DNA of 64,000 nucleotides from Sabellastarte sp. h YS-2021 (taxonomy: Eukaryota > Annelida > Polychaeta > Sabellida > Sabellidae), in contig OZ024936.1 of the NCBI GenBank assembly GCA_964017235.1, positions 57,153,028-57,217,027 on the forward strand, written 5' to 3'. Position numbers and translations under genes: made by a program. Shown here one piece after another: positions 1-64,000 of the stretch. A model generated the notes under the pieces. That model was given only the letters and a program-made list of their open reading frames with translations, was not told where the DNA came from and ran no database searches. The stretch's first letter is position 1; each line of letters starts with the position of its first letter.

Positions 1-473
1 TCGTTTCCGGGCTCTAACTCAAAAACACTTTGTCCAATCTAAATCAAACTTGACAGGGAGATAGATCATCATAGCTAGGTTGCTTTCGAAATTGGTGTAC
101 TTCCGTCTGTTTGTTTGTCCATTTTTTGTCTGTTTGTCTGTCTGTCAATATTTCCTGCACAACCCGCCTTTTGGGGCATCTCTGACCCTCTTGTGTTTTT
201 CTCTTCCCCGTTATACCTGACAGTCTGTGTTTTTATGACGTTATTAAGTGATAAGAAAATGCTACACCTGTATTTTTATCATATCAGTTACTACAGTTAG
301 TGATAATATTACATTTTATATCTGAGTTTTTATGTTATCACTATGTGATGATATTACATTTTACACCTGCAGTTTTCATCACATCATTAAGGGAAATTAA
401 AACTTCTTACACTTGTGATTTTATGAAATATTTAGTAATAACCTTACTTTTCACACCTGTGTGTTTCTGACAG
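1..473 (+). repeat. Intron end with degenerate ~45-53 bp tandem repeat up to the splice acceptor
   Basis: A TCTGTTTG-type low-complexity run lies at 107-147. From about 212 to 473 a degenerate unit recurs: (c)acctg-n-tttttat, then a TGAT/attacatttta stretch. The acctg/atctg/acttg words sit near 215, 266, 319, 365, 410 and 455. The last unit, cacacctgtgtgtttctgacag, is the polypyrimidine tract and acceptor of the first in-window exon. Confidence 0.5.
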
Positions 474-634
474 GTGATGACACGTTTGACAGGGGAGATA
501 AAGGAGAAGTACTACAGATTCCTGACAGATGCAAACAAAGACCCACATGTAAAGACCTGTCCTCGTTGTAGTGTGATCACAAAGATAGAACCGTCCAAGC
601 TACAGCAACATAATGTCAAGAAGTATGGACTCAG
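474..634 (+). CDS. RNF217: RNF217-like exon (start of IBR domain)
   Basis: Acceptor tttctgacag ends at 473; donor CAG|gtaatt at 635. Encodes residues 1-53 (phase 0 in, 2 nt over), including the CPRC zinc pair. The codon order GTG ATG ACA CGT is open from the first base. The incoming intron occupies 1-473. Confidence 0.87.
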
Positions 635-3600
635 GTAATTGTTTTAATTGTAAGATTAAGTATTTGTACCATGTAAATGTGTGTGTAATATTTGAGGTTG
701 ATACTTTCTTCTGATGATTAGTGCTGGGAGTCGCCTCAATTTTCATGGTTAATTAAGCATCCATTTTTCCAAATGATGATTGAACCAAAATTGATTAAGT
801 TATTTCATAGTTGGTCATTGTACAACAAAACACTTTCTAGGAGGAAGTATATGTCAGTTTAATAGGAATTGTGGTATTTTCTAAATGCCTGACATTTAGT
901 GTCTACCAAAAAGGCTCACTTCTTGTGAATGTATCAGTAAACATGAACAAAAAGATCTATCAGTTTGTCAAATGTATCTGCCTAAAATAATTTGAATTTA
1001 CATGGGTATTCACGTATAGAAAAGTAAGATTTAAGATGAAAAGTCGACTATTACAAATTGTGAGTGACTGATCCTGATGGTACACTATTACCGAGGATAA
1101 ATCGAGCACAAATCTAATCATACACCAACTTTTTCTAATGCCATCTGTCATGTCACAGTAGTAGGCCTGTACGGATTCTGGTAATCTTTGAATTAGCGTG
1201 TTTGTGTATAGTGTTTATATGGATCAGTAATATATTCAAGGGAAGAAGTTTGGTAAATTATTAGGCATTTCTTGTACAGCAACACACTGTCAAGATGTAC
1301 AGATTCTCATAATAAGTAATAAGGTTGTGCTTCAAGTAGTTAATTAAGGTTATTTCTTTATTCTTTAATGAAAGGTCATGCATTCTTTACAGCTATGGTA
1401 ATAAGAAAACTAAGACTTTTTGTGACATATACATTGTAGTTGTGTGGGTTTTGTTTAAGGTACACATTTACAACCATCTCAGTTTACTGAAATCTGAGAT
1501 AAGTGATTGATGTTGTGAACACTAAATACCTGTTCTTAAATAGCAAACACTTAAACTTTTGGTGCAACAGCTCATTGTCATTTTAAAAAATTTCATGCTG
1601 AAAGTTACAACAACAAATGATTTTTAGACATGGAATTGATGAGTTTTCTAGTGACCAGTGATATTATGATGAAAATAGGGTTAGTAGAGGTGTGAAGAAG
1701 TAGTTGAGGCTTGCAAATTTCAGGAAAAGTCAATCCCAATTTTAAGGGTTGAGTGCTCGCTTATATATACAATATCATATTGAACTAGTTGCATTTTTAT
1801 CTAGTAAAATGTTAATAAGATACCTTGCTTACATTAAATCACATAATGCTCCATTTTAAACATGATATTCACTATTTTATGGTGACATCAACTAATTCCC
1901 ATGATTCAAGGATTTTATCTTTACATTATTTTGTGTACGGGAGCTGCCATATTGGAAGTTGTTTTCTGTCAAAGTGCATATTGAACATTGCGAGGGCTTG
2001 ATGTCAAGCTGAAGCTTCATCCATGAGGAATCAGCCCCATTTATTTGTACTTGTCACATCCCTAAAGATGAATTCTCTGAACAAATACCATCAATAAGTA
2101 TACTAATATTTAATTCTGAAAATGTTTTTTGTTTACCCAGTGACATAAAAAACAATGAGAAAACTATGAGTATTTCTAAGTAAGTTTGGACACTTGTTCG
2201 TCATTAGTTGGCTTGGACTCACACTCATAATGACTGTGTTGTAAAAACAGGAGGTGTTTAAACATAACTATACCAAAATAAAACAAAAAGCAAAAGTATA
2301 ATGAAAGAAATCTCCAAAAGTAATGTTTAAGCAATACATACATGACTTTGTTATACATCAAACAGTTTTGATAATGAAAATGAAACAATATGAAAATCTT
2401 TTGGGGACTTTTTACTGAAATATAATCCTGATGGTCTGATGACTTACATCTCCTAGTGTGTGAATGATGAGATATCTGAGTAATGTGGTGTGCATGTCTG
2501 TTTGATCACAGACAATTTTATATGATCAGTCATGTAAAAACGACCTTACCTTGTTCAAATTAACAAAATGTCCACACACTTTCACTAAATTTGTGCCATT
2601 TTTCATTGATCAAAGGAATTGTCACATTTTATATTTTGCTTGTGTCTGCCACCATGCATACAGGAAGTGGATATTTTGGTAGATACTAAACATTGAGATT
2701 TTTCAAACAACCAAAAATCTTACCAACTCCAGGAAAATGTATTAGGCTGTACAGAGCAACAAAACAGTAATATAAGGCAAAGTATCAATTGTGGCTTGAT
2801 CATTTTTATGTCATCACTCTGCGGCGTGGGCGTCCGCGTCCGCGTGAACAACTTCTTCTCCAAAACTACAAGGCCTAGAGACATGCTGTTTTTTTTAAAA
2901 GATACCTTATCTATCGAGGATGAAAAATTGTTCAAGACATGCAAATCTGTCTGTTCGTCTGTTTGCTAGAGACATTACAAGGGGGGTACCCCCACCAAAA
3001 GTGTGAAAATTTCAACTTTTTATCACAATTGTCTCAGTGACTATTGCAGGGATTTCTCTCATATCTTGCATATATGTACTAGGCCAGAGGTAGATTCTCT
3101 TGTGTGAGTATGAGACCTGGATCTGTCTTACTTTTTTTTAAATAAATTTTTTTAATAATTTTTAATGCATTAAAATTCATGAAATCATGCACTAAATCAC
3201 TTATAACTTCAAAAGTGTTGCATTTACAGCATTTTGTGAAAATATGTTGTTCAGCTACTTTTTTCATAGCTACAATATGGTGAGTAAGTTGGGTGTCTGT
3301 CTCAATAGCTAAGTGAGTAATAGCTACTTTTGGGCTTTTCAGTAACTTCCATTATGAGTAAAATCACTTGTAACTTAAAAACTATTGCATTTAGAGAATT
3401 TTGTATAAGTATGTTATTCAGCTACATTTGGGCCAGCTATAACATAGTGAAATTTCAGACCTGTAGCTCATGGCATAGCTGAGTAATAGCTACTTTTAGG
3501 TTATCACTGTTGAGTAAATCGCTTATAACTTGAAAACTATTGCATTTAGAGAATTTCATATAAATATGTTATTCAGCTACTTTTGGGTCAGCTATAACAT

Positions 3601-6600
3601 AGTAAAATTTCAGACCTGTAGCTCATGGCATAGCTGAGTAATAGCTACTTTTAGGTTATCAATGTTGAGTAAATCACTTATAACTTGAAAAGTGTTGCAT
3701 TTAGAGCATTTTGTTAACATATGTTATTCAGCTACTTTTTTCATAGCTACAATATGGTGAGTAAGTTGGGTGTCTGTCTCAATAGCTAAGTGAGTAATGA
3801 CTACTTTTGGGCTTTTCAGTAACTTCCATCATGAGTAAAATCATTTGTAACTTAAAAACTATTGCATTTAGAGAATTTCGTATAAATATGTTATTCAGCT
3901 ACTTTTGGGCCAGCTATAACATAGTAAAATTTCAGACCTGTAGCTCATGGCATAGCTGAGTAATAGCTACTTTTAGGTTATCACTGTTGAGTAAATCACT
4001 TATAACATGAAAACTATTGCATTTAGAGTATTTTGTTTCAATATGTTATTCACCTATTTTTGGGTCAGCTATAACATAGTGAAGTTTCAGACCTGTGGCT
4101 CATTTCATAGCTGAGTAATAGCTACTTTGAAGTTCTCACTGTTGAGTAAATCAGTTATAATTGGAAAACTATTGCATTTACAGAAATTTGTGCAAATATG
4201 TTATTCAGCTACTTTTGGGTCAGCTATAACATAGTGAAATTATAGACCTATAGCTCATGGCACAACTGAGCAATAGCTATTCTCAGGTACTGACTGTTGA
4301 GTAAATCAGCTATAACTTGAAAAATATTGCATTTGGAGTATTTTGTTAAAATATATTGTTCACCTACTTTTGGGTCAGCTATAACATAGTGAAATTACAG
4401 ACCTATAGCTCATGGCATAGCGGAGCAATAGCTATTTTCAGGTTCTCACTATTGAGTAAATCAGTTGTAGCTTGAAAACTATTGCATTTACAGTAGTTTG
4501 CTTAAATATGTTGTTCACCTACTTTTGGGTTAGCTATAACATAGTAAAATTTCAGACATGTAGCTCATTGCATAGCTGAGTAATAGTTCCTTTGAGGTTC
4601 TCACTGTTGAGTAAATCAGTTGTAACTTGAAAACTATTACATTTAGAGTAATTTGTTAAATATGTTATTCACAGAATTTTTGGTCAGCTATAACATAGTG
4701 AAATTGCAGACCTCTATGTCATGGCATAGCTGAGCAATAGCTACTTTCAGGTTCTCACTGTTGAGTAAATCATTGTATCCACTGGATAGCCGCAGTGTGT
4801 AGAGAGAGATTTCACCATTACTGCTCTGATGAAAAAAAATATTATAGCTAGCTTTCTTAAGTTTGCAGTATATATTAATAACCATAAAATGTTGTCTGGG
4901 AATATTTTTGGCCTCATTTTGAGAAACAAGATGGCCGCCACAGGTGTTTTTTGTCAGTCATGAAAAGTGCTTATATCTCCCTTATTATTGATCCTAGAGG
5001 TTTGGGATGATAAACCAACCTGTAGGAAATCATGGGGTGGGAATCTTTTGGTGTGGTCAGATTTGACCTTCAATGACCCCTCCTTCAAGGTCAAACAAGG
5101 ATAGCCAAACTTAAAAGTGCTTATAACTCGCTTATTATTGGTCCCAGAGGTTTGGGATGGTAAACAGACAGGAAATCATGGGCTGTGAATCTGTTGATAT
5201 GGTCCGATTTGACCTTGGAACCCTCCTTCAAGGTCAAATAAGGATAGCGAAAATTGAAAGTGCCTACGACTCGCTTATTATTGGTGACAGAGATTTGGGA
5301 TGGTAAACCATCCCATAGGAAATCATTGGCTCGGAATCTTTTGGTATGGTCAGATTTGACCTTTGGACCCCGCCTTCAAGGTCAAATGAGGACAGCCAAG
5401 CTTAAAAGTGCTTATAACTCATTTATAATTGGTCCTAGAGGTTTGGAATGGTAAACCATAGGAAATCATGGGCTGGGAATGTATTTGTGTGGTTAGATTT
5501 GACCTTAGACCCCTTCTTGAAGGTCGAACGAGGATATTGCATTTGTAGTATTTCTTTAAATATGTTTTAACCTATTTTTTACACTTAAACAATTACCTTG
5601 TTATTTTCCTTCATAATACCATTTACAGGGCACAACTTTTTTATCCTTTTCTTGTGTCAGCTTCGGAATTTCTTTCGAACTTGCTGCTCAGTTACCATTT
5701 ACTGTATTTCTGTACAGCCCTTTTCCTGATAATTATTCTGTCCTCTAATCACCTTCACAAATCAAAAACACTCAGTCAGCTGACACAGTGCCCGTTCACG
5801 GGCACTCTCCTCTTGTTTGAGGGGTGCCAAGGTGGCACAGTGGTAACAACACTTGACTCCCACCACTGAGATCAGAGTTCAAATCCCACCCTGACCTTAA
5901 GTGGGAAAGCTGGTAGTTGCTTGCTTTTTGTTGGCAATTTACAGTACAGAACCATGACCAACTGTATGTACTAGTGCTGCGCCGATTAGTGGTCCAATCG
6001 ATGTATTGATCAATGACGGCATTAATTTTGATGCATCGATCAAAAAACCAAAATTTGGGATGCCGAAAAAGGGTTGAGTTCTAGTATATTTCCAGTCAAA
6101 TCAAAGGAAAGAGGAAGTGATTTTCCGTAAAATAAAAATGGAGCAGTTTTTGTCCCAAAGATATCGCCTTAGAATTGTTGAAATGTACAAAAATATTATC
6201 TAAAAGTTTGGATTAGTTATTTACTCTGTAAGTTTTGTATGATTTTAATGTCTGACGATGCATCGAATGATGCATCAATCACATGTGGGCGATAATCGAG
6301 TGATTTTTGCGGACCGAGTCGCAGCACTAGTATGTACTGGTTTCATCTGCCCATGCACTACCCCTCACAATATAACCGATAAGGTATCAGGTGTGATGTA
6401 AAGCAATAAATATACAAATTAATCATTGTTTTGAAAATTGAATGTTAGCAATAATGGACTTTGCTGATAAAAAATCTGGTTGATTAAAATTTTACCAAGA
6501 TACCTCTACATAAGTTACTTTCATCATTAAAGTTTTCCTGTTTTGCACATGGGTTACCATTATCCGTGGCTGTGTCTTGTTCTATTTTTAGACACAGATG

Positions 6601-9600
6601 TGAAGACTGTGAACTGGTCTGGTGTTTCCCTTGTCAGGCTCCCTGGCATGAAGGCATTACTTGTAAAGGTTTCAACAAAGGTAGCACACCTAATATAAGC
6701 TTATCTTTAAACTTGTAAATCTCTGTGTCTTTGATAGAATAATTTGAAACAATTATGTATCTTTACTTTTCCTATAAATTAAAGTTATAAATGGAAAATT
6801 GGTTTATGCTTATTGTTTTTTTTTTATAAAAAACAACCAGTTATGAATTGGAAGTTGGAAGGGCAGAGAAAACCAGTACATGCAGTTGGTCAAGGTTCTG
6901 TACTGTAAACTGCCGACCAACGGCAAGCAACTACCAGCTTTCCCACTTGAGGTAGAGCCGTGAACCGAACTCTGGCCTCAGAGGTGGGAGGCGAGAGTGT
7001 TACCACTCTGTCACCATGGCCCCTCTTGACGAAGTTTAATGCTTTATTTGTAGTGCAGTTATCAAAAGAGACTTTAGTACATTTTAAAATAATTGATAAA
7101 TAACTGGTTTTTACACTTGATTTTACAAAACCAGTAATCAGTTTTGGTAAATTAAAACCAACTGAAACTGTACTATAAATACTTATCACACTGCAATACA
7201 GTTTTTGAGTTTATGGAAAAAGTGAAAATATGGTTGAATCTCTTGAAGTAGAAGATTGATAAATGGAATTCACTGCCAGATAAAAATAGCTAGCTCACCC
7301 ATGCATGCTAGTTTTCATTGAATTGTATCCTGTTTTCTTGAATTCTAGGTTATGTAGATGACCAGTGTTGTTCCTTTGAGATTTACCGGGTAAGTGTATA
7401 AATAAAAATCTCCCAACACTGTCATTTTGATTAAGAGTGCAGAACAGTTCTATATTTGTATGGTATGTTTTGTGTTTTATTACCAGGTGACAAAATGGTC
7501 AAAAAGTGGGCCAAAGAACAGCACAGAGGGCAAGTCAATGCACAGAAGTGTCCAAAGTGTAAGGTAAGTGTGAAGAAATTAACTTTAGAGGGAGTGGGAA
7601 TTAGTTTGTAGTGTGAGGTATGTGTGTATCAGACATTATAAAGACCGTAACCGCGCAGACTACACAAAACAATTCAGTGCGCATATGTTTGCCTACATTC
7701 ATCTGAAGCAATAAGTGGACAATCGCCGATAATAGGGAATCAAACAATACAGACAAAATACAGTGCGACAAATAGGTGTGTAAAAAAAAGTCATATTTAT
7801 AATAATATTTATGGATTACTAAAATAAACCGGTCTTTAAAATAGAAATAAAGTCCTCGGGTTCATACTTTATGATCTCTATGAAAGGATGGAACTTACAG
7901 CATAATGGAATCGTGCCATTATCTGCCGGAAGTACCGTCCTTTTATAGAAGTCATAAAGTACTCACCCTCGGACTTTAATTCTACATTTGGATAATAGAG
8001 GGCATAAAATGTTCTCAAGTTTGTGAACTCATTTATACTACACCAAATTAGCATATCTGCATTGGTTTATACTAAACTGTCCTTTTCGGTTTATGACTCT
8101 TCAATTATCCAACATAAATCTCTCTGTCCCAGCATGGTTGGATAATAGAGGTTCTGCTGTACTTAAGTGTATGGGAAAATATCATACTGTCATGATGATG
8201 CAGAAAAAAGGAGAATTAAGACACTGCATGGACAAATGTCATGGAGGCAGATGTTATAACTCAAATATACACAGTGAGAAACAAATGTTGAAGGTTAGAT
8301 ATCTGGCATAATATTCAGGTGAACAGCTATACTGTATAGTAACAGTCTAGTGTCCAGTTTACATTTCTGAAAAATTTTCTACATATGATTTGTATGACCT
8401 TTGTACCATCATCCCACAAATGGATTATGTAATTGTGTGTGTTTGTCCGTGTGAGTAACACAAAAACTATACATCAGATTGGCATCATATTTTCACACTA
8501 GGTGGCGTCTACTCATGTGTAGATCCTATTCAAAGATGTTATGGATCTGTTTTGAGACTCCGGGGCTATATTCACAAAAGGGATAAGTAAAAGATCAGTG
8601 AAAATTTAGCCTAAGTTAATTAAAAAAAAATTGGATTAGGATTAAGATTCGTATTCACAGAAGCTCAGCTAATTTTAGGATTAACATTTTGATTAACTTT
8701 AATCCACCAAAGAAAAAGGATTAACCTTTGGATTAAATATAGCTTAATCTGCTGGGCTCATATTCATGAAGCAGATTAAGTTAAGTGGAAAATTAGCTTT
8801 AGTAAGTGTCATAAAAAATGGCTTAGCTAATCTTTGAACTAAATCGGTAGTTTGAAATTAAATTTTCAGTTTGTGAGTAAATTAGTAAAATATGTATATC
8901 TTGGTCTGTGTATCCCCCCTATATGGGTCAAATACAGCTTACAGTGGATAATAAATACATTTAATCTGTTGAAACAGTTGCATGAATTTAACTTGATGTT
9001 TCTGTATTGTATGAAGGGACAATGACAAAACATGATGTGTTGAATTTTATATTTGTTTTCTGTTTCTTTTTTTTTGATAGTAATATATAACATTATATCA
9101 GCTTTTAATATTTCCATTTACCAGATGTGTTGAACACATTTTCCCCCCTTTTGAAAATATAACGAAATAAAAGTTCTATCTAACAAGACTTCTATAATGT
9201 GGTAACTTTTTACAAATCCATCCTCTGTTAACTATTTCGCATTGTGTTTGTTGCGTTTTAATTGATCTGGAGGTATGTACATTAATGTTAATATGTGAAA
9301 AGTCATTGACATGGAATGAGGACTGGTAACATTACCAGAGAAACAAAAGAGAAAGCACAAGGCACAATGAAGAGAAGTCACATCAACTACATGGAAATGA
9401 ACAAAGTGTCTTGATAGATGTGGAAATAATATTTTACATAAGACTTGCAGTACTGTTATAGTTTTTATGTTGGCCTTAAACTCTGAAACATACCACTACC
9501 ATCCATCCTTCAGGTTCACATGTTAATTTAATTGTAAATGTGGAAAATAGAAGATATTTTTTGCATTCTTTTTCATATTTTGAACATATCCTAGCTTTTG

Positions 9601-12600
9601 TATAGAAAGGACTTCCTATAGTGTTATATTGAAACTGAAAATATAACAATTTTTCTCTGATTTTTTTTTTCATTTATTTTCATATGGTTGATAAGCTAAT
9701 GTGCTGGAAGACATATAAGACATATCACCTTATTGAAGAAAGTCTTAACAATCTCCAGTTCCAAAGTTAAAAACCATGCGTAATTGGGACCTGTAAGCTA
9801 AAATATCTACACTGTTCTCCTAAGTGAACATCATTTCCTGCCAGATCATTTTCACCCAAATCAAGTTTGCAAAAATTTTGGGGAAGTTCGCATTTTCTCC
9901 ATGTCATTCCTGACCAGGTCAAGTTGGCAAAGTAGGACTTTCAGCCATAGTGCTACTATTTTTGCCGTCAACCCATCTGTTCACAAATCCAAAAACAATA
10001 TGAACACCAGTGTTTACTACAAGCTTCTTGTCTCTTTGTAAGATTACATAAGGATGGACCTCGGTACAATTCAGTTTTTGCACCTTGCAGGCTGTTAATA
10101 TAGAGGTTAAATGCTGTATAGACTCGTGATAAAGGTTACATTGATCAGAAGGACCTTGTCACTTAGGACTTGAAAGTATTAGTGAATTGGGGTGTATTCA
10201 ATTGACTATATGCATTTACAAGTACATAGTTTTACATGCAAATGACACACCTCATACTTATTCATAAACATAATACCGGTATCTGCATGTCATGCTTTGT
10301 GTGTAGAGTAAGAAATCTAAAATTCGCCACATATCTGAAATTCGCCACGTGTAAAAATACTAATAAAATAAATGAATTGTGGTGAGATTTGTTGAATGTA
10401 TAGTAAATTAAGGCTTTTTGAACTGAAAAATACCAATTTTTAGACAAAAACATCATTTTCTTCATAAAATTAACAAAGGTTTTAGAAGTGGCGAATTTTA
10501 GATTCCTGGCGAATTTTAGATTTCTTACTCTACATAGACTTTTTTCAGGATTGACTTATCTCATTGTTTATTTCTATTTCCTTCAGTGATTCCTTTGTGA
10601 TAAGTTCCTTTATGGGAAAATTTAAGTATGTAAAAACATTAAAGGAATTAGCAAAAGGATCATTTATATCTAGAATTGTAAACCTTCCGGAAATAAAACT
10701 AGAGGATAGAAATCTTATATTTCAATCACCCAGGTTGTGTTTCCCCTTTCATCGTTTCATAATATGTACTTGCTCAACCCTTAAAATATGCTTTCATTTA
10801 CACCCCTTAAAACACTTTGCTTGACTTCAGGAAATGGTGTGATTCACTGGAATATAATCTGTGTAATCTATCTAGTTCATCATTTAATACATCACTGCCA
10901 GCCAGTTTAAAGCTTGTTGGAAGAATTTATGATTTAAAATTTATACATCTGTTATTTGATTTCAAATTATTGGCCAATCAAAAATCAAGTGGAAGAAAGA
11001 AATGACTTTTCATTCCATGATTTTAATATGGATGAAAAAATATGTTGTACTTCCTTTTAAGTCAGAGTTGGGTCTCAATGTCACTCAACATCTTTTCTAA
11101 GTGTTTTTATTCAATATCTTTTATCTAACATAAATCAAGGCCATTGAAGCTTAGATCACTTTGTATATGCATGTGATTAATATGAAATGTAATGATAAAG
11201 TAACATTGAATTTCTTCCTTGTTTCTTTTTTGGCATGTTTTCATCATTTTCATGATTATTTCCTCCTTCTGTGTAATTAAGTTCATAATATATAATATTT
11301 CATGCTTGATCAATGCCAAATAGATTGAAATAGTTCTTTTAAAAGTCATATTTGCTAAAAGGGATGACATTTTAATTTCATTTGAGATAAATAACTTTTG
11401 CTTTATATTTTCACTATTGAACAGTGAACATGTTATAGTTTGTTAATATACTTAAACTTCCTTGTACTGGTGAAGTATATGGTTACAAAATGGTATTATC
11501 TAACCTATTTGACATTTATGTCTACAATTGTATAACTATACTGTAATTCTCTGAAATATGCCCCCAATTGTTTTTTTACCAAGTGCATGTTGTGTGTTTT
11601 ATTGATTATTTTTAAGATTAATTAATTATATTCAGATGTAAATTTTCCAAATTTAGTTATAAAATATAAAAATTTTTGAGTGAGTATTGTGAAGATCTAA
11701 TCACAGCCTTTTATCATATATCACCTCCATAGTAAGATGTATTAAAAACAACTGTTTTATGAAACATATCAGGAAGATTGAAAATAATGAAAAATGCTCT
11801 GTACTTTAGAGTTTTAATTATGTCCACCCCACTGGGGGGTGGACATATTATTTTTGCTTTTTCCGGCGTCCGGCGTCCCACTTGGTTTCCAGACATTTTA
11901 GGCAACAGTTCTTATCCTATCTTTACCAAATTTGGCATGCAGGTTTATTGGGTTAATAGCTTGTATGGGATTGCTTTTGGTGATGATAGCTTTATAGCTA
12001 ACTGAGTAATAGCTACTTTGCTACTTTTGAGTATCTCTTTGGTTTCCAGACATTTTAAGGAATGCTATTAAGCCTAGCTTTCTGAAATTTGGTATGGAGG
12101 TTCATTGGGTTAATAGGTTGTATGGGATTGCTTTTGGGGGGAATTGCTTCATAGATGAGTGAGTAATTAATTAAATAAATGAGTAATTGGCTATTTTGAA
12201 TACTGAAAAAGGCAAATGTGCTCATATCTCCTAAACCGTGCGAGATAGAGCGATTTCGTCGAAATTTTCGACCCACAGGGTATCTAAGGAATGTACTCTT
12301 TGCAATTTTCAAAAAATTTTCCCCTCCCCAAAAATGGCGGCCATTTTGAATTTTTGCCAAAAATGGCAAAACACAAATTTGCTTCTATCTCCTTAACCGT
12401 GCGAGATAGAGCGATTTTGTGGAAATTTTGACCCCCAGGATATCTAAGGAATGTAATCTTTGCAATTTTCAAAAAATTTTCCCCTCTCCAAAAATGGAGG
12501 CCATTTTGAATTTTTGCCAAAAATGGCAAAACACAAGTTTGCTTCTATCTCCTTAACTGTGCCAGATAGAGTGATTTCGTCGAAATTTTCGACCCACAGG

Positions 12601-15600
12601 GTATCTAAGGAATGTAATCTTTGCAATTTTCAAAAAATTTTCCCCTCCCCAAAAATGGCGGCCATTTTGAATTTTCGAATTTTTCCCAAAAATTGGCAAA
12701 ACACAAAATTGCTTCTATCTCCTTAACCGTGCGAGATAGAGGGATTTCGTCAAAATTTTCGACCTACAGGGTATCTGAGCAACGTACTCTTGGCAATTTT
12801 CAAAAATTTTCCTCTTCCCACATATGGCGGCCATTTTGAATTTTCGAATTTTTCCCCAAAATGGCAAAACACAAAATTGCTTCTATCTCCTTAACCGTGC
12901 GAGATAGAGTGATTTCGTCGAAATTTTCGATCCACAGGGTATCTAAGAAATGTACTCTTGGCAATTTTCAAAAAATTTTCCCCTCCCCACATATGGCAGC
13001 CATTTTGAATTTTCGAATTTTTGGCCAAAATGGAAAAACACAAATTTGCTTCTATCTCCTTAACCGTGCGAGATAGAGTGATTTCGTCAAAATTTTCGAC
13101 CCACAGGGTATCTGAGCATTGTACTCTTGGCAATTTTCAAAAATTTTCCTCTTCCCACATATGGCGGCCATTTTAAATTTTTCGAATTTTTGTCAAAAAT
13201 GGCAAAACACAAAATTGCTTCTATCTCCTTAGCTGTGCAAGATAAAGCGATTTCGTCCAAATTTTTAACCCATAGGGTATCTAAGAAATGTACTCTTGGC
13301 AATTTTCAAAAAATTTTCCCCTCCCCAAAAATGGCGGCCATTTTGAATTTTCGAATTTTTTCCAAAAATGGCCAAACCCAAATTTGCTTCTATCTCCTTA
13401 ACCGTGTGACACAGAGCGATTTCGTCGAATTTTCGACCCACAGGGTGTCTGAGCAGTGTACTCAGAAAAAAAATCAAAAAATTTTCCCCTCCTCAAAAAT
13501 GGCGGCCATTTTAAATTTTCGAATTTTTGGCAAAAATGGCAAAACACAAAATTGCTTCTTTCTCCTTAACCGTGCGAGATAGAGCGATTTCGTCGAAATT
13601 TTCGACCCGCAGGTTTTCTCAGAAATGCACTCCTTAGCAATTTTCAAAAAAATTTTCCCTCCCCAAAAATGGCGACCATTTTGAATTTTCGAATTTCTGC
13701 AAAAAATGTCAAAACACGAATTTGCTTCTATCTCCTTAACCGTGCGAGATAGAGCGATTTCGTCGAAATTATCAAGCAACAGGGTATCTGACCAATGTAC
13801 TCTTGGCAATTTTCAAAAAAATTTTCCCCTTTCCAAAAATGGCGGCCATTTTAAATTTTCGAATTTTTCCCAAAAATGGCAAAACACAAAATTGCTTCTA
13901 TCTCCTTAACCGTGTGAGATAGAGTGATTTCGTCGAAATTTTCGACCCACAGGGTATCTGAGCAACGTACTCTTGGCAATTTTCAAAAATTTTCCTCTTC
14001 CCACATATGGCGGCCATTTTGAATTTTCGAATTTTTCCCCAAAATGGCAAAACACAAAATTGCTTCTATGTCTTTAACTGTGCGAGATAAAGCGATTTCG
14101 TCAAAATTTTCGACCCATGGGGTATCTAAGAAATGTACTCTTGGCAATTTTCAAAAAATTTTCACCTCCCCACAGATGGCGGCCATTTTGAATTTTTGCC
14201 CAAAATGGAAAAACACAAATTGGCCTTAACCATGCAAAATAGAGTTATTTCGTTGAAATTTTCTACCCATAGGGTATCTAAGAAATGTACTCTTGGCAAT
14301 TTTCAAAAAATTTTCCTTTTCCCAAAAATGGCGGCCATTTTGAATTTTCAAATTTTTGCCAAAAATAGAAATTTGCTTCTATCTTCTTAACCATGCAAGA
14401 TAGAGTAATTTTGTCAAAATTTTCGACCCAACCAATGCAAAAAGGCATGAAGCTGAAATAATTTACATGTACACTAATAAATATTTAAGCATCATTGATA
14501 TATTTTACAAATGAAACAGGGTCTTGTAACACTACTGTACAAATTTGGCAAAAGGTTCATGGGGTGGACATTACACATGATAATGTGTGTTCTTCTATGC
14601 TATCCTCTCTTTCTATTCATATGTCGCAGCTACTATCAACAGGGCGTCCTATTTCTAGTTATTCATAGACCTGGGCCTGTATTCACGAAAGGTCTTAGCC
14701 AGGGCTTAGGCTTAAATATGAGACTTTTGTCTCAAGTTTCTGTCCAAAACCTGCTAAAAGTTTTGTCTTAGGCTGAGTGGTATTCACAAAGAATTTAAGA
14801 CTGGTCTTAGGCTTAGCCAAGGGCTCAACTTTAAGACTGGTTAGTAGTGGGCTTAAATTTTGTAAAGAGGACTTAAATATGGCCGCCATAAACTTTTCTC
14901 CACTTCAAAATTTGAAATGGCTGTAAATAAAGTATAATTATGCAGAACATCTCACTAAAGCAGTCTTTGGAAGTTTATATGTGGAAACAAGGTTTTCCAT
15001 TTCAAAACAGCACTTTTCCTTAGATAAAATATATTAAATGAATATATGTCACCAATAGTATAGTTGAATAGAAAAGAAAGGTCACATGACACAGAAAACC
15101 ACTGTGGTTATTTGATAATCTTGCACTTAGCTAAGTCACCCTTTGTGAATACGGTTTTAAGACAAAACTTAGCTGAGACAAAAGTCTTAACTTTAAGACT
15201 CGATTTAAGCCTAAGACCTGGCTAAGTCTAAGACCTTTCGTGAATACGGGCCCTGGGGCTGGTTTCACAAAGCCTCCGTTGGAAAGGACCTCCTTTAGTA
15301 AAGGAAGGTCATTAAGCGTCCCGCGAGGGATGCTTGTTTGTATACAGGAGAAGTGATTCTGTCGGATCAGCGTTTTCTTTTCGTAATAGCTTCGCAGCCA
15401 TAACGCGGATTCTTTTCATATTTGGCAAGTGTATGCAGTAGCCCTGGGAAATTTTTCTGAATATGCTGCGATGACATTTTTACCAATCAGAGAGGTCACA
15501 TGACCAACAATGTGTTTTTTGGTAGGGCGTCCTTGTATGGATGATAACCTATGAAGCATTTTATCTATCAACCTGAAATTTAGCAAATACCTTCTTCATA

Positions 15601-18600
15601 TAAAGATCTGGGCAACATTAAATTCTGGCAGGCATAGGTTAAGAAATGACTTGAGTTATTGATGATTAATTAAGCAGTAACAATTTTCTTAGCGAGTAAA
15701 ACACAAAACTGCTTGTATCTCCTTAACCGTGTGAGATAGAGCGATTTCGTCAAAATTTTTGACCCACAAGGTATCTAGGTAAACTCTCCCCCAAAAATGG
15801 GGGTCATATTCAATTTTTGAATTTTTGACAAAAAATGCAAACCACAAAATTGGAAATATAGGCTCATGAGGTACACATATAGGATAATACTGATATATGA
15901 GTACTTTTTGAAACCATTTTCTTCATAAAATAAAAATTTACTAGTGGGATTTCGGCAAAATTTTTGACCCACAGGGTATCTGTGAAGACTAGCCTTTCCA
16001 AGTTTCAGCAAATATTTCACTTGCCAAAAATGGTGGCCATTTTGAATTTTCAAATTTTTAAAAAAAAAATCTTTGTATCTCGAAAACCGTGCTAGATAGA
16101 GTGATTTCAACGAAATTTTTGACCCATAGAGTACCTCTTCTGAGTAGCTGACCCAGTTTTCACAAATTTTTTTTCCCGCCAAAAATGGCGGCCATTTTGA
16201 ATTTTCGAATTTTTTGCAAAAATCGCAAAACATAAAAATGCTTGTATCTCGAAAACCGTGACAGAGCGATTTCGGCATATCGGCAAAATTTTTGACCCAC
16301 AGGGTATCTGTGAAGTCTAGCCTTTCCAAGATTCAGTGAATATTTCACATGCCAAAAATGGCGGCCATTTTGAATTTTCAAATTTTTTTCAAAAATTCAT
16401 AACACAAAAAATGCTTGTATCTCAAAAACCGTGCTAGATAGTGCAATTTCGACAAAAAGTTTTGTCCCACCAAAATTGGCGGCCATTTTGAATTTTTCGC
16501 ATAAATTGCAAAACACATAAATAAATCTCGAAAACCGTGGCAGATAGAGTGAATTTGGCAAACTTTTTGACCCACATGGTTTCAAGGAAGATTTCACTCG
16601 CCAAAAATGGTGGTCATTTCTTTGGATATGTAAGCAAACTACTCTACCCAATTTTTCCAAAAAAATTTACCCTTCCCAAAAATGGGGGTCATTGTCAATT
16701 TTCAAATTTGTGACCAAAAGTGCAAAACACCAATTTGCTTCTATCTCCTTACGCGTGCAAGATAGAACAATTTCATCAAAATTTTTGGAACACACTGTAT
16801 CCAAGCTAACTACCCTACCCAAGAACTACTTTTCCTATATTCTGGCTATAAGCAGAACTTTCTTACATCATGATTAAGCTGCCATTATTTCTCCTTTTCG
16901 GGCTTTGTTTTGCAAGCGATCCTCTATTTTTTATTCCTTTGGGAAGGCCACCTTAAAATTCAGTTTCACAAATCCTCCTTTAACTCTCCTTACTAAAGGT
17001 CTTCCCTGTAACTTAAGGAGGGAGCAAATGTTCATTAAAGTAATTACACATTCCTTGATTTATTTATTTATTTGGGGTTTTACGTCGCTTTCAACACTGT
17101 ACAGGTCATATCACGACGGGTAGTTGGAAGGCACACATTCCTTGAAGGACACCCTTAAATTTAAGGTAGATCCTTAGCTTCCTTGAAATTTAAGGGATTT
17201 GTCAAGGCCTCCTTTAAGGAAGGAGGCTTTGTGAAATTGAAAATTTTTAAAGGAGGGAGAAATTCAAGGAAATCCTTGAATTTAATGTGAGATTTATCTT
17301 AACGAGGCTTCGTGAAACCAGCCCCTGTTCTTCTGCATTTGCAAATATTATTATTATATCCCTGGACAAAAGTCCGGGGAGTTACTGGATTCAGCTTTGT
17401 TGCACTGCTGCTGCCGCCGTAGAAATTTCCTTGTTTTTCTAAACTTTTAGGTCCGTGGAGTCATTTTGAACTATTATTAGAGTAAGGAATCTAAAATTTG
17501 CCAGCTCTAAAATCTTACCTAATTCAATGAAAAAATTATGTTTTGTCTTAAACTTGGTATTTTCAGTTCAAAAAGACTTAATCTACAAGACATTCAACAA
17601 TTCTCACCTCAATTCATATCATTAAATAAGTATTTTAACATGTGGCGAATTTCAGATATGTGGTGAATTTTAGATTTCTTACTCTATATAGAAATTACAG
17701 TATAAGTGGTGGTGTCTTGCACTAGCTGAATAATTTAACGTTGGCAATATTTTACTTATTTTTGGTGTTTAACTCGAAGTGAGTGTTTAGTCTTTCTGTT
17801 TTATTAGCACTTCATACACTTCATCAGTCACACCAGATTAAAACCTTTTGTTCTTTAGTAGCATTTTATCAGTGAATTTTTTTATGTTGATATGTGGCTG
17901 AAACAATCTGAAATGTACTGTTATATGTATTTTAAAAGTGCATACAGTAAGAAATGTGAGATTTCACCACAGTCTGTGAAATACCCCAGTGAGGAAACCG
18001 TCTCCGTCCTTTGATTTGTTCTTGACATATTTGTGATTTTTGTGATTGTACAAGTGAAAGTACCCTTGTTTATGCAGATGTGGCTTGCATTTATTTGTTG
18101 TACTTTTTTCGTGGTAAATAAATAAATTAACATAGATAATACAATTTCTTTAAATTGGCTATAACTTCCTTGTTTGTGGTTAGATTTCAATAATTTTTTC
18201 ACCATTGTGTTCAAGCTTGAAGCTTGCGGTAAAATTTGGTCCCTGACGGAGAATTAACACAACCCACACTCACAAGCAGCATCGGCAAGCCGTGTACATG
18301 GAAACGCACCCCTATAACCAGACCATTAGAATATCAAAGCTGAAACACTGCTGTGAATATGTATGTTGTAAATTAAACACATCATGTGTTTGTCACTGTC
18401 CCTTCATACAATACAGAAACATCAAGCTAAATTCACCAAACTGTTTCAACAGATTAAATCAAGTTGACAGGTCAGAGAGCATCCAAAATCACTCATTCCT
18501 CAGTCAAATGTAGTGCTTTTATAATTAGCAAACATCCTAACAACATTAATTTACATATCAAAGCTGTGAATATACATGTTCTGTCCATATGAAAGTTGTC

Positions 18601-21600
18601 ACACTACTGTAAATATAAGGTTCACACAGATGACATGCAATACTTCAGCAGCCGGTTGGGTTTGTTTGTTTGTTATAGTAGATTACACCTAGAAATATGC
18701 CAAAAGTGAAATTTAATAAGATTTTTGTTCGGGGATAAAAACTTTCCTGTTAATAAACATATCAAAGCAGGAATACTGCTGTAAAATAGTGCTATCAATC
18801 TAAATGAATATGGCAGATATCACGGTCAAAGAGATAATGTGTTATATTTCAACAGTCAGCCGTGATTGTTGATTCCTGCAGAAAGTATCACTAAAGAAAT
18901 CAAAAGAATTTTCTTACCTGAATAAAAACTTCACCCTCCCCCCCCCCCCCCCCCCCACCCCTCCCTCCTCTGAGGCAAATTTAAAATAAAAATTTATTTT
19001 AAAAAAAGTCAGAAAAAGTAATAAAACAAACAACATGAAAGGTTTAAACATGATTCCTTTCTACAGGTAGTGGCACAGGTCCTCATTTCTCCCTAAATCT
19101 CACATGGTACTATAAGTTGGGTTTGAACCCACAGCCACAGCACCGAGAACTAAGTACAATATTTTTTTCAAAATATGGCCGGGGTGTTAATTATTTTCTA
19201 ATGGCATCAGACCAGGTGTTAAACTGAAAACCAGGCGTTCTTTTGAAATACAAAAACAGTGGTATAAATTGTAGACAGTGTGCTTGGTACCAGGGGTTAG
19301 TTTGAACCAGGCGTTTATTTGAACCTGGGCATTATTTTGGAAATTTACGGTAAGTGAATACCAAACTTGTTAAACAAGAACTGGACATTGAGGTCTAAAA
19401 GACTTCAATCAAGACCCAAATACTTACAAAAAAGTCTTTCCAGAAAGTATCAATTTTGTTCTGCATTAATCGGGAAAACTTTTATGTATACATGCATATG
19501 GTAATCCACCTTTAAGTGTAAAAAGAAAGTCCGAGGGTAAGTACTTTATGACTTGTATAAAGGATAGTACTTCCGGCGTATAATGTACGCGTAGCATGGG
19601 TCCATTTTATTGAGGGGTCATAAAGTATGAACCTGAGAACTTTATTTCTAGTATAAAGACCGGTTTCATTTAATATTTATCATTGATATTAATTTTTACA
19701 CACCTTTTTGTCTCACTATTATCGATCATTGTCCATTTATTGCTTCAAAAAAAAATGTATGCAAAACATGAGCACTGCAGGGTTTTCAGTTGTCTGGTCT
19801 TTATAATGTGAAGTAGAATTCTTGAGCAGTAGAATTACTTTTAAGTAGAGGTAAATAACAGGGTTGATATTAATGAAACATCTAAGTACCAATCTCAAAC
19901 TCAGACTCTGTAGTCTCAAACTAAGACTCAATTTTACATAAACTCAAATTTTGTATTCTCAAGTGAAACCCTACCTACTCAAACTCAAATTCAAGGTTGA
20001 CATCCTACATTTTAGGGATTATGTTTGAGATTGAGTTTGAAATTTTTGTTAATACTAGCCCAGGGTATTTTCAAAAGCGAATTCATCCCTTTTCATATTG
20101 CCTAGGTATTTTTATTTTTATAGGTAAGATTTGAGTTAATAGACCTAATAAACCTAACCTAATAGTTATAAATAACATATACATTTTTTGAGATGCTTTA
20201 CGTTCAAACAGATCCTCATCCAGAGGAGTTCTGGCTGTGATCACATGACCTGTAATCGGTGCAAAGTCCACTTCTGCTATAGATGTGGGGAACGCCACAT
20301 CCGAGTGAAGTTCTTAGGTAGGTTATATGTGTAATTTTGTTTCCTTTATGCATAAATTGTAGCCATTGTCAAGGGCCCACAACATCGAATTGTCACATAT
20401 TCAGGCATTTTTTGAAATGTGTGGGCCTAAAAATCAGTCATTTAAATTGATTGTTCACTCAGTGTGCCTATCACATAAATATGAATAGATTGGCATTCAA
20501 ACAGGAAATTGAATGGACAAATTGGAATAATGGACTTTAGCCCTACTTGCTGATTTAACAAGGGCCATTGACTTAGCTCAGACTTAGGCTACGTCAGGGA
20601 CTTAAATATTAAATCAGGGACTTGGCTAAGTCCCATACTTAAATGGATTTCACAGAGGATGACTTAGCTAAGCCCAAGCTTAAGAAATAACCATAGTGCT
20701 TGTCTTTGTCATATGACCCTTTATTTAAAGTCAGAATATTCTGCTGGTGATATATTTCCTTTGTTTGAAATATTTTATCTTTAGAAAAATCCTGACTTGC
20801 AATGGAAAACCTTGTAACCACATGAAAATTGACCAACAACTAAATGTAGGAGGTGTTATGTATTTCATAATTGGCTTTATTGATACCAAGTTATCCACAT
20901 TTGAAAAGACCACCTTAATAAACCAAAAGAAAACTAGACCTAGCGCATCGGAGAACCAATGCAAATTGTATCCACCAGAAAGACAACTCACCAAAGCCAA
21001 TCAACCATCGCTTAACCTTGAAGGAGGAGCCCCAAGGTGAAATCTGACCACATCAAAAGATTCTTAGCCCATGATTTCCTATAGGTTGGTGTCACATTGC
21101 AAATCTCTAGGAACAAGAATAAGCAAGTTATAAGCACTTTTAATTTTGGCTGTCCTCGTTTGACCTTGAAGGAGGGGCCAAAGGTCAAATCTGATCACAT
21201 CAAAAGATTCCTAGCCCATGATTTCCTATAGGTTGGTTTCACAACTTTTGTTTAACTAATTTGCAGATAACAGGCAAAAGGGTCAACAAAGGGCCCAACA
21301 TTAATTGTATTTCAAAGGGAATTCTAGTTAACTAAGTGCTGTTTGAGGGAATAATTAACTATTATTGGCTTACTCCAACTATAGTTCAAATTTTGATGTA
21401 CTAACAAGTACTAAGATTTAATAGTTTTAAATGTACATCAGGGTTATTAAAAAAATGGGGATTTTTTTGTGTCTAGAATATGATTCTGATCTTTCCCAAA
21501 ATGTAATCGCTTCCTGATTGTTAAACGTACAAGATATTAAGTTATGTTGTTGTATTTTAAATAATGATGTGACTAGTCAATTGGATAAAGACTGTTTTTT

Positions 21601-24600
21601 ATTTCTTGAACAGGTGACCACTATAGTCGACTGAGTATTTTTGGATGCAAGTACAAGTTTCTGCCAGACAAACCAGTCCGCAGGAAGTTGATCAGAGGGT
21701 CAATATTTGGTGAGTCGTGAAATCCCCAGTGTGACTGTGTGCATTCATAGAGATTGTTTACTGAAAGTAAAGAATTCCTTCTTTTATTTATTTTTGATGT
21801 TCAAAAAGTTGTACCTTTTTGTTTTATACAAAGGTCCCTTGATAATTCTATATCTTTGGAAGTGTTACAATATAGCAATATATGACCATATATGTATATA
21901 ACTCTATGTTGTACATCTGACTGTCCAGTCAAAATTTCTTGTGTCATTATGCATATTTACTTCTTCGAATCATTTGTCACCAGACCTAAATAAAATACAT
22001 GGGGATGCACCATAACTGCTCCTGCTGAGTGTAACAAAGTCTCTCAAGCCATCAGAACCCAGGCTAGCATAACTGGGTTTCGATGACAGTTGAAGATTTA
22101 TCTATTCAGCAGGGATGAGACGGTAATACCAGCGTCACGGCATCAAGACTATTTTAGTAAAATACCGAAACAAAGTATTAATTCCGACATGTCGAATATC
22201 AGTGCATAAACTTACTGGAAAAAGTAAAATATTGCAAATATACCATATATCTGAAGAAATTCTCACATTTCATCCAGTCTCTCTTGCAAATTTTAAAGTT
22301 TTATAACAATTTTGATAAGGGGTGAGTCAGTAGTGGTGGTATACTGGTACAATTTTACTGAAATATCATGACCACTTTCAGAACCGGAATCCCGAATGTC
22401 AGCTAATTTAATTATTAAGAAACGTAAAATATTAAATATCAAACCTGAATCTGAGGAAAATATAAACTATTATCTCATTTTTCACTAGATTTTAATGGAT
22501 TTATAATGATTTCTTTGTGAGAAAAACTGCCATGTTTTGGTTTACGGAAAATCACTTCCTGTTTGTGGGTCTAGATGATTGGGGAAACGCTGAAACACTT
22601 AATCTTTTTCTGTATCCCGGAATCGGGACGGTTTTGCATTGGCAGAATCCCAAACTAGAAAATCTGGTACCGTCGCACCCCTAATTTTGATGAACTTATA
22701 TTCTTTTGATCCATACCATTTCCTGTTCAAAGCTTGTTCGACTAGGGAAACACGAAAGTGCAATTTATTTCGGTATCCCGGAATCGGATTGGTTTTGCAT
22801 AGGTGGGACACCGAAAAGAAAAATCTGCTACCATCTCGTCTCTACTATTTAGACTAGCTTATCTAATTCCATAATCTTATCCCCTATCAGACCCTAACAT
22901 GGAAACTGACTCTTTCTGGTAATTGATTATCCATGTTTGGACTCTGCTGCCTTGGAGTATGTACACATCAATTGAATGATTGTGGTATTTTTGTTGATAT
23001 CTTCCTGTAAGATTTCATTTTTTTTGCAGGGCTATTGTAACCTATACAGAAGCTGCAGTTATAACTGTATTATGATTTGTTACTTGTAGCTTTAAAGGCC
23101 CTCCTTGCTCCAGTGGTAGTAGCTGGTGCATTGGGCGTCTGTGTCTGCTGTCTGGGTGTTGCTGTGTTCGTGTTGCCTTTCTGGGGAATCCACAAGCTGC
23201 GGAAATGGGCACAAGAGAAGAAACGTCGTAAAGAGGAGAGACAGTACAGAGAGATGTGGAGACAGAGACTACAGGAAATCAGGGTCACTGGTGAGAGTTT
23301 GAGAAAAGAATGATAATATCGGAAAATAGAGAAAACTTCCGCATTCACTCACTTAGATTAACTTATTGAAGATTTCTGTCTGGAACTGTATTCACAAAAA
23401 TAAGATTATGCTAGGCCAGAAATCAGATTTATGTAGAGTAAGAAATCTAAAATTCGCCACATATATGAAATTCGCCACATGTGAAAATAGTAATAAAATA
23501 AATGAACTGTGATGAGATTTGTTGACTGTATAGTAAATTAAGGCTTTTTGAACTGAAAAATACTATTTTTTGGACAAAAACATAATTTTCTTCATAAAAT
23601 TAACTAAGGTTTTAGAGGTGGCGAATTTTACATTCCTGGCGAATTTTAGATTTCTTACTCTATACAAAAAATATGACTCAACTAATCTGTGGCTTTAATT
23701 GGTGTTGGTTTTGGTTTGTTAGCAGAATTACACAAATACTACTGGTTGGAACTTCACAAAAAATGAGAAGATGGGTCTTGCTCCAACTTTGATCCCATTA
23801 AATATTAAGAGTGATATGGGCTACTGTCTGGATACCAAAAAATAATCCGGATTTTCCCATTTGCTTTTTATTACGTGCCTTGGCGGAGGTCTGTGATCTC
23901 CGAGTGCTCTTATTTTACTTTGAATCACATGAGATTTGTATCAGAATTGTGAATTTTTTGTGCCGAGGATATCGATCTAATCTAGTGCAAAGTTCTATGA
24001 ATAAGGAAATCACAAATTTGGGAAGGGGAAAGTAATTGTCAGACAACTGGGCAGCACTTGTTAAGTGCAGGCTTCTGCCACGGACATTTCTAAAAATTCA
24101 GGAAATCATTTTTTTCCGAGTCAAGAATATAATCTGGATCTTTTCCTTATGGTTGTCTCCATCCATATATAAAAACTTCAAGAAGATCTGTATATCACTG
24201 TGAAACAGAAAGCCAGAGTTAATGAAAGTTGGTGTTTTACTGTTTTATCGGCCCATTAAGCAAGTAGTAAATGTGACTTTTCATGGCAAGTTTTGCAATT
24301 TTATATGCACATTTGATTCAAATAAATGAATGACAGTTGCTTAATGTTGATAGATGTTTTAAAATTTGTTGAAAAACAGGAATTCTTGCTCTATTTTAAT
24401 GCCAAAATACATATAATAGGCTAAAAATACGATTTAGGCCGAGTATACAAGGATTAACCATACATTAAAAATGGTACCTTTGAATATTTTAGAATATTTT
24501 TTGTGGATATAGAATATTATGCAGACCTTTCCCCACAGTTTAATCACTTCTTCCTTTCGTCAGGTCATACTCACCCTAACAATTTCAGAGAGCTATGTTC

Positions 24601-27600
24601 AGTACTTATGGAGTAATTGTGAACACAGACAAAAAGAGAGACAGATAAACAAACACAACGAAAGCATAACCTCCTGCTATAGGTAACAATACAGGGGCGG
24701 ATTTCATGAAAGGTCTCAGACTTAGCCCAGTCTCAGGCTGAGCCACTGGCTCAAATCCGAGCCTTTTGGCTCAGCTAAGTCTTTGTCTCCAATGGTTTTC
24801 ACAGAAGGGGCCTCAGTTGAGACCAAGCTTATCAAATAACCACAGTGGTTTTCTGTGTCATGTGACCATTTTTTGTAGTCAAAATATTCTACTGATGACA
24901 TATATGTTCCTTGTTTGACACATAATATCTCTGGTCAAATACCATTTTCCAATGGGAAACACCCAAAGACTACTTCAGGGGGTTGTTTTATATAGTTGTA
25001 CCCTATTTTCAGCCATTTCAAATTTTGAAGTGAAGAAAGAATTATGGCGGCCATATTTGAGCCTTTGTTTACAAAACTTAAGCCTACTTTCTACCAGTCT
25101 CAACATTTGAGCCAGTGGCTCAGCCAAAGCTGAAACTGAGACCTTTTGTGAAATCCATTAAGGCTGAGCCCATGGGCTCAAGTAAAATATTCCAATAATT
25201 TGAGACAAAAGTCTCAAGTTTGAGTCTGAGACCGGGCTAAGACCTTTCATGAAATCCGCCCCTGGTCTTTGATTGTACATTGTACTGTATCTATTATATT
25301 TATATTTTATTATTGTATTTATGTGTGTAAAACTTGTGAAGAGTCTGGTGTATATTTAAGTATTTTTGGGGTATATTTTTTCAGGAGATCCATACATTGC
25401 AAACTTTAACAGATTGAGGGACTTGGGACAAAATCCATACATGCATTCAGGCAGATGTGAGTATGCTGCATTTTACTTAAATATAACCCAAGTATTTTCA
25501 GATTATAGCAAAACTCAATATATTTCTTGCTCTTAGGAAAATAACCTCAGTATTGCAACTATGTTTTTTATTTAATAAAGAAATGTCTTTTTCATCTCAA
25601 ATAATTTACCTCCACATGTGAAGTTCAGGGGTTTGACAATTGATATCTACAAATACCTACCTTCCTTCTAGTACTCTCTTCTTCAAAGTACTGGAAAGGG
25701 TACACTGAAAATCCAATAAAGAGGTCACACAAACTTTGACTTCAACTGTATACCACTACATATAACTAAGTGGCCTGATAAGCCGCTTATTTGTTTTCAC
25801 GTAGGTTCGACTGATCGCTGCTGGTGCCGGATAATGGTCTCCCTTAAAAAAATCACAAATGTTTACACTAGAAATTTCATTTTTGCCACAAATATAATAA
25901 TATTTACTAGCCCTATGGATTGACTTGTTGTTCTTTCTTAAGGGGCATATATTTAGATCTATAGAATACAAATATGCAAGATGCATTTTTATGTCAGCTA
26001 ACTTGTCAGTCAGCTGACATATCGCATCACTCTGCAGCATCCACATCCACGTCTACGTGAACATCTTCTCCTCTTATAGTACAAGGCCCAAAGATATGCT
26101 GTTATGTTTAAAACAAACCTCATCTATAGAGGATGATAAATCGTAAAATCCATGCAAATCTGTCTGTTCCTCTCTTCCCCAGAGTCATTAGATGCGTGGT
26201 ACCCCCACCCAAAATGTGAAAATTTCAAAACCTTATGACAATTTTCCCATTGACTATTGAAGGGATTTCTCTCCTATCTTGCATATATGTACTAGGCCAC
26301 AAGTAGATTCTCTTGTGTGAGTGTAAGACCGGGATAACATAGTGAAATTGCATACCTGTAGCTAATTGCATGAATGTGCAATAGCTAGTTTCATGTTCTG
26401 ATTACATATACATCCTTGTATTGAAATGCTGGATGAAAGAATGGAACAACGCCATTTTGCGAGAGGATGCCTTATAATTTTCATGACTTTTTATGAATTT
26501 TCCACAACCTGGAGTCAATTTCCATGACTTTTCCAGGCCTGGAAAAAATGGAATTCCATGACTTTTCCCGGTTTTCCATGACTGGACATACTCAACAGTG
26601 AGATTTAATAACCCACATCTCCATCAGGACCACTTTTTGTTTTTTGTTCACAAAATCATTTTTCTAGTTCCTTTTCTATATATCAGCTCTGAAAATACTT
26701 AAATTTTTATTGAAGGAAACACTTTTTGTGGCTTCATTGTTTTCCATTAATGCAACACATGAACAACACACTATTTTTCATTTTAGCCAGCCAGAGAAAC
26801 CATGGGACATTATTAGTGGATGAACTTGACATGCGCCAGCGGAATTCCACTATCTCTAGCACCGCCAGTGACAATGTAAGCATTCGGTCGCTGAATGATG
26901 ACCATATACGGTATATAGAACTGAATATGAACAACCTGGACATTCATCATTCAAATACGAATAACCCTGACCTTGAAATCAGTAATAGAGGTCAAATAGA
27001 CCAGTTCTCTTCTGGACTAGTATTAAGACCTGGAGATTTGTTGACTGAGAAAAATGACAATGGTAAAAGTAATACTAAAAGCAAAAGTAGAGAGCTTGGA
27101 AAAGCTGCCACCAGTGTAGAGGTGCATGTTAATGACAGACAGAAAGTAACAGGAAGTCTTAGGGATGTAGGTCAAAGCGAGGTAACCAATGAAAAGCCAG
27201 AAGAACCTGCTGATGTACATAGTTCTGACAGTCATTCTAAATGTGAGTCAACTGGGCATTTAGAGCAACATCATCAAAGTAAAACAACTGAATGTAATAC
27301 ACAGTCTAAAGATTTGCCAAGTCATGAAGGAAGTAACAAGGATAGTCAAGAAAAGAATGCAAAGAATGTTGGAGATGAAGATGAAGAAAACAACTCGGCT
27401 TCTGATGGAGAAGTAATGGTGAAGTCGACTGGTGCATCCAAGTCCAAAAAGAATGATTTGAAAGGGGATTTGGGTATGAATAAAGTGATGAGCACTAGTC
27501 AAAAAGCAGTAAATAAGCCAGGTGACAGTAAGGTTAAAAGGTTGGTGTCACAATATTCATGTTCTTTAAGAACAAATGGTGACGAAGAAGAGGAAGAGGA

Positions 27601-27898
27601 TAATGAGGTAAAAGACCATACTGACATTGTGGAAGAATGTTCCAAAAATTTAAATAATGCTGTTATCATTGGTTTGAGTACAAAGTCCAAAAAAGAAGTT
27701 TCAAAGCTGGGCAATGTCCCTGGTGATAATAATAGCAGTAAAGGGCTTATGAAGGTCAATGGAATAGTTGTAGCAAAGGTCAAGGATGTCCATGCTAATG
27801 TCAAGGACATTCAACCTGAAAAAGAGGATATGGACTGTAAGTTTTCCACTCCAGGAAACTTGACCCTGACAATGAATGACAGTGGTGTGTATGTGTGA
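474..27898 (+). CDS. RNF217: RNF217-like RBR E3 ubiquitin ligase, 3' part, spliced (8 exons in window)
   Basis: Join 474-634, 6598-6680, 7487-7563, 20212-20317, 21614-21709, 23090-23290, 25385-25456, 26787-27898 (1908 nt, 635 aa plus stop; all junctions GT-AG and phase-consistent). RBR ligases take ubiquitin from an E2 onto a RING2 cysteine and pass it to substrate. Residues counted from the first in-window codon: IBR ligands C29, C32, C55, C58, C63, C66, H71, C76; RING2 C103, C106, C121, C124, C129, C132, probably H145 and C154; catalytic Cys C116 in GCDHMTC. A hydrophobic stretch at about 178-206 is a likely membrane anchor, followed by a basic K/R-rich helix. The blocks VKTCPRC, WHEG, NAQKCPKCK, SIFGCKY and RRKLIRGS match my recollection of RNF217 rather than RNF19, RNF144 or parkin. 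Residues 266-635 form a Ser/Lys/Asp/Glu-rich, probably disordered tail that I do not recall in vertebrate RNF217. RING1 and the start codon lie upstream of the window. Confidence 0.88.
635..2800 (+). other. RNF217-like intron, no recognised content
   Basis: AT-rich intron sequence between the exon ending at 634 and the Helentron-like element starting near 2801. I see no gene, clear repeat copy or RNA. Confidence 0.5.
3290..4770 (+). repeat. ~155-bp tandem array, copy A
   Basis: About nine diverged units recognised by cagctataacatag, gacctgtagctcatgg and aactattgcatttagag. It is the same monomer as the array at 43280-45625. No coding potential. Confidence 0.8.
4773..4960 (+). repeat. Embedded 5' module related to the GTATCCAC family
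   Basis: gtatccactggatagccgc, then tagagagagatttcaccatta and aacaagatggccgcc, resemble the 5' end of the element at 33311. A second family's leader thus lies inside copy A, suggesting fusion or insertion. Confidence 0.5.
4960..5535 (+). repeat. ~146-bp tandem array (ataactcgcttattattggt unit)
   Basis: Units contain cttattattggtcctagagg, gatggtaaaccaacc and paired tttgacctt/aaggtcaaa. The same monomer occurs at 33690-34420, 45640-46440 and reversed at 21000-21240, so different element families share this module. Confidence 0.75.
5819..6415 (+). mobile_element. tRNA-derived SINE, interrupted by a hAT-type MITE
   Basis: Head has pol III A-box-like GTGGCACAGTGG (5832-5843) and B-box-like AGTTCAAATCC. 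The body matches SINE copies at 6850 and 31951, with gaccaactgtatgtact and ctgcccatgcactacc. It is split by the element at 5972-6329. Confidence 0.75.
5972..6329. mobile_element. hAT-type MITE (358 bp) with 8-bp target duplication
   Basis: Perfect 8-bp direct repeat GTATGTAC at 5964-5971 and 6330-6337. The TIRs begin TAGTGCTGCG on both ends, fitting the hAT YARNG start. Removing the element and one GTATGTAC restores the SINE sequence seen at 32070. No transposase frame. Confidence 0.85.
6598..6680 (+). CDS. RNF217: RNF217-like exon (core of IBR)
   Basis: Encodes residues 54-81 with CEDC, WCFPC and WHEGITC, completing the C2-C2-C2-H-C zinc pattern. Two in-frame acceptors exist: tttttag (exon from 6592, adding two residues, RHRC) and acacag (exon from 6598, RC). 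The second keeps the spacing I expect in RNF217 and was chosen. Donor AAAG|gtagca at 6681. Confidence 0.85.
6850..7025 (-). mobile_element. tRNA-derived SINE
   Basis: On the minus strand it reads ggggccatggtgacagagtgg, then gtaacactctcgcctcc, gttcacggctctacc and gaccaactgcatgtactgg. Same family as 5819 and 31951, in an RNF217-like intron. Confidence 0.75.
7487..7563 (+). CDS. RNF217: RNF217-like exon (IBR-RING2 linker, first RING2 cysteines)
   Basis: Acceptor ttattaccag at 7486; donor AAG|gtaagtg at 7564. Encodes residues 82-107, GDKMVKKWA to CPKCK. C103 and C106 are the first RING2 zinc ligands. Confidence 0.88.
7625..7985. repeat. Dispersed element with internal inverted repeat, copy 1
   Basis: Contains aataaagtcctcggg/tcatactttatga and its reverse form tcataaagtactcacc/ctcggactttaa. 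An inverted copy lies at 19505-19745 in the same intron and a partial one near 28960-29170. Class unknown. Confidence 0.6.
8561..8850. mobile_element. Degenerate foldback element (ATTCACAAAAGG type)
   Basis: cggggctatattcacaaaag at the left, repeated ggattaa/ttaatcc words inside and attcatgaagcagattaag at the right. It resembles the self-complementary elements at 14673 and 24692. Ends uncertain. Confidence 0.45.
8955..9045. repeat. Dispersed repeat, inverted partner of 18370-18460
   Basis: ttaatctgttgaaacagttg, then tttctgtattgtatgaaggg, recur on the opposite strand at about 18380-18460. Class unknown. Confidence 0.55.
9050..10303 (+). other. Intron sequence without recognised features
   Basis: AT-rich sequence in the 12.6-kb RNF217-like intron. 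No gene, RNA or clear repeat seen. Confidence 0.45.
10306..10530 (-). mobile_element. 225-bp TA-flanked MITE, copy 1
   Basis: TIR GAGTAAGAAATCTAAAATTC and its complement, flanked by TA (10304-10305, 10531-10532). Exactly 225 bp like five other copies. TA duplication and TIR suggest a Tc1/mariner-type origin. Confidence 0.85.
10533..11816 (+). other. Intron sequence without recognised features
   Basis: Short open stretches of 60-90 codons (10564-11005) resemble no family I know and lack splice or codon support. Otherwise AT-rich intron. Confidence 0.4.
11817..14658 (+). mobile_element. Helentron-like element, GTCCACCCC family, copy 1
   Basis: 5' hairpin TATGTCCACCCC/GGGGTGGACATA (11819-11847), then the ccggcgtccggcgtcc short repeat, ~150-bp ggtttccagacatttta units, and a 160-170-bp array. 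At about 14569 comes GGGGTGGACATT, then hairpin ACACAT-gata-ATGTGT, and the homology with copy 2 ends at tttCTAG followed by TT. Both ends match the inverted copy at 57673-61614, which defines the limits. Confidence 0.75.
12200..14430 (+). repeat. 160-170-bp tandem array, diverged (about 13 units)
   Basis: Each unit carries ctccttaaccgtgcgagatagag, cgaaattttcgacccacag and aaaatggcggccatttt. Spacing varies between about 160 and 170 bp because of indels. Long ORFs on both strands are by-products of repeated stop-free sequence; the period is not a multiple of three. Confidence 0.85.
14673..15253. mobile_element. Foldback TIR element (GTATTCACGAAAGGTCTTAG)
   Basis: Left GGGCCTGTATTCACGAAAGG and right complement GGGCCCGTATTCACGAAAGG, followed on both sides by degenerate CTTAG/CTAAG words, so the whole element can fold. 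It contains aaatatggccgccata. No coding frame. Confidence 0.7.
15311..16905 (+). mobile_element. Helentron-like element with AAGCGTCCC hairpin, 3' end uncertain
   Basis: 5' hairpin AAGCGTCCC-gcga-GGGATGCTT at 15314-15335 starts abruptly inside the foldback element. A leader and an array from about 15690 follow. A possible 3' terminus is gggctttg followed by tt near 16905, but I see no clear 3' inverted repeat. Confidence 0.5.
15690..16850 (+). repeat. ~160-bp tandem array, strongly diverged
   Basis: Units share tatctcgaaaaccgtgctag, gatagagtgatttc, tttttgacccacagggtatc and aaaatggcggccatttt. This is the same ancestral monomer as 12200-14430 but closer in wording to the 36130 array. A 184-codon minus-strand ORF (15775-16329) is only repeat read-through. 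Confidence 0.75.
17055..17125 (-). mobile_element. SINE 3' tail fragment
   Basis: ttatttatttatttggggtt, then ttacgtcgctttcaacactg and ggtcatatcacgacgggtag, the tail of the SINE family seen complete at 31951. Confidence 0.6.
17351..17477 (+). mobile_element. Solo 5' end of a Helentron-like element
   Basis: tatatcCCTGGAC-aaaa-GTCCGGGG hairpin (about 17360-17379), then a GC-rich ctgctgctgccgccgtag stretch, as in the leaders of the other families. It is cut off next to the MITE at 17480. Confidence 0.5.
17480..17684 (+). mobile_element. 225-bp-family MITE, diverged copy (205 bp)
   Basis: GAGTAAGGAATCTAAAATTTG at the left, GATTTCTTACTC at the right, flanked by TA. Shortened by internal deletions. 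Confidence 0.75.
17690..19160 (+). other. Intron sequence with a C-homopolymer
   Basis: Mostly unrecognised intron. A run of 19 C lies at 18938-18956. About 18370-18460 is the inverted partner of 8955-9045. A B-box-like gggtttgaaccca near 19120 may be an old SINE. Confidence 0.45.
19165..19351 (+). mobile_element. MITE with CAAAATA termini and CCAGGCGTT repeats, copy 1
   Basis: ttttcaaaatatggcc at the left; the right end reads ttattttggaaatttacggta, its imperfect complement. Inside, accaggcgtt-n-atttgaa words repeat. A second copy is at 42206-42405. Confidence 0.6.
19505..19745. repeat. Dispersed element with internal inverted repeat, copy 2 (inverted)
   Basis: agtccgagggtaagtacttt, ggatagtacttccggcg and cataaagtatgaacc are the reverse of 7625-7985. 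Both lie in the 12.6-kb intron, so its transcript could pair with itself. Confidence 0.6.
20212..20317 (+). CDS. RNF217: RNF217-like exon (catalytic RING2/Rcat)
   Basis: Acceptor gttcaaacag at 20211; donor TTAG|gtaggt at 20318. Encodes residues 108-142. The TGT at 20236-20238 is the expected ubiquitin-accepting cysteine (SSGCDHMTC, as in parkin-type Rcat domains). NRCKVHFCYRCGE supplies further zinc ligands. The preceding intron is about 12.6 kb. Confidence 0.9.
20540..20700. mobile_element. Foldback-element remnant (acttaggct words)
   Basis: gacttagctcagacttaggc and gacttagctaagcccaagct form partial inverted repeats like those in the element at 24692. Ends not defined. Confidence 0.4.
20934..21241 (-). 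mobile_element. 5'-truncated Helentron-like element, GTATCCAC family
   Basis: On the minus strand it ends with ggtggatacaa, hairpin GCATTGG-ttct-CCGATGC and ggtCTAG followed by TT, matching the 3' end at 34440-34490. About two ~146-bp units remain upstream; the 5' hairpin is missing. Confidence 0.65.
21614..21709 (+). CDS. RNF217: RNF217-like exon (end of RING2, juxtamembrane)
   Basis: Acceptor tcttgaacag at 21613; donor TTTG|gtgagt at 21710. Encodes residues 143-174: GDHYSRLSIFGCKYKF, then a basic RRKLIRGS stretch. H145 and C154 are probably the last zinc pair. Confidence 0.9.
22110..22844. mobile_element. hAT-type MITE (outer) with target duplication
   Basis: TIRs CAGGGATGAGACGGTA and TAGAGACGAGATGGTA (complement), flanked by CTATTCAG (22102-22109) and CTATTTAG (22845-22852), a 7/8 match of 8-bp repeats. 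It is interrupted by a related element at 22317-22683. Confidence 0.75.
22317..22683. mobile_element. hAT-type MITE nested in a relative (367 bp)
   Basis: Perfect 8-bp duplication ATTTTGAT at 22309-22316 and 22684-22691. Ends AAGGGGTG and TAGGGGTG (complement). The internal wording (gtatcccggaatcggg, ggttttgcatt) repeats in the outer element, so both are one family. Confidence 0.8.
23090..23290 (+). CDS. RNF217: RNF217-like exon (transmembrane segment and basic helix)
   Basis: Acceptor tacttgtag at 23089; donor CACTG|gtgaga at 23291. Encodes residues 175-241. The first ~32 residues are hydrophobic (LLAPVVVAGALGVCVCCLG and on), long enough for one membrane pass, with Cys that could be acylated. 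The rest is strongly charged (KLRKWAQEKKRRKEERQY), likely a cytosolic amphipathic helix. Confidence 0.88.
23436..23660 (-). mobile_element. 225-bp TA-flanked MITE, copy 2
   Basis: Same TIRs, TA flanks and exact length as 10306-10530, just downstream of the membrane-segment exon. Confidence 0.85.
24692..25264. mobile_element. Foldback TIR element (CAGGGGCGGATTTCATGAAA)
   Basis: Perfect 25-bp terminal inverted repeat starting CAGGGGCGGATTTCATG at both ends. The interior alternates ctcagac/gtctgag, cttagcc/ggctaag words, so the arms pair over a long distance. Contains atggcggccatat. Lies in the RNF217-like intron before exon 25385. Confidence 0.8.
25385..25456 (+). CDS. RNF217: RNF217-like exon (post-membrane linker)
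   Basis: Acceptor tattttttcag at 25384; donor CAGAT|gtgagt at 25457. Encodes residues 242-265 (GDPYIANFNRLRDLG and on). Both junctions keep frame with the neighbouring exons. Conservation of this segment is unknown to me. Confidence 0.8.
25984..26404 (+). mobile_element. 3'-truncated Helentron-like element, GTCAGCTGACA family, copy C
   Basis: The 5' hairpin region tgtcagct-aacttg-tcagtcagctgaca, then cactctgcagcatccac and catgcaaatctgtctgttcc, match copies A and B. It ends in the first array unit near 26404. Confidence 0.7.
26787..27898 (+). CDS. RNF217: RNF217-like terminal exon (long acidic, Ser/Lys-rich tail)
   Basis: Acceptor ttcattttag at 26786; the next AG, four bases on, would hit a stop quickly, so 26787 is used. 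Encodes residues 266-635 in one uninterrupted 1112-nt exon ending in TGA at 27896-27898. The tail is low in hydrophobics and rich in Ser, Lys, Asp, Glu and Asn, with acidic runs (GDEDEENN and DEEEEEDNE). No folded domain is visible. It ends DSGVYV, which fits a class II PDZ-binding C-terminus (V-Y-V). The open frame continuing from the RBR exons makes it real coding sequence. Confidence 0.83.
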
Positions 27899-28142
27899 AC
27901 TATTACATTGGAAGGCCATCATCAAAATGGGAATTTGATTGAAATGGTGATTAATAACTGCTGGATAGATAAAGAATTGTAAAATTTGGCACAGTATACA
28001 AACTTTGCCATCGGAGACATTCTCTGTAAAACTGAGCCAAGTGAAGGAAACTACACCAAAAGTCTGCATCAGGACTCATATTCACTGACATTCTTATCCT
28101 TAAAATTCTAAGAAAATTCTTAAAATAAGAAAAATATTGCAG

Positions 28143-28148
28143 AATAAA
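28143..28148 (+). promoter_or_regulatory. Candidate poly(A) signal AATAAA
   Basis: First AATAAA downstream of the RNF217-like stop, about 245 nt on. It lies inside a TIR element (28073-28884), so it may be fortuitous. A later AATAAA at 42687-42692 is another possibility if the 3' UTR is long. Confidence 0.25.
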
Positions 28149-28226
28149 AATTTTCAAATTCATAGACTTCTAAAAGTAATCACTTAAAAAGGACAAACTT
28201 GATGTAATAGATTCAGTTGGTATTAA

Positions 28227-28710
28227 CCCTTTCGCTACTGAAGGAACATTATTCCACCGGACTGTAGCCATATGACGTCCTATCACGTCAGAAACGCCAA
28301 TGAAGTAAAATAATAACTCACTACCTTATGCACTTTATTTGCGGTATTTTTCGGCATATTTCATTAGGAATTGATGAAAGTCGAATGGGAAAATTCGTGG
28401 GAATTCCCCAAATAAAAATAACCATGAGTAAACAATATGCAGGTATATGCGGTAAATACGGCAATATTTACAGAAACCAGTAAAAATAGGTGAAATGGTG
28501 AATTTTTTTTAAAAATATAGCATAACTTTCATATAAAATACTTAAAAAATCGGTTTAATACTGATACACCAAAGAAACCGTATAACAGTACACTGAAGGG
28601 AGAGAAGAAATATAATTATATTATTGCCGTCGACCCTTGGTCGACACACATGGTCCCCTGTAATACACATTGATGTCGACTGCTAGTCGACATACATGGT
28701 AGCGAAAGGG
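28227..28710. mobile_element. piggyBac-type MITE with TTAA target duplication
   Basis: Flanked by TTAA at 28223-28226 and 28711-28714. TIRs start CCCTTTCGCTAC on both ends, fitting the piggyBac CCY start. Contains paired gtcgac words near the right end. 484 bp, no transposase. Confidence 0.85.
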
Positions 28711-29422
28711 TTAAATATCTTTCTAATTGATGATCAACATGATGGTGGAAACTATTTATTAGAAATACACCTCTTTATGGAAATTTTGAAAAGTTATTTT
28801 TCTAAAGAATTTTTTGTAAGAAACTGTCCATATTTAGAAAAAAAATTCTTTTTCTAATAATAAGAATGTTAGTGACTATGGGCCCAGATACGGTGAATGC
28901 CATCAAACATGTAGAAAATTCAGATGTATTGTGAGATTTTCAAATGTAGTAATAAAATCAGAGGGTGAATACTTTAGGTGCGCTATAAAGGATGGCACTT
29001 CTGGACTGTATATTTATTATAAATACCATTTGCATTTTGGGATGCATTTCACTGCAATATAATTTCTTACATACGTTTTTGCTGCACTGTATTTTGGCTG
29101 TACATTACTGCTCCAGACAATGTACAGAGAAAACATTTTGAACTGCCGGGTTTTTGGCTGTCTGTGCACTTTCTGGTCTTTATAATGGTTCATAGAGAAA
29201 TAATAGGGATTTGCTCAGTGGCAGAGTTTCACAAACTGTGCCGAATTTTACATTATCTAAAGGCCTGTATGCATCAACAATGATACAGTATGATTGGGTA
29301 ATGTAGTTATAACTTACATGGTACACTTTGTCTGTTGGCACTTGTGATGATAGAGTGTGAGCGGGTACAAGTGGTTTTTCATTTTACAAACCCTACAACT
29401 GTTATCAGATTGGTAAATATTA

Positions 29423-29647
29423 GAGTAAGAAATCTAAAATTCGCCAGGAATCTAAAATTCGCCACCCCTAAAACCTTAGTTAATTTTATGAAGAAAATTA
29501 TGTTTTTGTCCAAAAATTGGTATTTTTCAGTTCAAAAAGCCTTAATTTACTATACCGTCAACAAATCTCACCACAATTCATTTATTTTATTAGTATTTTC
29601 ACATGTGGCGAATTTCAGATATGTGGCGAATTTTAGATTTCTTACTC
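29423..29647 (+). mobile_element. 225-bp TA-flanked MITE, copy 3
   Basis: TIR GAGTAAGAAATCTAAAATTC, TA on both sides, exactly 225 bp. Confidence 0.88.
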
Positions 29648-29906
29648 TATCAGTATACAAGATACAGTTGTAATGAAAATAACCACAGCTTCCTTTTTTC
29701 TGGAATCCTTTAAAGCATATTTTACTCTTTTGATTCAGCTTGAAGAGAGTGACTATGCATCTGAGTATATTAACTGCAGTAACTGTTTCACTGTTTTCTT
29801 ACTTATATCACCTTGTATGGGATTTTACTGTACTTAACATGAGAATTCTAAAAATTTGAGTTAAAACCTAAAAGGGTACCAAATTGAAGGATTTTATCTG
29901 AATATA

Positions 29907-30131
29907 GAGTAAGAAATCTAAAATTCGCCAGGAATCTAAAATTCGCCACCTCTAAAACCTTAGTTAATTTTATGAAGAAAATGATGTTTTTGTTTAAAAA
30001 TTGGTATTTTTCAGTTCAAAAAGCCTTAATTTACTATACATTCAACAAATCTCACCACAATTCATTTATTTTATTAGTATTTTCACACGTGGCGAATTTC
30101 AGATATGTGGCGAATTTTAGATTTCTTACTC
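29907..30131 (+). mobile_element. 225-bp TA-flanked MITE, copy 4
   Basis: Same TIR, TA flanks and length; only 259 bp from copy 3, in the same orientation. Confidence 0.88.
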
Positions 30132-30797
30132 TATGACATTTTTTTTTTAAATTACCCAACAATTTGCATGAATCTTCTTATTTTCTAACACTATGAGATC
30201 GGCCATATTGTTTATAACGTTTTCACAAGCACAGTGTATCTGTTGTTTTGGGGTATTTCCTCGACGATACTATTCAATTTAAACAGCTGACTCTATGGTC
30301 AGCAACAAGTATAAGCAGGTAACCAGTCACCAAATATTTTGTCAGTCGTTTCAGCTTGAGAGTGTGTCAGATAAGACTGGTGCTTATGGGCCTTTCAATT
30401 TGTATCAAAAAAACGATTGAGTATCTCTGAATTTTTTCAGGGGTTTGTGTATTACTGTAGTGTTAACTGATATGTCTTATATATAATTATATATATAATT
30501 ACAACATGTCACAATTGCTGTTTTTCTTGGTTATATAAGCCCATCTGCCTGTACTTTTTAACGACAAAACTCTGCGTTTCTTTGTTTTATTAAACAACTT
30601 CAAATTGCTAAAATTTCAGGGTGATAAATTATACATGGTCAAAAGTTTTAAAAAGACAAATGTGTAAATTGCCTGATAAAGGTTTAGGCTTCGTATGAAG
30701 CTATTAAGCACACACAACAAATACATGTGACATTGAATGGTATGGGCCTGTCATAAAATGTTAATGTACTTAATACAATTGTGTACCTGAGTGAGTA

Positions 30798-31022
30798 GAG
30801 TAAGAAATCTAAAATTCGCCAGGAATCTAAAATTCGCCACCTCTAAAACCTTAGTTAATTTTATGAAGAAAATGATGTTTTTGTCCAAAAATTGGTATTT
30901 TTCAGTTCAAAAAGCCTTAATTTACTATATAGTCAACAAATCTCACCACAATTCATTTATTTTATTAGTATTTTCACATGTGGCGAATTTCAGATATGTG
31001 GCGAATTTTAGATTTCTTACTC
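30798..31022 (+). mobile_element. 225-bp TA-flanked MITE, copy 5
   Basis: Same TIR, TA flanks and length. A weakly similar degenerate stretch follows at about 31090-31345. Confidence 0.88.
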
Positions 31023-31950
31023 TAATATATTATAAACTTTTAATATTTTTTATATATTGTTTATCCACATTAACTTGCACACATAGCTGTAATTGGGTAA
31101 GACATGACAAATTTGCCACAGTATGAGAAATTGGCCATTTTAGGGCAACAACCCTTTAAATAAAAGCAAAATAATCAAAATTTCTGCTAATTTTGTACCA
31201 GAGGGAAAAAGAGAGGCTTAATGTAGTCATAGAAATCACAAATTTGTAAAGAATTTCCAAAAAAAAGGAAAGAGAAGGGAGGTTCCTATGTCATTTGGTG
31301 AGTTTCACAGACTCAGGCAAATTTCACATTTCTTATTCTGATCAATATATTTATTCTAGACATACACTGTTCATGTTTCTTATATTTTATATATTAAATT
31401 AGGCATGAAAAAATGGCTATTTGTTATCTAAAGCAGGATGGTTCTAGCTATGATAAATGTCCAATTTTTGCATCCTTTAAAATGAAGTCATTGCTTACTT
31501 TCAATTGGTACTTGCTGCTTGTTCTAATGAAAGTTTCTTTATATTTTGGATTTATTTCCAGATTGTCCATTTTAATACATAGGTGTTGTTTTATTTCTAC
31601 ACCTCGGAATATACTTACCTATATAACGAGCTGTTACAGCACTACATCTGTTATTTAATACAAAAGGTAAAATAATATTTGAATTTGCATGTGAATCTGT
31701 CAATCATATTTTATTTGAGTAGATGCTCTATAACTAGAACCTGAATATTTTTTTTACAAGATTTGGTGCTAGTTATGGCTAACTTATACTTATATAACTC
31801 ACCTGGTGTGATTTTAACAATAATAAACTGCAAATCCTACCAATTTTGAAGAAATATTCAAGAAATATTTTCAAAAAATTATCAGTTTTTTTAATCACTT
31901 ATCATCGTCTTCAGTTGCAATTTGCCTTTGGCTTCATCCACGACACTGGG

Positions 31951-32165
31951 GGCCATGGTTGCGCAGTGGTAACACCTCTGAGGTCAGCGGTTCAAACCCT
32001 GGACCTTATGTCAGAAAGTTGGTAGTTGCTGACTGATGGTAGGCAGTTTACAGTACAGAATCTCGACCAACTGTATGTACTGGTTTTCTCTGCCCACAAA
32101 CTACCTGTGTTAATATGAACTTTACAGAGTTGGAAACGACATAAAACCCCAGATAAATAGATAAA
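31951..32165 (+). mobile_element. tRNA-derived SINE with 17-bp target duplication
   Basis: Starts GGCCATGGTTGCGCAGTGG (A-box-like), B-box GGTTCAAACCC, ends gttggaaacgacataaaacc and an ATAAAT-rich tail. Flanked by TCATCCACGACACTGGG at 31934-31950 and 32166-32182, perfect over 17 bp. The best-preserved SINE in the window. Confidence 0.9.
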
Positions 32166-33310
32166 TCATCCACGACACTGGGTGTAATTTCATAAGGACA
32201 GAAAGAACTGCATTTTCCAATTTTTAATCACATTCTATTGCCACTCTCTGAAATTTCCATGGGTAATATGAACAACAAATGGTAGGAATGGGCAGTTATG
32301 ACAATGAAAACTGCACCAGGTATTTGACCTTAAGTTTGCACCTGGATTTTGGTGTACAACAAGTGAAAGTAAAGTGCAGTTAATAATAGGATTTAATTCA
32401 CATATTAGCGATTTATTTGTGATGACACCAGATTGTGTGGGTGGGTATGTAAAAAGAAATGTTTCACCAATGTATTACTCTAACTAATTTATATTTAGCT
32501 GCAGGTTCAGCAAAGATAAACTAATCAATTGACACTATAGCAAAGTGGAAATTTTAGTTGGGAGAAAGTTTCCTCTTTTTTTTTTTCATATTTGTAATCA
32601 AATTACAAGTCATTAGAATCATTTTTTTCTAATAGTTTTATATTTAGGACATAAGTACAGATTGTCTCTGGGAGCTTATTCTCTCTGTCTAAGTGTATTA
32701 CCGGTATATTTCTTCAGAATAATTGTAAAAATTCTCGGGAATTAAGAAAATCTTGTTCTAAAGATAAGAAAGTTAGTAAATATGTATTCAGGGCCCTCAG
32801 TATATGACTGATCAACATTTGTCTATTGTCTTATTACCATTAATACCTTGGAAAATTCAAAATTCAAGACAAAAATTTGGTCATTTTTACCTACATTTTA
32901 CAATGCTATCCTTTGAAAAAAAATCTTTATTAAAAGCATTTGTTTGTATTTTTTTTGTGTGTGAAAATTTAATTCATAGCTTTTTGACTTTATTGTCAGT
33001 TTTTTGCATTTATTTATTTATTGTAGAGTGTTGAATGGGGAAAAATTCATGATCTATTGACTCACAGAAATTGATCTCAACGTAATCTAAATGATACCTA
33101 CACAGCCTTGAAAGGCTATGGGGTAAAAAGTGGGTTAGGTTCTCATTGGATATCAATGAATATTGGTTACCAAATATTACAGTAAGGAATCTAAAAACTC
33201 AATTAATTCAATGAAGAAAATGAGGTTTGTCTTAAACGTGGTATTTTTCAGCTCAAAGGGCCTTAATTTACTATACATTTATTTTAACAAATCTCGCCTC
33301 AATTAATTTA

Positions 33311-34490
33311 TTGTATCCACCGGAGGCATCCGGTGGATACTTTGGTTTAGCGTTTGCTACGCCGCCACCGCGCGTAGAGAGATTTTCGGCATTAACGCTC
33401 TAAGAGGAAAACTACATGAGCTAGGTTCACCAAATTTGCAGGATATTTTCATTGGGGGGTAAGCTTCTCTGGGACTGATATTAGCCTCATTCTGAAAAAC
33501 AAGATGGTCGCTGCGGACATTTCTTTGAAAACTATCTACATTTTTCTACTGGCTGTTTCTCATAGTTAGAAGGTTGAATCTCTTCATAGGTGATATGTAG
33601 AACAGATATACATGTGCTCTACAAGCTTGCAGACATTTGACCTTGAAGCTCTTAATTCAAGGTCATCCACGAAGTGCCAAAGTAACCCACATAGCGGACT
33701 TTAAAAGTGCCTATATCTCCCTTATTATTGGTCCTAGAGGTTTGCAATGTGAAACCAACTTATAGGAAATCATGTGCTGCAAATCTTCTGATGTTGTCAG
33801 ATTTGACCTTGGGGCCCCTCCAAGGTCAAACAAGGATAGCCAAACTTAAAAGTGCTTATAACTCGCTTATTATTGGTCCTAGAGGTTTGGGATGGTAAAC
33901 CAACCTATAAAAAATCATGGGCTGGGAATCTTCTGGTGTGGTCAGATTTGACCTTGGGAGCTCCTTCAAGGTCAAACAAGGATAGCCAAACTTAAAAGTA
34001 CTTATAACTTGCTTCTAAGTGGTCCTAGAGGTTTGGATGGTAAACCAACATATAGAAAATCATGGACTGGGAATCTTTTGATGTGGTCTCATTTGACCTT
34101 GGACCCCTCCTTCAAGGTCAAACGAGGATAGACAAACTTAAAAGTGCTTATAACTCGCTTATTATTGGTCCTAGAGGTTTGGAATGGTAAAGCAACATAT
34201 AGGAAATCATGGGCTGGGAATATTTTGATGTGGTCAGATTTGACCTTGGACCCCTCCTCCAAGGTCAAACAAGGATAGCCAAACTTAAAAGTGCTTATAA
34301 CTCGCTTATTATTGGTCCTAGAGGTTTGGGATGGTAAACCAACCTATAAAAAATCATGGGCTGGGAATATTCTGATGTCAGATTTGACATTTGGCCCCTC
34401 CTTCAAGGTCAAACGATGCTTCACTTGCTTTGGTGAATTGTTTTTCCAGTGGATACAAATTTGCATTGGTTCTCCAATGCGTAGGTCTAG
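33311..34490 (+). mobile_element. Helentron-like element, GTATCCAC family, complete
   Basis: 5' TT, then hairpin GTATCCACCGG-aggcat-CCGGTGGATAC; GC-rich acgccgccaccgcgcg; leader with aacaagatggtcgc; ~146-bp array; CCAGTGGATAC repeated near the 3' end, hairpin GCATTGG-ttct-CCAATGC, then GTAGGTCTAG. Limits come from the interrupted MITE, with a 2-nt ambiguity (A|T or T|T target). No coding frame. Confidence 0.8.
33690..34420 (+). repeat. ~146-bp tandem array
   Basis: About five units with agtgcttataactcgcttat, ggtcctagaggtttgg, atcatgggctgggaat and tttgaccttgg/caaggtcaaac. Confidence 0.8.
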
Positions 34491-34549
34491 TTTTATTAGT
34501 AGTTCCACATATGGCAAATTTCAGATATGTGGCGAATTTTCTTACTCTA

Positions 34550-36030
34550 CAAGATGTGTGTGATACTGCAGTGATATTGCATGGGTGATAGTGTGGTGTG
34601 ATGTTGTTTCAGAATAATCTTTGTGAAAGTTTTAAATTAACACCCTCAAAGACTAATGTACTTTGCCCTATATCTGGCCAATTTCCAACAGCAAATGTGC
34701 CTACATAATACAGGAACTTGTTCATCTGATTGTCTATTGCAAAGGCACCTAAATGCAGGATCTAGTCTTGCAATAAAATGGCTCGATAGATCCAGTTTAT
34801 TAGATTCTGCTTGGCCTGATAATTTGGTACGTGACTAAAATTGGCAAAAAAGTAAACTATATCTAACAATGAAATCGTGTCCAGCCAGTAAGGAGTATTG
34901 ATACAAGAATTACGATTTGTGTCTTGTATTTTGATTGGTTATGTACCTGTCGATTTCAAGTAGAGTTATTTGTACTCCGCATTGTACCTCATTCTATTGT
35001 TTAATGATGTCTGAAGTAATGTTTACCATTCAAATTACCTAGATGTTATATTGTTCAGAAAAAATGAGCTAATATCACCAATTACTGCTGACCTAGGTTG
35101 AAAATGGTACTCGTGCTGTAGTTTGGTGGAATACATTCCTAGGAAAATTAGCCGAGTGGCTTATATTTTATGAGTAAAGACAAAATAATGGATAAGGAAG
35201 TTATATAATGTTATATAAGTTTTATTTTACATTTATTATCCTCCAGTTTGAAGAATAAGTAAAATAAGTCTGTGTTAACCAAAAAAGTGTAAAACAATTA
35301 ACCATCTCTGTCATGATATTGATGCAACTAAATAAGCAGTTCATGAAAATATCTTGTAAAACATGCTATGAAGAATCAGTGCTTGTATATGTGAAACTGG
35401 TATATCCATAGTAAGGCATGCCAGAGAACAATTATAACCCAGTCTTTATTTGGATAACAAAAGTGCAATATTTCAATATTGATGAATAATAAAGGAATTA
35501 CAGTTTCAAGTTTGCTTTTGTTTAAAAAATCAATAAGCAACATAAAATTTTTTTTTAATATTATACCTTAGGCTATACCTTTCTTACATTGATTTACTTA
35601 TTTTGATTATTTTTTAAAATTTATTTATATTTATTTTGAGGCTTTTAAGTTAATAACCAAGAAACTCTTTTTAAGACACAAGTTTATAGTCATTATTGTA
35701 ATCTTTGATCAAATCGTGGTCAATCTGAAATACTTTTGCTAATCAGTACAGGTTTAATATTTAGTCTCTTCAACTTATATTGTATATTGTGTGATATTTT
35801 AAAAGCGATCTTTATGAAAAGCCATTATAGTGAATTTTGGTATTTATATTGATATTGTACACTCAATTACTGGAGTAGTAACCCACAATATCCATATAAT
35901 TTGGTTCTAGTTATGGCTACCATCCACTTTTGTATTTGCAAATATGGGGACCTCAAAAGTTAGTTCCAGTTGTATCTAAATTCAGTTGTGATTCTGGTTC
36001 TATTTGTAACTAACTTTGACCTATATTGTT
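34550..36030 (+). other. Intergenic AT-rich stretch, nothing recognised
   Basis: A 60-codon ORF at 34656-34838 has no family I recognise and no splice context. Could be distal 3' UTR of the RNF217-like gene; nothing in the sequence decides it. Confidence 0.4.
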
Positions 36031-37345
36031 TATAATTATCTCCTGCCCGGCGCTCTGGCTAGAGATTATAATTTGCACCATGTGTGTGCGTACGTGCGTG
36101 CGTACATGAGTGTGTCACGCAGTTTTCTCTGAAACTACTACAGTTACAAGAGTGTCCTGTGCCTAGGGGAAAAATTTCAATTTTCGCCACTTTTGGCGAC
36201 CATCTTGGATTTTAGCGGAAAATGAAAATGTGTGAATATCTCGAAAACCTTAAGAGATAGATCGATTTCGAGCAAATTTTTTACCCGCAAGGTAGTACTG
36301 GAGTATCCTGTGCCTAGGGGAAAAATTTCAATTTTTGCCACTTTTGGCGGGCATCTTGGATTTTAGTGGAAAATGAAAAGTGTGAATATCTTGAAAACCG
36401 TAAGAGATAGAGAGATTTCGGGCATTTTTGATCCACAGGGTAGTACAAGAGTATCCTATTCAAAGGAAAAAAATTTCAATTTTCACCACCATTGGCGGCC
36501 ATCTTTGATTTTAGCGGAAAATAAAAAACTGTGAATATCTCGAAACCGTAAGAGATAGAGCGATTTCGAGCATTTTTGATCCACAGGGTAGTACAAGAGT
36601 ATCCTATTCAAAGGAAAAAAAATTCAATTTTTGCCACTTTTGGCGGCCATCTTGGATTTTAGCGGAAAAGTGTGAATATCTCGAAAACTGTAAGAGATAG
36701 AGCGGTTTGAACAAATTTTTGACCCTCAGGGTAGTTCAAGAGTTTCCTGTGCCTAGGGGAAAAATTTCAATTTTCGCCACTTTTGGCGGCCATCTTGGAT
36801 TTGCGCGGGAAAATGAAAAAGTGTGAATATCTCAAACTGTAAGCGATAGAGCGATTTCGAGCAAATTTTTGACCCGCAGGGTAGTACAGGAGTATCCTGT
36901 ACATAGGGAACAAATTTCAATTTTCGCCACTTTTGGCGGCCATCTTGGATTTTAGCGGAAAATGAAAAAGTGTCAATATCTCGAAAACTGTAAGAGATAG
37001 AGCGATTTCAAGCGAATTTTTGACCCATAGGGTAGTACAGGAGTATCCTATTCAAAGGAAAAAAAAAATTCAATTTTTGGCGGTGGCCATCTTGGATTTG
37101 AGCGGAAAATGAAAAAGTGTAAATATTTCACAAACCGTAAGAGATAGAGCGATTTCGAGCGAATTTTTTGACCCGCCGGGTAGTACAGGAGTATCCTGTG
37201 CCTAGGGGAAAAATTTCAATTTTCGCCTTTTTTTTGGCGGCCATCTTGGATTTTAGCGGAAAATGAAAAAGTGTGAATATCTCGGAAACAGTATTTCTTC
37301 CCCTTTAATACTCGGCGGGAGATACACACCGCGGCAGTGGTCTTG
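36031..37345 (+). mobile_element. Helentron-like element, TATCTCCTGCCCG family
   Basis: 5' tataattatctcctgcccgg, then a gtgcgtacgtgcgtgcgtac short repeat and an array. The 3' end has CGGCGGGAGATA (imperfect inverse of the 5' word), a CAC-cgcggca-GTG hairpin and GGTCTTG followed by TT. Only one copy, so limits rest on analogy with the other families. Confidence 0.65.
36130..37290 (+). repeat. ~150-bp tandem array (about 8 units)
   Basis: Units carry gtgaatatctcgaaaaccgt, aagagatagagcgatttcg, tttttgacccgcagggtag and ggcggccatcttggatttta. Confidence 0.85.
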
Positions 37346-37591
37346 TTATAGCTAAATTTAACTTACACAATGTCTGAGTCTGGTAAGATTTAAATTCCAC
37401 TTTCTGTTTCTTATTATTGCTAGATTCCACCAGTTCTTGTTCCAGTTATAGCCAAATTCAACTTACTGGTTTAGTTGTTGCTAGATTCAGCGGATTCTTG
37501 TTCTAGTTAAGAGTTAAATTTGCCTTTCACAGTGTTGATTATAGTTGAGTGTTTTCACTACATGTCTTGAATTATTTCACAGTTGTAGATA

Positions 37592-37819
37592 GAGTAAGAA
37601 ATCTAAAATTCGCCAGGAATCTAAAATTCGCCATCTCTAAAACCTTAGTTAATTTTATGAAGAAAATGATGTTTTTGTCTAAAAATTGGTATTTTTCAGT
37701 TCAAAAAGCCTTAATTTACTAAAATACAGTCAACAAATGTCACCACAATTCATTTATTTTATTAGTATTTTCACATGTGGCGAATTTCAGATATGTGGCG
37801 AATTTTAGATTTCTTACTC
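37592..37819 (+). mobile_element. 225-bp-family MITE, copy of 228 bp
   Basis: Same TIRs and TA flanks; a 3-bp insertion near ttactaaaatacag explains the length. Confidence 0.87.
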
Positions 37820-38120
37820 TATATGTTATTATTAAGTAAACAAAACATGAATGGATTTCCAACAACTAGAATTTGGAGATCTAACAATCTGTGTGAGTGA
37901 GGTTTTTTTTCATGTTACTCCTGAATAGTTAGTGTGACTGCTTCATTGTGATTTATATCCTAGCTGTGATATGTAAGCGAGTACATAATACTGTGTATTC
38001 TTTGGCTTTAAAGCAATTATGAGAAAACATATACTAAAGCACTTTTTTCCGTTGATGAAAAATTTAAATTCTATTCTTTCAAGGTTGTTGTCTCAATTTT
38101 ATGTTACTGTACACATTCAA

Positions 38121-38515
38121 TAGTGGGTAAATCATTTGGCTGTGTGAACATCGATATTGAATGTAAAAATATTTCAATATCAGGCGATATCAGAGAGGGT
38201 AAAATTGTCTACTAACTGGGAATACTGAAAACATTTTATTTTAGTATATCCCCATTCGAATGGAAACCAGAACAGGAAGTAAAATTAACCAAAACAAAAC
38301 ATGGCAGTTCTGATGAAGAACGCTTGAAATCTATAAAAATATGAAATAAAAGTTTATAATTTCTTCAGATTTATGGTTTATTTCAAATGTTTTAAGTGTA
38401 CGTTTTACATTATACATCAGTTGGTGATATTGATATACACATTTCTACATCGATATCGGCAATTTTCTCCCAAAACAATAAATATCATCATTATTGATAA
38501 ACGATTTACCCGCTA
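38121..38515. mobile_element. hAT-type MITE (TAGTGGGTAAATC family)
   Basis: Ends TAGTGGGTAAATCATTT and (complement) TAGCGGGTAAATCGTTT. Flanks ACATTCAA and ATATCCAA match at 6 of 8 bases, so the duplication is eroded. Contains atcgatattgaatg. Confidence 0.65.
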
Positions 38516-38611
38516 ATATCCAAGTTTGCCGATGTGATATGCAGCTTGTGATAAGTAAGGCTGAAAAGTGTTACTTTCTACATGCATCAGCTGCAAAGCA
38601 ATCAGAGGCAT

Positions 38612-38920
38612 GAGTAGTGCACTAGAATTTATGAAAATTTGGCGACATAAACAAATTCCGAGTCAGATACATCCCATACCTGACCTAGTATCCAGACGGT
38701 CACCCATCCAAGTACAAACATAGCCCATTGCTGCTTAAATTCAATGATGAGATGGTACTCGTCATGCTATGCCACAATTCATGAATGTCTGGTGATAAAA
38801 AAACAAGGCCAAAAGGTTATCTGGATGGGTGACCGTCTGAGTTCTACACCAGCTGTGGGATGTATCCGAGTTGGAATTTCTTTGTGTCACCAGACTTTCG
38901 TAAATTCTAGTGTACTACTC
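38612..38920. repeat. Large inverted repeat whose arms carry 5S rRNA-like sequence
   Basis: Outer arms gagtagtgcactagaattta and taaattctagtgtactactc. Reverse complement of 38680-38737 reads ttaagcagcaatgggct, then tgtacttggatgggtgaccg, like the 3' half of 5S rRNA (box C GGATGGGNGACC). The right arm (about 38811-38860) repeats ggatgggtgaccgtctg and ctacaccagctgtggg. Probably a 5S-derived SINE pair or relic, not a working 5S gene. Confidence 0.6.
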
Positions 38921-38925
38921 GTGTC

Positions 38926-39500
38926 TCTGGAATTCCCAGTTAAGTGAAAGTATATTTGTAGTATAAATTTACCTTGATATCTAGATTTCCCAGTTAAGTG
39001 GAGGTATATTTGCAGTATAAATTTACCCCTGAATCTGGAATTCCCAGTTAAGTAGAAGTATATTTGTAGTATAAATTTACCATGATATCTAGATTTCCCA
39101 GTTAAGTGGAGGTATATCTGTAGTATAAATTTACCCCTGAATCTGGAATTCCCAGTTAAGTGAAAGTATATTTGTAGTATAAATTTACCTTGATATCTAG
39201 ATTTCCCAGTTAAGTGGAGGTATATTTGTAGTATAAATTTACCCCTGAATCTGGAATTCCCAGTTAAGTGGAAGTATATTTGTAGTATAAATTTACCTTG
39301 ATATCTAGATTTCCCAGTTGTGGAGGTATATTTGTAGTATAAATTTACCCCTGAATCTGGAATTCCCAGTTAAGTGGAAGTATATTTGTAGTATAAATTT
39401 ACCTTGATATCTAGATTTCCCAGTTAAGTGGAGGTATATTTGTAGTATAAATTTACCCTTGAGTGTGGAATTCCCAGTTAAGGGGAGGTATATTTGTAGT
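38926..39500 (+). repeat. 54-bp tandem array arranged as 108-bp dimers
   Basis: About ten units with cccagttaagtgnaggtata and tttgtagtataaatttacc. Two types alternate (ttaccttgatatctagat and ttacccctgaatctggaa), giving a 108-bp higher-order period. cccag positions 38935, 38989, 39043 and 39097 show the 54-bp step. Confidence 0.85.
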
Positions 39501-39504
39501 CCCT

Positions 39505-41170
39505 AGTTTTTTGACAGGGTTCTTCTGTTTTAGTGTAATGTAATAACCAAAACATATTATGTCATAATACTTGTGTACTGTGATGATTTATGAATTCAGT
39601 CAGTTCTAACTTTCAATTTTTATACAGTATATTAAACATTGCATTGTGGTTGCATTTACTTTTGTAAGAAATAACACAATAATTCTGTAGTAATAAGGGT
39701 AATATAAACCAGAGATAAAATAACATGAAGAACAAAAAATCCTGAAATGTAATATTTGCCATTTCTTAAAATTATGCAGAAATTGTAAAGGTTTTGCATG
39801 TATGTATATCTGTAAACTTGAAACATTCACAGAGTATTCCATGTTATCGCATTTTACCCAGTATTTTGGAATATGTGAATCAGTTTATGGATGGCTAAAA
39901 CATGACACTGTAGTGAACTAGTATATTGCATTCTTCTCATAAAATGATTAATGTAAAACTATGTATCAAGTTGCTTTGGCAAAATTATTAAATTTAATAA
40001 TTGCAGATTAGATTTGAAAGGTTTGTTACCATAACAATATGTTTAAATTGAATCATACAAATTGAAAATCTAGGTTTATCAAGTTTGAAAATTATAAACA
40101 CCAAGATCAAATTGAAATAATTAAATATCTTTCACACATTGAGCATTCCATTTATGATGTCATCAATATGTCAGCCATTTTGTTTCACCAACACTAATGT
40201 GGCATCTCAAGACAGAATATTTTCTTGAATTATCTTAATGTTTTTTCCAACTGAAACTCCCCTTTTAACAAGATGTAAATGTCAAGTCCCAAGAATGCCT
40301 TTTTTATTGAAATGCATCATTAGAATTTTAGCTTGAAGAAAATTTCACAAAATTTTCATTTTCAAGAAATTCACTAAAATTATTAATTTTCAATAATGGC
40401 TAGGTTCTATGTAAGGAATGAATACAGATTTTAAACTTTATTAGGAATTAATTTTCACAGTCCAAGCTCTTTTATATTAGCTAAAGTAGCTGAAATTAAT
40501 ACCTAGTGAAAATTTTAACTTAATATACAGTATTTTACCATAGCTTCAGATTTGATTTACCAGGGTTTATCTATATTCAGCTAGTTTTGGTGTTACTAAC
40601 AGTCTGTGTGAATGTACAAGTTTTTTTTTGTCAGAGTTTGTGATATTTCAATAAATCCAACTATATTATCTTTATAAACTTGTATTGCAATTACAGTTAA
40701 TCCAACTCTTTATTATTTTATAATAAATATCAAATAGTTTCTTTAGTTAAAGAGGATATACCATTTTGTGATTTTGTGCTTCGATGAGTTTGCAACTATT
40801 GTGTTCTTTAATTTTCAGAGTTTTGTTGTTTTCTTTTGCGTGGACAGATTATTAAATATTTGAGAACATAAAATATTCATATATTTATTTGGTTTAACGA
40901 TAACTAAGAGGTAAAATTTATGAATTTGTACATATCAGTAAAATTGTTTTACTTTAGTTCAAATCAAAAATTTAGAAATCAAACAAAAAATGGCCCCTTG
41001 TTTCTCCAGTATGGACTTTCCATAGTATTATTGCTGACTTTTCATAATAATTTGTAAGTATGTATATCGAGTATATCCAGTATCTTGTATTAACGTCTCA
41101 GTGACTACGTCTGGCATATGGTCACATGACCTTCACCTTGATTGTTGTGGGTTTTAATCCAGCCCATTAC
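39505..41170 (+). other. Intergenic AT-rich stretch, nothing recognised
   Basis: No gene, tandem array or clear element copy. Could be unique intergenic or distal UTR sequence. Confidence 0.4.
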
Positions 41171-41172
41171 AG

Positions 41173-41520
41173 TAGGTGTATTTCATAACCATAATCCGTT
41201 GAATCTAGATTCAGATTTGGATTCTTTGGGTTAGCTAGATTAATTTTATGAAATACCATTTCTCTAGATCTGAATCCAAAATAAATAAAAAAAAAACATT
41301 ACACAAACCAACAGAAAAATGATAAAAATATCCCAAATCTTAAAATTTGCAGCCACATTTTTCTGCCATTATTTTACAAAGAATTATGGGTAATCTAACG
41401 AATCTGAATCTACCTCCCAAGGTAGATCAACGGATTCATTCAGATTCTAGTCATAACACAAGCGAATCCATTAATCTGAGGAATCTAGATTCAACAGACT
41501 ATGGTTGTGAAATACGCCTA
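41173..41520. mobile_element. Foldback TIR element (TAGGTGTATTTCATAACC)
   Basis: Left TAGGTGTATTTCATAACCAT and right complement TAGGCGTATTTCACAACCAT, continuing into ccgttgaatctagattc on both sides: about 40 bp of TIR in 348 bp. gaatctagattc words repeat inside. Confidence 0.75.
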
Positions 41521-41551
41521 ATGTTTCGGATGATTTATTGACCTTAATTAT

Positions 41552-42182
41552 TAGTGGGTAAAGTAAGAAATTTAAAATTGGCCACATATCTGAAATTCGC
41601 CACATGTAGAAACACTAATAAAATAAATGAATTGAGGTGAGATTTATTGAATGTATAGTAAATTAAGGCTTTTTGAACTGAAAAATACCAAGTGTAAGAC
41701 AAAACATTTTTTGTTTTTTCCATAGAATTAAGTAAAGCTTTTAGAGTTGGCAAAATTTAGATTTCTGGCGCATTTTAAATCCCTTACTCTAAATCATTTT
41801 GTGGATATCGATATTGAATGAAAAACCATTTCAATATAGGCCGATATCTGGAGGCTGAGATTGTCTACTAAATAGTCTGAATCTGGGATACCAAAAATGT
41901 TTTTGTTCTAGCATATCCCAAACTGCTAACAGGAAGTGACCTTTACCAACTCGAAACAGGACTGTTTTCATCAAAACACATTGAAAACTACAAAGACGCG
42001 AGATAAAATGTGTACAATTTCTTCAGATTTAGGCTTTGTTTCAAATATTTGCAGTGTAAGTTTACAGTTTTACTTAGAATAGTGATATTGATATTATAGC
42101 ACTACGTCTTTTGACATCAATATCAGCAACCCTGTCCCTAAACAATAAATATCGTCGATATCGATAAATGATGTACCCACTG
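41552..42182. mobile_element. hAT-type MITE split by a 225-bp-family MITE
   Basis: TAGTGGGTA at 41552-41560 and AATCATTTTGTGG from 41792 join, minus one TA, to the left end of the 38121 copy. Right end gatgtacccactg at 42170-42182. Interior has ttgaatgaaaaaccatttca and atcgtcgatatcgat. Confidence 0.7.
41561..41789 (-). mobile_element. 225-bp-family MITE inside a hAT end
   Basis: aagtaagaaatttaaaattgg to cccttactc, flanked by TA at 41559-41560 and 41790-41791. 229 bp, mildly diverged. Confidence 0.8.
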
Positions 42183-42205
42183 TTAAGTGGCTTTTGAAAG
42201 GGATA

Positions 42206-42405
42206 TACCGTATTTTTTCAAAATATGGCCCGGGCGTTAATTATTTTCAAATGGCATCAGACCAGGCGTTAAATTGAACCAGGCATTCTTTTGAAATATA
42301 AAAAACAGTGTTATAAAATGTAAACATTGGGTTTGGTACCAGGCGTTTATTTGAACCAGGCATTTTTTTGAACCCGGGTGTTATTTTGGAAATTTACAGT
42401 AAGCA
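42206..42405 (+). mobile_element. MITE with CAAAATA termini and CCAGGCGTT repeats, copy 2
   Basis: taccgtattttttcaaaata at the left; complement of the right end is tactgtaaatttccaaaata. Inside, accaggcgtt and tttgaaccaggc words repeat as at 19165. Confidence 0.65.
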
Positions 42406-43279
42406 GTTTTACGTTGACAAGAGTTGCCAGTTTTTTGTGTTCAATGTACTTCATCGGAAGTTCAACTTGTTTTAAATATTAACACAGTTTAGAAAATGTC
42501 AGAAAAAAATTCTGTGAATACGAGTAATTGTAAGAATATAAATGAATATATACACATGTATTAGCCTATCATGATTTCAAAGGGAAGTGGTGTAATAATC
42601 TGTGTTCTATTTGTGCCTGTATTTGAATTGAATTATGGATGTGTGGTAAATACATCCCATATATGTATGGAAAAGTGTTGTATTGAAATAAAGGAGTGCA
42701 ATTTATAGAGTCACACAGTGGAGTTATTTCATTGCAAAATTCATTTAGTTACTACAAAGAAACTCAATAAAACTGTTTACTGGTGCTTTAGTATCTCTTC
42801 TAGAGAAGCTGATGATTATCTTTTTATCAGCATTATTGAAAAGATACCGAACCCATTTTTATGTCAGCTGACTAGTCAGTCAGCTGACATTATGTCGTCA
42901 CTCTGCGGCGTGGGCGTACGCGTCCGCGTATGCGTCCGCGTGAACAACTTCTCCTCCAAAACTACAAGGCCTAGAGATGTGCTGTTTTTTTTAAAAGATA
43001 CCTTATCTATCGAGGATGAAAAATTGTTCAAGGCATGCAAATCTGTCTGTTCGTCTGTTTGCTAGAGACATTACAAGGGGGGTACCCCCACCAAAAGTGT
43101 GAAAATTTCAACACTTAATCACAATTTTCTCAGTGACTATTGCAGGGATTTCTCTCATATCTTGCATATATGTACTAGGCCAGAGGTAGATTCTCTTGTG
43201 TGAGTATGAGACCTGGATCTGTCTTACTTTTTTTTAAATAAATTTTTTTAATAATTTTTAATGCATTAAAATTCATGAA

Positions 43280-45625
43280 ATCATGCACAAAATCATTTAT
43301 AACTTGAAAACTGTTGCATCTAGAGGATTTTGTTAAAATATGTTATTCAGCTACTTTTTTCATAGCTACAATATGGTGAGTAAGTTGGGTGCCTGTCTCA
43401 ATAGCTAAGTGAGTAATAGCTACTTTTGGGCTTTTCAGTAACTTCCATCATGAGTAGAATCACTTGTAACTTAAAAACTATTGCATTTAGAGAATTTCGT
43501 ATAAATATGTTATTCAGCTACTTTTGGGTCAGCTATAACATAGTAAAATTTTAGACCTGTAGCTCATGGCATAGCTGAGTAATAGCTACTTTTAGGTTAT
43601 CACTGTTGAGTAAATCGCTTATAACTTCAAAACTATTGCATTTAGAGAATTTCGTATAAATATGTTATTCAGCTACTTTTGGGTCAGCTATAACATAGTG
43701 AAATTTCAGACCTGTAGCTCATGGCATAGCTGAGTAATAGCTACTTTTAGGTTATCACTGTTGAGTAAATTGCTTATAACTTGGAAACTATTGCATTTAG
43801 AGTATTTTGTTTCATATGTTATTCACCTATTTTGGGATCAGCTATAACATAGTGAAGTTTCAGATCTGTGGCTCATTGCATAGCTGAGTAATAGCTACTT
43901 TGAAGTTCTCACTATTGAGTAAATCAGTTGTAATTGGAAAACTATTGCATTTAGAGAATTTCGTATAAATATGTTATTCAGCTACTTTTGGGTCAGCTAT
44001 AACATAGTAAAATTTCAGACCTGTAGCTCATGGCATAGCTGAGTAATAGCTACTTTTAGGTCATCACTATTGAGTAAATCAGTTGTAACTTGAAAACTAT
44101 TGCATTTACAGTATTTTGCTTAAATATGTTGTTCACCTACTTTTGGGTCAGCTATAACATAGTAAAATTTCAGACCTATAGCTCATTGCATAGCTGAGTA
44201 ATAACTACTTTGAGGTTCTCACTATTGAGTAAATCAGTTGTAATTGCAAAACTATTGCATTTAGAGAATTTAGTATAAATATGTTATTCAGCTACTTTTG
44301 GGTCAGCTATAACATAGTAAAATTTCAGACCTGTAGCTCATGGCATAGCTGAGTAATAGCTACTTTTAGGTCATCACTATTGAGTAAATCAGTTGTAACT
44401 TGAAAACTATTGCATTTACAGTATTTTGCTTAAATATGTTGTTCACCTACTTTTGGGTCAGCTATAACATAGTAAAATTTCAGACCTGTAGCTCATGGCA
44501 TAGCTGAGTAATAGCTACTTTTAGGTTATCACTGTTGAGTAAATCGCTTATAACTTGGAAATTATTGCATTTAGAGTATTTTGTTTCAATATGTTATTCA
44601 CCAATTTTGGGGTCAGCTATAACATAGTGAAGTTCCAGACCTGTGACTCATTGCATAGCTGAGTAATAGCTACTTTGAAGTTCTCAATGTTGAGTAAATC
44701 ACTTGTAATTTGAAAACTATTGCATTTAGAGAATTTAGTATAAATATGTTATTCAGCTACTTTTGGGTCAGCTATAACATAGTAAAATTTCAGACCTGTA
44801 GCTCATAGCATAGCTGAGTAATAGCTACTTTTAGGTTATCACTGTTGAGTAAATCACTTATAACTTAAAAACTATTGCATTTAGAGTATTTTGTTGCAAT
44901 ATGTTATTCACCTATTTTGGGGTCAGCTATAACATAGTGAAGTTCCAGACCTGTGGCTCATTGCATAGCTGAGTAATAGCTACTTTGAAGTTCTCACTGT
45001 TGAGTAAATCAGTTGTAATTGGAAAACTATTGCCTTTACAGAAATTTGTGCAAATATGTTATTCAGCTACTTTTGGGTCAGCTATAACATAGTGAAATTA
45101 CAGACCTGTAGCTCATGGCACAACTGAGCAATAGCTATTCTCAGGCACTGACTGTTGAGTAAATCAGCTATAACTTGAAAAATATTGCATTTGGAGTATT
45201 TTGTTAAAATATATTGTTCACCTACTTTTGGGTCAGCTATAACATAGTGAAATTACAGACCTATAGCTCATGGCATAGCGGAGCAATAGCTATTTTCAGG
45301 TTTTCACTATTGAGTAAATCAGTTGTAACTTGAAAACTATTGCATTTACAGTATTTTGCTTAAATATGTTGTTCACCTACTTTTAGGTCAGCTATAACAG
45401 AGCAAAAATTCAGACATGTAGCTCATTGCATAGCTGAGTAATAGTTACTTTGAGGTTCTCACTCTTGAGTAAATCAGTTGTAACTTGAAAATTATTACAT
45501 TTAGAGTATTTTGTTAAATATGTTATTCACAGACGTTTTGGTCAGCTATAACATAGTGAAATTGCAGATCTCTATGTCATGGCATAGCTGAGCAATAGCT
45601 TCTTTCAGGTTCTCACTGTTGAGTA
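43280..45625 (+). repeat. 155-bp tandem array, copy B (about 15 units)
   Basis: agctataacatag recurs at 43531, 43686, 43840, 43995 and 44150, a 154-155-bp step. Several neighbouring units alternate between two subtypes. Confidence 0.88.
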
Positions 45626-45639
45626 AATCATTGTATCCA

Positions 45640-46440
45640 ACCTGTAGGAAATCATGGGCTGGGAATCTGTTAATATGGTCTGATTTGACCTTGGAACCCT
45701 CCTTCAAGGTCAAATGAGGATAGCCAAACATAAAAGTGCTTATTGGTCCTAGAGGTTGGAATGAAAACCAACCTATAGAAAATCATGAGCTGGGAATTTT
45801 TTGGTGTGGTCGGATTTCACCTTGGACCCCTCCTTCAAGGTCAAATGAGGATAGCCAAACTTAAAAGTGCTTATAACTCACTTATTATTGGTCCTAGAGG
45901 TTTCGAATGGAAAACCAACCTATAGAAAATCATGGGCTGGGAATCTTTTGGTGTGGTCGGATTTGACCTTAGACCCCTCCTTCCAGGTCAAACGAAGATA
46001 GCCAAACTTAAAGTGCTTATAACTCGCGTATTATTGGTCTTGGAGGTTTGGGATGGTAAACCAACATATAGGAAATCATGGGCTGGGATTCTTTTGGTGT
46101 GGTCAGATTTGACCTGGGACCCCTCCTTCAAGGTCAATTGAGGATAGCCAAACTTACAATTGCTTAGAACTCGCTTATTATTGGTCCTACAAGTTTGGTA
46201 TGGTAAACAAGCTACAGGAAATCGTGGGCTGGGAATTTTTTTGTGTGGTCGGATTTGACCTTGGACCCCCTCCTTCAAGGTCAAACAAGGATAGCCAAAC
46301 TTAAAAAGTGCCTATGACTCACTTATTATTGGTCCGAGAGGTTTGGGATGGTAAACCATCCTAAATTCTTTGGCTGGGAATCTTTTGGTATGGTCAGATT
46401 TGACCTTTGGACCCCTTCATGGTCGAACGAGGATATTGCA
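45640..46440 (+). repeat. ~146-bp tandem array in copy B
   Basis: Same monomer as 33690-34420 and 4960-5535, about five units, each with paired tttgacctt and aaggtcaa words. Confidence 0.8.
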
Positions 46441-46719
46441 TTTATAGTATTTCTTTAAATATTTTTAACCTACTTTTTACACTTAAACAATTACCTTGTT
46501 ACTTTATTTCATAATACCATTTGCAGGGCACAACTTTTTTGTCCTTTTCTTCTGTCAGCTTCGGAATATCTTTCGAACATGCTGTTCAGTTACCATTTAC
46601 TGTATTTCTGTACAGCCCTTTCCCTGATAATTATGCTTTCCTCTCATTATCACCATCACAAATCAAAAACATTCAGTCAGTTGACACAGTGCCCGTTCAC
46701 GGGCACTCTCCTCTTGTTC

Positions 46720-47735
46720 ACTGTTTAAAGGAGAATGTGTATTATGATACACTCGTCATTGTTTCAACTGAAAGTATCTCCGAAACTGTTTTACCTACTG
46801 CCCACTGTACAATTTATGCATCACTTTACCTGTATTCACATGAAACAAGAAAATTTTGACCAAGTGTTTTTTTTCCTCCCTCACGATTTTATAAAAAAAA
46901 AAAATTGGGAAAACTTTGACTTAAAGCAATAACCATTCAAAAGTAGTTCCAAATTGATCTTTACTTACACCCACAATTCCACTAGTTTCTGTGAGGACTT
47001 GTGTATGATAAAAATACACATGACACCCCCCCCCCCCCCCCCACCCCCCCACCCCCCCACCCCCCACCCACATTCATAGAAGCATTATTTGATGTATGCC
47101 AGCTAGTGCTGCGGCAGTGTTTGTAGAAGTTCAATAGTTCTCTCATTTACCACCCTGGATTCGAATCTCGTTCAAATGTCTTGAGATTCAGACTTTACAA
47201 AACATTTAGAAATCAACAAGATCACATCACATCCCAACAGATCCTATTTTCGCCCATCTATAAAACCTGTTTTTTTTTTTGAAAATATGGCAGAATTTAT
47301 TTAAAATATACATGGATGTTATGTTTTTACTACATTTTCAACAAAGTGAAAAGATTTTGTGTCAGATTTCTGCTTTTAAACTGGTTTTGAGAACATAGAC
47401 TTAATGATCGAACTAGACCGAAGTAAATGCTGGCTTGTACAGATAACAAACCTCAAACCCATAATTGGAAGCGATTTTACAGCACTAGTGGTAGCTGCTC
47501 AAGTGTAATGTCTGACATTCAGTAAACTGAAAGACACAGGCTTCTGAATGACCCTATGATAAGAGGACTACTTTATGGTCTTTTGAATTTCAACTGTGTG
47601 TTAAAATAGAAAGAAATACGAGGATATTGAACTGATTTGTAACTCCATAGCTTTTGAAGTATAACCTGAAATATTCAAAGGTTTTTATGAACCTTCAGTT
47701 GTACCATAAAGAATACAGTTTTCTCTAATGTTGGA
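46720..47735 (+). other. Intergenic stretch with C-rich microsatellite
   Basis: A run of 17 C at 47026-47042 followed by A(C)5-7 repeats to about 47068. Nothing else recognised. Confidence 0.5.
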
Positions 47736-47741
47736 CTCTAC

Positions 47742-47962
47742 TGTTTATTTATTTAGCATTTTGGTATCAGTTATACTGGGTTGGGTAGTTAGAAAGGCAG
47801 GAAAAACCATTACACATATGGTTGGTCGAGGTTCTGTGTACTGTAGACCACTTACCAACAGTAAGCAACTACCAGATTTCCCACTTAAGGTCGGGCCAGG
47901 ATTCAAACCCTGTTATTCAGAGGTGGGTGGCGAGTGCATTACCACCGTGTCACTGTGGCCTC
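47742..47962 (-). mobile_element. tRNA-derived SINE, diverged
   Basis: Minus strand reads ggccacagtgacacggtgg, tgaatcctggcccgacc and ttggtaagtggtctac. A second C-run (about 47963-47983) follows its head. Confidence 0.65.
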
Positions 47963-48169
47963 CCCCCCCCCCCTCCCCCCCCATATGTTGGTTTTAAATT
48001 TATTCTAGGATCTCATTACTTGTCTTAACTTTTTATTCTCTCCTACACATCTTACATCCCCCGCTCTTGTGTTTTTCTTTTTTGTACTGTACTGAGCACT
48101 GAATTTCCCAAATTTTCAACAGTTTAATGGCCATCTTGTACAACTAACTTGTGACATCTCACTGTGTAC

Positions 48170-48355
48170 CCTCTCAGGCCTTTAGTTTCACATCCAGTCA
48201 AGGCAGAATTGGGGAAAGCTTGGTAGTTGTTTGCCAGTGTCCGATAGTTTTCAGTGCAGAATGTTGACCAACTAGTATGCACTTCTTTCCTCCATTGCCT
48301 CAGCTACTCCTCATGTTATAACCTGTACAATGTATTGAAAGCAACGGTAAATACA
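48170..48355 (+). mobile_element. tRNA-derived SINE, strongly diverged
   Basis: gaaagcttggtagttgtttgcc, cagtgcagaatgttgacca and attgaaagcaacggtaaa match the SINE body and tail. The head is not convincing. Confidence 0.5.
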
Positions 48356-48444
48356 AATCAATTAATCGTTGAAAAGTAACTTGTGTGACATAGATCTTAA
48401 AGATAGCTTAAACCTTTTCACTGGTACAAATGCTACCATACTTT

Positions 48445-48656
48445 TGGGGATTTTACATCGCTTTCAACACTGTATCGGTCATATCACGATGGGTAGTTTT
48501 GTTGACAGAGGAAATCGGTACAAACAGTTGGTCAAGGTTCTGTACTGTAAACTGCTGACTAGTGATAAGCAACTACAAACTTTCCCACAAAAAGTCCGGG
48601 GTTTGAATTGCTGAACTCAGAGGTGGGAGGCGAGTGTGTTACCACTGTGCTACCAA
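48445..48656 (-). mobile_element. tRNA-derived SINE
   Basis: Plus-strand reading shows the tail ggggattttacatcgctttc, gttggtcaaggttctgtac and head gtgttaccactgtgctacc. Same family as 31951. Confidence 0.65.
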
Positions 48657-48659
48657 TTA

Positions 48660-50963
48660 CACAACATGCCATATATCAAATGTTTTTTTCATTGTCAATA
48701 TTTATTTATTCAATAAAATATCTTTAACTCAGTTTACCATAACAACTCAAGTATAGCCTCAACCATTTTTCATGTATTTTTTTTAACATTTTCAGTGTGA
48801 AGTCATTATTTAATATTCTCCTATAGACACTCAACAAAACTTTGAAAATACATTGCTATGCATTCATCAGAACTTCTATCAGCCCAAAAAAGATACACAT
48901 GTTGTATCATTTTAACTCAGATAAACAATTTACCTATGTAGACACTGTTATAAAGTACGACAATAAAGGGCTTGGCGTTTAAATGAACACAATCAAGTTG
49001 AGATCATAATCGTTAAAAGTAGACATCATTTGGCATAAACAAATAACATAAATTGAACATTTTAGCACCCCTTCCCCCAATACGCGGGGAATGAGTAATT
49101 GAATAAGCAATAATATGAAGCACCTATATAATGGCAACCATAAAAGCACATCTGATTTTCTTCTTGTCCAATGTAAATATTCTCGAAAAGTAAAAGGTTA
49201 ATTTGAATGGTTGGAATTTAGAGGGAAATGTTTTAATTAATATACATACAACCACTGATGTAAGGTACATGTGAGAACTACTTCCACTTTGTAACTTATA
49301 CTGTTTGTCAAAATGACAATTTAATACCAATTCTTATAAGTTTTTGGTGCAAATCTAAAATTCATTGTCATGTAATTACAATAATAATAATAAAACATTT
49401 TATAAATTTAGGTTTACTTTTGCAGTACCAGATATTAAATTAAAACCCTAATGATAATTTGGAACATTTTCAAAAGAAAAAACATCAAATGTGCTTTTAT
49501 GGATTCATCAAATCTAAAGTAACAATTTCCTATTAACCAGTTACAAAACACCAGCAAAAGCTACACAAACACAATCTTCAACAGATGAAACACCTACAAC
49601 TTCATCAAAGATTCTCCTGGTTTTTGTATTTTTTTTCCAGAAAAAAAATAACTGATATGTGAGCTACAGAAATATTCAACAAGAAACATCACAAAGACTT
49701 ATGATAAAACCCATACCTTGGAAATTGTAGAGTAAAAATTCTAAAATTTGCCACATGTTAAAATACTAAAAAAAAATAAATAATAAATAAATGGGAGACA
49801 AAATTGATTGTAAGTAGATTAAGGTTTTCTGAACTAAAAATATCAGCTTTAAGACAAAACACCAGTTTATTCCTAGAATTTACTAGGATTTCAGAGGTGG
49901 CAAATTTCAGATTTCTGGCAAATTTTAGATTCTTTACTCTAATGGCATTGAGATTCGTGTGTATTTCAGTAAAAAAAATAATATTCAATTGTATTACTTT
50001 GCAAAAATCTACTTCATTCAACCAGATTGATCACAGTGCAATATAAGACTACCTAGGCAATGCAATACCATATTGTTCACAACAATGGGACAAGTATAAA
50101 TTAATTTAAAAAAAATATAAACAAGACATCAAATTTGAACCATACATGTTTAACAAAAACACAAAAATATAGTCCCAAAAACTGTTACCAAAGTTTTTTG
50201 CATTAGGCATTTGTCTAGATTCTATCTGACATGAGAAATGTGATAAATCAACAAGTGAAACAAAAAGTTAATGGTTAACTAAAATTTTTAGGAACACATT
50301 TAAACTTTTAACTGTAGTAATTAGTTCATAGCAGATTCCATTCACAGATGTTGTATAACTTCTATGCTTGTAGTCTGTCTAAAGACCAGTTGCTTTGACA
50401 AACTAACTAGTGGACTGAATACTGCTGAGACATAGAGCACTAGATGTCAAATTCAACTTTAAAATAAAGACAATAATATATCCACAATTTATACCAATGT
50501 TTCTTCAGGGGAGACCACGGGCCATTTTAGGCTTCAGTTGGCTATATGTGTATACAAAAGTTAAGCCTAAGACTTGACCTTTCGTGATACCTGCCCCAGA
50601 TGCTTAAAGTAGTCACAGAAATCACAAATGTATTGAGAATGTTATTCTGAAGAATTCTCACACTTTTATTGGATCAATAGATATCAACCGACGATCTCAT
50701 TTAAAATCTACAGAAAAAAGTCTTTCTCATTTCTGATCCAATTTACATAGAAAATTCACCAGTGTTTTTGGTTTACAGAGGGGTTGTATCCAAGGCTATT
50801 TATCTGACAGTGTTTGGTACATGCAGCCCTTTACATGTAATGAATATTTCTATCTTCATCAAAATGACAGACTCTAATATGGTGCTAATATTTAAGTATA
50901 AACTTTTAATCCTAATAAGATGATCACATTTAGATACTTTCTGCTAAGTTGATGTCAATCAGT
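48660..50963 (-). other. Region downstream of PYCR, possible 3' UTR, with a MITE relic
   Basis: Little repeat content apart from the MITE at 49730. TTTATT words (AATAAA on the minus strand) near 48703-48715 could serve as a poly(A) signal, but no position is decisive. gacttgacctttcgtgatac near 50570 is a foldback-element remnant. Confidence 0.35.
49730..49939 (-). mobile_element. 225-bp-family MITE, diverged copy (210 bp)
   Basis: gagtaaaaattctaaaatttg to agattctttactc with TA flanks. Substitutions and deletions make it one of the older copies. Confidence 0.7.
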
Positions 50964-51158
50964 TTATCTATGGTTGTAGTCTGTCCCTATCTCTGTAGAA
51001 CGCTGGGTTCCTGCTTCCACAGCATCCACCAGGGCACCACGGAAGCCGGCCTTCTCCAGCTTGTGTAGGGCGTGAGCAGAGGTTCCAGCAGGAGAACAGA
51101 TATCATCTTTCAACATCTCAGGATGTTGCTTGGTGTCGAGGATCATCTTTGCAGCTCC
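50964..51158 (-). CDS. PYCR terminal exon (P5CR signature and stop)
   Basis: Acceptor tctaattcag precedes GGAGCTGC at 51158; stop TAA at 50966-50964. Encodes residues 163-226: GAAKMILDT, LKDDICSPAGTSAHALHKLE, GFRGALVDAVEAGTQR, then a short polar end. S189 sits where many family members have the substrate-contacting Thr after PGG; this is a conservative change. Confidence 0.9.
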   Translation of the reverse strand, partial: GAAKMILDTKQHPEMLKDDICSPAGTSAHALHKLEKAGFRGALVDAVEAGTQRSTEIGTDYNHR

Positions 51159-54100
51159 CTGAATTAGAAAATAGCATCAGAGATGCCCGTACCCCACAGC
51201 CTGGGGAAATAGTTTTCAACACCACGAAATATAGAAGTAGTGAAACAGTACAAAGATCTGGATACCTTCAGAGCAGTGTCAGTTATATAAAGCTCCAAAT
51301 AATGTTTAAGTAGAGAAAATAACATCTAAAAGAAAGAAAGTGTATTTAAAGATAAAGTATTAAATCAAGACATTGCAATAGCAAGATGACAACATTAATC
51401 AGTAAACTAAAAATTACAAAGCCATAAATTTTATTAATTGGAGTATAGCTGTCGATAGAAATAGCACAATTATACAAAAGTACATAAACTAATCAATTGC
51501 AACAATCTATATTTCTTTGTCATAAGTGAAACATGTTTCAAATCTTGCAAATGAACACACGTTGGCAGAGCCAAAGTTAAAGATCCTACCATGATGCACA
51601 CCTACACCCCCTAACCAATGTCCCTATCTAATGTCAACCTTCTACACCTTACCGAATCCAATAAATAGCCCGGACAAGATTTTATAGGTCAAGGTCACTA
51701 TGACAAGGTCAAATCAATGGTCACACCATAACGTTGCACACCTACAACCCCTAACCAATCTCCCTACCAAGTGTCAACTTTCTACATCTTAAAGTTTCTG
51801 AGATATAGCCCGGACAAGATTTTATATGTCAAGGTCACTACAGCAAGGTCAAAGTTCAAATCAAGGTCACACCATGACGTTGAACACCTACAACCCCCAA
51901 CTAATATCCCTACCAAGTATCAACTTACTACACCTTACAGTTTCCAAGATATACCCCGGACAAGATTTTATAGGTCAAGGCCACTACGGCAAGGTCAAAG
52001 GTCAAATCATTGCTTGACAATGAGCCAGCGAGCGATAATACCGAAGTTTGCAAACATCGTCCCAGCACTAATTGAGGTTATAGTATTGTACCTAAAACAT
52101 GGCAGTTCTCAATGTAATTGCTTTAAAAGTCTGCAAATGCATGAAAATATGGAATCAAAGCTGATAATTTCTTCAGATTTTGGGTATGTTTCTGATATTT
52201 CAACTCTTCCTTCCATTATATGTGTTGACAAATGAAGTTGCGGTTGTAAAATCTCATCACAGTATTTCAGTAAAATGCTCGTGATACCGAGACAATTGGC
52301 CTACGAACTCTTCCCTAGTAAAATATATATTCAAGATGTTCTATGGTCATTCACCCTAAGAGGTGACCATAAAGTCAATGTGTTCAGTTTATTTTTGTTA
52401 AAACTCTTGATTGAGGATAAAAGAGGCATTGCAACATGGTTGTCTTTGCCAATGGAAAGTATAGAGCCTTTTGATGTTGCCAACACACCACTCCCTGAGT
52501 TACATGAACTTAACAGCACAATCTTACTCAATTACTTGAGCTATACAAATGTTATATTAAAAACACTAAATTTATTTTATTGATTCTATTTGTTTTAATA
52601 AATGCCAATCTCATGGTTTAATGTATTGTTTTGTATCACACTAAACCTCAAGGTCACATTCTAATTGTAAGGTCACACTTTATTAACTGTAGTATTTGTC
52701 ACATACCAACATGCTCATAGCAGCCAGACGAGTAGACTGGTCTCTGTTCAAACCCATCTTCACTCCTCCATCTGCCAGAGCCTGGATAGCTACAAAACCC
52801 TGAAAACAAAGAGATATTCAACTGGCAATTAAGGCTTCAGACTATCTTATTTACTCCTTGTTTCTGATGAAAAGCAAAACGTAAACATCCATCGCTTACA
52901 CTGAAAGCAAGTTCATTTCAAATACTAATATTTCAAAGGCTTTAAAGAGTAAGGACACTTGCTTGTTGTACTCTTGTTGATTTGCACTGAAGAAGTTCTG
53001 AGGACTCCATATATTTTGGGCTCATCGGCTTCACTGTGAAAAGGAGTGTCACTTTCTAGCTATTGTTCCTGCATTTTAAATGGCAGTTAATAACAGTAAT
53101 TATAATAATATTCAGTGTAACAATGTGTTAGTTAAATCTTATGGGAGCCACAAAAGCATTTCTACTTTATCTGGCATTTCAGACAAAAGGAAAAACATAA
53201 ATGGAAATGATAGTCCCTTGGTTTCTCAAGATTAAACTTGTTTCTGGTCCAGCATGGTTTTTATAACTATTATTCTGGTTGTTTAAGATTCTGCATGCTA
53301 CACAATAAATGGTTGTATTCACAAAGGTTTAGTGTCTTACAAAGATTGTTTCTTTGATTTTAAAGAATCTTCAAAGATTTTTAACAAAATCCAACTCAAA
53401 CAGATTTGTTATTATGTAGAAAGAAAAGTGTGTGCACTAAATATACAGAACTATCAACTGTTTATTGAATTTTCAAACTTTTGAATAGTAATATGCCTAT
53501 ATATTAAACTACTGAGTAATTAAAAAGATTTTTGGTAAGAAAGAATAATTCTTAAAATTAAATAAAGGAAAAATATTCAAAGTTAATGAAAAATCTTCAA
53601 GAATATGGTCCTAGACATCTTCATACAACAATGAGCTCTCTAAACAAACTGTGTCATTGCAAGGGAGGACAACTCATCTTTCTGGTGATTTGAGGGTTTT
53701 ACATCCTGTTCAACAGTCAGGGTCATACTAGGACACTTCCTCAGCATTGTCACTTGTAGGAGTCAAACCTACGAACAGCGTGACAGCCTGTGATTAGATG
53801 CCAAACCTGCTAACTCACTAGGCCACCAAGGACCTTCTCATTCCACTTTGGGCAGATCACATGATTTATCTTCACAGGTATGTTGCACTACTAGTGACCA
53901 AATACCATAAAGGTCTGTACATACTGAAGTGATCTCATAGGTTCCATTACAATGCATTCAGATAGATACATCATTTAGTATTGGCTCTCCATATTAATTG
54001 TAAGAGTAGATCATCTTTTATCATCAGTAGTGAATAAGTGTAAATTTAGAGATTACTTACATAAGCAGGACCATTTCCACTGAGTCCTGTTACAGCATCC

Positions 54101-57100
54101 ATATGAGATTCTGGCATCTCTTCCACTAAACCTACACAGTTCAACATCTCGGTTACCATATCTGAAAAACACGGTAGTAAAGATACTATAATCTGTCTTA
54201 TTGTGGTTAAACTTTGTCATAGTGTATTAAATTCATCACTATGGGGTACCCATTAAAAATTCGGATGGGTCGGTATCAAAAATGTGTACATGGGGAGGTG
54301 ACCAATGCAAAACCGTACCGATTCCAGGACTCCGCGTTTTAGTACACCCCAAACAAACATGGATGTTTCCTCTTCATGACATCACAATAAAAGTGACTAC
54401 ATGCACCAGAAATGGGATAAATGCATATAATTTCTTCAGATTTCTTGTTTGTTCCCAATATTTTAAGTTTTCCTTCAATTATATGAGCTGACAAGCAAGA
54501 TTGAGGCTATAAATTGTTGTAACCAAAACAGGGCAGTTTTGCTTAACCTAATCGCTAGTACTGTATAAAGTGTGCAAATGCATGAAAATTGGGGATAAAA
54601 ACTTATAATTTCTTCAGACTTTGGGTATGTTTCTAATATTTCAACACTTCCTTCCATTATATGTGTTCACAAACGAAGTGGCGGTTGTAAAATTGCATCA
54701 CTGTATTTCAGTAATTTAAAAATGGTCTTGATAGGAGATACCCGATCCATCTCTAATTAAAAGACTTTTCACATCACAGCACCTTAGTGGATCTCAACAT
54801 CAATTCAGCACTTTATAAATGTTGCAATTATTATATTATAGTATATAAATATATTATTTAAAAAGATTTACCAGCATCATAGTCATCCACAAATCTGCCT
54901 CTAGTAAACACCGATGCAGCAGACTGGACAATGGCTGGGGTGTTTGGCATTACACGGATCACACGGCTCTCTTCTGGTAACATCTGAAACGTGTAAAGTA
55001 ATTGGCGTTTGAACCCCAAACCTTTGTTTATCCACATACACTAGCATGTGGGGAAAACACTCACCTAGGAACACTGAGGGCATGAGTATATATTATTGAG
55101 TAGCGACTCAATAGTTACTACTGACATGGGTTTGAACTGAGGCACGGGCAGATACACAGTGGCTCAGATGACCACTTGAAACAGCGGTTCTCTATCCTAT
55201 GCAGAGCGGCAGGTTAAAGAAACTCAGGGATGCTGATAAATAGTTATCCCTGAGACTCCCATGAGTTAAGGGAATGCCAGTTGCTAGACAACTTGGGCTG
55301 TGCTTGCTAGTTTGAAGATAACTGGAATGCTCCATTTTTCAATGTAGTTAAATCAGTATTTGGTTTCAAAATTGACCAAGTGTAAAGTGCTAAAGAATAA
55401 ATGGTTTAATGTTATTTTCCATAGTGGCAAGAATGTGAAATTAAAAATCTCATCAATTTTGGAGATTAAACAAAATATTTTTGAACAGTTTTCTTATGTT
55501 AGAGAACATCTGCCTCTGTAACTCTAGAAAGATATAGGTTCCTGAGAATAGTTACCAGCCTCAGACAAGGGTAAGTGTTAATTTTGTACACTGTATGTTT
55601 GTGCAGTCGAGATGGGTCACATAGCACTTTGACACCTATAGGAAAAGGAGATATTGTGACTGAGCATAAATATACAATACTTTATTATTCAAGTATTGTT
55701 TAGAGGGTTGGGGAGAGGGTGTTGGGACTACATTTTATCTAATTTTTTTTTTCCAAAATTTTAGTGAATTTTTGTTTTCATATTGCTACATTTTAAGGGG
55801 TGACTTCAGTGGTAGACTGCCACATATCTGAAATTCACCACATGTGAAAATACTAATAAAATATATGAATTGTGGTGAGACTTGTTGAACGTATAGTAAA
55901 TTAAGGCTTTTTGAACTGAAAAATGCCAATTTTTAGAGAAAAACAGCATTTTCTTCATAAAATTAACTAAGGTTTTGGAGGTGGCGAATTTTAGATTCCT
56001 GGCGAATTTTAGATTTCTTACTCTAATTCTTTGCAAAAGCTTGCCATTGTCCAATGGTTGATCTAGATCTGAAACACTGTGAATGCCATACTTCAGAAAT
56101 ATATGATTTTAACTTTTTTCAATGCAATAAAACACCACATTAATCAATGAGCTGCAGTATGGTTGTACATATTGGATTTTACAGAATGAAACACATTTTA
56201 TCACATTATTGATAGATTTTAAATATTTTATTGATGCTAAAAAGAATAAAAAACACAACTGAAGAGACGTACCAGTCCATCAATCGGGTTAATCCATAGA
56301 TATAAAATACAGCACATCGTGTAAATTTTGAGACTCATTTTACTTTAAAGTATAAGGCACTGCTGCCAAGATGGTGATTTTTGTTACAATATTGGGGGGT
56401 GGGGGTGGGGTGTGTGTGGCTTATCTCGTTTCTTACAGAGTTTCCATGAATTTATTCCCCAATAATAAAAATAAAACATATCATCCTTGAAGAATACTTG
56501 AGGAATATTTTAAAATATCTATGCTTGTTGAATAAATTTAAGGGAGCGGTCCTAGTTGTGATTTTCTGACTGGCTAATTTAACAAGCTGTGGACTTATAC
56601 AAGACTCTGTACAGACACAGCCAGTGGAAGTCAAATTCAGGTATTAAAAATAAGCCATAACTACTTAAGAGGAACCAGTTGCTGTATATACCTGAGGTTC
56701 CAGTAACACTGTATATTATTGTATTTTGTGTGTATATTCTATTTATTTATTTAGATCTTAACGTCGCTTTCAACACTGTATATTAGGTCATACCAGATTG
56801 GGTACTTTTATGGGCAGAGGAAACCAGTACATACAGTTGGTCAAACTGTAAACTGCCAACAATCGGTAAGTACTTACCAACTTTCCCACATGGGGTCTGA
56901 GGTTTGAAGTACAGACCTCAATGGTGGAAGGCAATTGTGTTACCACTGTGTGTATATTCTAAGTCTGCTTTACAAAGGTCAAGTGTGTGATAAATCAGAA
57001 CTCCTGAGTTCCCTTCCAAGTCAAAAATGACCTCAGAATCACTCAATCTCTCTATTTCTGAGACATTTGCACTTTTTATTTTGTTAAGCTTTGTGAAATT

Positions 57101-60100
57101 ATAATGGCCAAAATTTATACAAAACATGTTCATCAAGCATTATGCAAGATCCAAGGCTATAACTCAAACTGGACCAAGTGCTACCAGGACGGTATACATA
57201 GACAAGACAGTCCCGTAGTAGTGAAAAAATGGCAGAAAGTGTTCAAAAATGAACAAACAAAACCGGCAGATTTGAAAGTTATTCTGGTCTGAATTCTGTA
57301 TGAATATACTATTAGAGTGTTTCTGTGGATGTTTTACTTTTGGATGGAAAATCATATACAGTAGATTTGGTGTAAGTAGAACTGCCATAAGTACAATATT
57401 GCCATAAGTAGAAATAGTTTCTAAGTCCCAACAATAATTAATGCAAAATATAAGGATAAGTAGAAGTTCGACTTACAGAAAGTTGCCATAACTAGAACCT
57501 AATTTGATGCACAAAGTGTTACTTTTCAATGGGAATAACAAGGTATAAGTAGAACCTATACATTTTGTGTATACAGAAATGTAAATATCCAAGAAAGAGG
57601 TGACCATAGTACCATTGTGACACTCTGTCTGATTTCTCACTTTTGTGTTATTGAGTCTGAACACCAAGCAAACTAGAAATAGGCCGCCCTGTTGATAGTA
57701 GATGCGAATAGAAACAGGATAGCATAGAAGAACACACATTATCATGTGTAATGTCCACCCATGAACCTTTTGCCCAAATTGTACAGTAGTCTTACAAGAC
57801 CCTGTTTCATTTGTAAAATATATCAATGATGCTTAAATATTTGATAGTGTAGATGTAATTTATTTCCGCTTCATGCCTTTTTGCATTGGTTGGGTTGAAA
57901 ATTTTGACGAAATCACTCTATCTTGCACGGTTAAGAAGATAGAAGCCAATTCCTGTTTTTCTATTTTTGGCAAAAATTTGAAAATTCAAAATGGCCGCCA
58001 TTATTGGGAAAAGGAAATTTTTTTGAAAATTGCCAAGAGTACATTTCTTAGATACCCTATGGGTCGAAAATTTCAACAAAATAACTCTATTTTGCACGGT
58101 TAAGGCCAGTTTGTGTTTTTCCATGTTGGGCAAAAATTCGAAAATTCAAAAGGGCTGCCATTTTTGGGGAGGGGAAAATTTTTTGAAAATTGCAAATATT
58201 ACATTCCTTAGATACCCTGTGGGTCGAAAATTTCGACGAAATCGCTCTATCTGGCACGGTTAAGGAGATAGAAGCAAATTTGTGTTTTGCCATTTTTTGC
58301 AAAAATTCGAAAATTCAAAATGGCCGCCATTTTTGGGGAGGGGAAAATTTTTGGAAAATTGCAAAGATTGCATTCCTTAGATACCCTGTGGGTCGAAAAT
58401 TTCGACGAAATCGCTCTATCTCGCACGGTTAAGGAGATAGAAGCAAATTTGTGTTTTGCCATTTTTGGCAAAAATTCGAAAATTCAAAATGGCCGCCATT
58501 TTTGGGGAGGGGAAAATTTTTGGAAAATTGCAAAGATTGCATTCCTTAGATACCCTGTGGGTCGAAAATTTCGACGAAATCGCTCTATCTCGCACGGTTA
58601 AGGAGATAGAAGCAAATTTGTGTTTTGCCATTTTGGGCAAAAATTCGAAAATTCAAAATGGTCGCCATTTTTGGGGAGGGGAAAATTTTTTGAAAATTGC
58701 AAAGATTGCATTCCTTAGATACCCTGTGGGTCGAAAATTTCGACGAAATCGCTCTATCTCGCACGGTTAAGGAGATAGAAGCAAATTTGTGTTTTGCCAT
58801 TTTTGGCAAAAATTCGAAAATTCAAAATGGCCGCCATTTTTGGGGAGGGGAAATTTTTTTGAAAATTGCAAATATTACATTCCTTAGATACCCTGTGGGT
58901 CGAAAATTTCGACGAAATCGCTCTATCTCGCACGGTTAAGGAGATAGAAGCAAATTTGTGTTTTGCCATTTTTGGCAAAAATTCGAAAATTCAAAATGGC
59001 CGCCATTTTTGGGGAGGGGAAAATTTTTGGAAAATTGCAAATATTACATTCCTTAGATACCCTGTGGGTCGAAAATTTCGACGAAATCGCTCTATCTCGC
59101 ACGGTTAAGGAGATAGAAGCAAATTTGTGTTTTGCCATTTTTGGCAAAAATTCGAAAATTCAAAATGGCCGCCATTTTTGGGGAGGGGAAAATTTTTTTG
59201 AAAATTGCAAATATTACATTCCTTAGATACCCTGTGGGTCGAAAATTTCGACGAAATCGCTCTATCTCGCACGGTTAAGGAGATAGAAGCAAATTTGTGT
59301 TTTGCCATTTTTGGCAAAAATTCGAAAATTCAAAATGGCCGCCATTTTTGGGGAGGGGAAAATTTTTGGAAAATTGCAAAGATTGCATTCCTTAGATACC
59401 CTGTGGGTCGAAAATTTCGACGAAATCGCTCTATCTCGCACGGTTAAGGAGATAGAAGCAAATTTGTGTTTTGCCATTTTTGGCAAAAATTCGAAAATTC
59501 AAAATGGCCGCCATTTTTGGGGAGGGGAAAATTTTTTGAAAATTGCAAATATTACATTCCTTAGATACCCTGTGGGTCGAAAATTTCGACGAAATCGCTC
59601 TATCTCGCACGGTTAAGGAGATAGAAGCAAATTTGTGTTTTGCCATTTTTGGCAAAAATTCGAAAATTCAAAATGGCCGCCATTTTTGGGGAGGGGAAAA
59701 TATTTTGAAAATTGCAAAGATTGCATTGCTTAGATACCCTGTGTGTCGAAAATTTTGCCGAAATCGCTCTATCTCGCACGGTTAAGGAGATAGAAGCAAA
59801 TTTGTGTTTTGCCATTTTTGGCAAAAATTCGAAAATTCAAAATGGCCGCCATTTTTGGGGAGGGGAAAATATTTTGAAAATTGCAAAGATTGCATTGCTT
59901 AGATACCCTGTGTGTCGAAAATTTTGCCGAAATCGCTCTATCTCGCACGGTTAAGGAGATAGAAGCAAATTAGTGTTTTGCCATTTTTGGCAAAAATTCG
60001 AAAATTCAAAATGGCCGCCATTTTTGGGGAGGGGAAAATTTTTGGAAAATTGCAAAGATTGCATTCCTTAGATCCCCTGTGGGTCGAAAATTTTGCCGAA

Positions 60101-63100
60101 ATCGCTCTATCTCGCACGGTTAAGGAGATAGAAGCAAATTTGTGTTTTGCCATTTTTGGCAAAAATTCGAAAATTCAAAATGGCCGCCATTTTTGGGGAG
60201 GGGAAAATTTTGGGAAAATTGCAAAGATTGCATTCCTTAGATACCCTGTGGGTCGAAAATTTCGACGAAATCGCTCTATCTCGCACGGTTAAGGAGATAG
60301 AAGCAAATTTGTGTTTTGCCATTTTTGGCAAAAATTCGAAAATTCAAAATGGCCGCCATTTTTGGGGAGGGGAAAATTTTTTGAAAATTGCAAATATTAC
60401 ATTCCTTAGATACCCTGTGGGTCGAAAATTTCGACGAAATCGCTCTATCTCGCACGGTTAAGGAGATAGAAGCAAATTTGTGTTTTGCCATTTTTGGCAA
60501 AAATTCGAAAATTCAAAATGGCCGCCATTTTTGGGGAGGGGAAAATATTTTGAAAATTGCAAAGATTGCATTGCTTAGATACCCTGTGGGTCGAAAATTT
60601 TGCCGAAATCGCTCTATCTCGCACGGTTAAGGAGATAGAAGCAAATTAGTGTTTTGCCATTTTTGGCAAAAATTCGAAAATTCAAAATGGCCGCCATTTT
60701 TGGGGAGGGGAAAATTTTTGGAAAATTGCAAAGATTGCATTCCTTAGATCCCCTGTGGGTCGAAAATTTTGCCGAAATCGCTCTATCTCGCACGGTTAAG
60801 GAGATAGAAGCAAATTTGTGTTTTGCCATTTTTGGCAAAAATTCGAAAATTCAAAATGGCCGCCATTTTTGGGGAGGGGAAATTTTTTTGAAAATTGCAA
60901 ATATTACATTCCTTAGATACCCTGTGGGTCGAAAATTTCGACGAAATCGCTCTATCTCGCACGGTTAAGGAGATAGAAGCAAATTTGTGTTTTGCCATTT
61001 TTGGCAAAAATTCGAAAATTCAAAATGGCCGCCATTTTTGGGGAGGGGAAAATTTTTTGAAAATTGCAAAGAGTACACTCCTCAGATACCCTGCGGGTCG
61101 AAAATTTTGCCGAAATCGCTCTATCTCGCACGGTTAAGGAGATAGAAGCAAATTACTCAAAAGTAGTACTGAAAATACACAATGAAGTACCTAAATGGCT
61201 ATTACTCATGTACTGACAAAGCTATCAGTCCCAAATGCAATACCAAGCGAGCTATGGACATAACAATCTTGTATTCAAAATTGTAGTAAAATATCTTTAA
61301 TTATTTTGGCTTAAATGCACGGAAACCAATGGGTACTGAAAATAGCTGTACTTAAGTATTACTCAGTAAGCAAAAGAGGTACAACAGCCAAAAGCAATCC
61401 CAAGCAAGCTACTGACCCAATAAGCCTGCATACCAAATTTGGTGACAATAGCTCTAATACTTTTCCTTTAAATGAGCGGAAACCATGCGTGACGCCGGAC
61501 ATCGGACGCCGGACGCCGGACGCCGGACATCGGACATCGGACATCGGACATCGGACATCGGACGGCGAAAAAAGCAAAAATAATATATCCACCCCCCAGG
61601 GGGGTGGACATAATAAATTTCACAGTAGAGTGATCACACAAGCGTTAATTATTGCAAGAGACTTAAATTACATAGTGTATCTAGTACTTCATATATTACT
61701 CAAAGTGGGTATAACTAGAAGTTGCCATAAGTAGAAGTAAATGGCTGACATTTTGCAACTTCGACTTAGACCAAATCCACTGTACTATAAGGTGGAATTT
61801 GGACAACTTGGTCCCTATATAAACCCAAACCTTTTATATCGGACAAACACAGCACATACACTCTGTTCACTTACACCATAAACTTAGCTTCATTATGCCA
61901 CAAACTCGGCCTTTTAGAGGTACCAGTCTATTATCACCAAAGTAGAATCTTCACCAAATTATCACAAAAATATGTTTACTGATGTTTCACAGATGTTATG
62001 TCACATAGAAATGAATAATGTAAAATATAGTTGTAACTTGTAAGTCCATTTTATTTTTAAAGATAAAGAAGAATACACAGCATACATATATATAATCTAG
62101 CTCTAGATGTTAGACGGGGAGAAGGAGATGTTGTCCCATCAAGAGCTAGTTACCATCTCAACTTCCAGAGAATGGATGTTTATTCCTCTGCTTCTGAATA
62201 CCTTCTGAAGACCAAGGGAGTAGCTATCTGTATTTCTGTAGCTTGGGTGGTGGCAGAGTTCAGATAAGTTTATATAGGTAAGTTAGGGTAAGCTCAAACA
62301 GAAGAGTTAAGGTGATAAGTTGTTTGAAAGATTGTCATTAACATTCAAGATCAAAAGGTAAATGTAAGGTCAGGTCATATTACTTAATCAGTGAGAAATA
62401 AAGAATGAATGTAAGTTACTCTATTAGATAAGGTCAACATAAATAATATAGATAAACAGAATGAAAATCAGAGTGAAACATGAGTTGGTAGTGGACATGG
62501 GTGAGCAGCCAGAGTTAATTAGCACAGCATCTGTGTTGCATTCCAGAGAAGATGGTAGATCCAGATGTTAAAATGCATCCAAGATGAAACTCCTTATCAG
62601 TGTGTAGTGAAGTTCTGCTGAGGCTTGTCCATAGCTATTATTATAATTCTTTGTTTTGAAGCAGTGGATCTGACCAATTGTCATAAAAATACTTGAGATG
62701 AATAGTAAGATTAATTAAAAACTGAACTCTGTTACACTATATAGTCCTCTGGTGCCTTTATCATGAAGGGGTCTATTTAGTATTGGTTGGACCGACTTTG
62801 CAGGGCCAGGGTAGAGGTGAATCTGAAAAGATTGAATGGATCTTTCTAAAATTTACTATGTAAATCCGGACCATGAGAAGAATTCATTCTATGTCAGGAT
62901 AGATTTGGATCATGTCCTGCAAACTCTTCTACACTGGCAGAGGTCTGCACTCTGTGAGTGCTTCCTAGTCACACTTCAAGTACCTTTTCTATGGTCTGTG
63001 TGGTGATTCCTGCTGCTATGGACACGATGAGGTTCTTCTTGCTGACCACCTCGGTCACTTCCTCCAGTATCTCCGGCACAATGTATGGTTTGACTGATAG

Positions 63101-63163
63101 GTACACCACTTCATTGTTCTCTATCACTTCCTTGTTGTTTACAGTTGTTTGAATACCAAGTTC
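50964..63163 (-). CDS. Pyrroline-5-carboxylate reductase, 3' part, spliced (5 exons in window)
   Basis: Complement join 63163-62984, 54983-54872, 54161-54061, 52799-52707, 51158-50964 (681 nt, 226 aa plus stop; all junctions GT-AG, phases agree). The enzyme reduces pyrroline-5-carboxylate to proline with NAD(P)H, usually as a decamer. Residues counted from the first in-window codon: VKPYIVPEIL and SIAAGIT close the Rossmann domain; RVMPNTP at 70-76; TGLSGNGPAY at 122-131 and ALADGGVKMGL at 138-148 in the dimerisation/active-site domain; CSPAGTSAHALHKLE from 183. It ends soon after VEAGTQR, so the C-terminus is short, closer to PYCR3 than PYCR1/2. I therefore give no paralogue symbol. The usual PGG of the signature is PAG here. 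The N-terminal dinucleotide-binding exon(s) are beyond 64000. Confidence 0.9.
51582..52015 (+). repeat. 140-146-bp tandem repeat in last PYCR intron (about 3 units)
   Basis: cctacaacccctaaccaat, then tatagcccggacaagatttt and aggtcaaggtcacta, recur at about 51601, 51741 and 51887. A perfect AGGTCA-A-AGGTCA lies at 51992-52004. Long ORFs here are repeat read-through. Confidence 0.75.
52020..52320. mobile_element. Relic related to the hAT-type MITE at 54260
   Basis: ataatttcttcagatttt, gggtatgtttctgatatttc and ttccattatatgtgttgac are shared with 54600-54680. Ends not defined. Confidence 0.5.
52707..52799 (-). CDS. PYCR exon (ALADGGVKMGL block)
   Basis: Acceptor tgttttcag precedes GGTTTTGT at 52799; donor ATGTTG|gtatgt at 52706. 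Encodes residues 132-162, in phase at both ends. Confidence 0.9.
53684..53835 (-). mobile_element. Second SINE family, tRNA-like head
   Basis: Minus strand starts ggtccttggtggcctagtgag (A-box-like) and has ggtttgactcctac (B-box-like); the tail reads gttgaacaggatgtaaaac. Its body differs from the 31951 family. Confidence 0.5.
54061..54161 (-). CDS. PYCR exon (TGLSGNGPAY block)
   Basis: Acceptor gtttttcag precedes ATATGG at 54161; donor GCTTAT|gtaagt at 54060. Encodes residues 98-131. The family motif usually reads LSGSGPAY; here it is LSGNGPAY. Confidence 0.9.
54260..54755. mobile_element. hAT-type MITE (496 bp) in PYCR intron
   Basis: Ends TTCGGATGGGTCGG and (complement) TAGAGATGGATCGG. Flanks ATTAAAAA (54252-54259) and ATTAAAAG (54756-54763), 7/8. 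The wording aaaccgtaccgattcc relates it to the 22110 family. Confidence 0.65.
54872..54983 (-). CDS. PYCR exon (RVMPNTP block)
   Basis: Acceptor cgtttcag precedes ATGTTACC at 54983; donor GATGCTG|gtaaat at 54871. Encodes residues 61-97 plus one base. RVIRVMPNTPAIVQSAASVF matches the PYCR segment that bridges the nucleotide-binding and helical domains. Confidence 0.9.
54984..55815 (-). other. PYCR intron, 5' side, nothing firmly recognised
   Basis: A tgggtttgaactgaggc word near 55130 could belong to an old SINE. No other structure seen. Confidence 0.4.
55818..56023 (-). mobile_element. 225-bp-family MITE, truncated at one end
   Basis: Body and one TIR (to gatttcttactc) match the family; the other ~20 bp of terminal sequence is missing. 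Confidence 0.75.
56741..56946 (-). mobile_element. 5'-truncated SINE with 14-bp target duplication
   Basis: TGTGTGTATATTCT at 56727-56740 and 56947-56960. Tail atttatttattt and cgtcgctttcaacactgtat at the left; the head stops within cagtggtaacac, lacking the first ~15 nt. Confidence 0.75.
57673..61614 (-). mobile_element. Helentron-like element, GTCCACCCC family, copy 2 (inverted)
   Basis: On the minus strand: hairpin TCCACCCCCC-a-GGGGGGTGGA (61588-61608), gtccgatgtccggcgtcc short repeat (about 61490-61565), ggtttccg-type units, 169-bp array, GGGTGGACATT and hairpin ACACAT-gata-ATGTGT near 57730, ending tttCTAG followed by TT at 57673. Same element as 11817-14658 with a longer, cleaner array. 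Confidence 0.78.
57890..61150 (-). repeat. 169-bp tandem array, highly homogeneous (about 19 units)
   Basis: Constant 169-bp step, with only the first two units (nearest 57890) eroded. Each unit holds aaaatggccgccatttttgg, ctatctcgcacggttaagg and tcgaaaatttcgacgaaatcg. A variant (gcaaattagtg) recurs at 59965 and 60641, 676 bp = 4 x 169 apart, so some units moved as a four-unit block. ORFs on both strands shift frame every unit and are not genes. Confidence 0.92.
61790..62983 (-). other. PYCR intron, nothing recognised
   Basis: Unique-looking intron sequence up to the exon at 62984. No element copy or RNA seen. Confidence 0.4.
62984..63163 (-). CDS. PYCR exon (second half of Rossmann domain)
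   Basis: Acceptor ctgttacag precedes GAACTTGG at 63163; donor GAAAAG|gtactt at 62983. Encodes residues 1-60, including EVVYLSVKPYIVPEIL and VSIAAGIT. It enters and leaves in phase 0. Confidence 0.88.
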
Positions 63164-63234
63164 CTGTAACAGTAAATCATTTAGTACAATTGTCCAACAA
63201 TTTAACTATGCTCTTTTCACAGTGTAGACATATA

Positions 63235-63459
63235 GAGTAAGAAATCTAAAATTCGCCAGGAATCTAAAATTCGCCACCTCTAAAACCTTAGTTAATTTTA
63301 TGAAGAAAATGATGTTTTTGTCCAAAAATTGGTATTTTTCAGTTCAAAAAGCCTTAATTTACTATACAGTCAACAAATCTCACCACAATTCATTTATTTT
63401 ATTAGTATTTTCACATGTGGCGAATTTCAGATATGTGGCGAATTTTAGATTTCTTACTC
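63235..63459 (+). mobile_element. 225-bp TA-flanked MITE, copy near PYCR exon
   Basis: TIR GAGTAAGAAATCTAAAATTC and its complement, TA flanks, exactly 225 bp, only 70 bp upstream (on the minus strand) of the exon at 62984-63163. Confidence 0.88.
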
Positions 63460-63589
63460 TACATGGCTAATATATTCAATAGAATGGAACTAATTAAGAG
63501 TTTTCTATGACATCAGTACTGCTTACACTTATTTGAATATTAAGGTCCATAACAATAATCATTAACCAAAAATTTATGACACTTTATGT

Positions 63590-64000
63590 GGGTGTTCCAC
63601 CACACGACTAAGGCTCCCGATTAAGGGTTTTGGGGGGTCGGTTTGAAATATTTGCTTAGTCCCAGGCTTCCTGTAAGGGTCGGTTGTGGTCGGTTGAGGC
63701 CGTGTGAAAAATCAAACATGTTTGATATTTCACACGGCTACAACCGATTCATATTTCCCGCCTTCAACAAAATGTCCAGTCCCAGGCGTCCTCAGGCCTC
63801 CTCAGACCCAAATTTACACAGTCGTGTGTTGTCCCAGGCCGCCTGCGACCCTTAGTCCCAGACCTCCGTAGCTTAGTCCCAGGCGGCCGGTTGTTAATCC
63901 CAGACTCAAATATGATGCGTATGAATTTCATGCGTCTGAAAGTGAGTCGGTTGCATTAGTCCCCGGAAGCCTCAGACCGTCTGCGGTGTCCTGGGACCCA
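63590..64000. repeat. AGTCCCAGGC-rich foldback element, runs off the window
   Basis: The word (t)AGTCCC(A)GGC/GAC recurs at about 63658, 63778, 63832, 63857, 63874, 63897 and 63957. A 40-bp near-perfect palindrome (gccgtgtgaaa to tttcacacggc) lies at 63699-63738. GC-richer than its surroundings. Its outer end is beyond 64000. Confidence 0.6.

Follow-up and report, generated by a model that had tools for sequence, protein, structure and literature searches.

Non-autonomous Helentrons (HINEs) with satellite-like arrays are already known from the oyster Crassostrea gigas, where they are called Cg_HINE. As characterized in PMC7492417, a Cg_HINE possesses a 5′ subTIR with its inverted copy, a microsatellite-like leader (GTCY; GTCC in several elements), central arrays of one orientation with consensus monomers of 138-181 bp (two arrays in some elements), and a 3′ subTIR and palindrome at a TT target without target duplication. 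The authors of that paper report that they were unable to relate 10 autonomous C. gigas Helentrons to Cg_HINEs. For the Helentron-Mo/HINE-Mo pair of a mite and the Helentron-HINE pairs of Culex and Drosophila, PMC4067079 describes palindromic subTIRs, a 3′ stem-loop, a TT target and variable Ts; the HINEs are there deletion derivatives of Rep-PIF1-AP endonuclease elements, with tandem repeats in some copies. Short arrays of ~160-bp repeats between conserved ends, as found here, also occur in Pearl, CvA/CvE/CvG, MgE and DTC84 of bivalves, a likeness drawn from the descriptions in PMC7492417 and PMC11136912 only. In plants, arrays have been described that combine several Helitron 5′ ends with a single 3′ end (Xiong et al. 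2016, according to PMC12628747).

We analysed a stretch of 64,000 nucleotides (the window) from the annelid Sabellastarte sp. h YS-2021. Its elements resemble Cg_HINE, as portrayed in PMC7492417, in their subTIRs, leader, oriented arrays, 3′ palindrome and TT target, and some of them likewise have double arrays. Features that PMC4067079 gives for the mite, Culex and Drosophila pairs (subTIRs, stem-loop, TT target, deletion derivatives and tandem repeats in some copies) are common to them as well. In contrast to the account of Cg_HINE, an autonomous Helentron here shares its ends and array type with one family, H1, and the second array of family A proved to derive from a HINE of a different family that had become nested in it. 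In two autonomous elements, H1 and L001, the array is situated between leader and Rep. We consider it highly probable that the window elements represent several HINE families carrying satellite-like arrays, that H1 is a parent autonomous Helentron, that movement is by rolling circle and that arrays are exchanged by nesting.

Helentron-like elements of families A-E, H1 and H3 account for at least 11 copies or fragments in the window. A1 (2803..5815, forward strand) possesses a 155-bp array and an intact 3′ end (AGTGCCCGttcaCGGGCACTCTCCTCTTG); its internal C-family material consists of a nested leader and a 143-147-bp array, with the nested C-family 5′ end and leader placed inside the 155-bp array at 4777..4960 (forward). 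A2 (42855..46716, forward) has an intact 5′ palindrome, a 155-bp array, a 146-bp array and a 3′ end in CTCTTG, and A3 (25986..26401, forward) comprises a 5′ end, a leader and a scrap of array. Family B is represented by B1 (11817..14658, forward), with the word TATGTCCACCCC, a 169-bp array, 3′ GGGGTGGACATTACACATgataATGTGTG and a CTAG end, and by B2 (57673..61614, reverse), with 19 units of a 169-bp array. C1 (33311..34490, forward) is a complete C-family HINE running from GTATCCACCGGAggcaTCCGGTGGATAC to GTGGATAC, the stem GCATTGGttctCCAATGC and GTCTAG; C2 (20934..21244, reverse) is the 3′ part of another. D1 (36036..37345, forward) contains a 148-bp array, the 3′ word GGGAGATA, a weak stem and the end GGTCTTG, while E1 (15314..~16926, forward) combines AAGCGTCCCgcgaGGGATGCTT with divergent repeats uncalled by TRF and a degenerate 3′ end. 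The 3′ part of an H1-type HINE occupies 1..193 (forward) with an array unit, the CAACCCGCC word, a weak stem and a CTCTTG end, its 5′ end being found ~200 bp left of the window (~L049:2196-2201). An H3-type fragment (51162..52009, reverse) joins a 146-bp array to two pieces of the array-to-Rep stretch of L001. A3, C2, the H1-type end at 193 and the H3-type fragment are copies absent from the list in an earlier note on this DNA.

The array elements which that note had placed at 11817, 33311, 36031, 42854 and 57673 were all located within a few bases of those positions. For the element at 2801 (A1), the 3′ end proved intact and the claimed 5′ hairpin is absent, the 5′ palindrome having been deleted. 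A 5′ end at 15311 turned out to belong to a full family, E, as shown by copies beyond the window (5′ end in L048, clean 3′ end in L049). By contrast, the 5′ end assigned to 17351 did not hold up: it is a 5′-end-like palindrome alone (F; 17357..17388, forward), unconfirmed as an element. No 8-base copy of its word occurs in 17001-20000 besides the palindrome itself, and no second copy within 6 mismatches was found in the DNA searched. The 3′ word expected of a HINE, with its stem and end, was thus not found for F.

The proposal that several array-bearing families follow one Helentron-like layout is upheld wherever both ends survive. Such elements display a 5′ palindromic word, a GC-rich leader and an array (units of about 143-169 bp in the window); the word then recurs on the 3′ side and is followed by a 3′ stem and by CT(A/T)G, next to which stands a T. 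A-E and the H1 derivative all have the inverted word in subterminal position, and at the 5′ end it forms a palindrome. Its 3′ copy matches the right arm of that palindrome, either perfectly or with 1-2 mismatches, A2 and D being imperfect. Folding gave strong 3′ stems for A, B and C and weak ones for D and H1, and a 3′ stem-loop of E was seen by eye in the L049 copy. TT directly follows 15 of 15 A-E 3′ ends examined, a tally in which the search pattern itself imposed the first T on four A ends and from which the degenerate end of E1 was omitted. For H1, a T comes next at 4 of 4 ends and TT at 2. Genomic 3′ ends at ≤3 mismatches amount to 9,633 for A, 9,339 for B and 3,254 for H1, with 0 for each reversed pattern; this high copy number and the empty control exclude chance for these ends. 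A blind scan for the whole blueprint on both strands returned 10 matches in the window, compared with 0 or 1 apiece in 12 shuffled windows. Its value as a test is poor, since C1 is the only complete genuine element among the 10 matches and the scan overlooked A, B, D and E.

Insertion sites were compared with their empty counterparts, as the earlier note had proposed. C1 is nested in a MITE, the left half of which lies at 33180..33310 (forward) and the right half after 34490. Empty relatives of this MITE are found within the window, among them the copy at 37637..37821 (forward), and 10 MITE copies, of 11 spanning matches, were aligned as empty sites. For the H1 copy in L007, the left flank of the element includes a 159-bp array, and three overlapping stretches of this array served as the empty site. 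Both target sites are T-rich, and nothing but Ts could have been duplicated: relative to the empty sites, C1 has 2 extra Ts and L007 has 3. These T counts were taken from the sequence itself, as the alignment started the right flank of C1 at 34492 rather than 34491. Because the number for C1 is 2, this element alone would leave a 2-bp TT duplication indistinguishable from element-borne Ts. C1 and L007, the two cases covered by empty-site evidence among the window families and H1, thus show no target duplication beyond Ts.

The autonomous parent of family H1, with the same ends and array kind, is in the same genome. Three copies of the H1 Helentron (L006, L007 and L009), 12.3-12.8 kb in length and 99.31-99.35% identical, have common ends and different flanks. 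Each reads in the order of a 5′ palindrome, a GTCC-type leader, an array of 164-187-bp units, a Rep-PIF1-endonuclease frame, a 3′ word, a weak stem and CTCTTG. In L007, Rep and PIF1 stand in one open frame of 2,245 codons (scanned as two adjoining pieces), with matches to Helitron_like_N (1.7e-25) and PIF1 (1.9e-28). The C-terminus matched Exo_endo_phos at 3.5e-5 with 24.1 bits, 0.4 bits short of the Pfam cut-off of 24.5, and homologs of this endonuclease-like C-terminus were found in L001, L002 and L014. Rep motif 2 (VEFQHRGSPHLH), with S between G and P, fits the Helentron signature as given in PMC4067079. The whole Rep frame is open only in L007 of four H1 copies, being broken in L004, L006 and L009. 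A strict first search of ten Rep regions for a hairpin, a repeated word and a 3′ stem came back empty because the stem of H1 is weak, and H1 was found once the stem criterion was relaxed. Straddling the left edge of the window, the ~397-bp H1 derivative consists of the H1 5′ end, roughly two array units and the final 38 bases (94.7% identity to H1); all that lies between is missing. For family H1, an autonomous Rep/helicase element with shared termini, of the kind that the earlier note had left unseen, has been identified. The supposition of that note that these elements are Helentron-associated is supported by subterminal words, 3′ stem, T-rich target, the empty sites of C1 and L007, and an endonuclease-type Helentron of the same blueprint in the genome.

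Rolling-circle movement would start with Rep nicking at a T-run. One strand would then be peeled off and copied, starting at the 5′ end and finishing at the 3′ stem, before being pasted into a new T-rich site. An element may also insert into the array of another, and later movement of the composite from its outer ends would make arrays change hands. This nesting route is suggested by the C element carried by A and by the second 5′ end that H1 holds inside its array. Alignment of the nested C leader in A1 with the C1 leader scored 112, compared with a mean of 33 and a maximum of 58 among 1,000 shuffles. With two 5′ ends and one 3′ end, H1 resembles the plant Helitron arrays described in PMC12628747; unlike in that description, a satellite-like array stands between its two 5′ ends, and the composite occurs at three sites whose flanks differ. 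In L049, D ends close an array of another type (by eye). The idea of leader and array as exchangeable modules accordingly stands for arrays in particular cases (C in A; D ends in L049). It is not the whole story, since autonomous elements (H1, L001) also own arrays.

Of 24 Rep loci found in the genome, 10 were read as 20-kb regions and 14 as stretches of 3.2-3.4 kb only. None of the 10 regions has A-E termini on both sides of a Rep, and A-E are assigned to HINEs by structure only. In L005, a broken Rep is preceded on its own strand, at a distance of ~2.3 kb, by half a B palindrome, a B leader and a B array, and no B 3′ end was found after that Rep; as a partner of family B, this locus is only a lead. 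In H2 (L002, L008), the Rep is not preceded by a core-bearing array, and the element ends were looked for and could not be fixed. The tail of H2 contains a reversed array, in L008 together with a TATCCCC palindrome, which we read as a nested element.

That a single Rep/helicase, such as that of H1, moves all families by reading structural features (palindrome, 3′ stem, CTNG-T) instead of the word is an unlikely explanation in our judgement. Layout and target are common to all families, A and H1 both terminate in CTCTTG, and the Rep frame of H1 is the longest open one among the ten regions (2,245 aa). However, words and leaders differ between families, the derivative of H1 bears the word of H1, and the H1 protein is only about 24-47% identical in amino acids, per BLAST segment, to the other Rep loci. 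Two mite HINE subfamilies described in PMC4067079 are each tied to their own partner at 84-99.9% identity; the same paper also presents a Culex HINE family, called novel. The earlier proposal of one shared Rep is thus unsupported, because the other Reps are very different and no A-E partner was found among the 10 of 24 loci read at length, and H1 has end words and a derivative of its own. Probably, A-E have, or had, separate Helentron lineages. Far less credible still is a reading of the elements as MITEs that depend on a cut-and-paste transposase and contain satellites incidentally. Although they are short, non-coding and numerous and possess inverted words, and the related DTC84 is termed a MITE in PMC5139131, these words are subterminal, with the 3′ stem outside the 3′ word. 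Moreover, C1 and L007 lack a fixed target duplication, and the H1-type autonomous relative codes for Rep, PIF1 and an endonuclease-like domain. This reading is already disfavoured for H1 and C.

The arrays themselves bear on a further alternative to HINE families that exchange arrays by nesting. An oriented core of ~40 bp, (T)TATAWCTCgaAAACcrt..gaGATAGAgcgATTTc, is common to 8 of 9 array families tested; the exception is x145, for which 257 of 500 shuffles did as well as the array itself in the held-out test. With A155, a good score was obtained on the opposite strand too (3/500 shuffles), and in the A155/AC147 pair the opposite strand scores higher (30 vs 20). The core is absent from two 157-bp arrays (L008:18140, L005:9861) and from the 108-bp array at 38926. 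In 6 of 10 Rep regions, the Rep is preceded on its strand by a core-bearing array. The alternative view is that Helentron ends picked up ordinary satellite arrays on many independent occasions, the array being irrelevant to the element. Comparison with shuffles left 35 of 45 monomer pairs below z 3, as independent capture would have it, and the two 157-bp arrays without a core agree with this. Capture is discussed in PMC7492417, and C. gigas arrays inside Helentrons can point in different directions according to PMC12628747. On the other hand, H1 and L001 hold core-bearing arrays between the 5′ palindrome with leader and Rep, and all core matches in the window are on the strand of the element, including E1, which was outside the profile. 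We regard repeated capture as doubtful. No more than tentatively, the core may be a working cis-element of Helentrons, kept on one strand between 5′ leader and Rep while Reps diverged to about 24-47%; the 'satellite' would then be constitutive rather than cargo, and nesting would swap its versions. Mean divergence of the core is below that of the rest of the monomer in 10 of 14 arrays. Ranked among the windows of the monomer, it stands out in only one of the 14, the 133-bp array of L008 (rank 3/133), and given these ranks there is no case for selection on the core within arrays. Arrays of the BIV160 satellite superfamily are marked by two conserved segments that BIV160 and Cg170 have in common. 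A comparison with BIV160, confined to two published primers, gave 5 of 40 primer-monomer-strand tests at ≤9/300 shuffles; the D monomer matches both primers (4/300 and 1/300 shuffles) on the same strand, unsuited to a primer pair.

In the oyster, spreaders of satellite-like arrays have been recognised as HINEs, none being linked to an autonomous Helentron in the account of PMC7492417. One such link is provided here by near-identical 12-kb Helentrons, which possess their own array, together with a ~397-base derivative that shares their ends. Two questions thereby become testable: whether autonomous Helentrons are where satellites originate, and whether nesting gives rise to double-array elements.

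We found that the genome holds an autonomous Rep/helicase Helentron that shares its ends and array type with one of the element families represented in the window. The earlier note had named several families of array-bearing elements sharing one Helentron-like blueprint. Tandem Repeats Finder, together with inspection of the sequence itself, confirmed these elements, except that the copy at 2801 has lost its 5' palindrome and that the supposed element end at 17351 (F), where a palindrome stands alone, was not confirmed. Grouping by end word yielded families A (GTCAGCTGAC), B (TGTCCACCCC), C (TATCCACCGG), D (TTATCTCC) and E (AAGCGTCCC), together with family H1 (AGGCGGGTTG) and an H3 fragment (51162-52009), both absent from the original list. 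Family E was established through copies elsewhere: its 5' end is present in the fetched stretch L048, and an intact 3' end lies in L049, which adjoins the left edge of the window. Eleven elements, counting copies and fragments together, cover 19,115 of the 64,000 bases, with the H3 fragment bounded as 51580-52009 in that sum. A 54/108-bp array (TCTGGAATTCCCAGTTAAGTGG...) at 38926-39500 has neither the core described below nor recognised ends.

To characterize abundance, 30-38 bases of the 3' ends were matched with at most 3 mismatches across the 1.786-Gb genome (window, C14:57153028-57217027). Matches numbered 4,791+4,842 for A, 4,613+4,726 for B and 1,729+1,525 for H1; the same patterns reversed gave 0 matches genome-wide for all three, so recurrence of these ends exceeds chance. 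Four B-family 3' ends recur on one strand roughly every 4,673 bases (G000:C1:17090929-17104986), a regularity that suggests complete B elements arranged in tandem.

A genome search with Pfam PF14214 gave at least 24 matches, ten of which were examined as 20-kb regions. Three of these (L006, L007 and L009) carry one element, H1, of 12,270-12,829 bases at 99.31-99.35% identity with differing flanks; the fourth copy, in L004, is truncated on both sides. The element begins with a T-run, the palindrome AGGCGGGTTG-cgtgtaac-CAACCCGCCT, a GTCC-rich leader and an array of 164-187-bp units, continues with another palindrome, leader and array, then 3.7 kb and the coding part, and closes with CAACCCGCC, a weak stem and CTCTTG. 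The coding part forms a single open frame in L007 (2,245 codons) and is broken in L004, L006 and L009. This frame contains Helitron_like_N (1.7e-25), DUF6570 and PIF1 (1.9e-28), with a C-terminal Exo_endo_phos match (3.5e-5) slightly below the curated cut-off. Its Rep motif, VEFQHRGSPHLH, agrees with the Helentron signature given in section 7 of PMC4067079. The Helentron reading is thus right for H1; for A-E it stands by structure alone, and the proposal that a single Rep moves all families found no support in the ten Rep regions examined. Each full copy has one 3' end and two 5' ends (L006:309 and 1077; L007:617 and 1217; L009:71 and 835, numbered within the 20-kb regions), and since this composite occurs at three places with differing flanks, it appears to have been mobilised as a whole. 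The Rep motif at L008 and L012 reads RGWPHI versus RGSPHL in H1, so Helentron-like lineages outside the published signature may also be present.

The element terminating at window position 193 was completed by 2.4 kb to the left (L049). Of H1, its approximately 397 bases keep the 5' end with the leader, roughly two units of the array and the final 38 bases (94.7% identity), and everything between these parts is missing. Judged from its sequence, it is a non-autonomous Helentron (HINE) derived from the Helentron with its array kept. Core-bearing arrays lie upstream of Rep on the same strand in six of the ten regions (L001, L005, L006, L007, L009 and L014), being preceded by a 5' palindrome and leader in L001 and reduced to one core match in L014. 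No such array was found upstream of Rep within the 20-kb regions L002, L008 and L013 or the cut copy L004. Arrays are therefore not derivative cargo alone, yet they are not universal. Another type of HINE, which has the palindrome TTGTATCCCCgacgcaaagCGGGGATAC and whose 157-bp array lacks the core, occurs at L008:18507 (minus strand) and L005:9803 of these regions.

Ten of 45 pairs of array monomers reached a shuffle z-score of at least 3, and the same strand outscored the opposite one in all ten; orientation relative to an element is established for all of the ten monomers but x145 and x159. Among the other 35 pairs, A155/AC147 scored higher on the opposite strand. Alignment by eye at TATCTC/TAACT(C/T) revealed a core of about 40 bases common to nine families. 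When each family was scored with a profile built without it and its near relatives, the best match fell at the aligned position in 9/9 families, and in eight only 0-8 of 500 shuffled monomers scored as high. The x145 monomer failed (257/500), so the shared core holds for eight of the nine families tested; the opposite strand of A155 also scored high (3/500). The full profile gave 82 matches of at least 16 in the window, all within elements and on the element's strand and none outside, of which only the five in E1, the window copy of family E, are independent, most window families having contributed to the profile. The four H1 copies each have one opposite-strand match in the coding part, and several matches in the fetched regions lie without an assigned element. 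Because variability within arrays is not clearly lower in the core than elsewhere in the monomer, the sharing of the core may reflect ancestry, exchange or function.

The idea that arrays are exchangeable is borne out by one clear nested case. The 155-bp array of copy A1 ends at ATT-GTATCCACTGGATA, the C-family 5' end with its hairpin deleted. The next 165 bases can be aligned with the C leader at a score of 112 (against a mean of 33 and a maximum of 58 in 1,000 shuffles), followed by a C-type array and a partial 155-bp unit (score 62, without shuffle control). Copy A2 shows this left junction too, but its C leader is deleted. A C element would thus have inserted into the array of A, lost its own 3' end and then travelled as part of A. 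In L049, a D 3' end closes a different array type (133 bp; read by eye). As PMC12628747 describes for C. gigas that such structures lie within other elements, that different arrays can occur in a single element and that arrays can differ in direction, nesting per se is not new and a fixed orientation is not universal.

Insertion sites were examined for two elements. C1 lies within a MITE, and its joined flanks had 11 spanning matches in the window, ten of which were aligned, the eleventh (69% identical) being left out. Nine of the ten empty sites read TTA or ATA then TTTTATT, the tenth (17507) having diverged there, and the filled site reads TTATT-GTATCC...CTAG-TTTTATT. The autonomous L007 element lies inside a 159-bp array, with the empty site taken from three overlapping array stretches. 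Relative to the empty sites, C1 has two extra Ts and L007 three, which fits the variable terminal Ts described in PMC4067079 rather than one fixed duplication; from C1 alone, a TT duplication would still be conceivable. TT directly follows all 15 A-E 3' ends read (A 8, B 2, C 2, D 2, E 1), a count that leaves out the degenerate E1 and in which the first T was fixed by the search pattern in four A copies. At H1 3' ends, T comes next in four of four and TT in two. The MITE family has ten window copies, at 10302, 17507, 23432, 29468, 29952, 30843, 37637, 41574, 55819 and 63280, with ends resembling TAGAGTAAGAAATCTAAAATTCGCC (read by eye); those at 29468, 29952 and 30843 are clustered.

In oyster, PMC7492417 describes the same blueprint, to which none of ten autonomous Helentrons could be related. 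The satellites BIV160 and Cg170 have two conserved motifs in common, according to PMC5139131, and our core may be one of them. Within the portion of the open literature covered, we found no published link between a satellite-carrying HINE and an autonomous Helentron in molluscs.

By eye, window 473-637 and about 21600-21700, and L049 about 1948-2016, may encode parts of a RING-type ubiquitin ligase as exons, and window about 50960-51160 (minus strand) may hold exons of a pyrroline-carboxylate reductase. If these putative exons are correct, several of the elements would be intronic.
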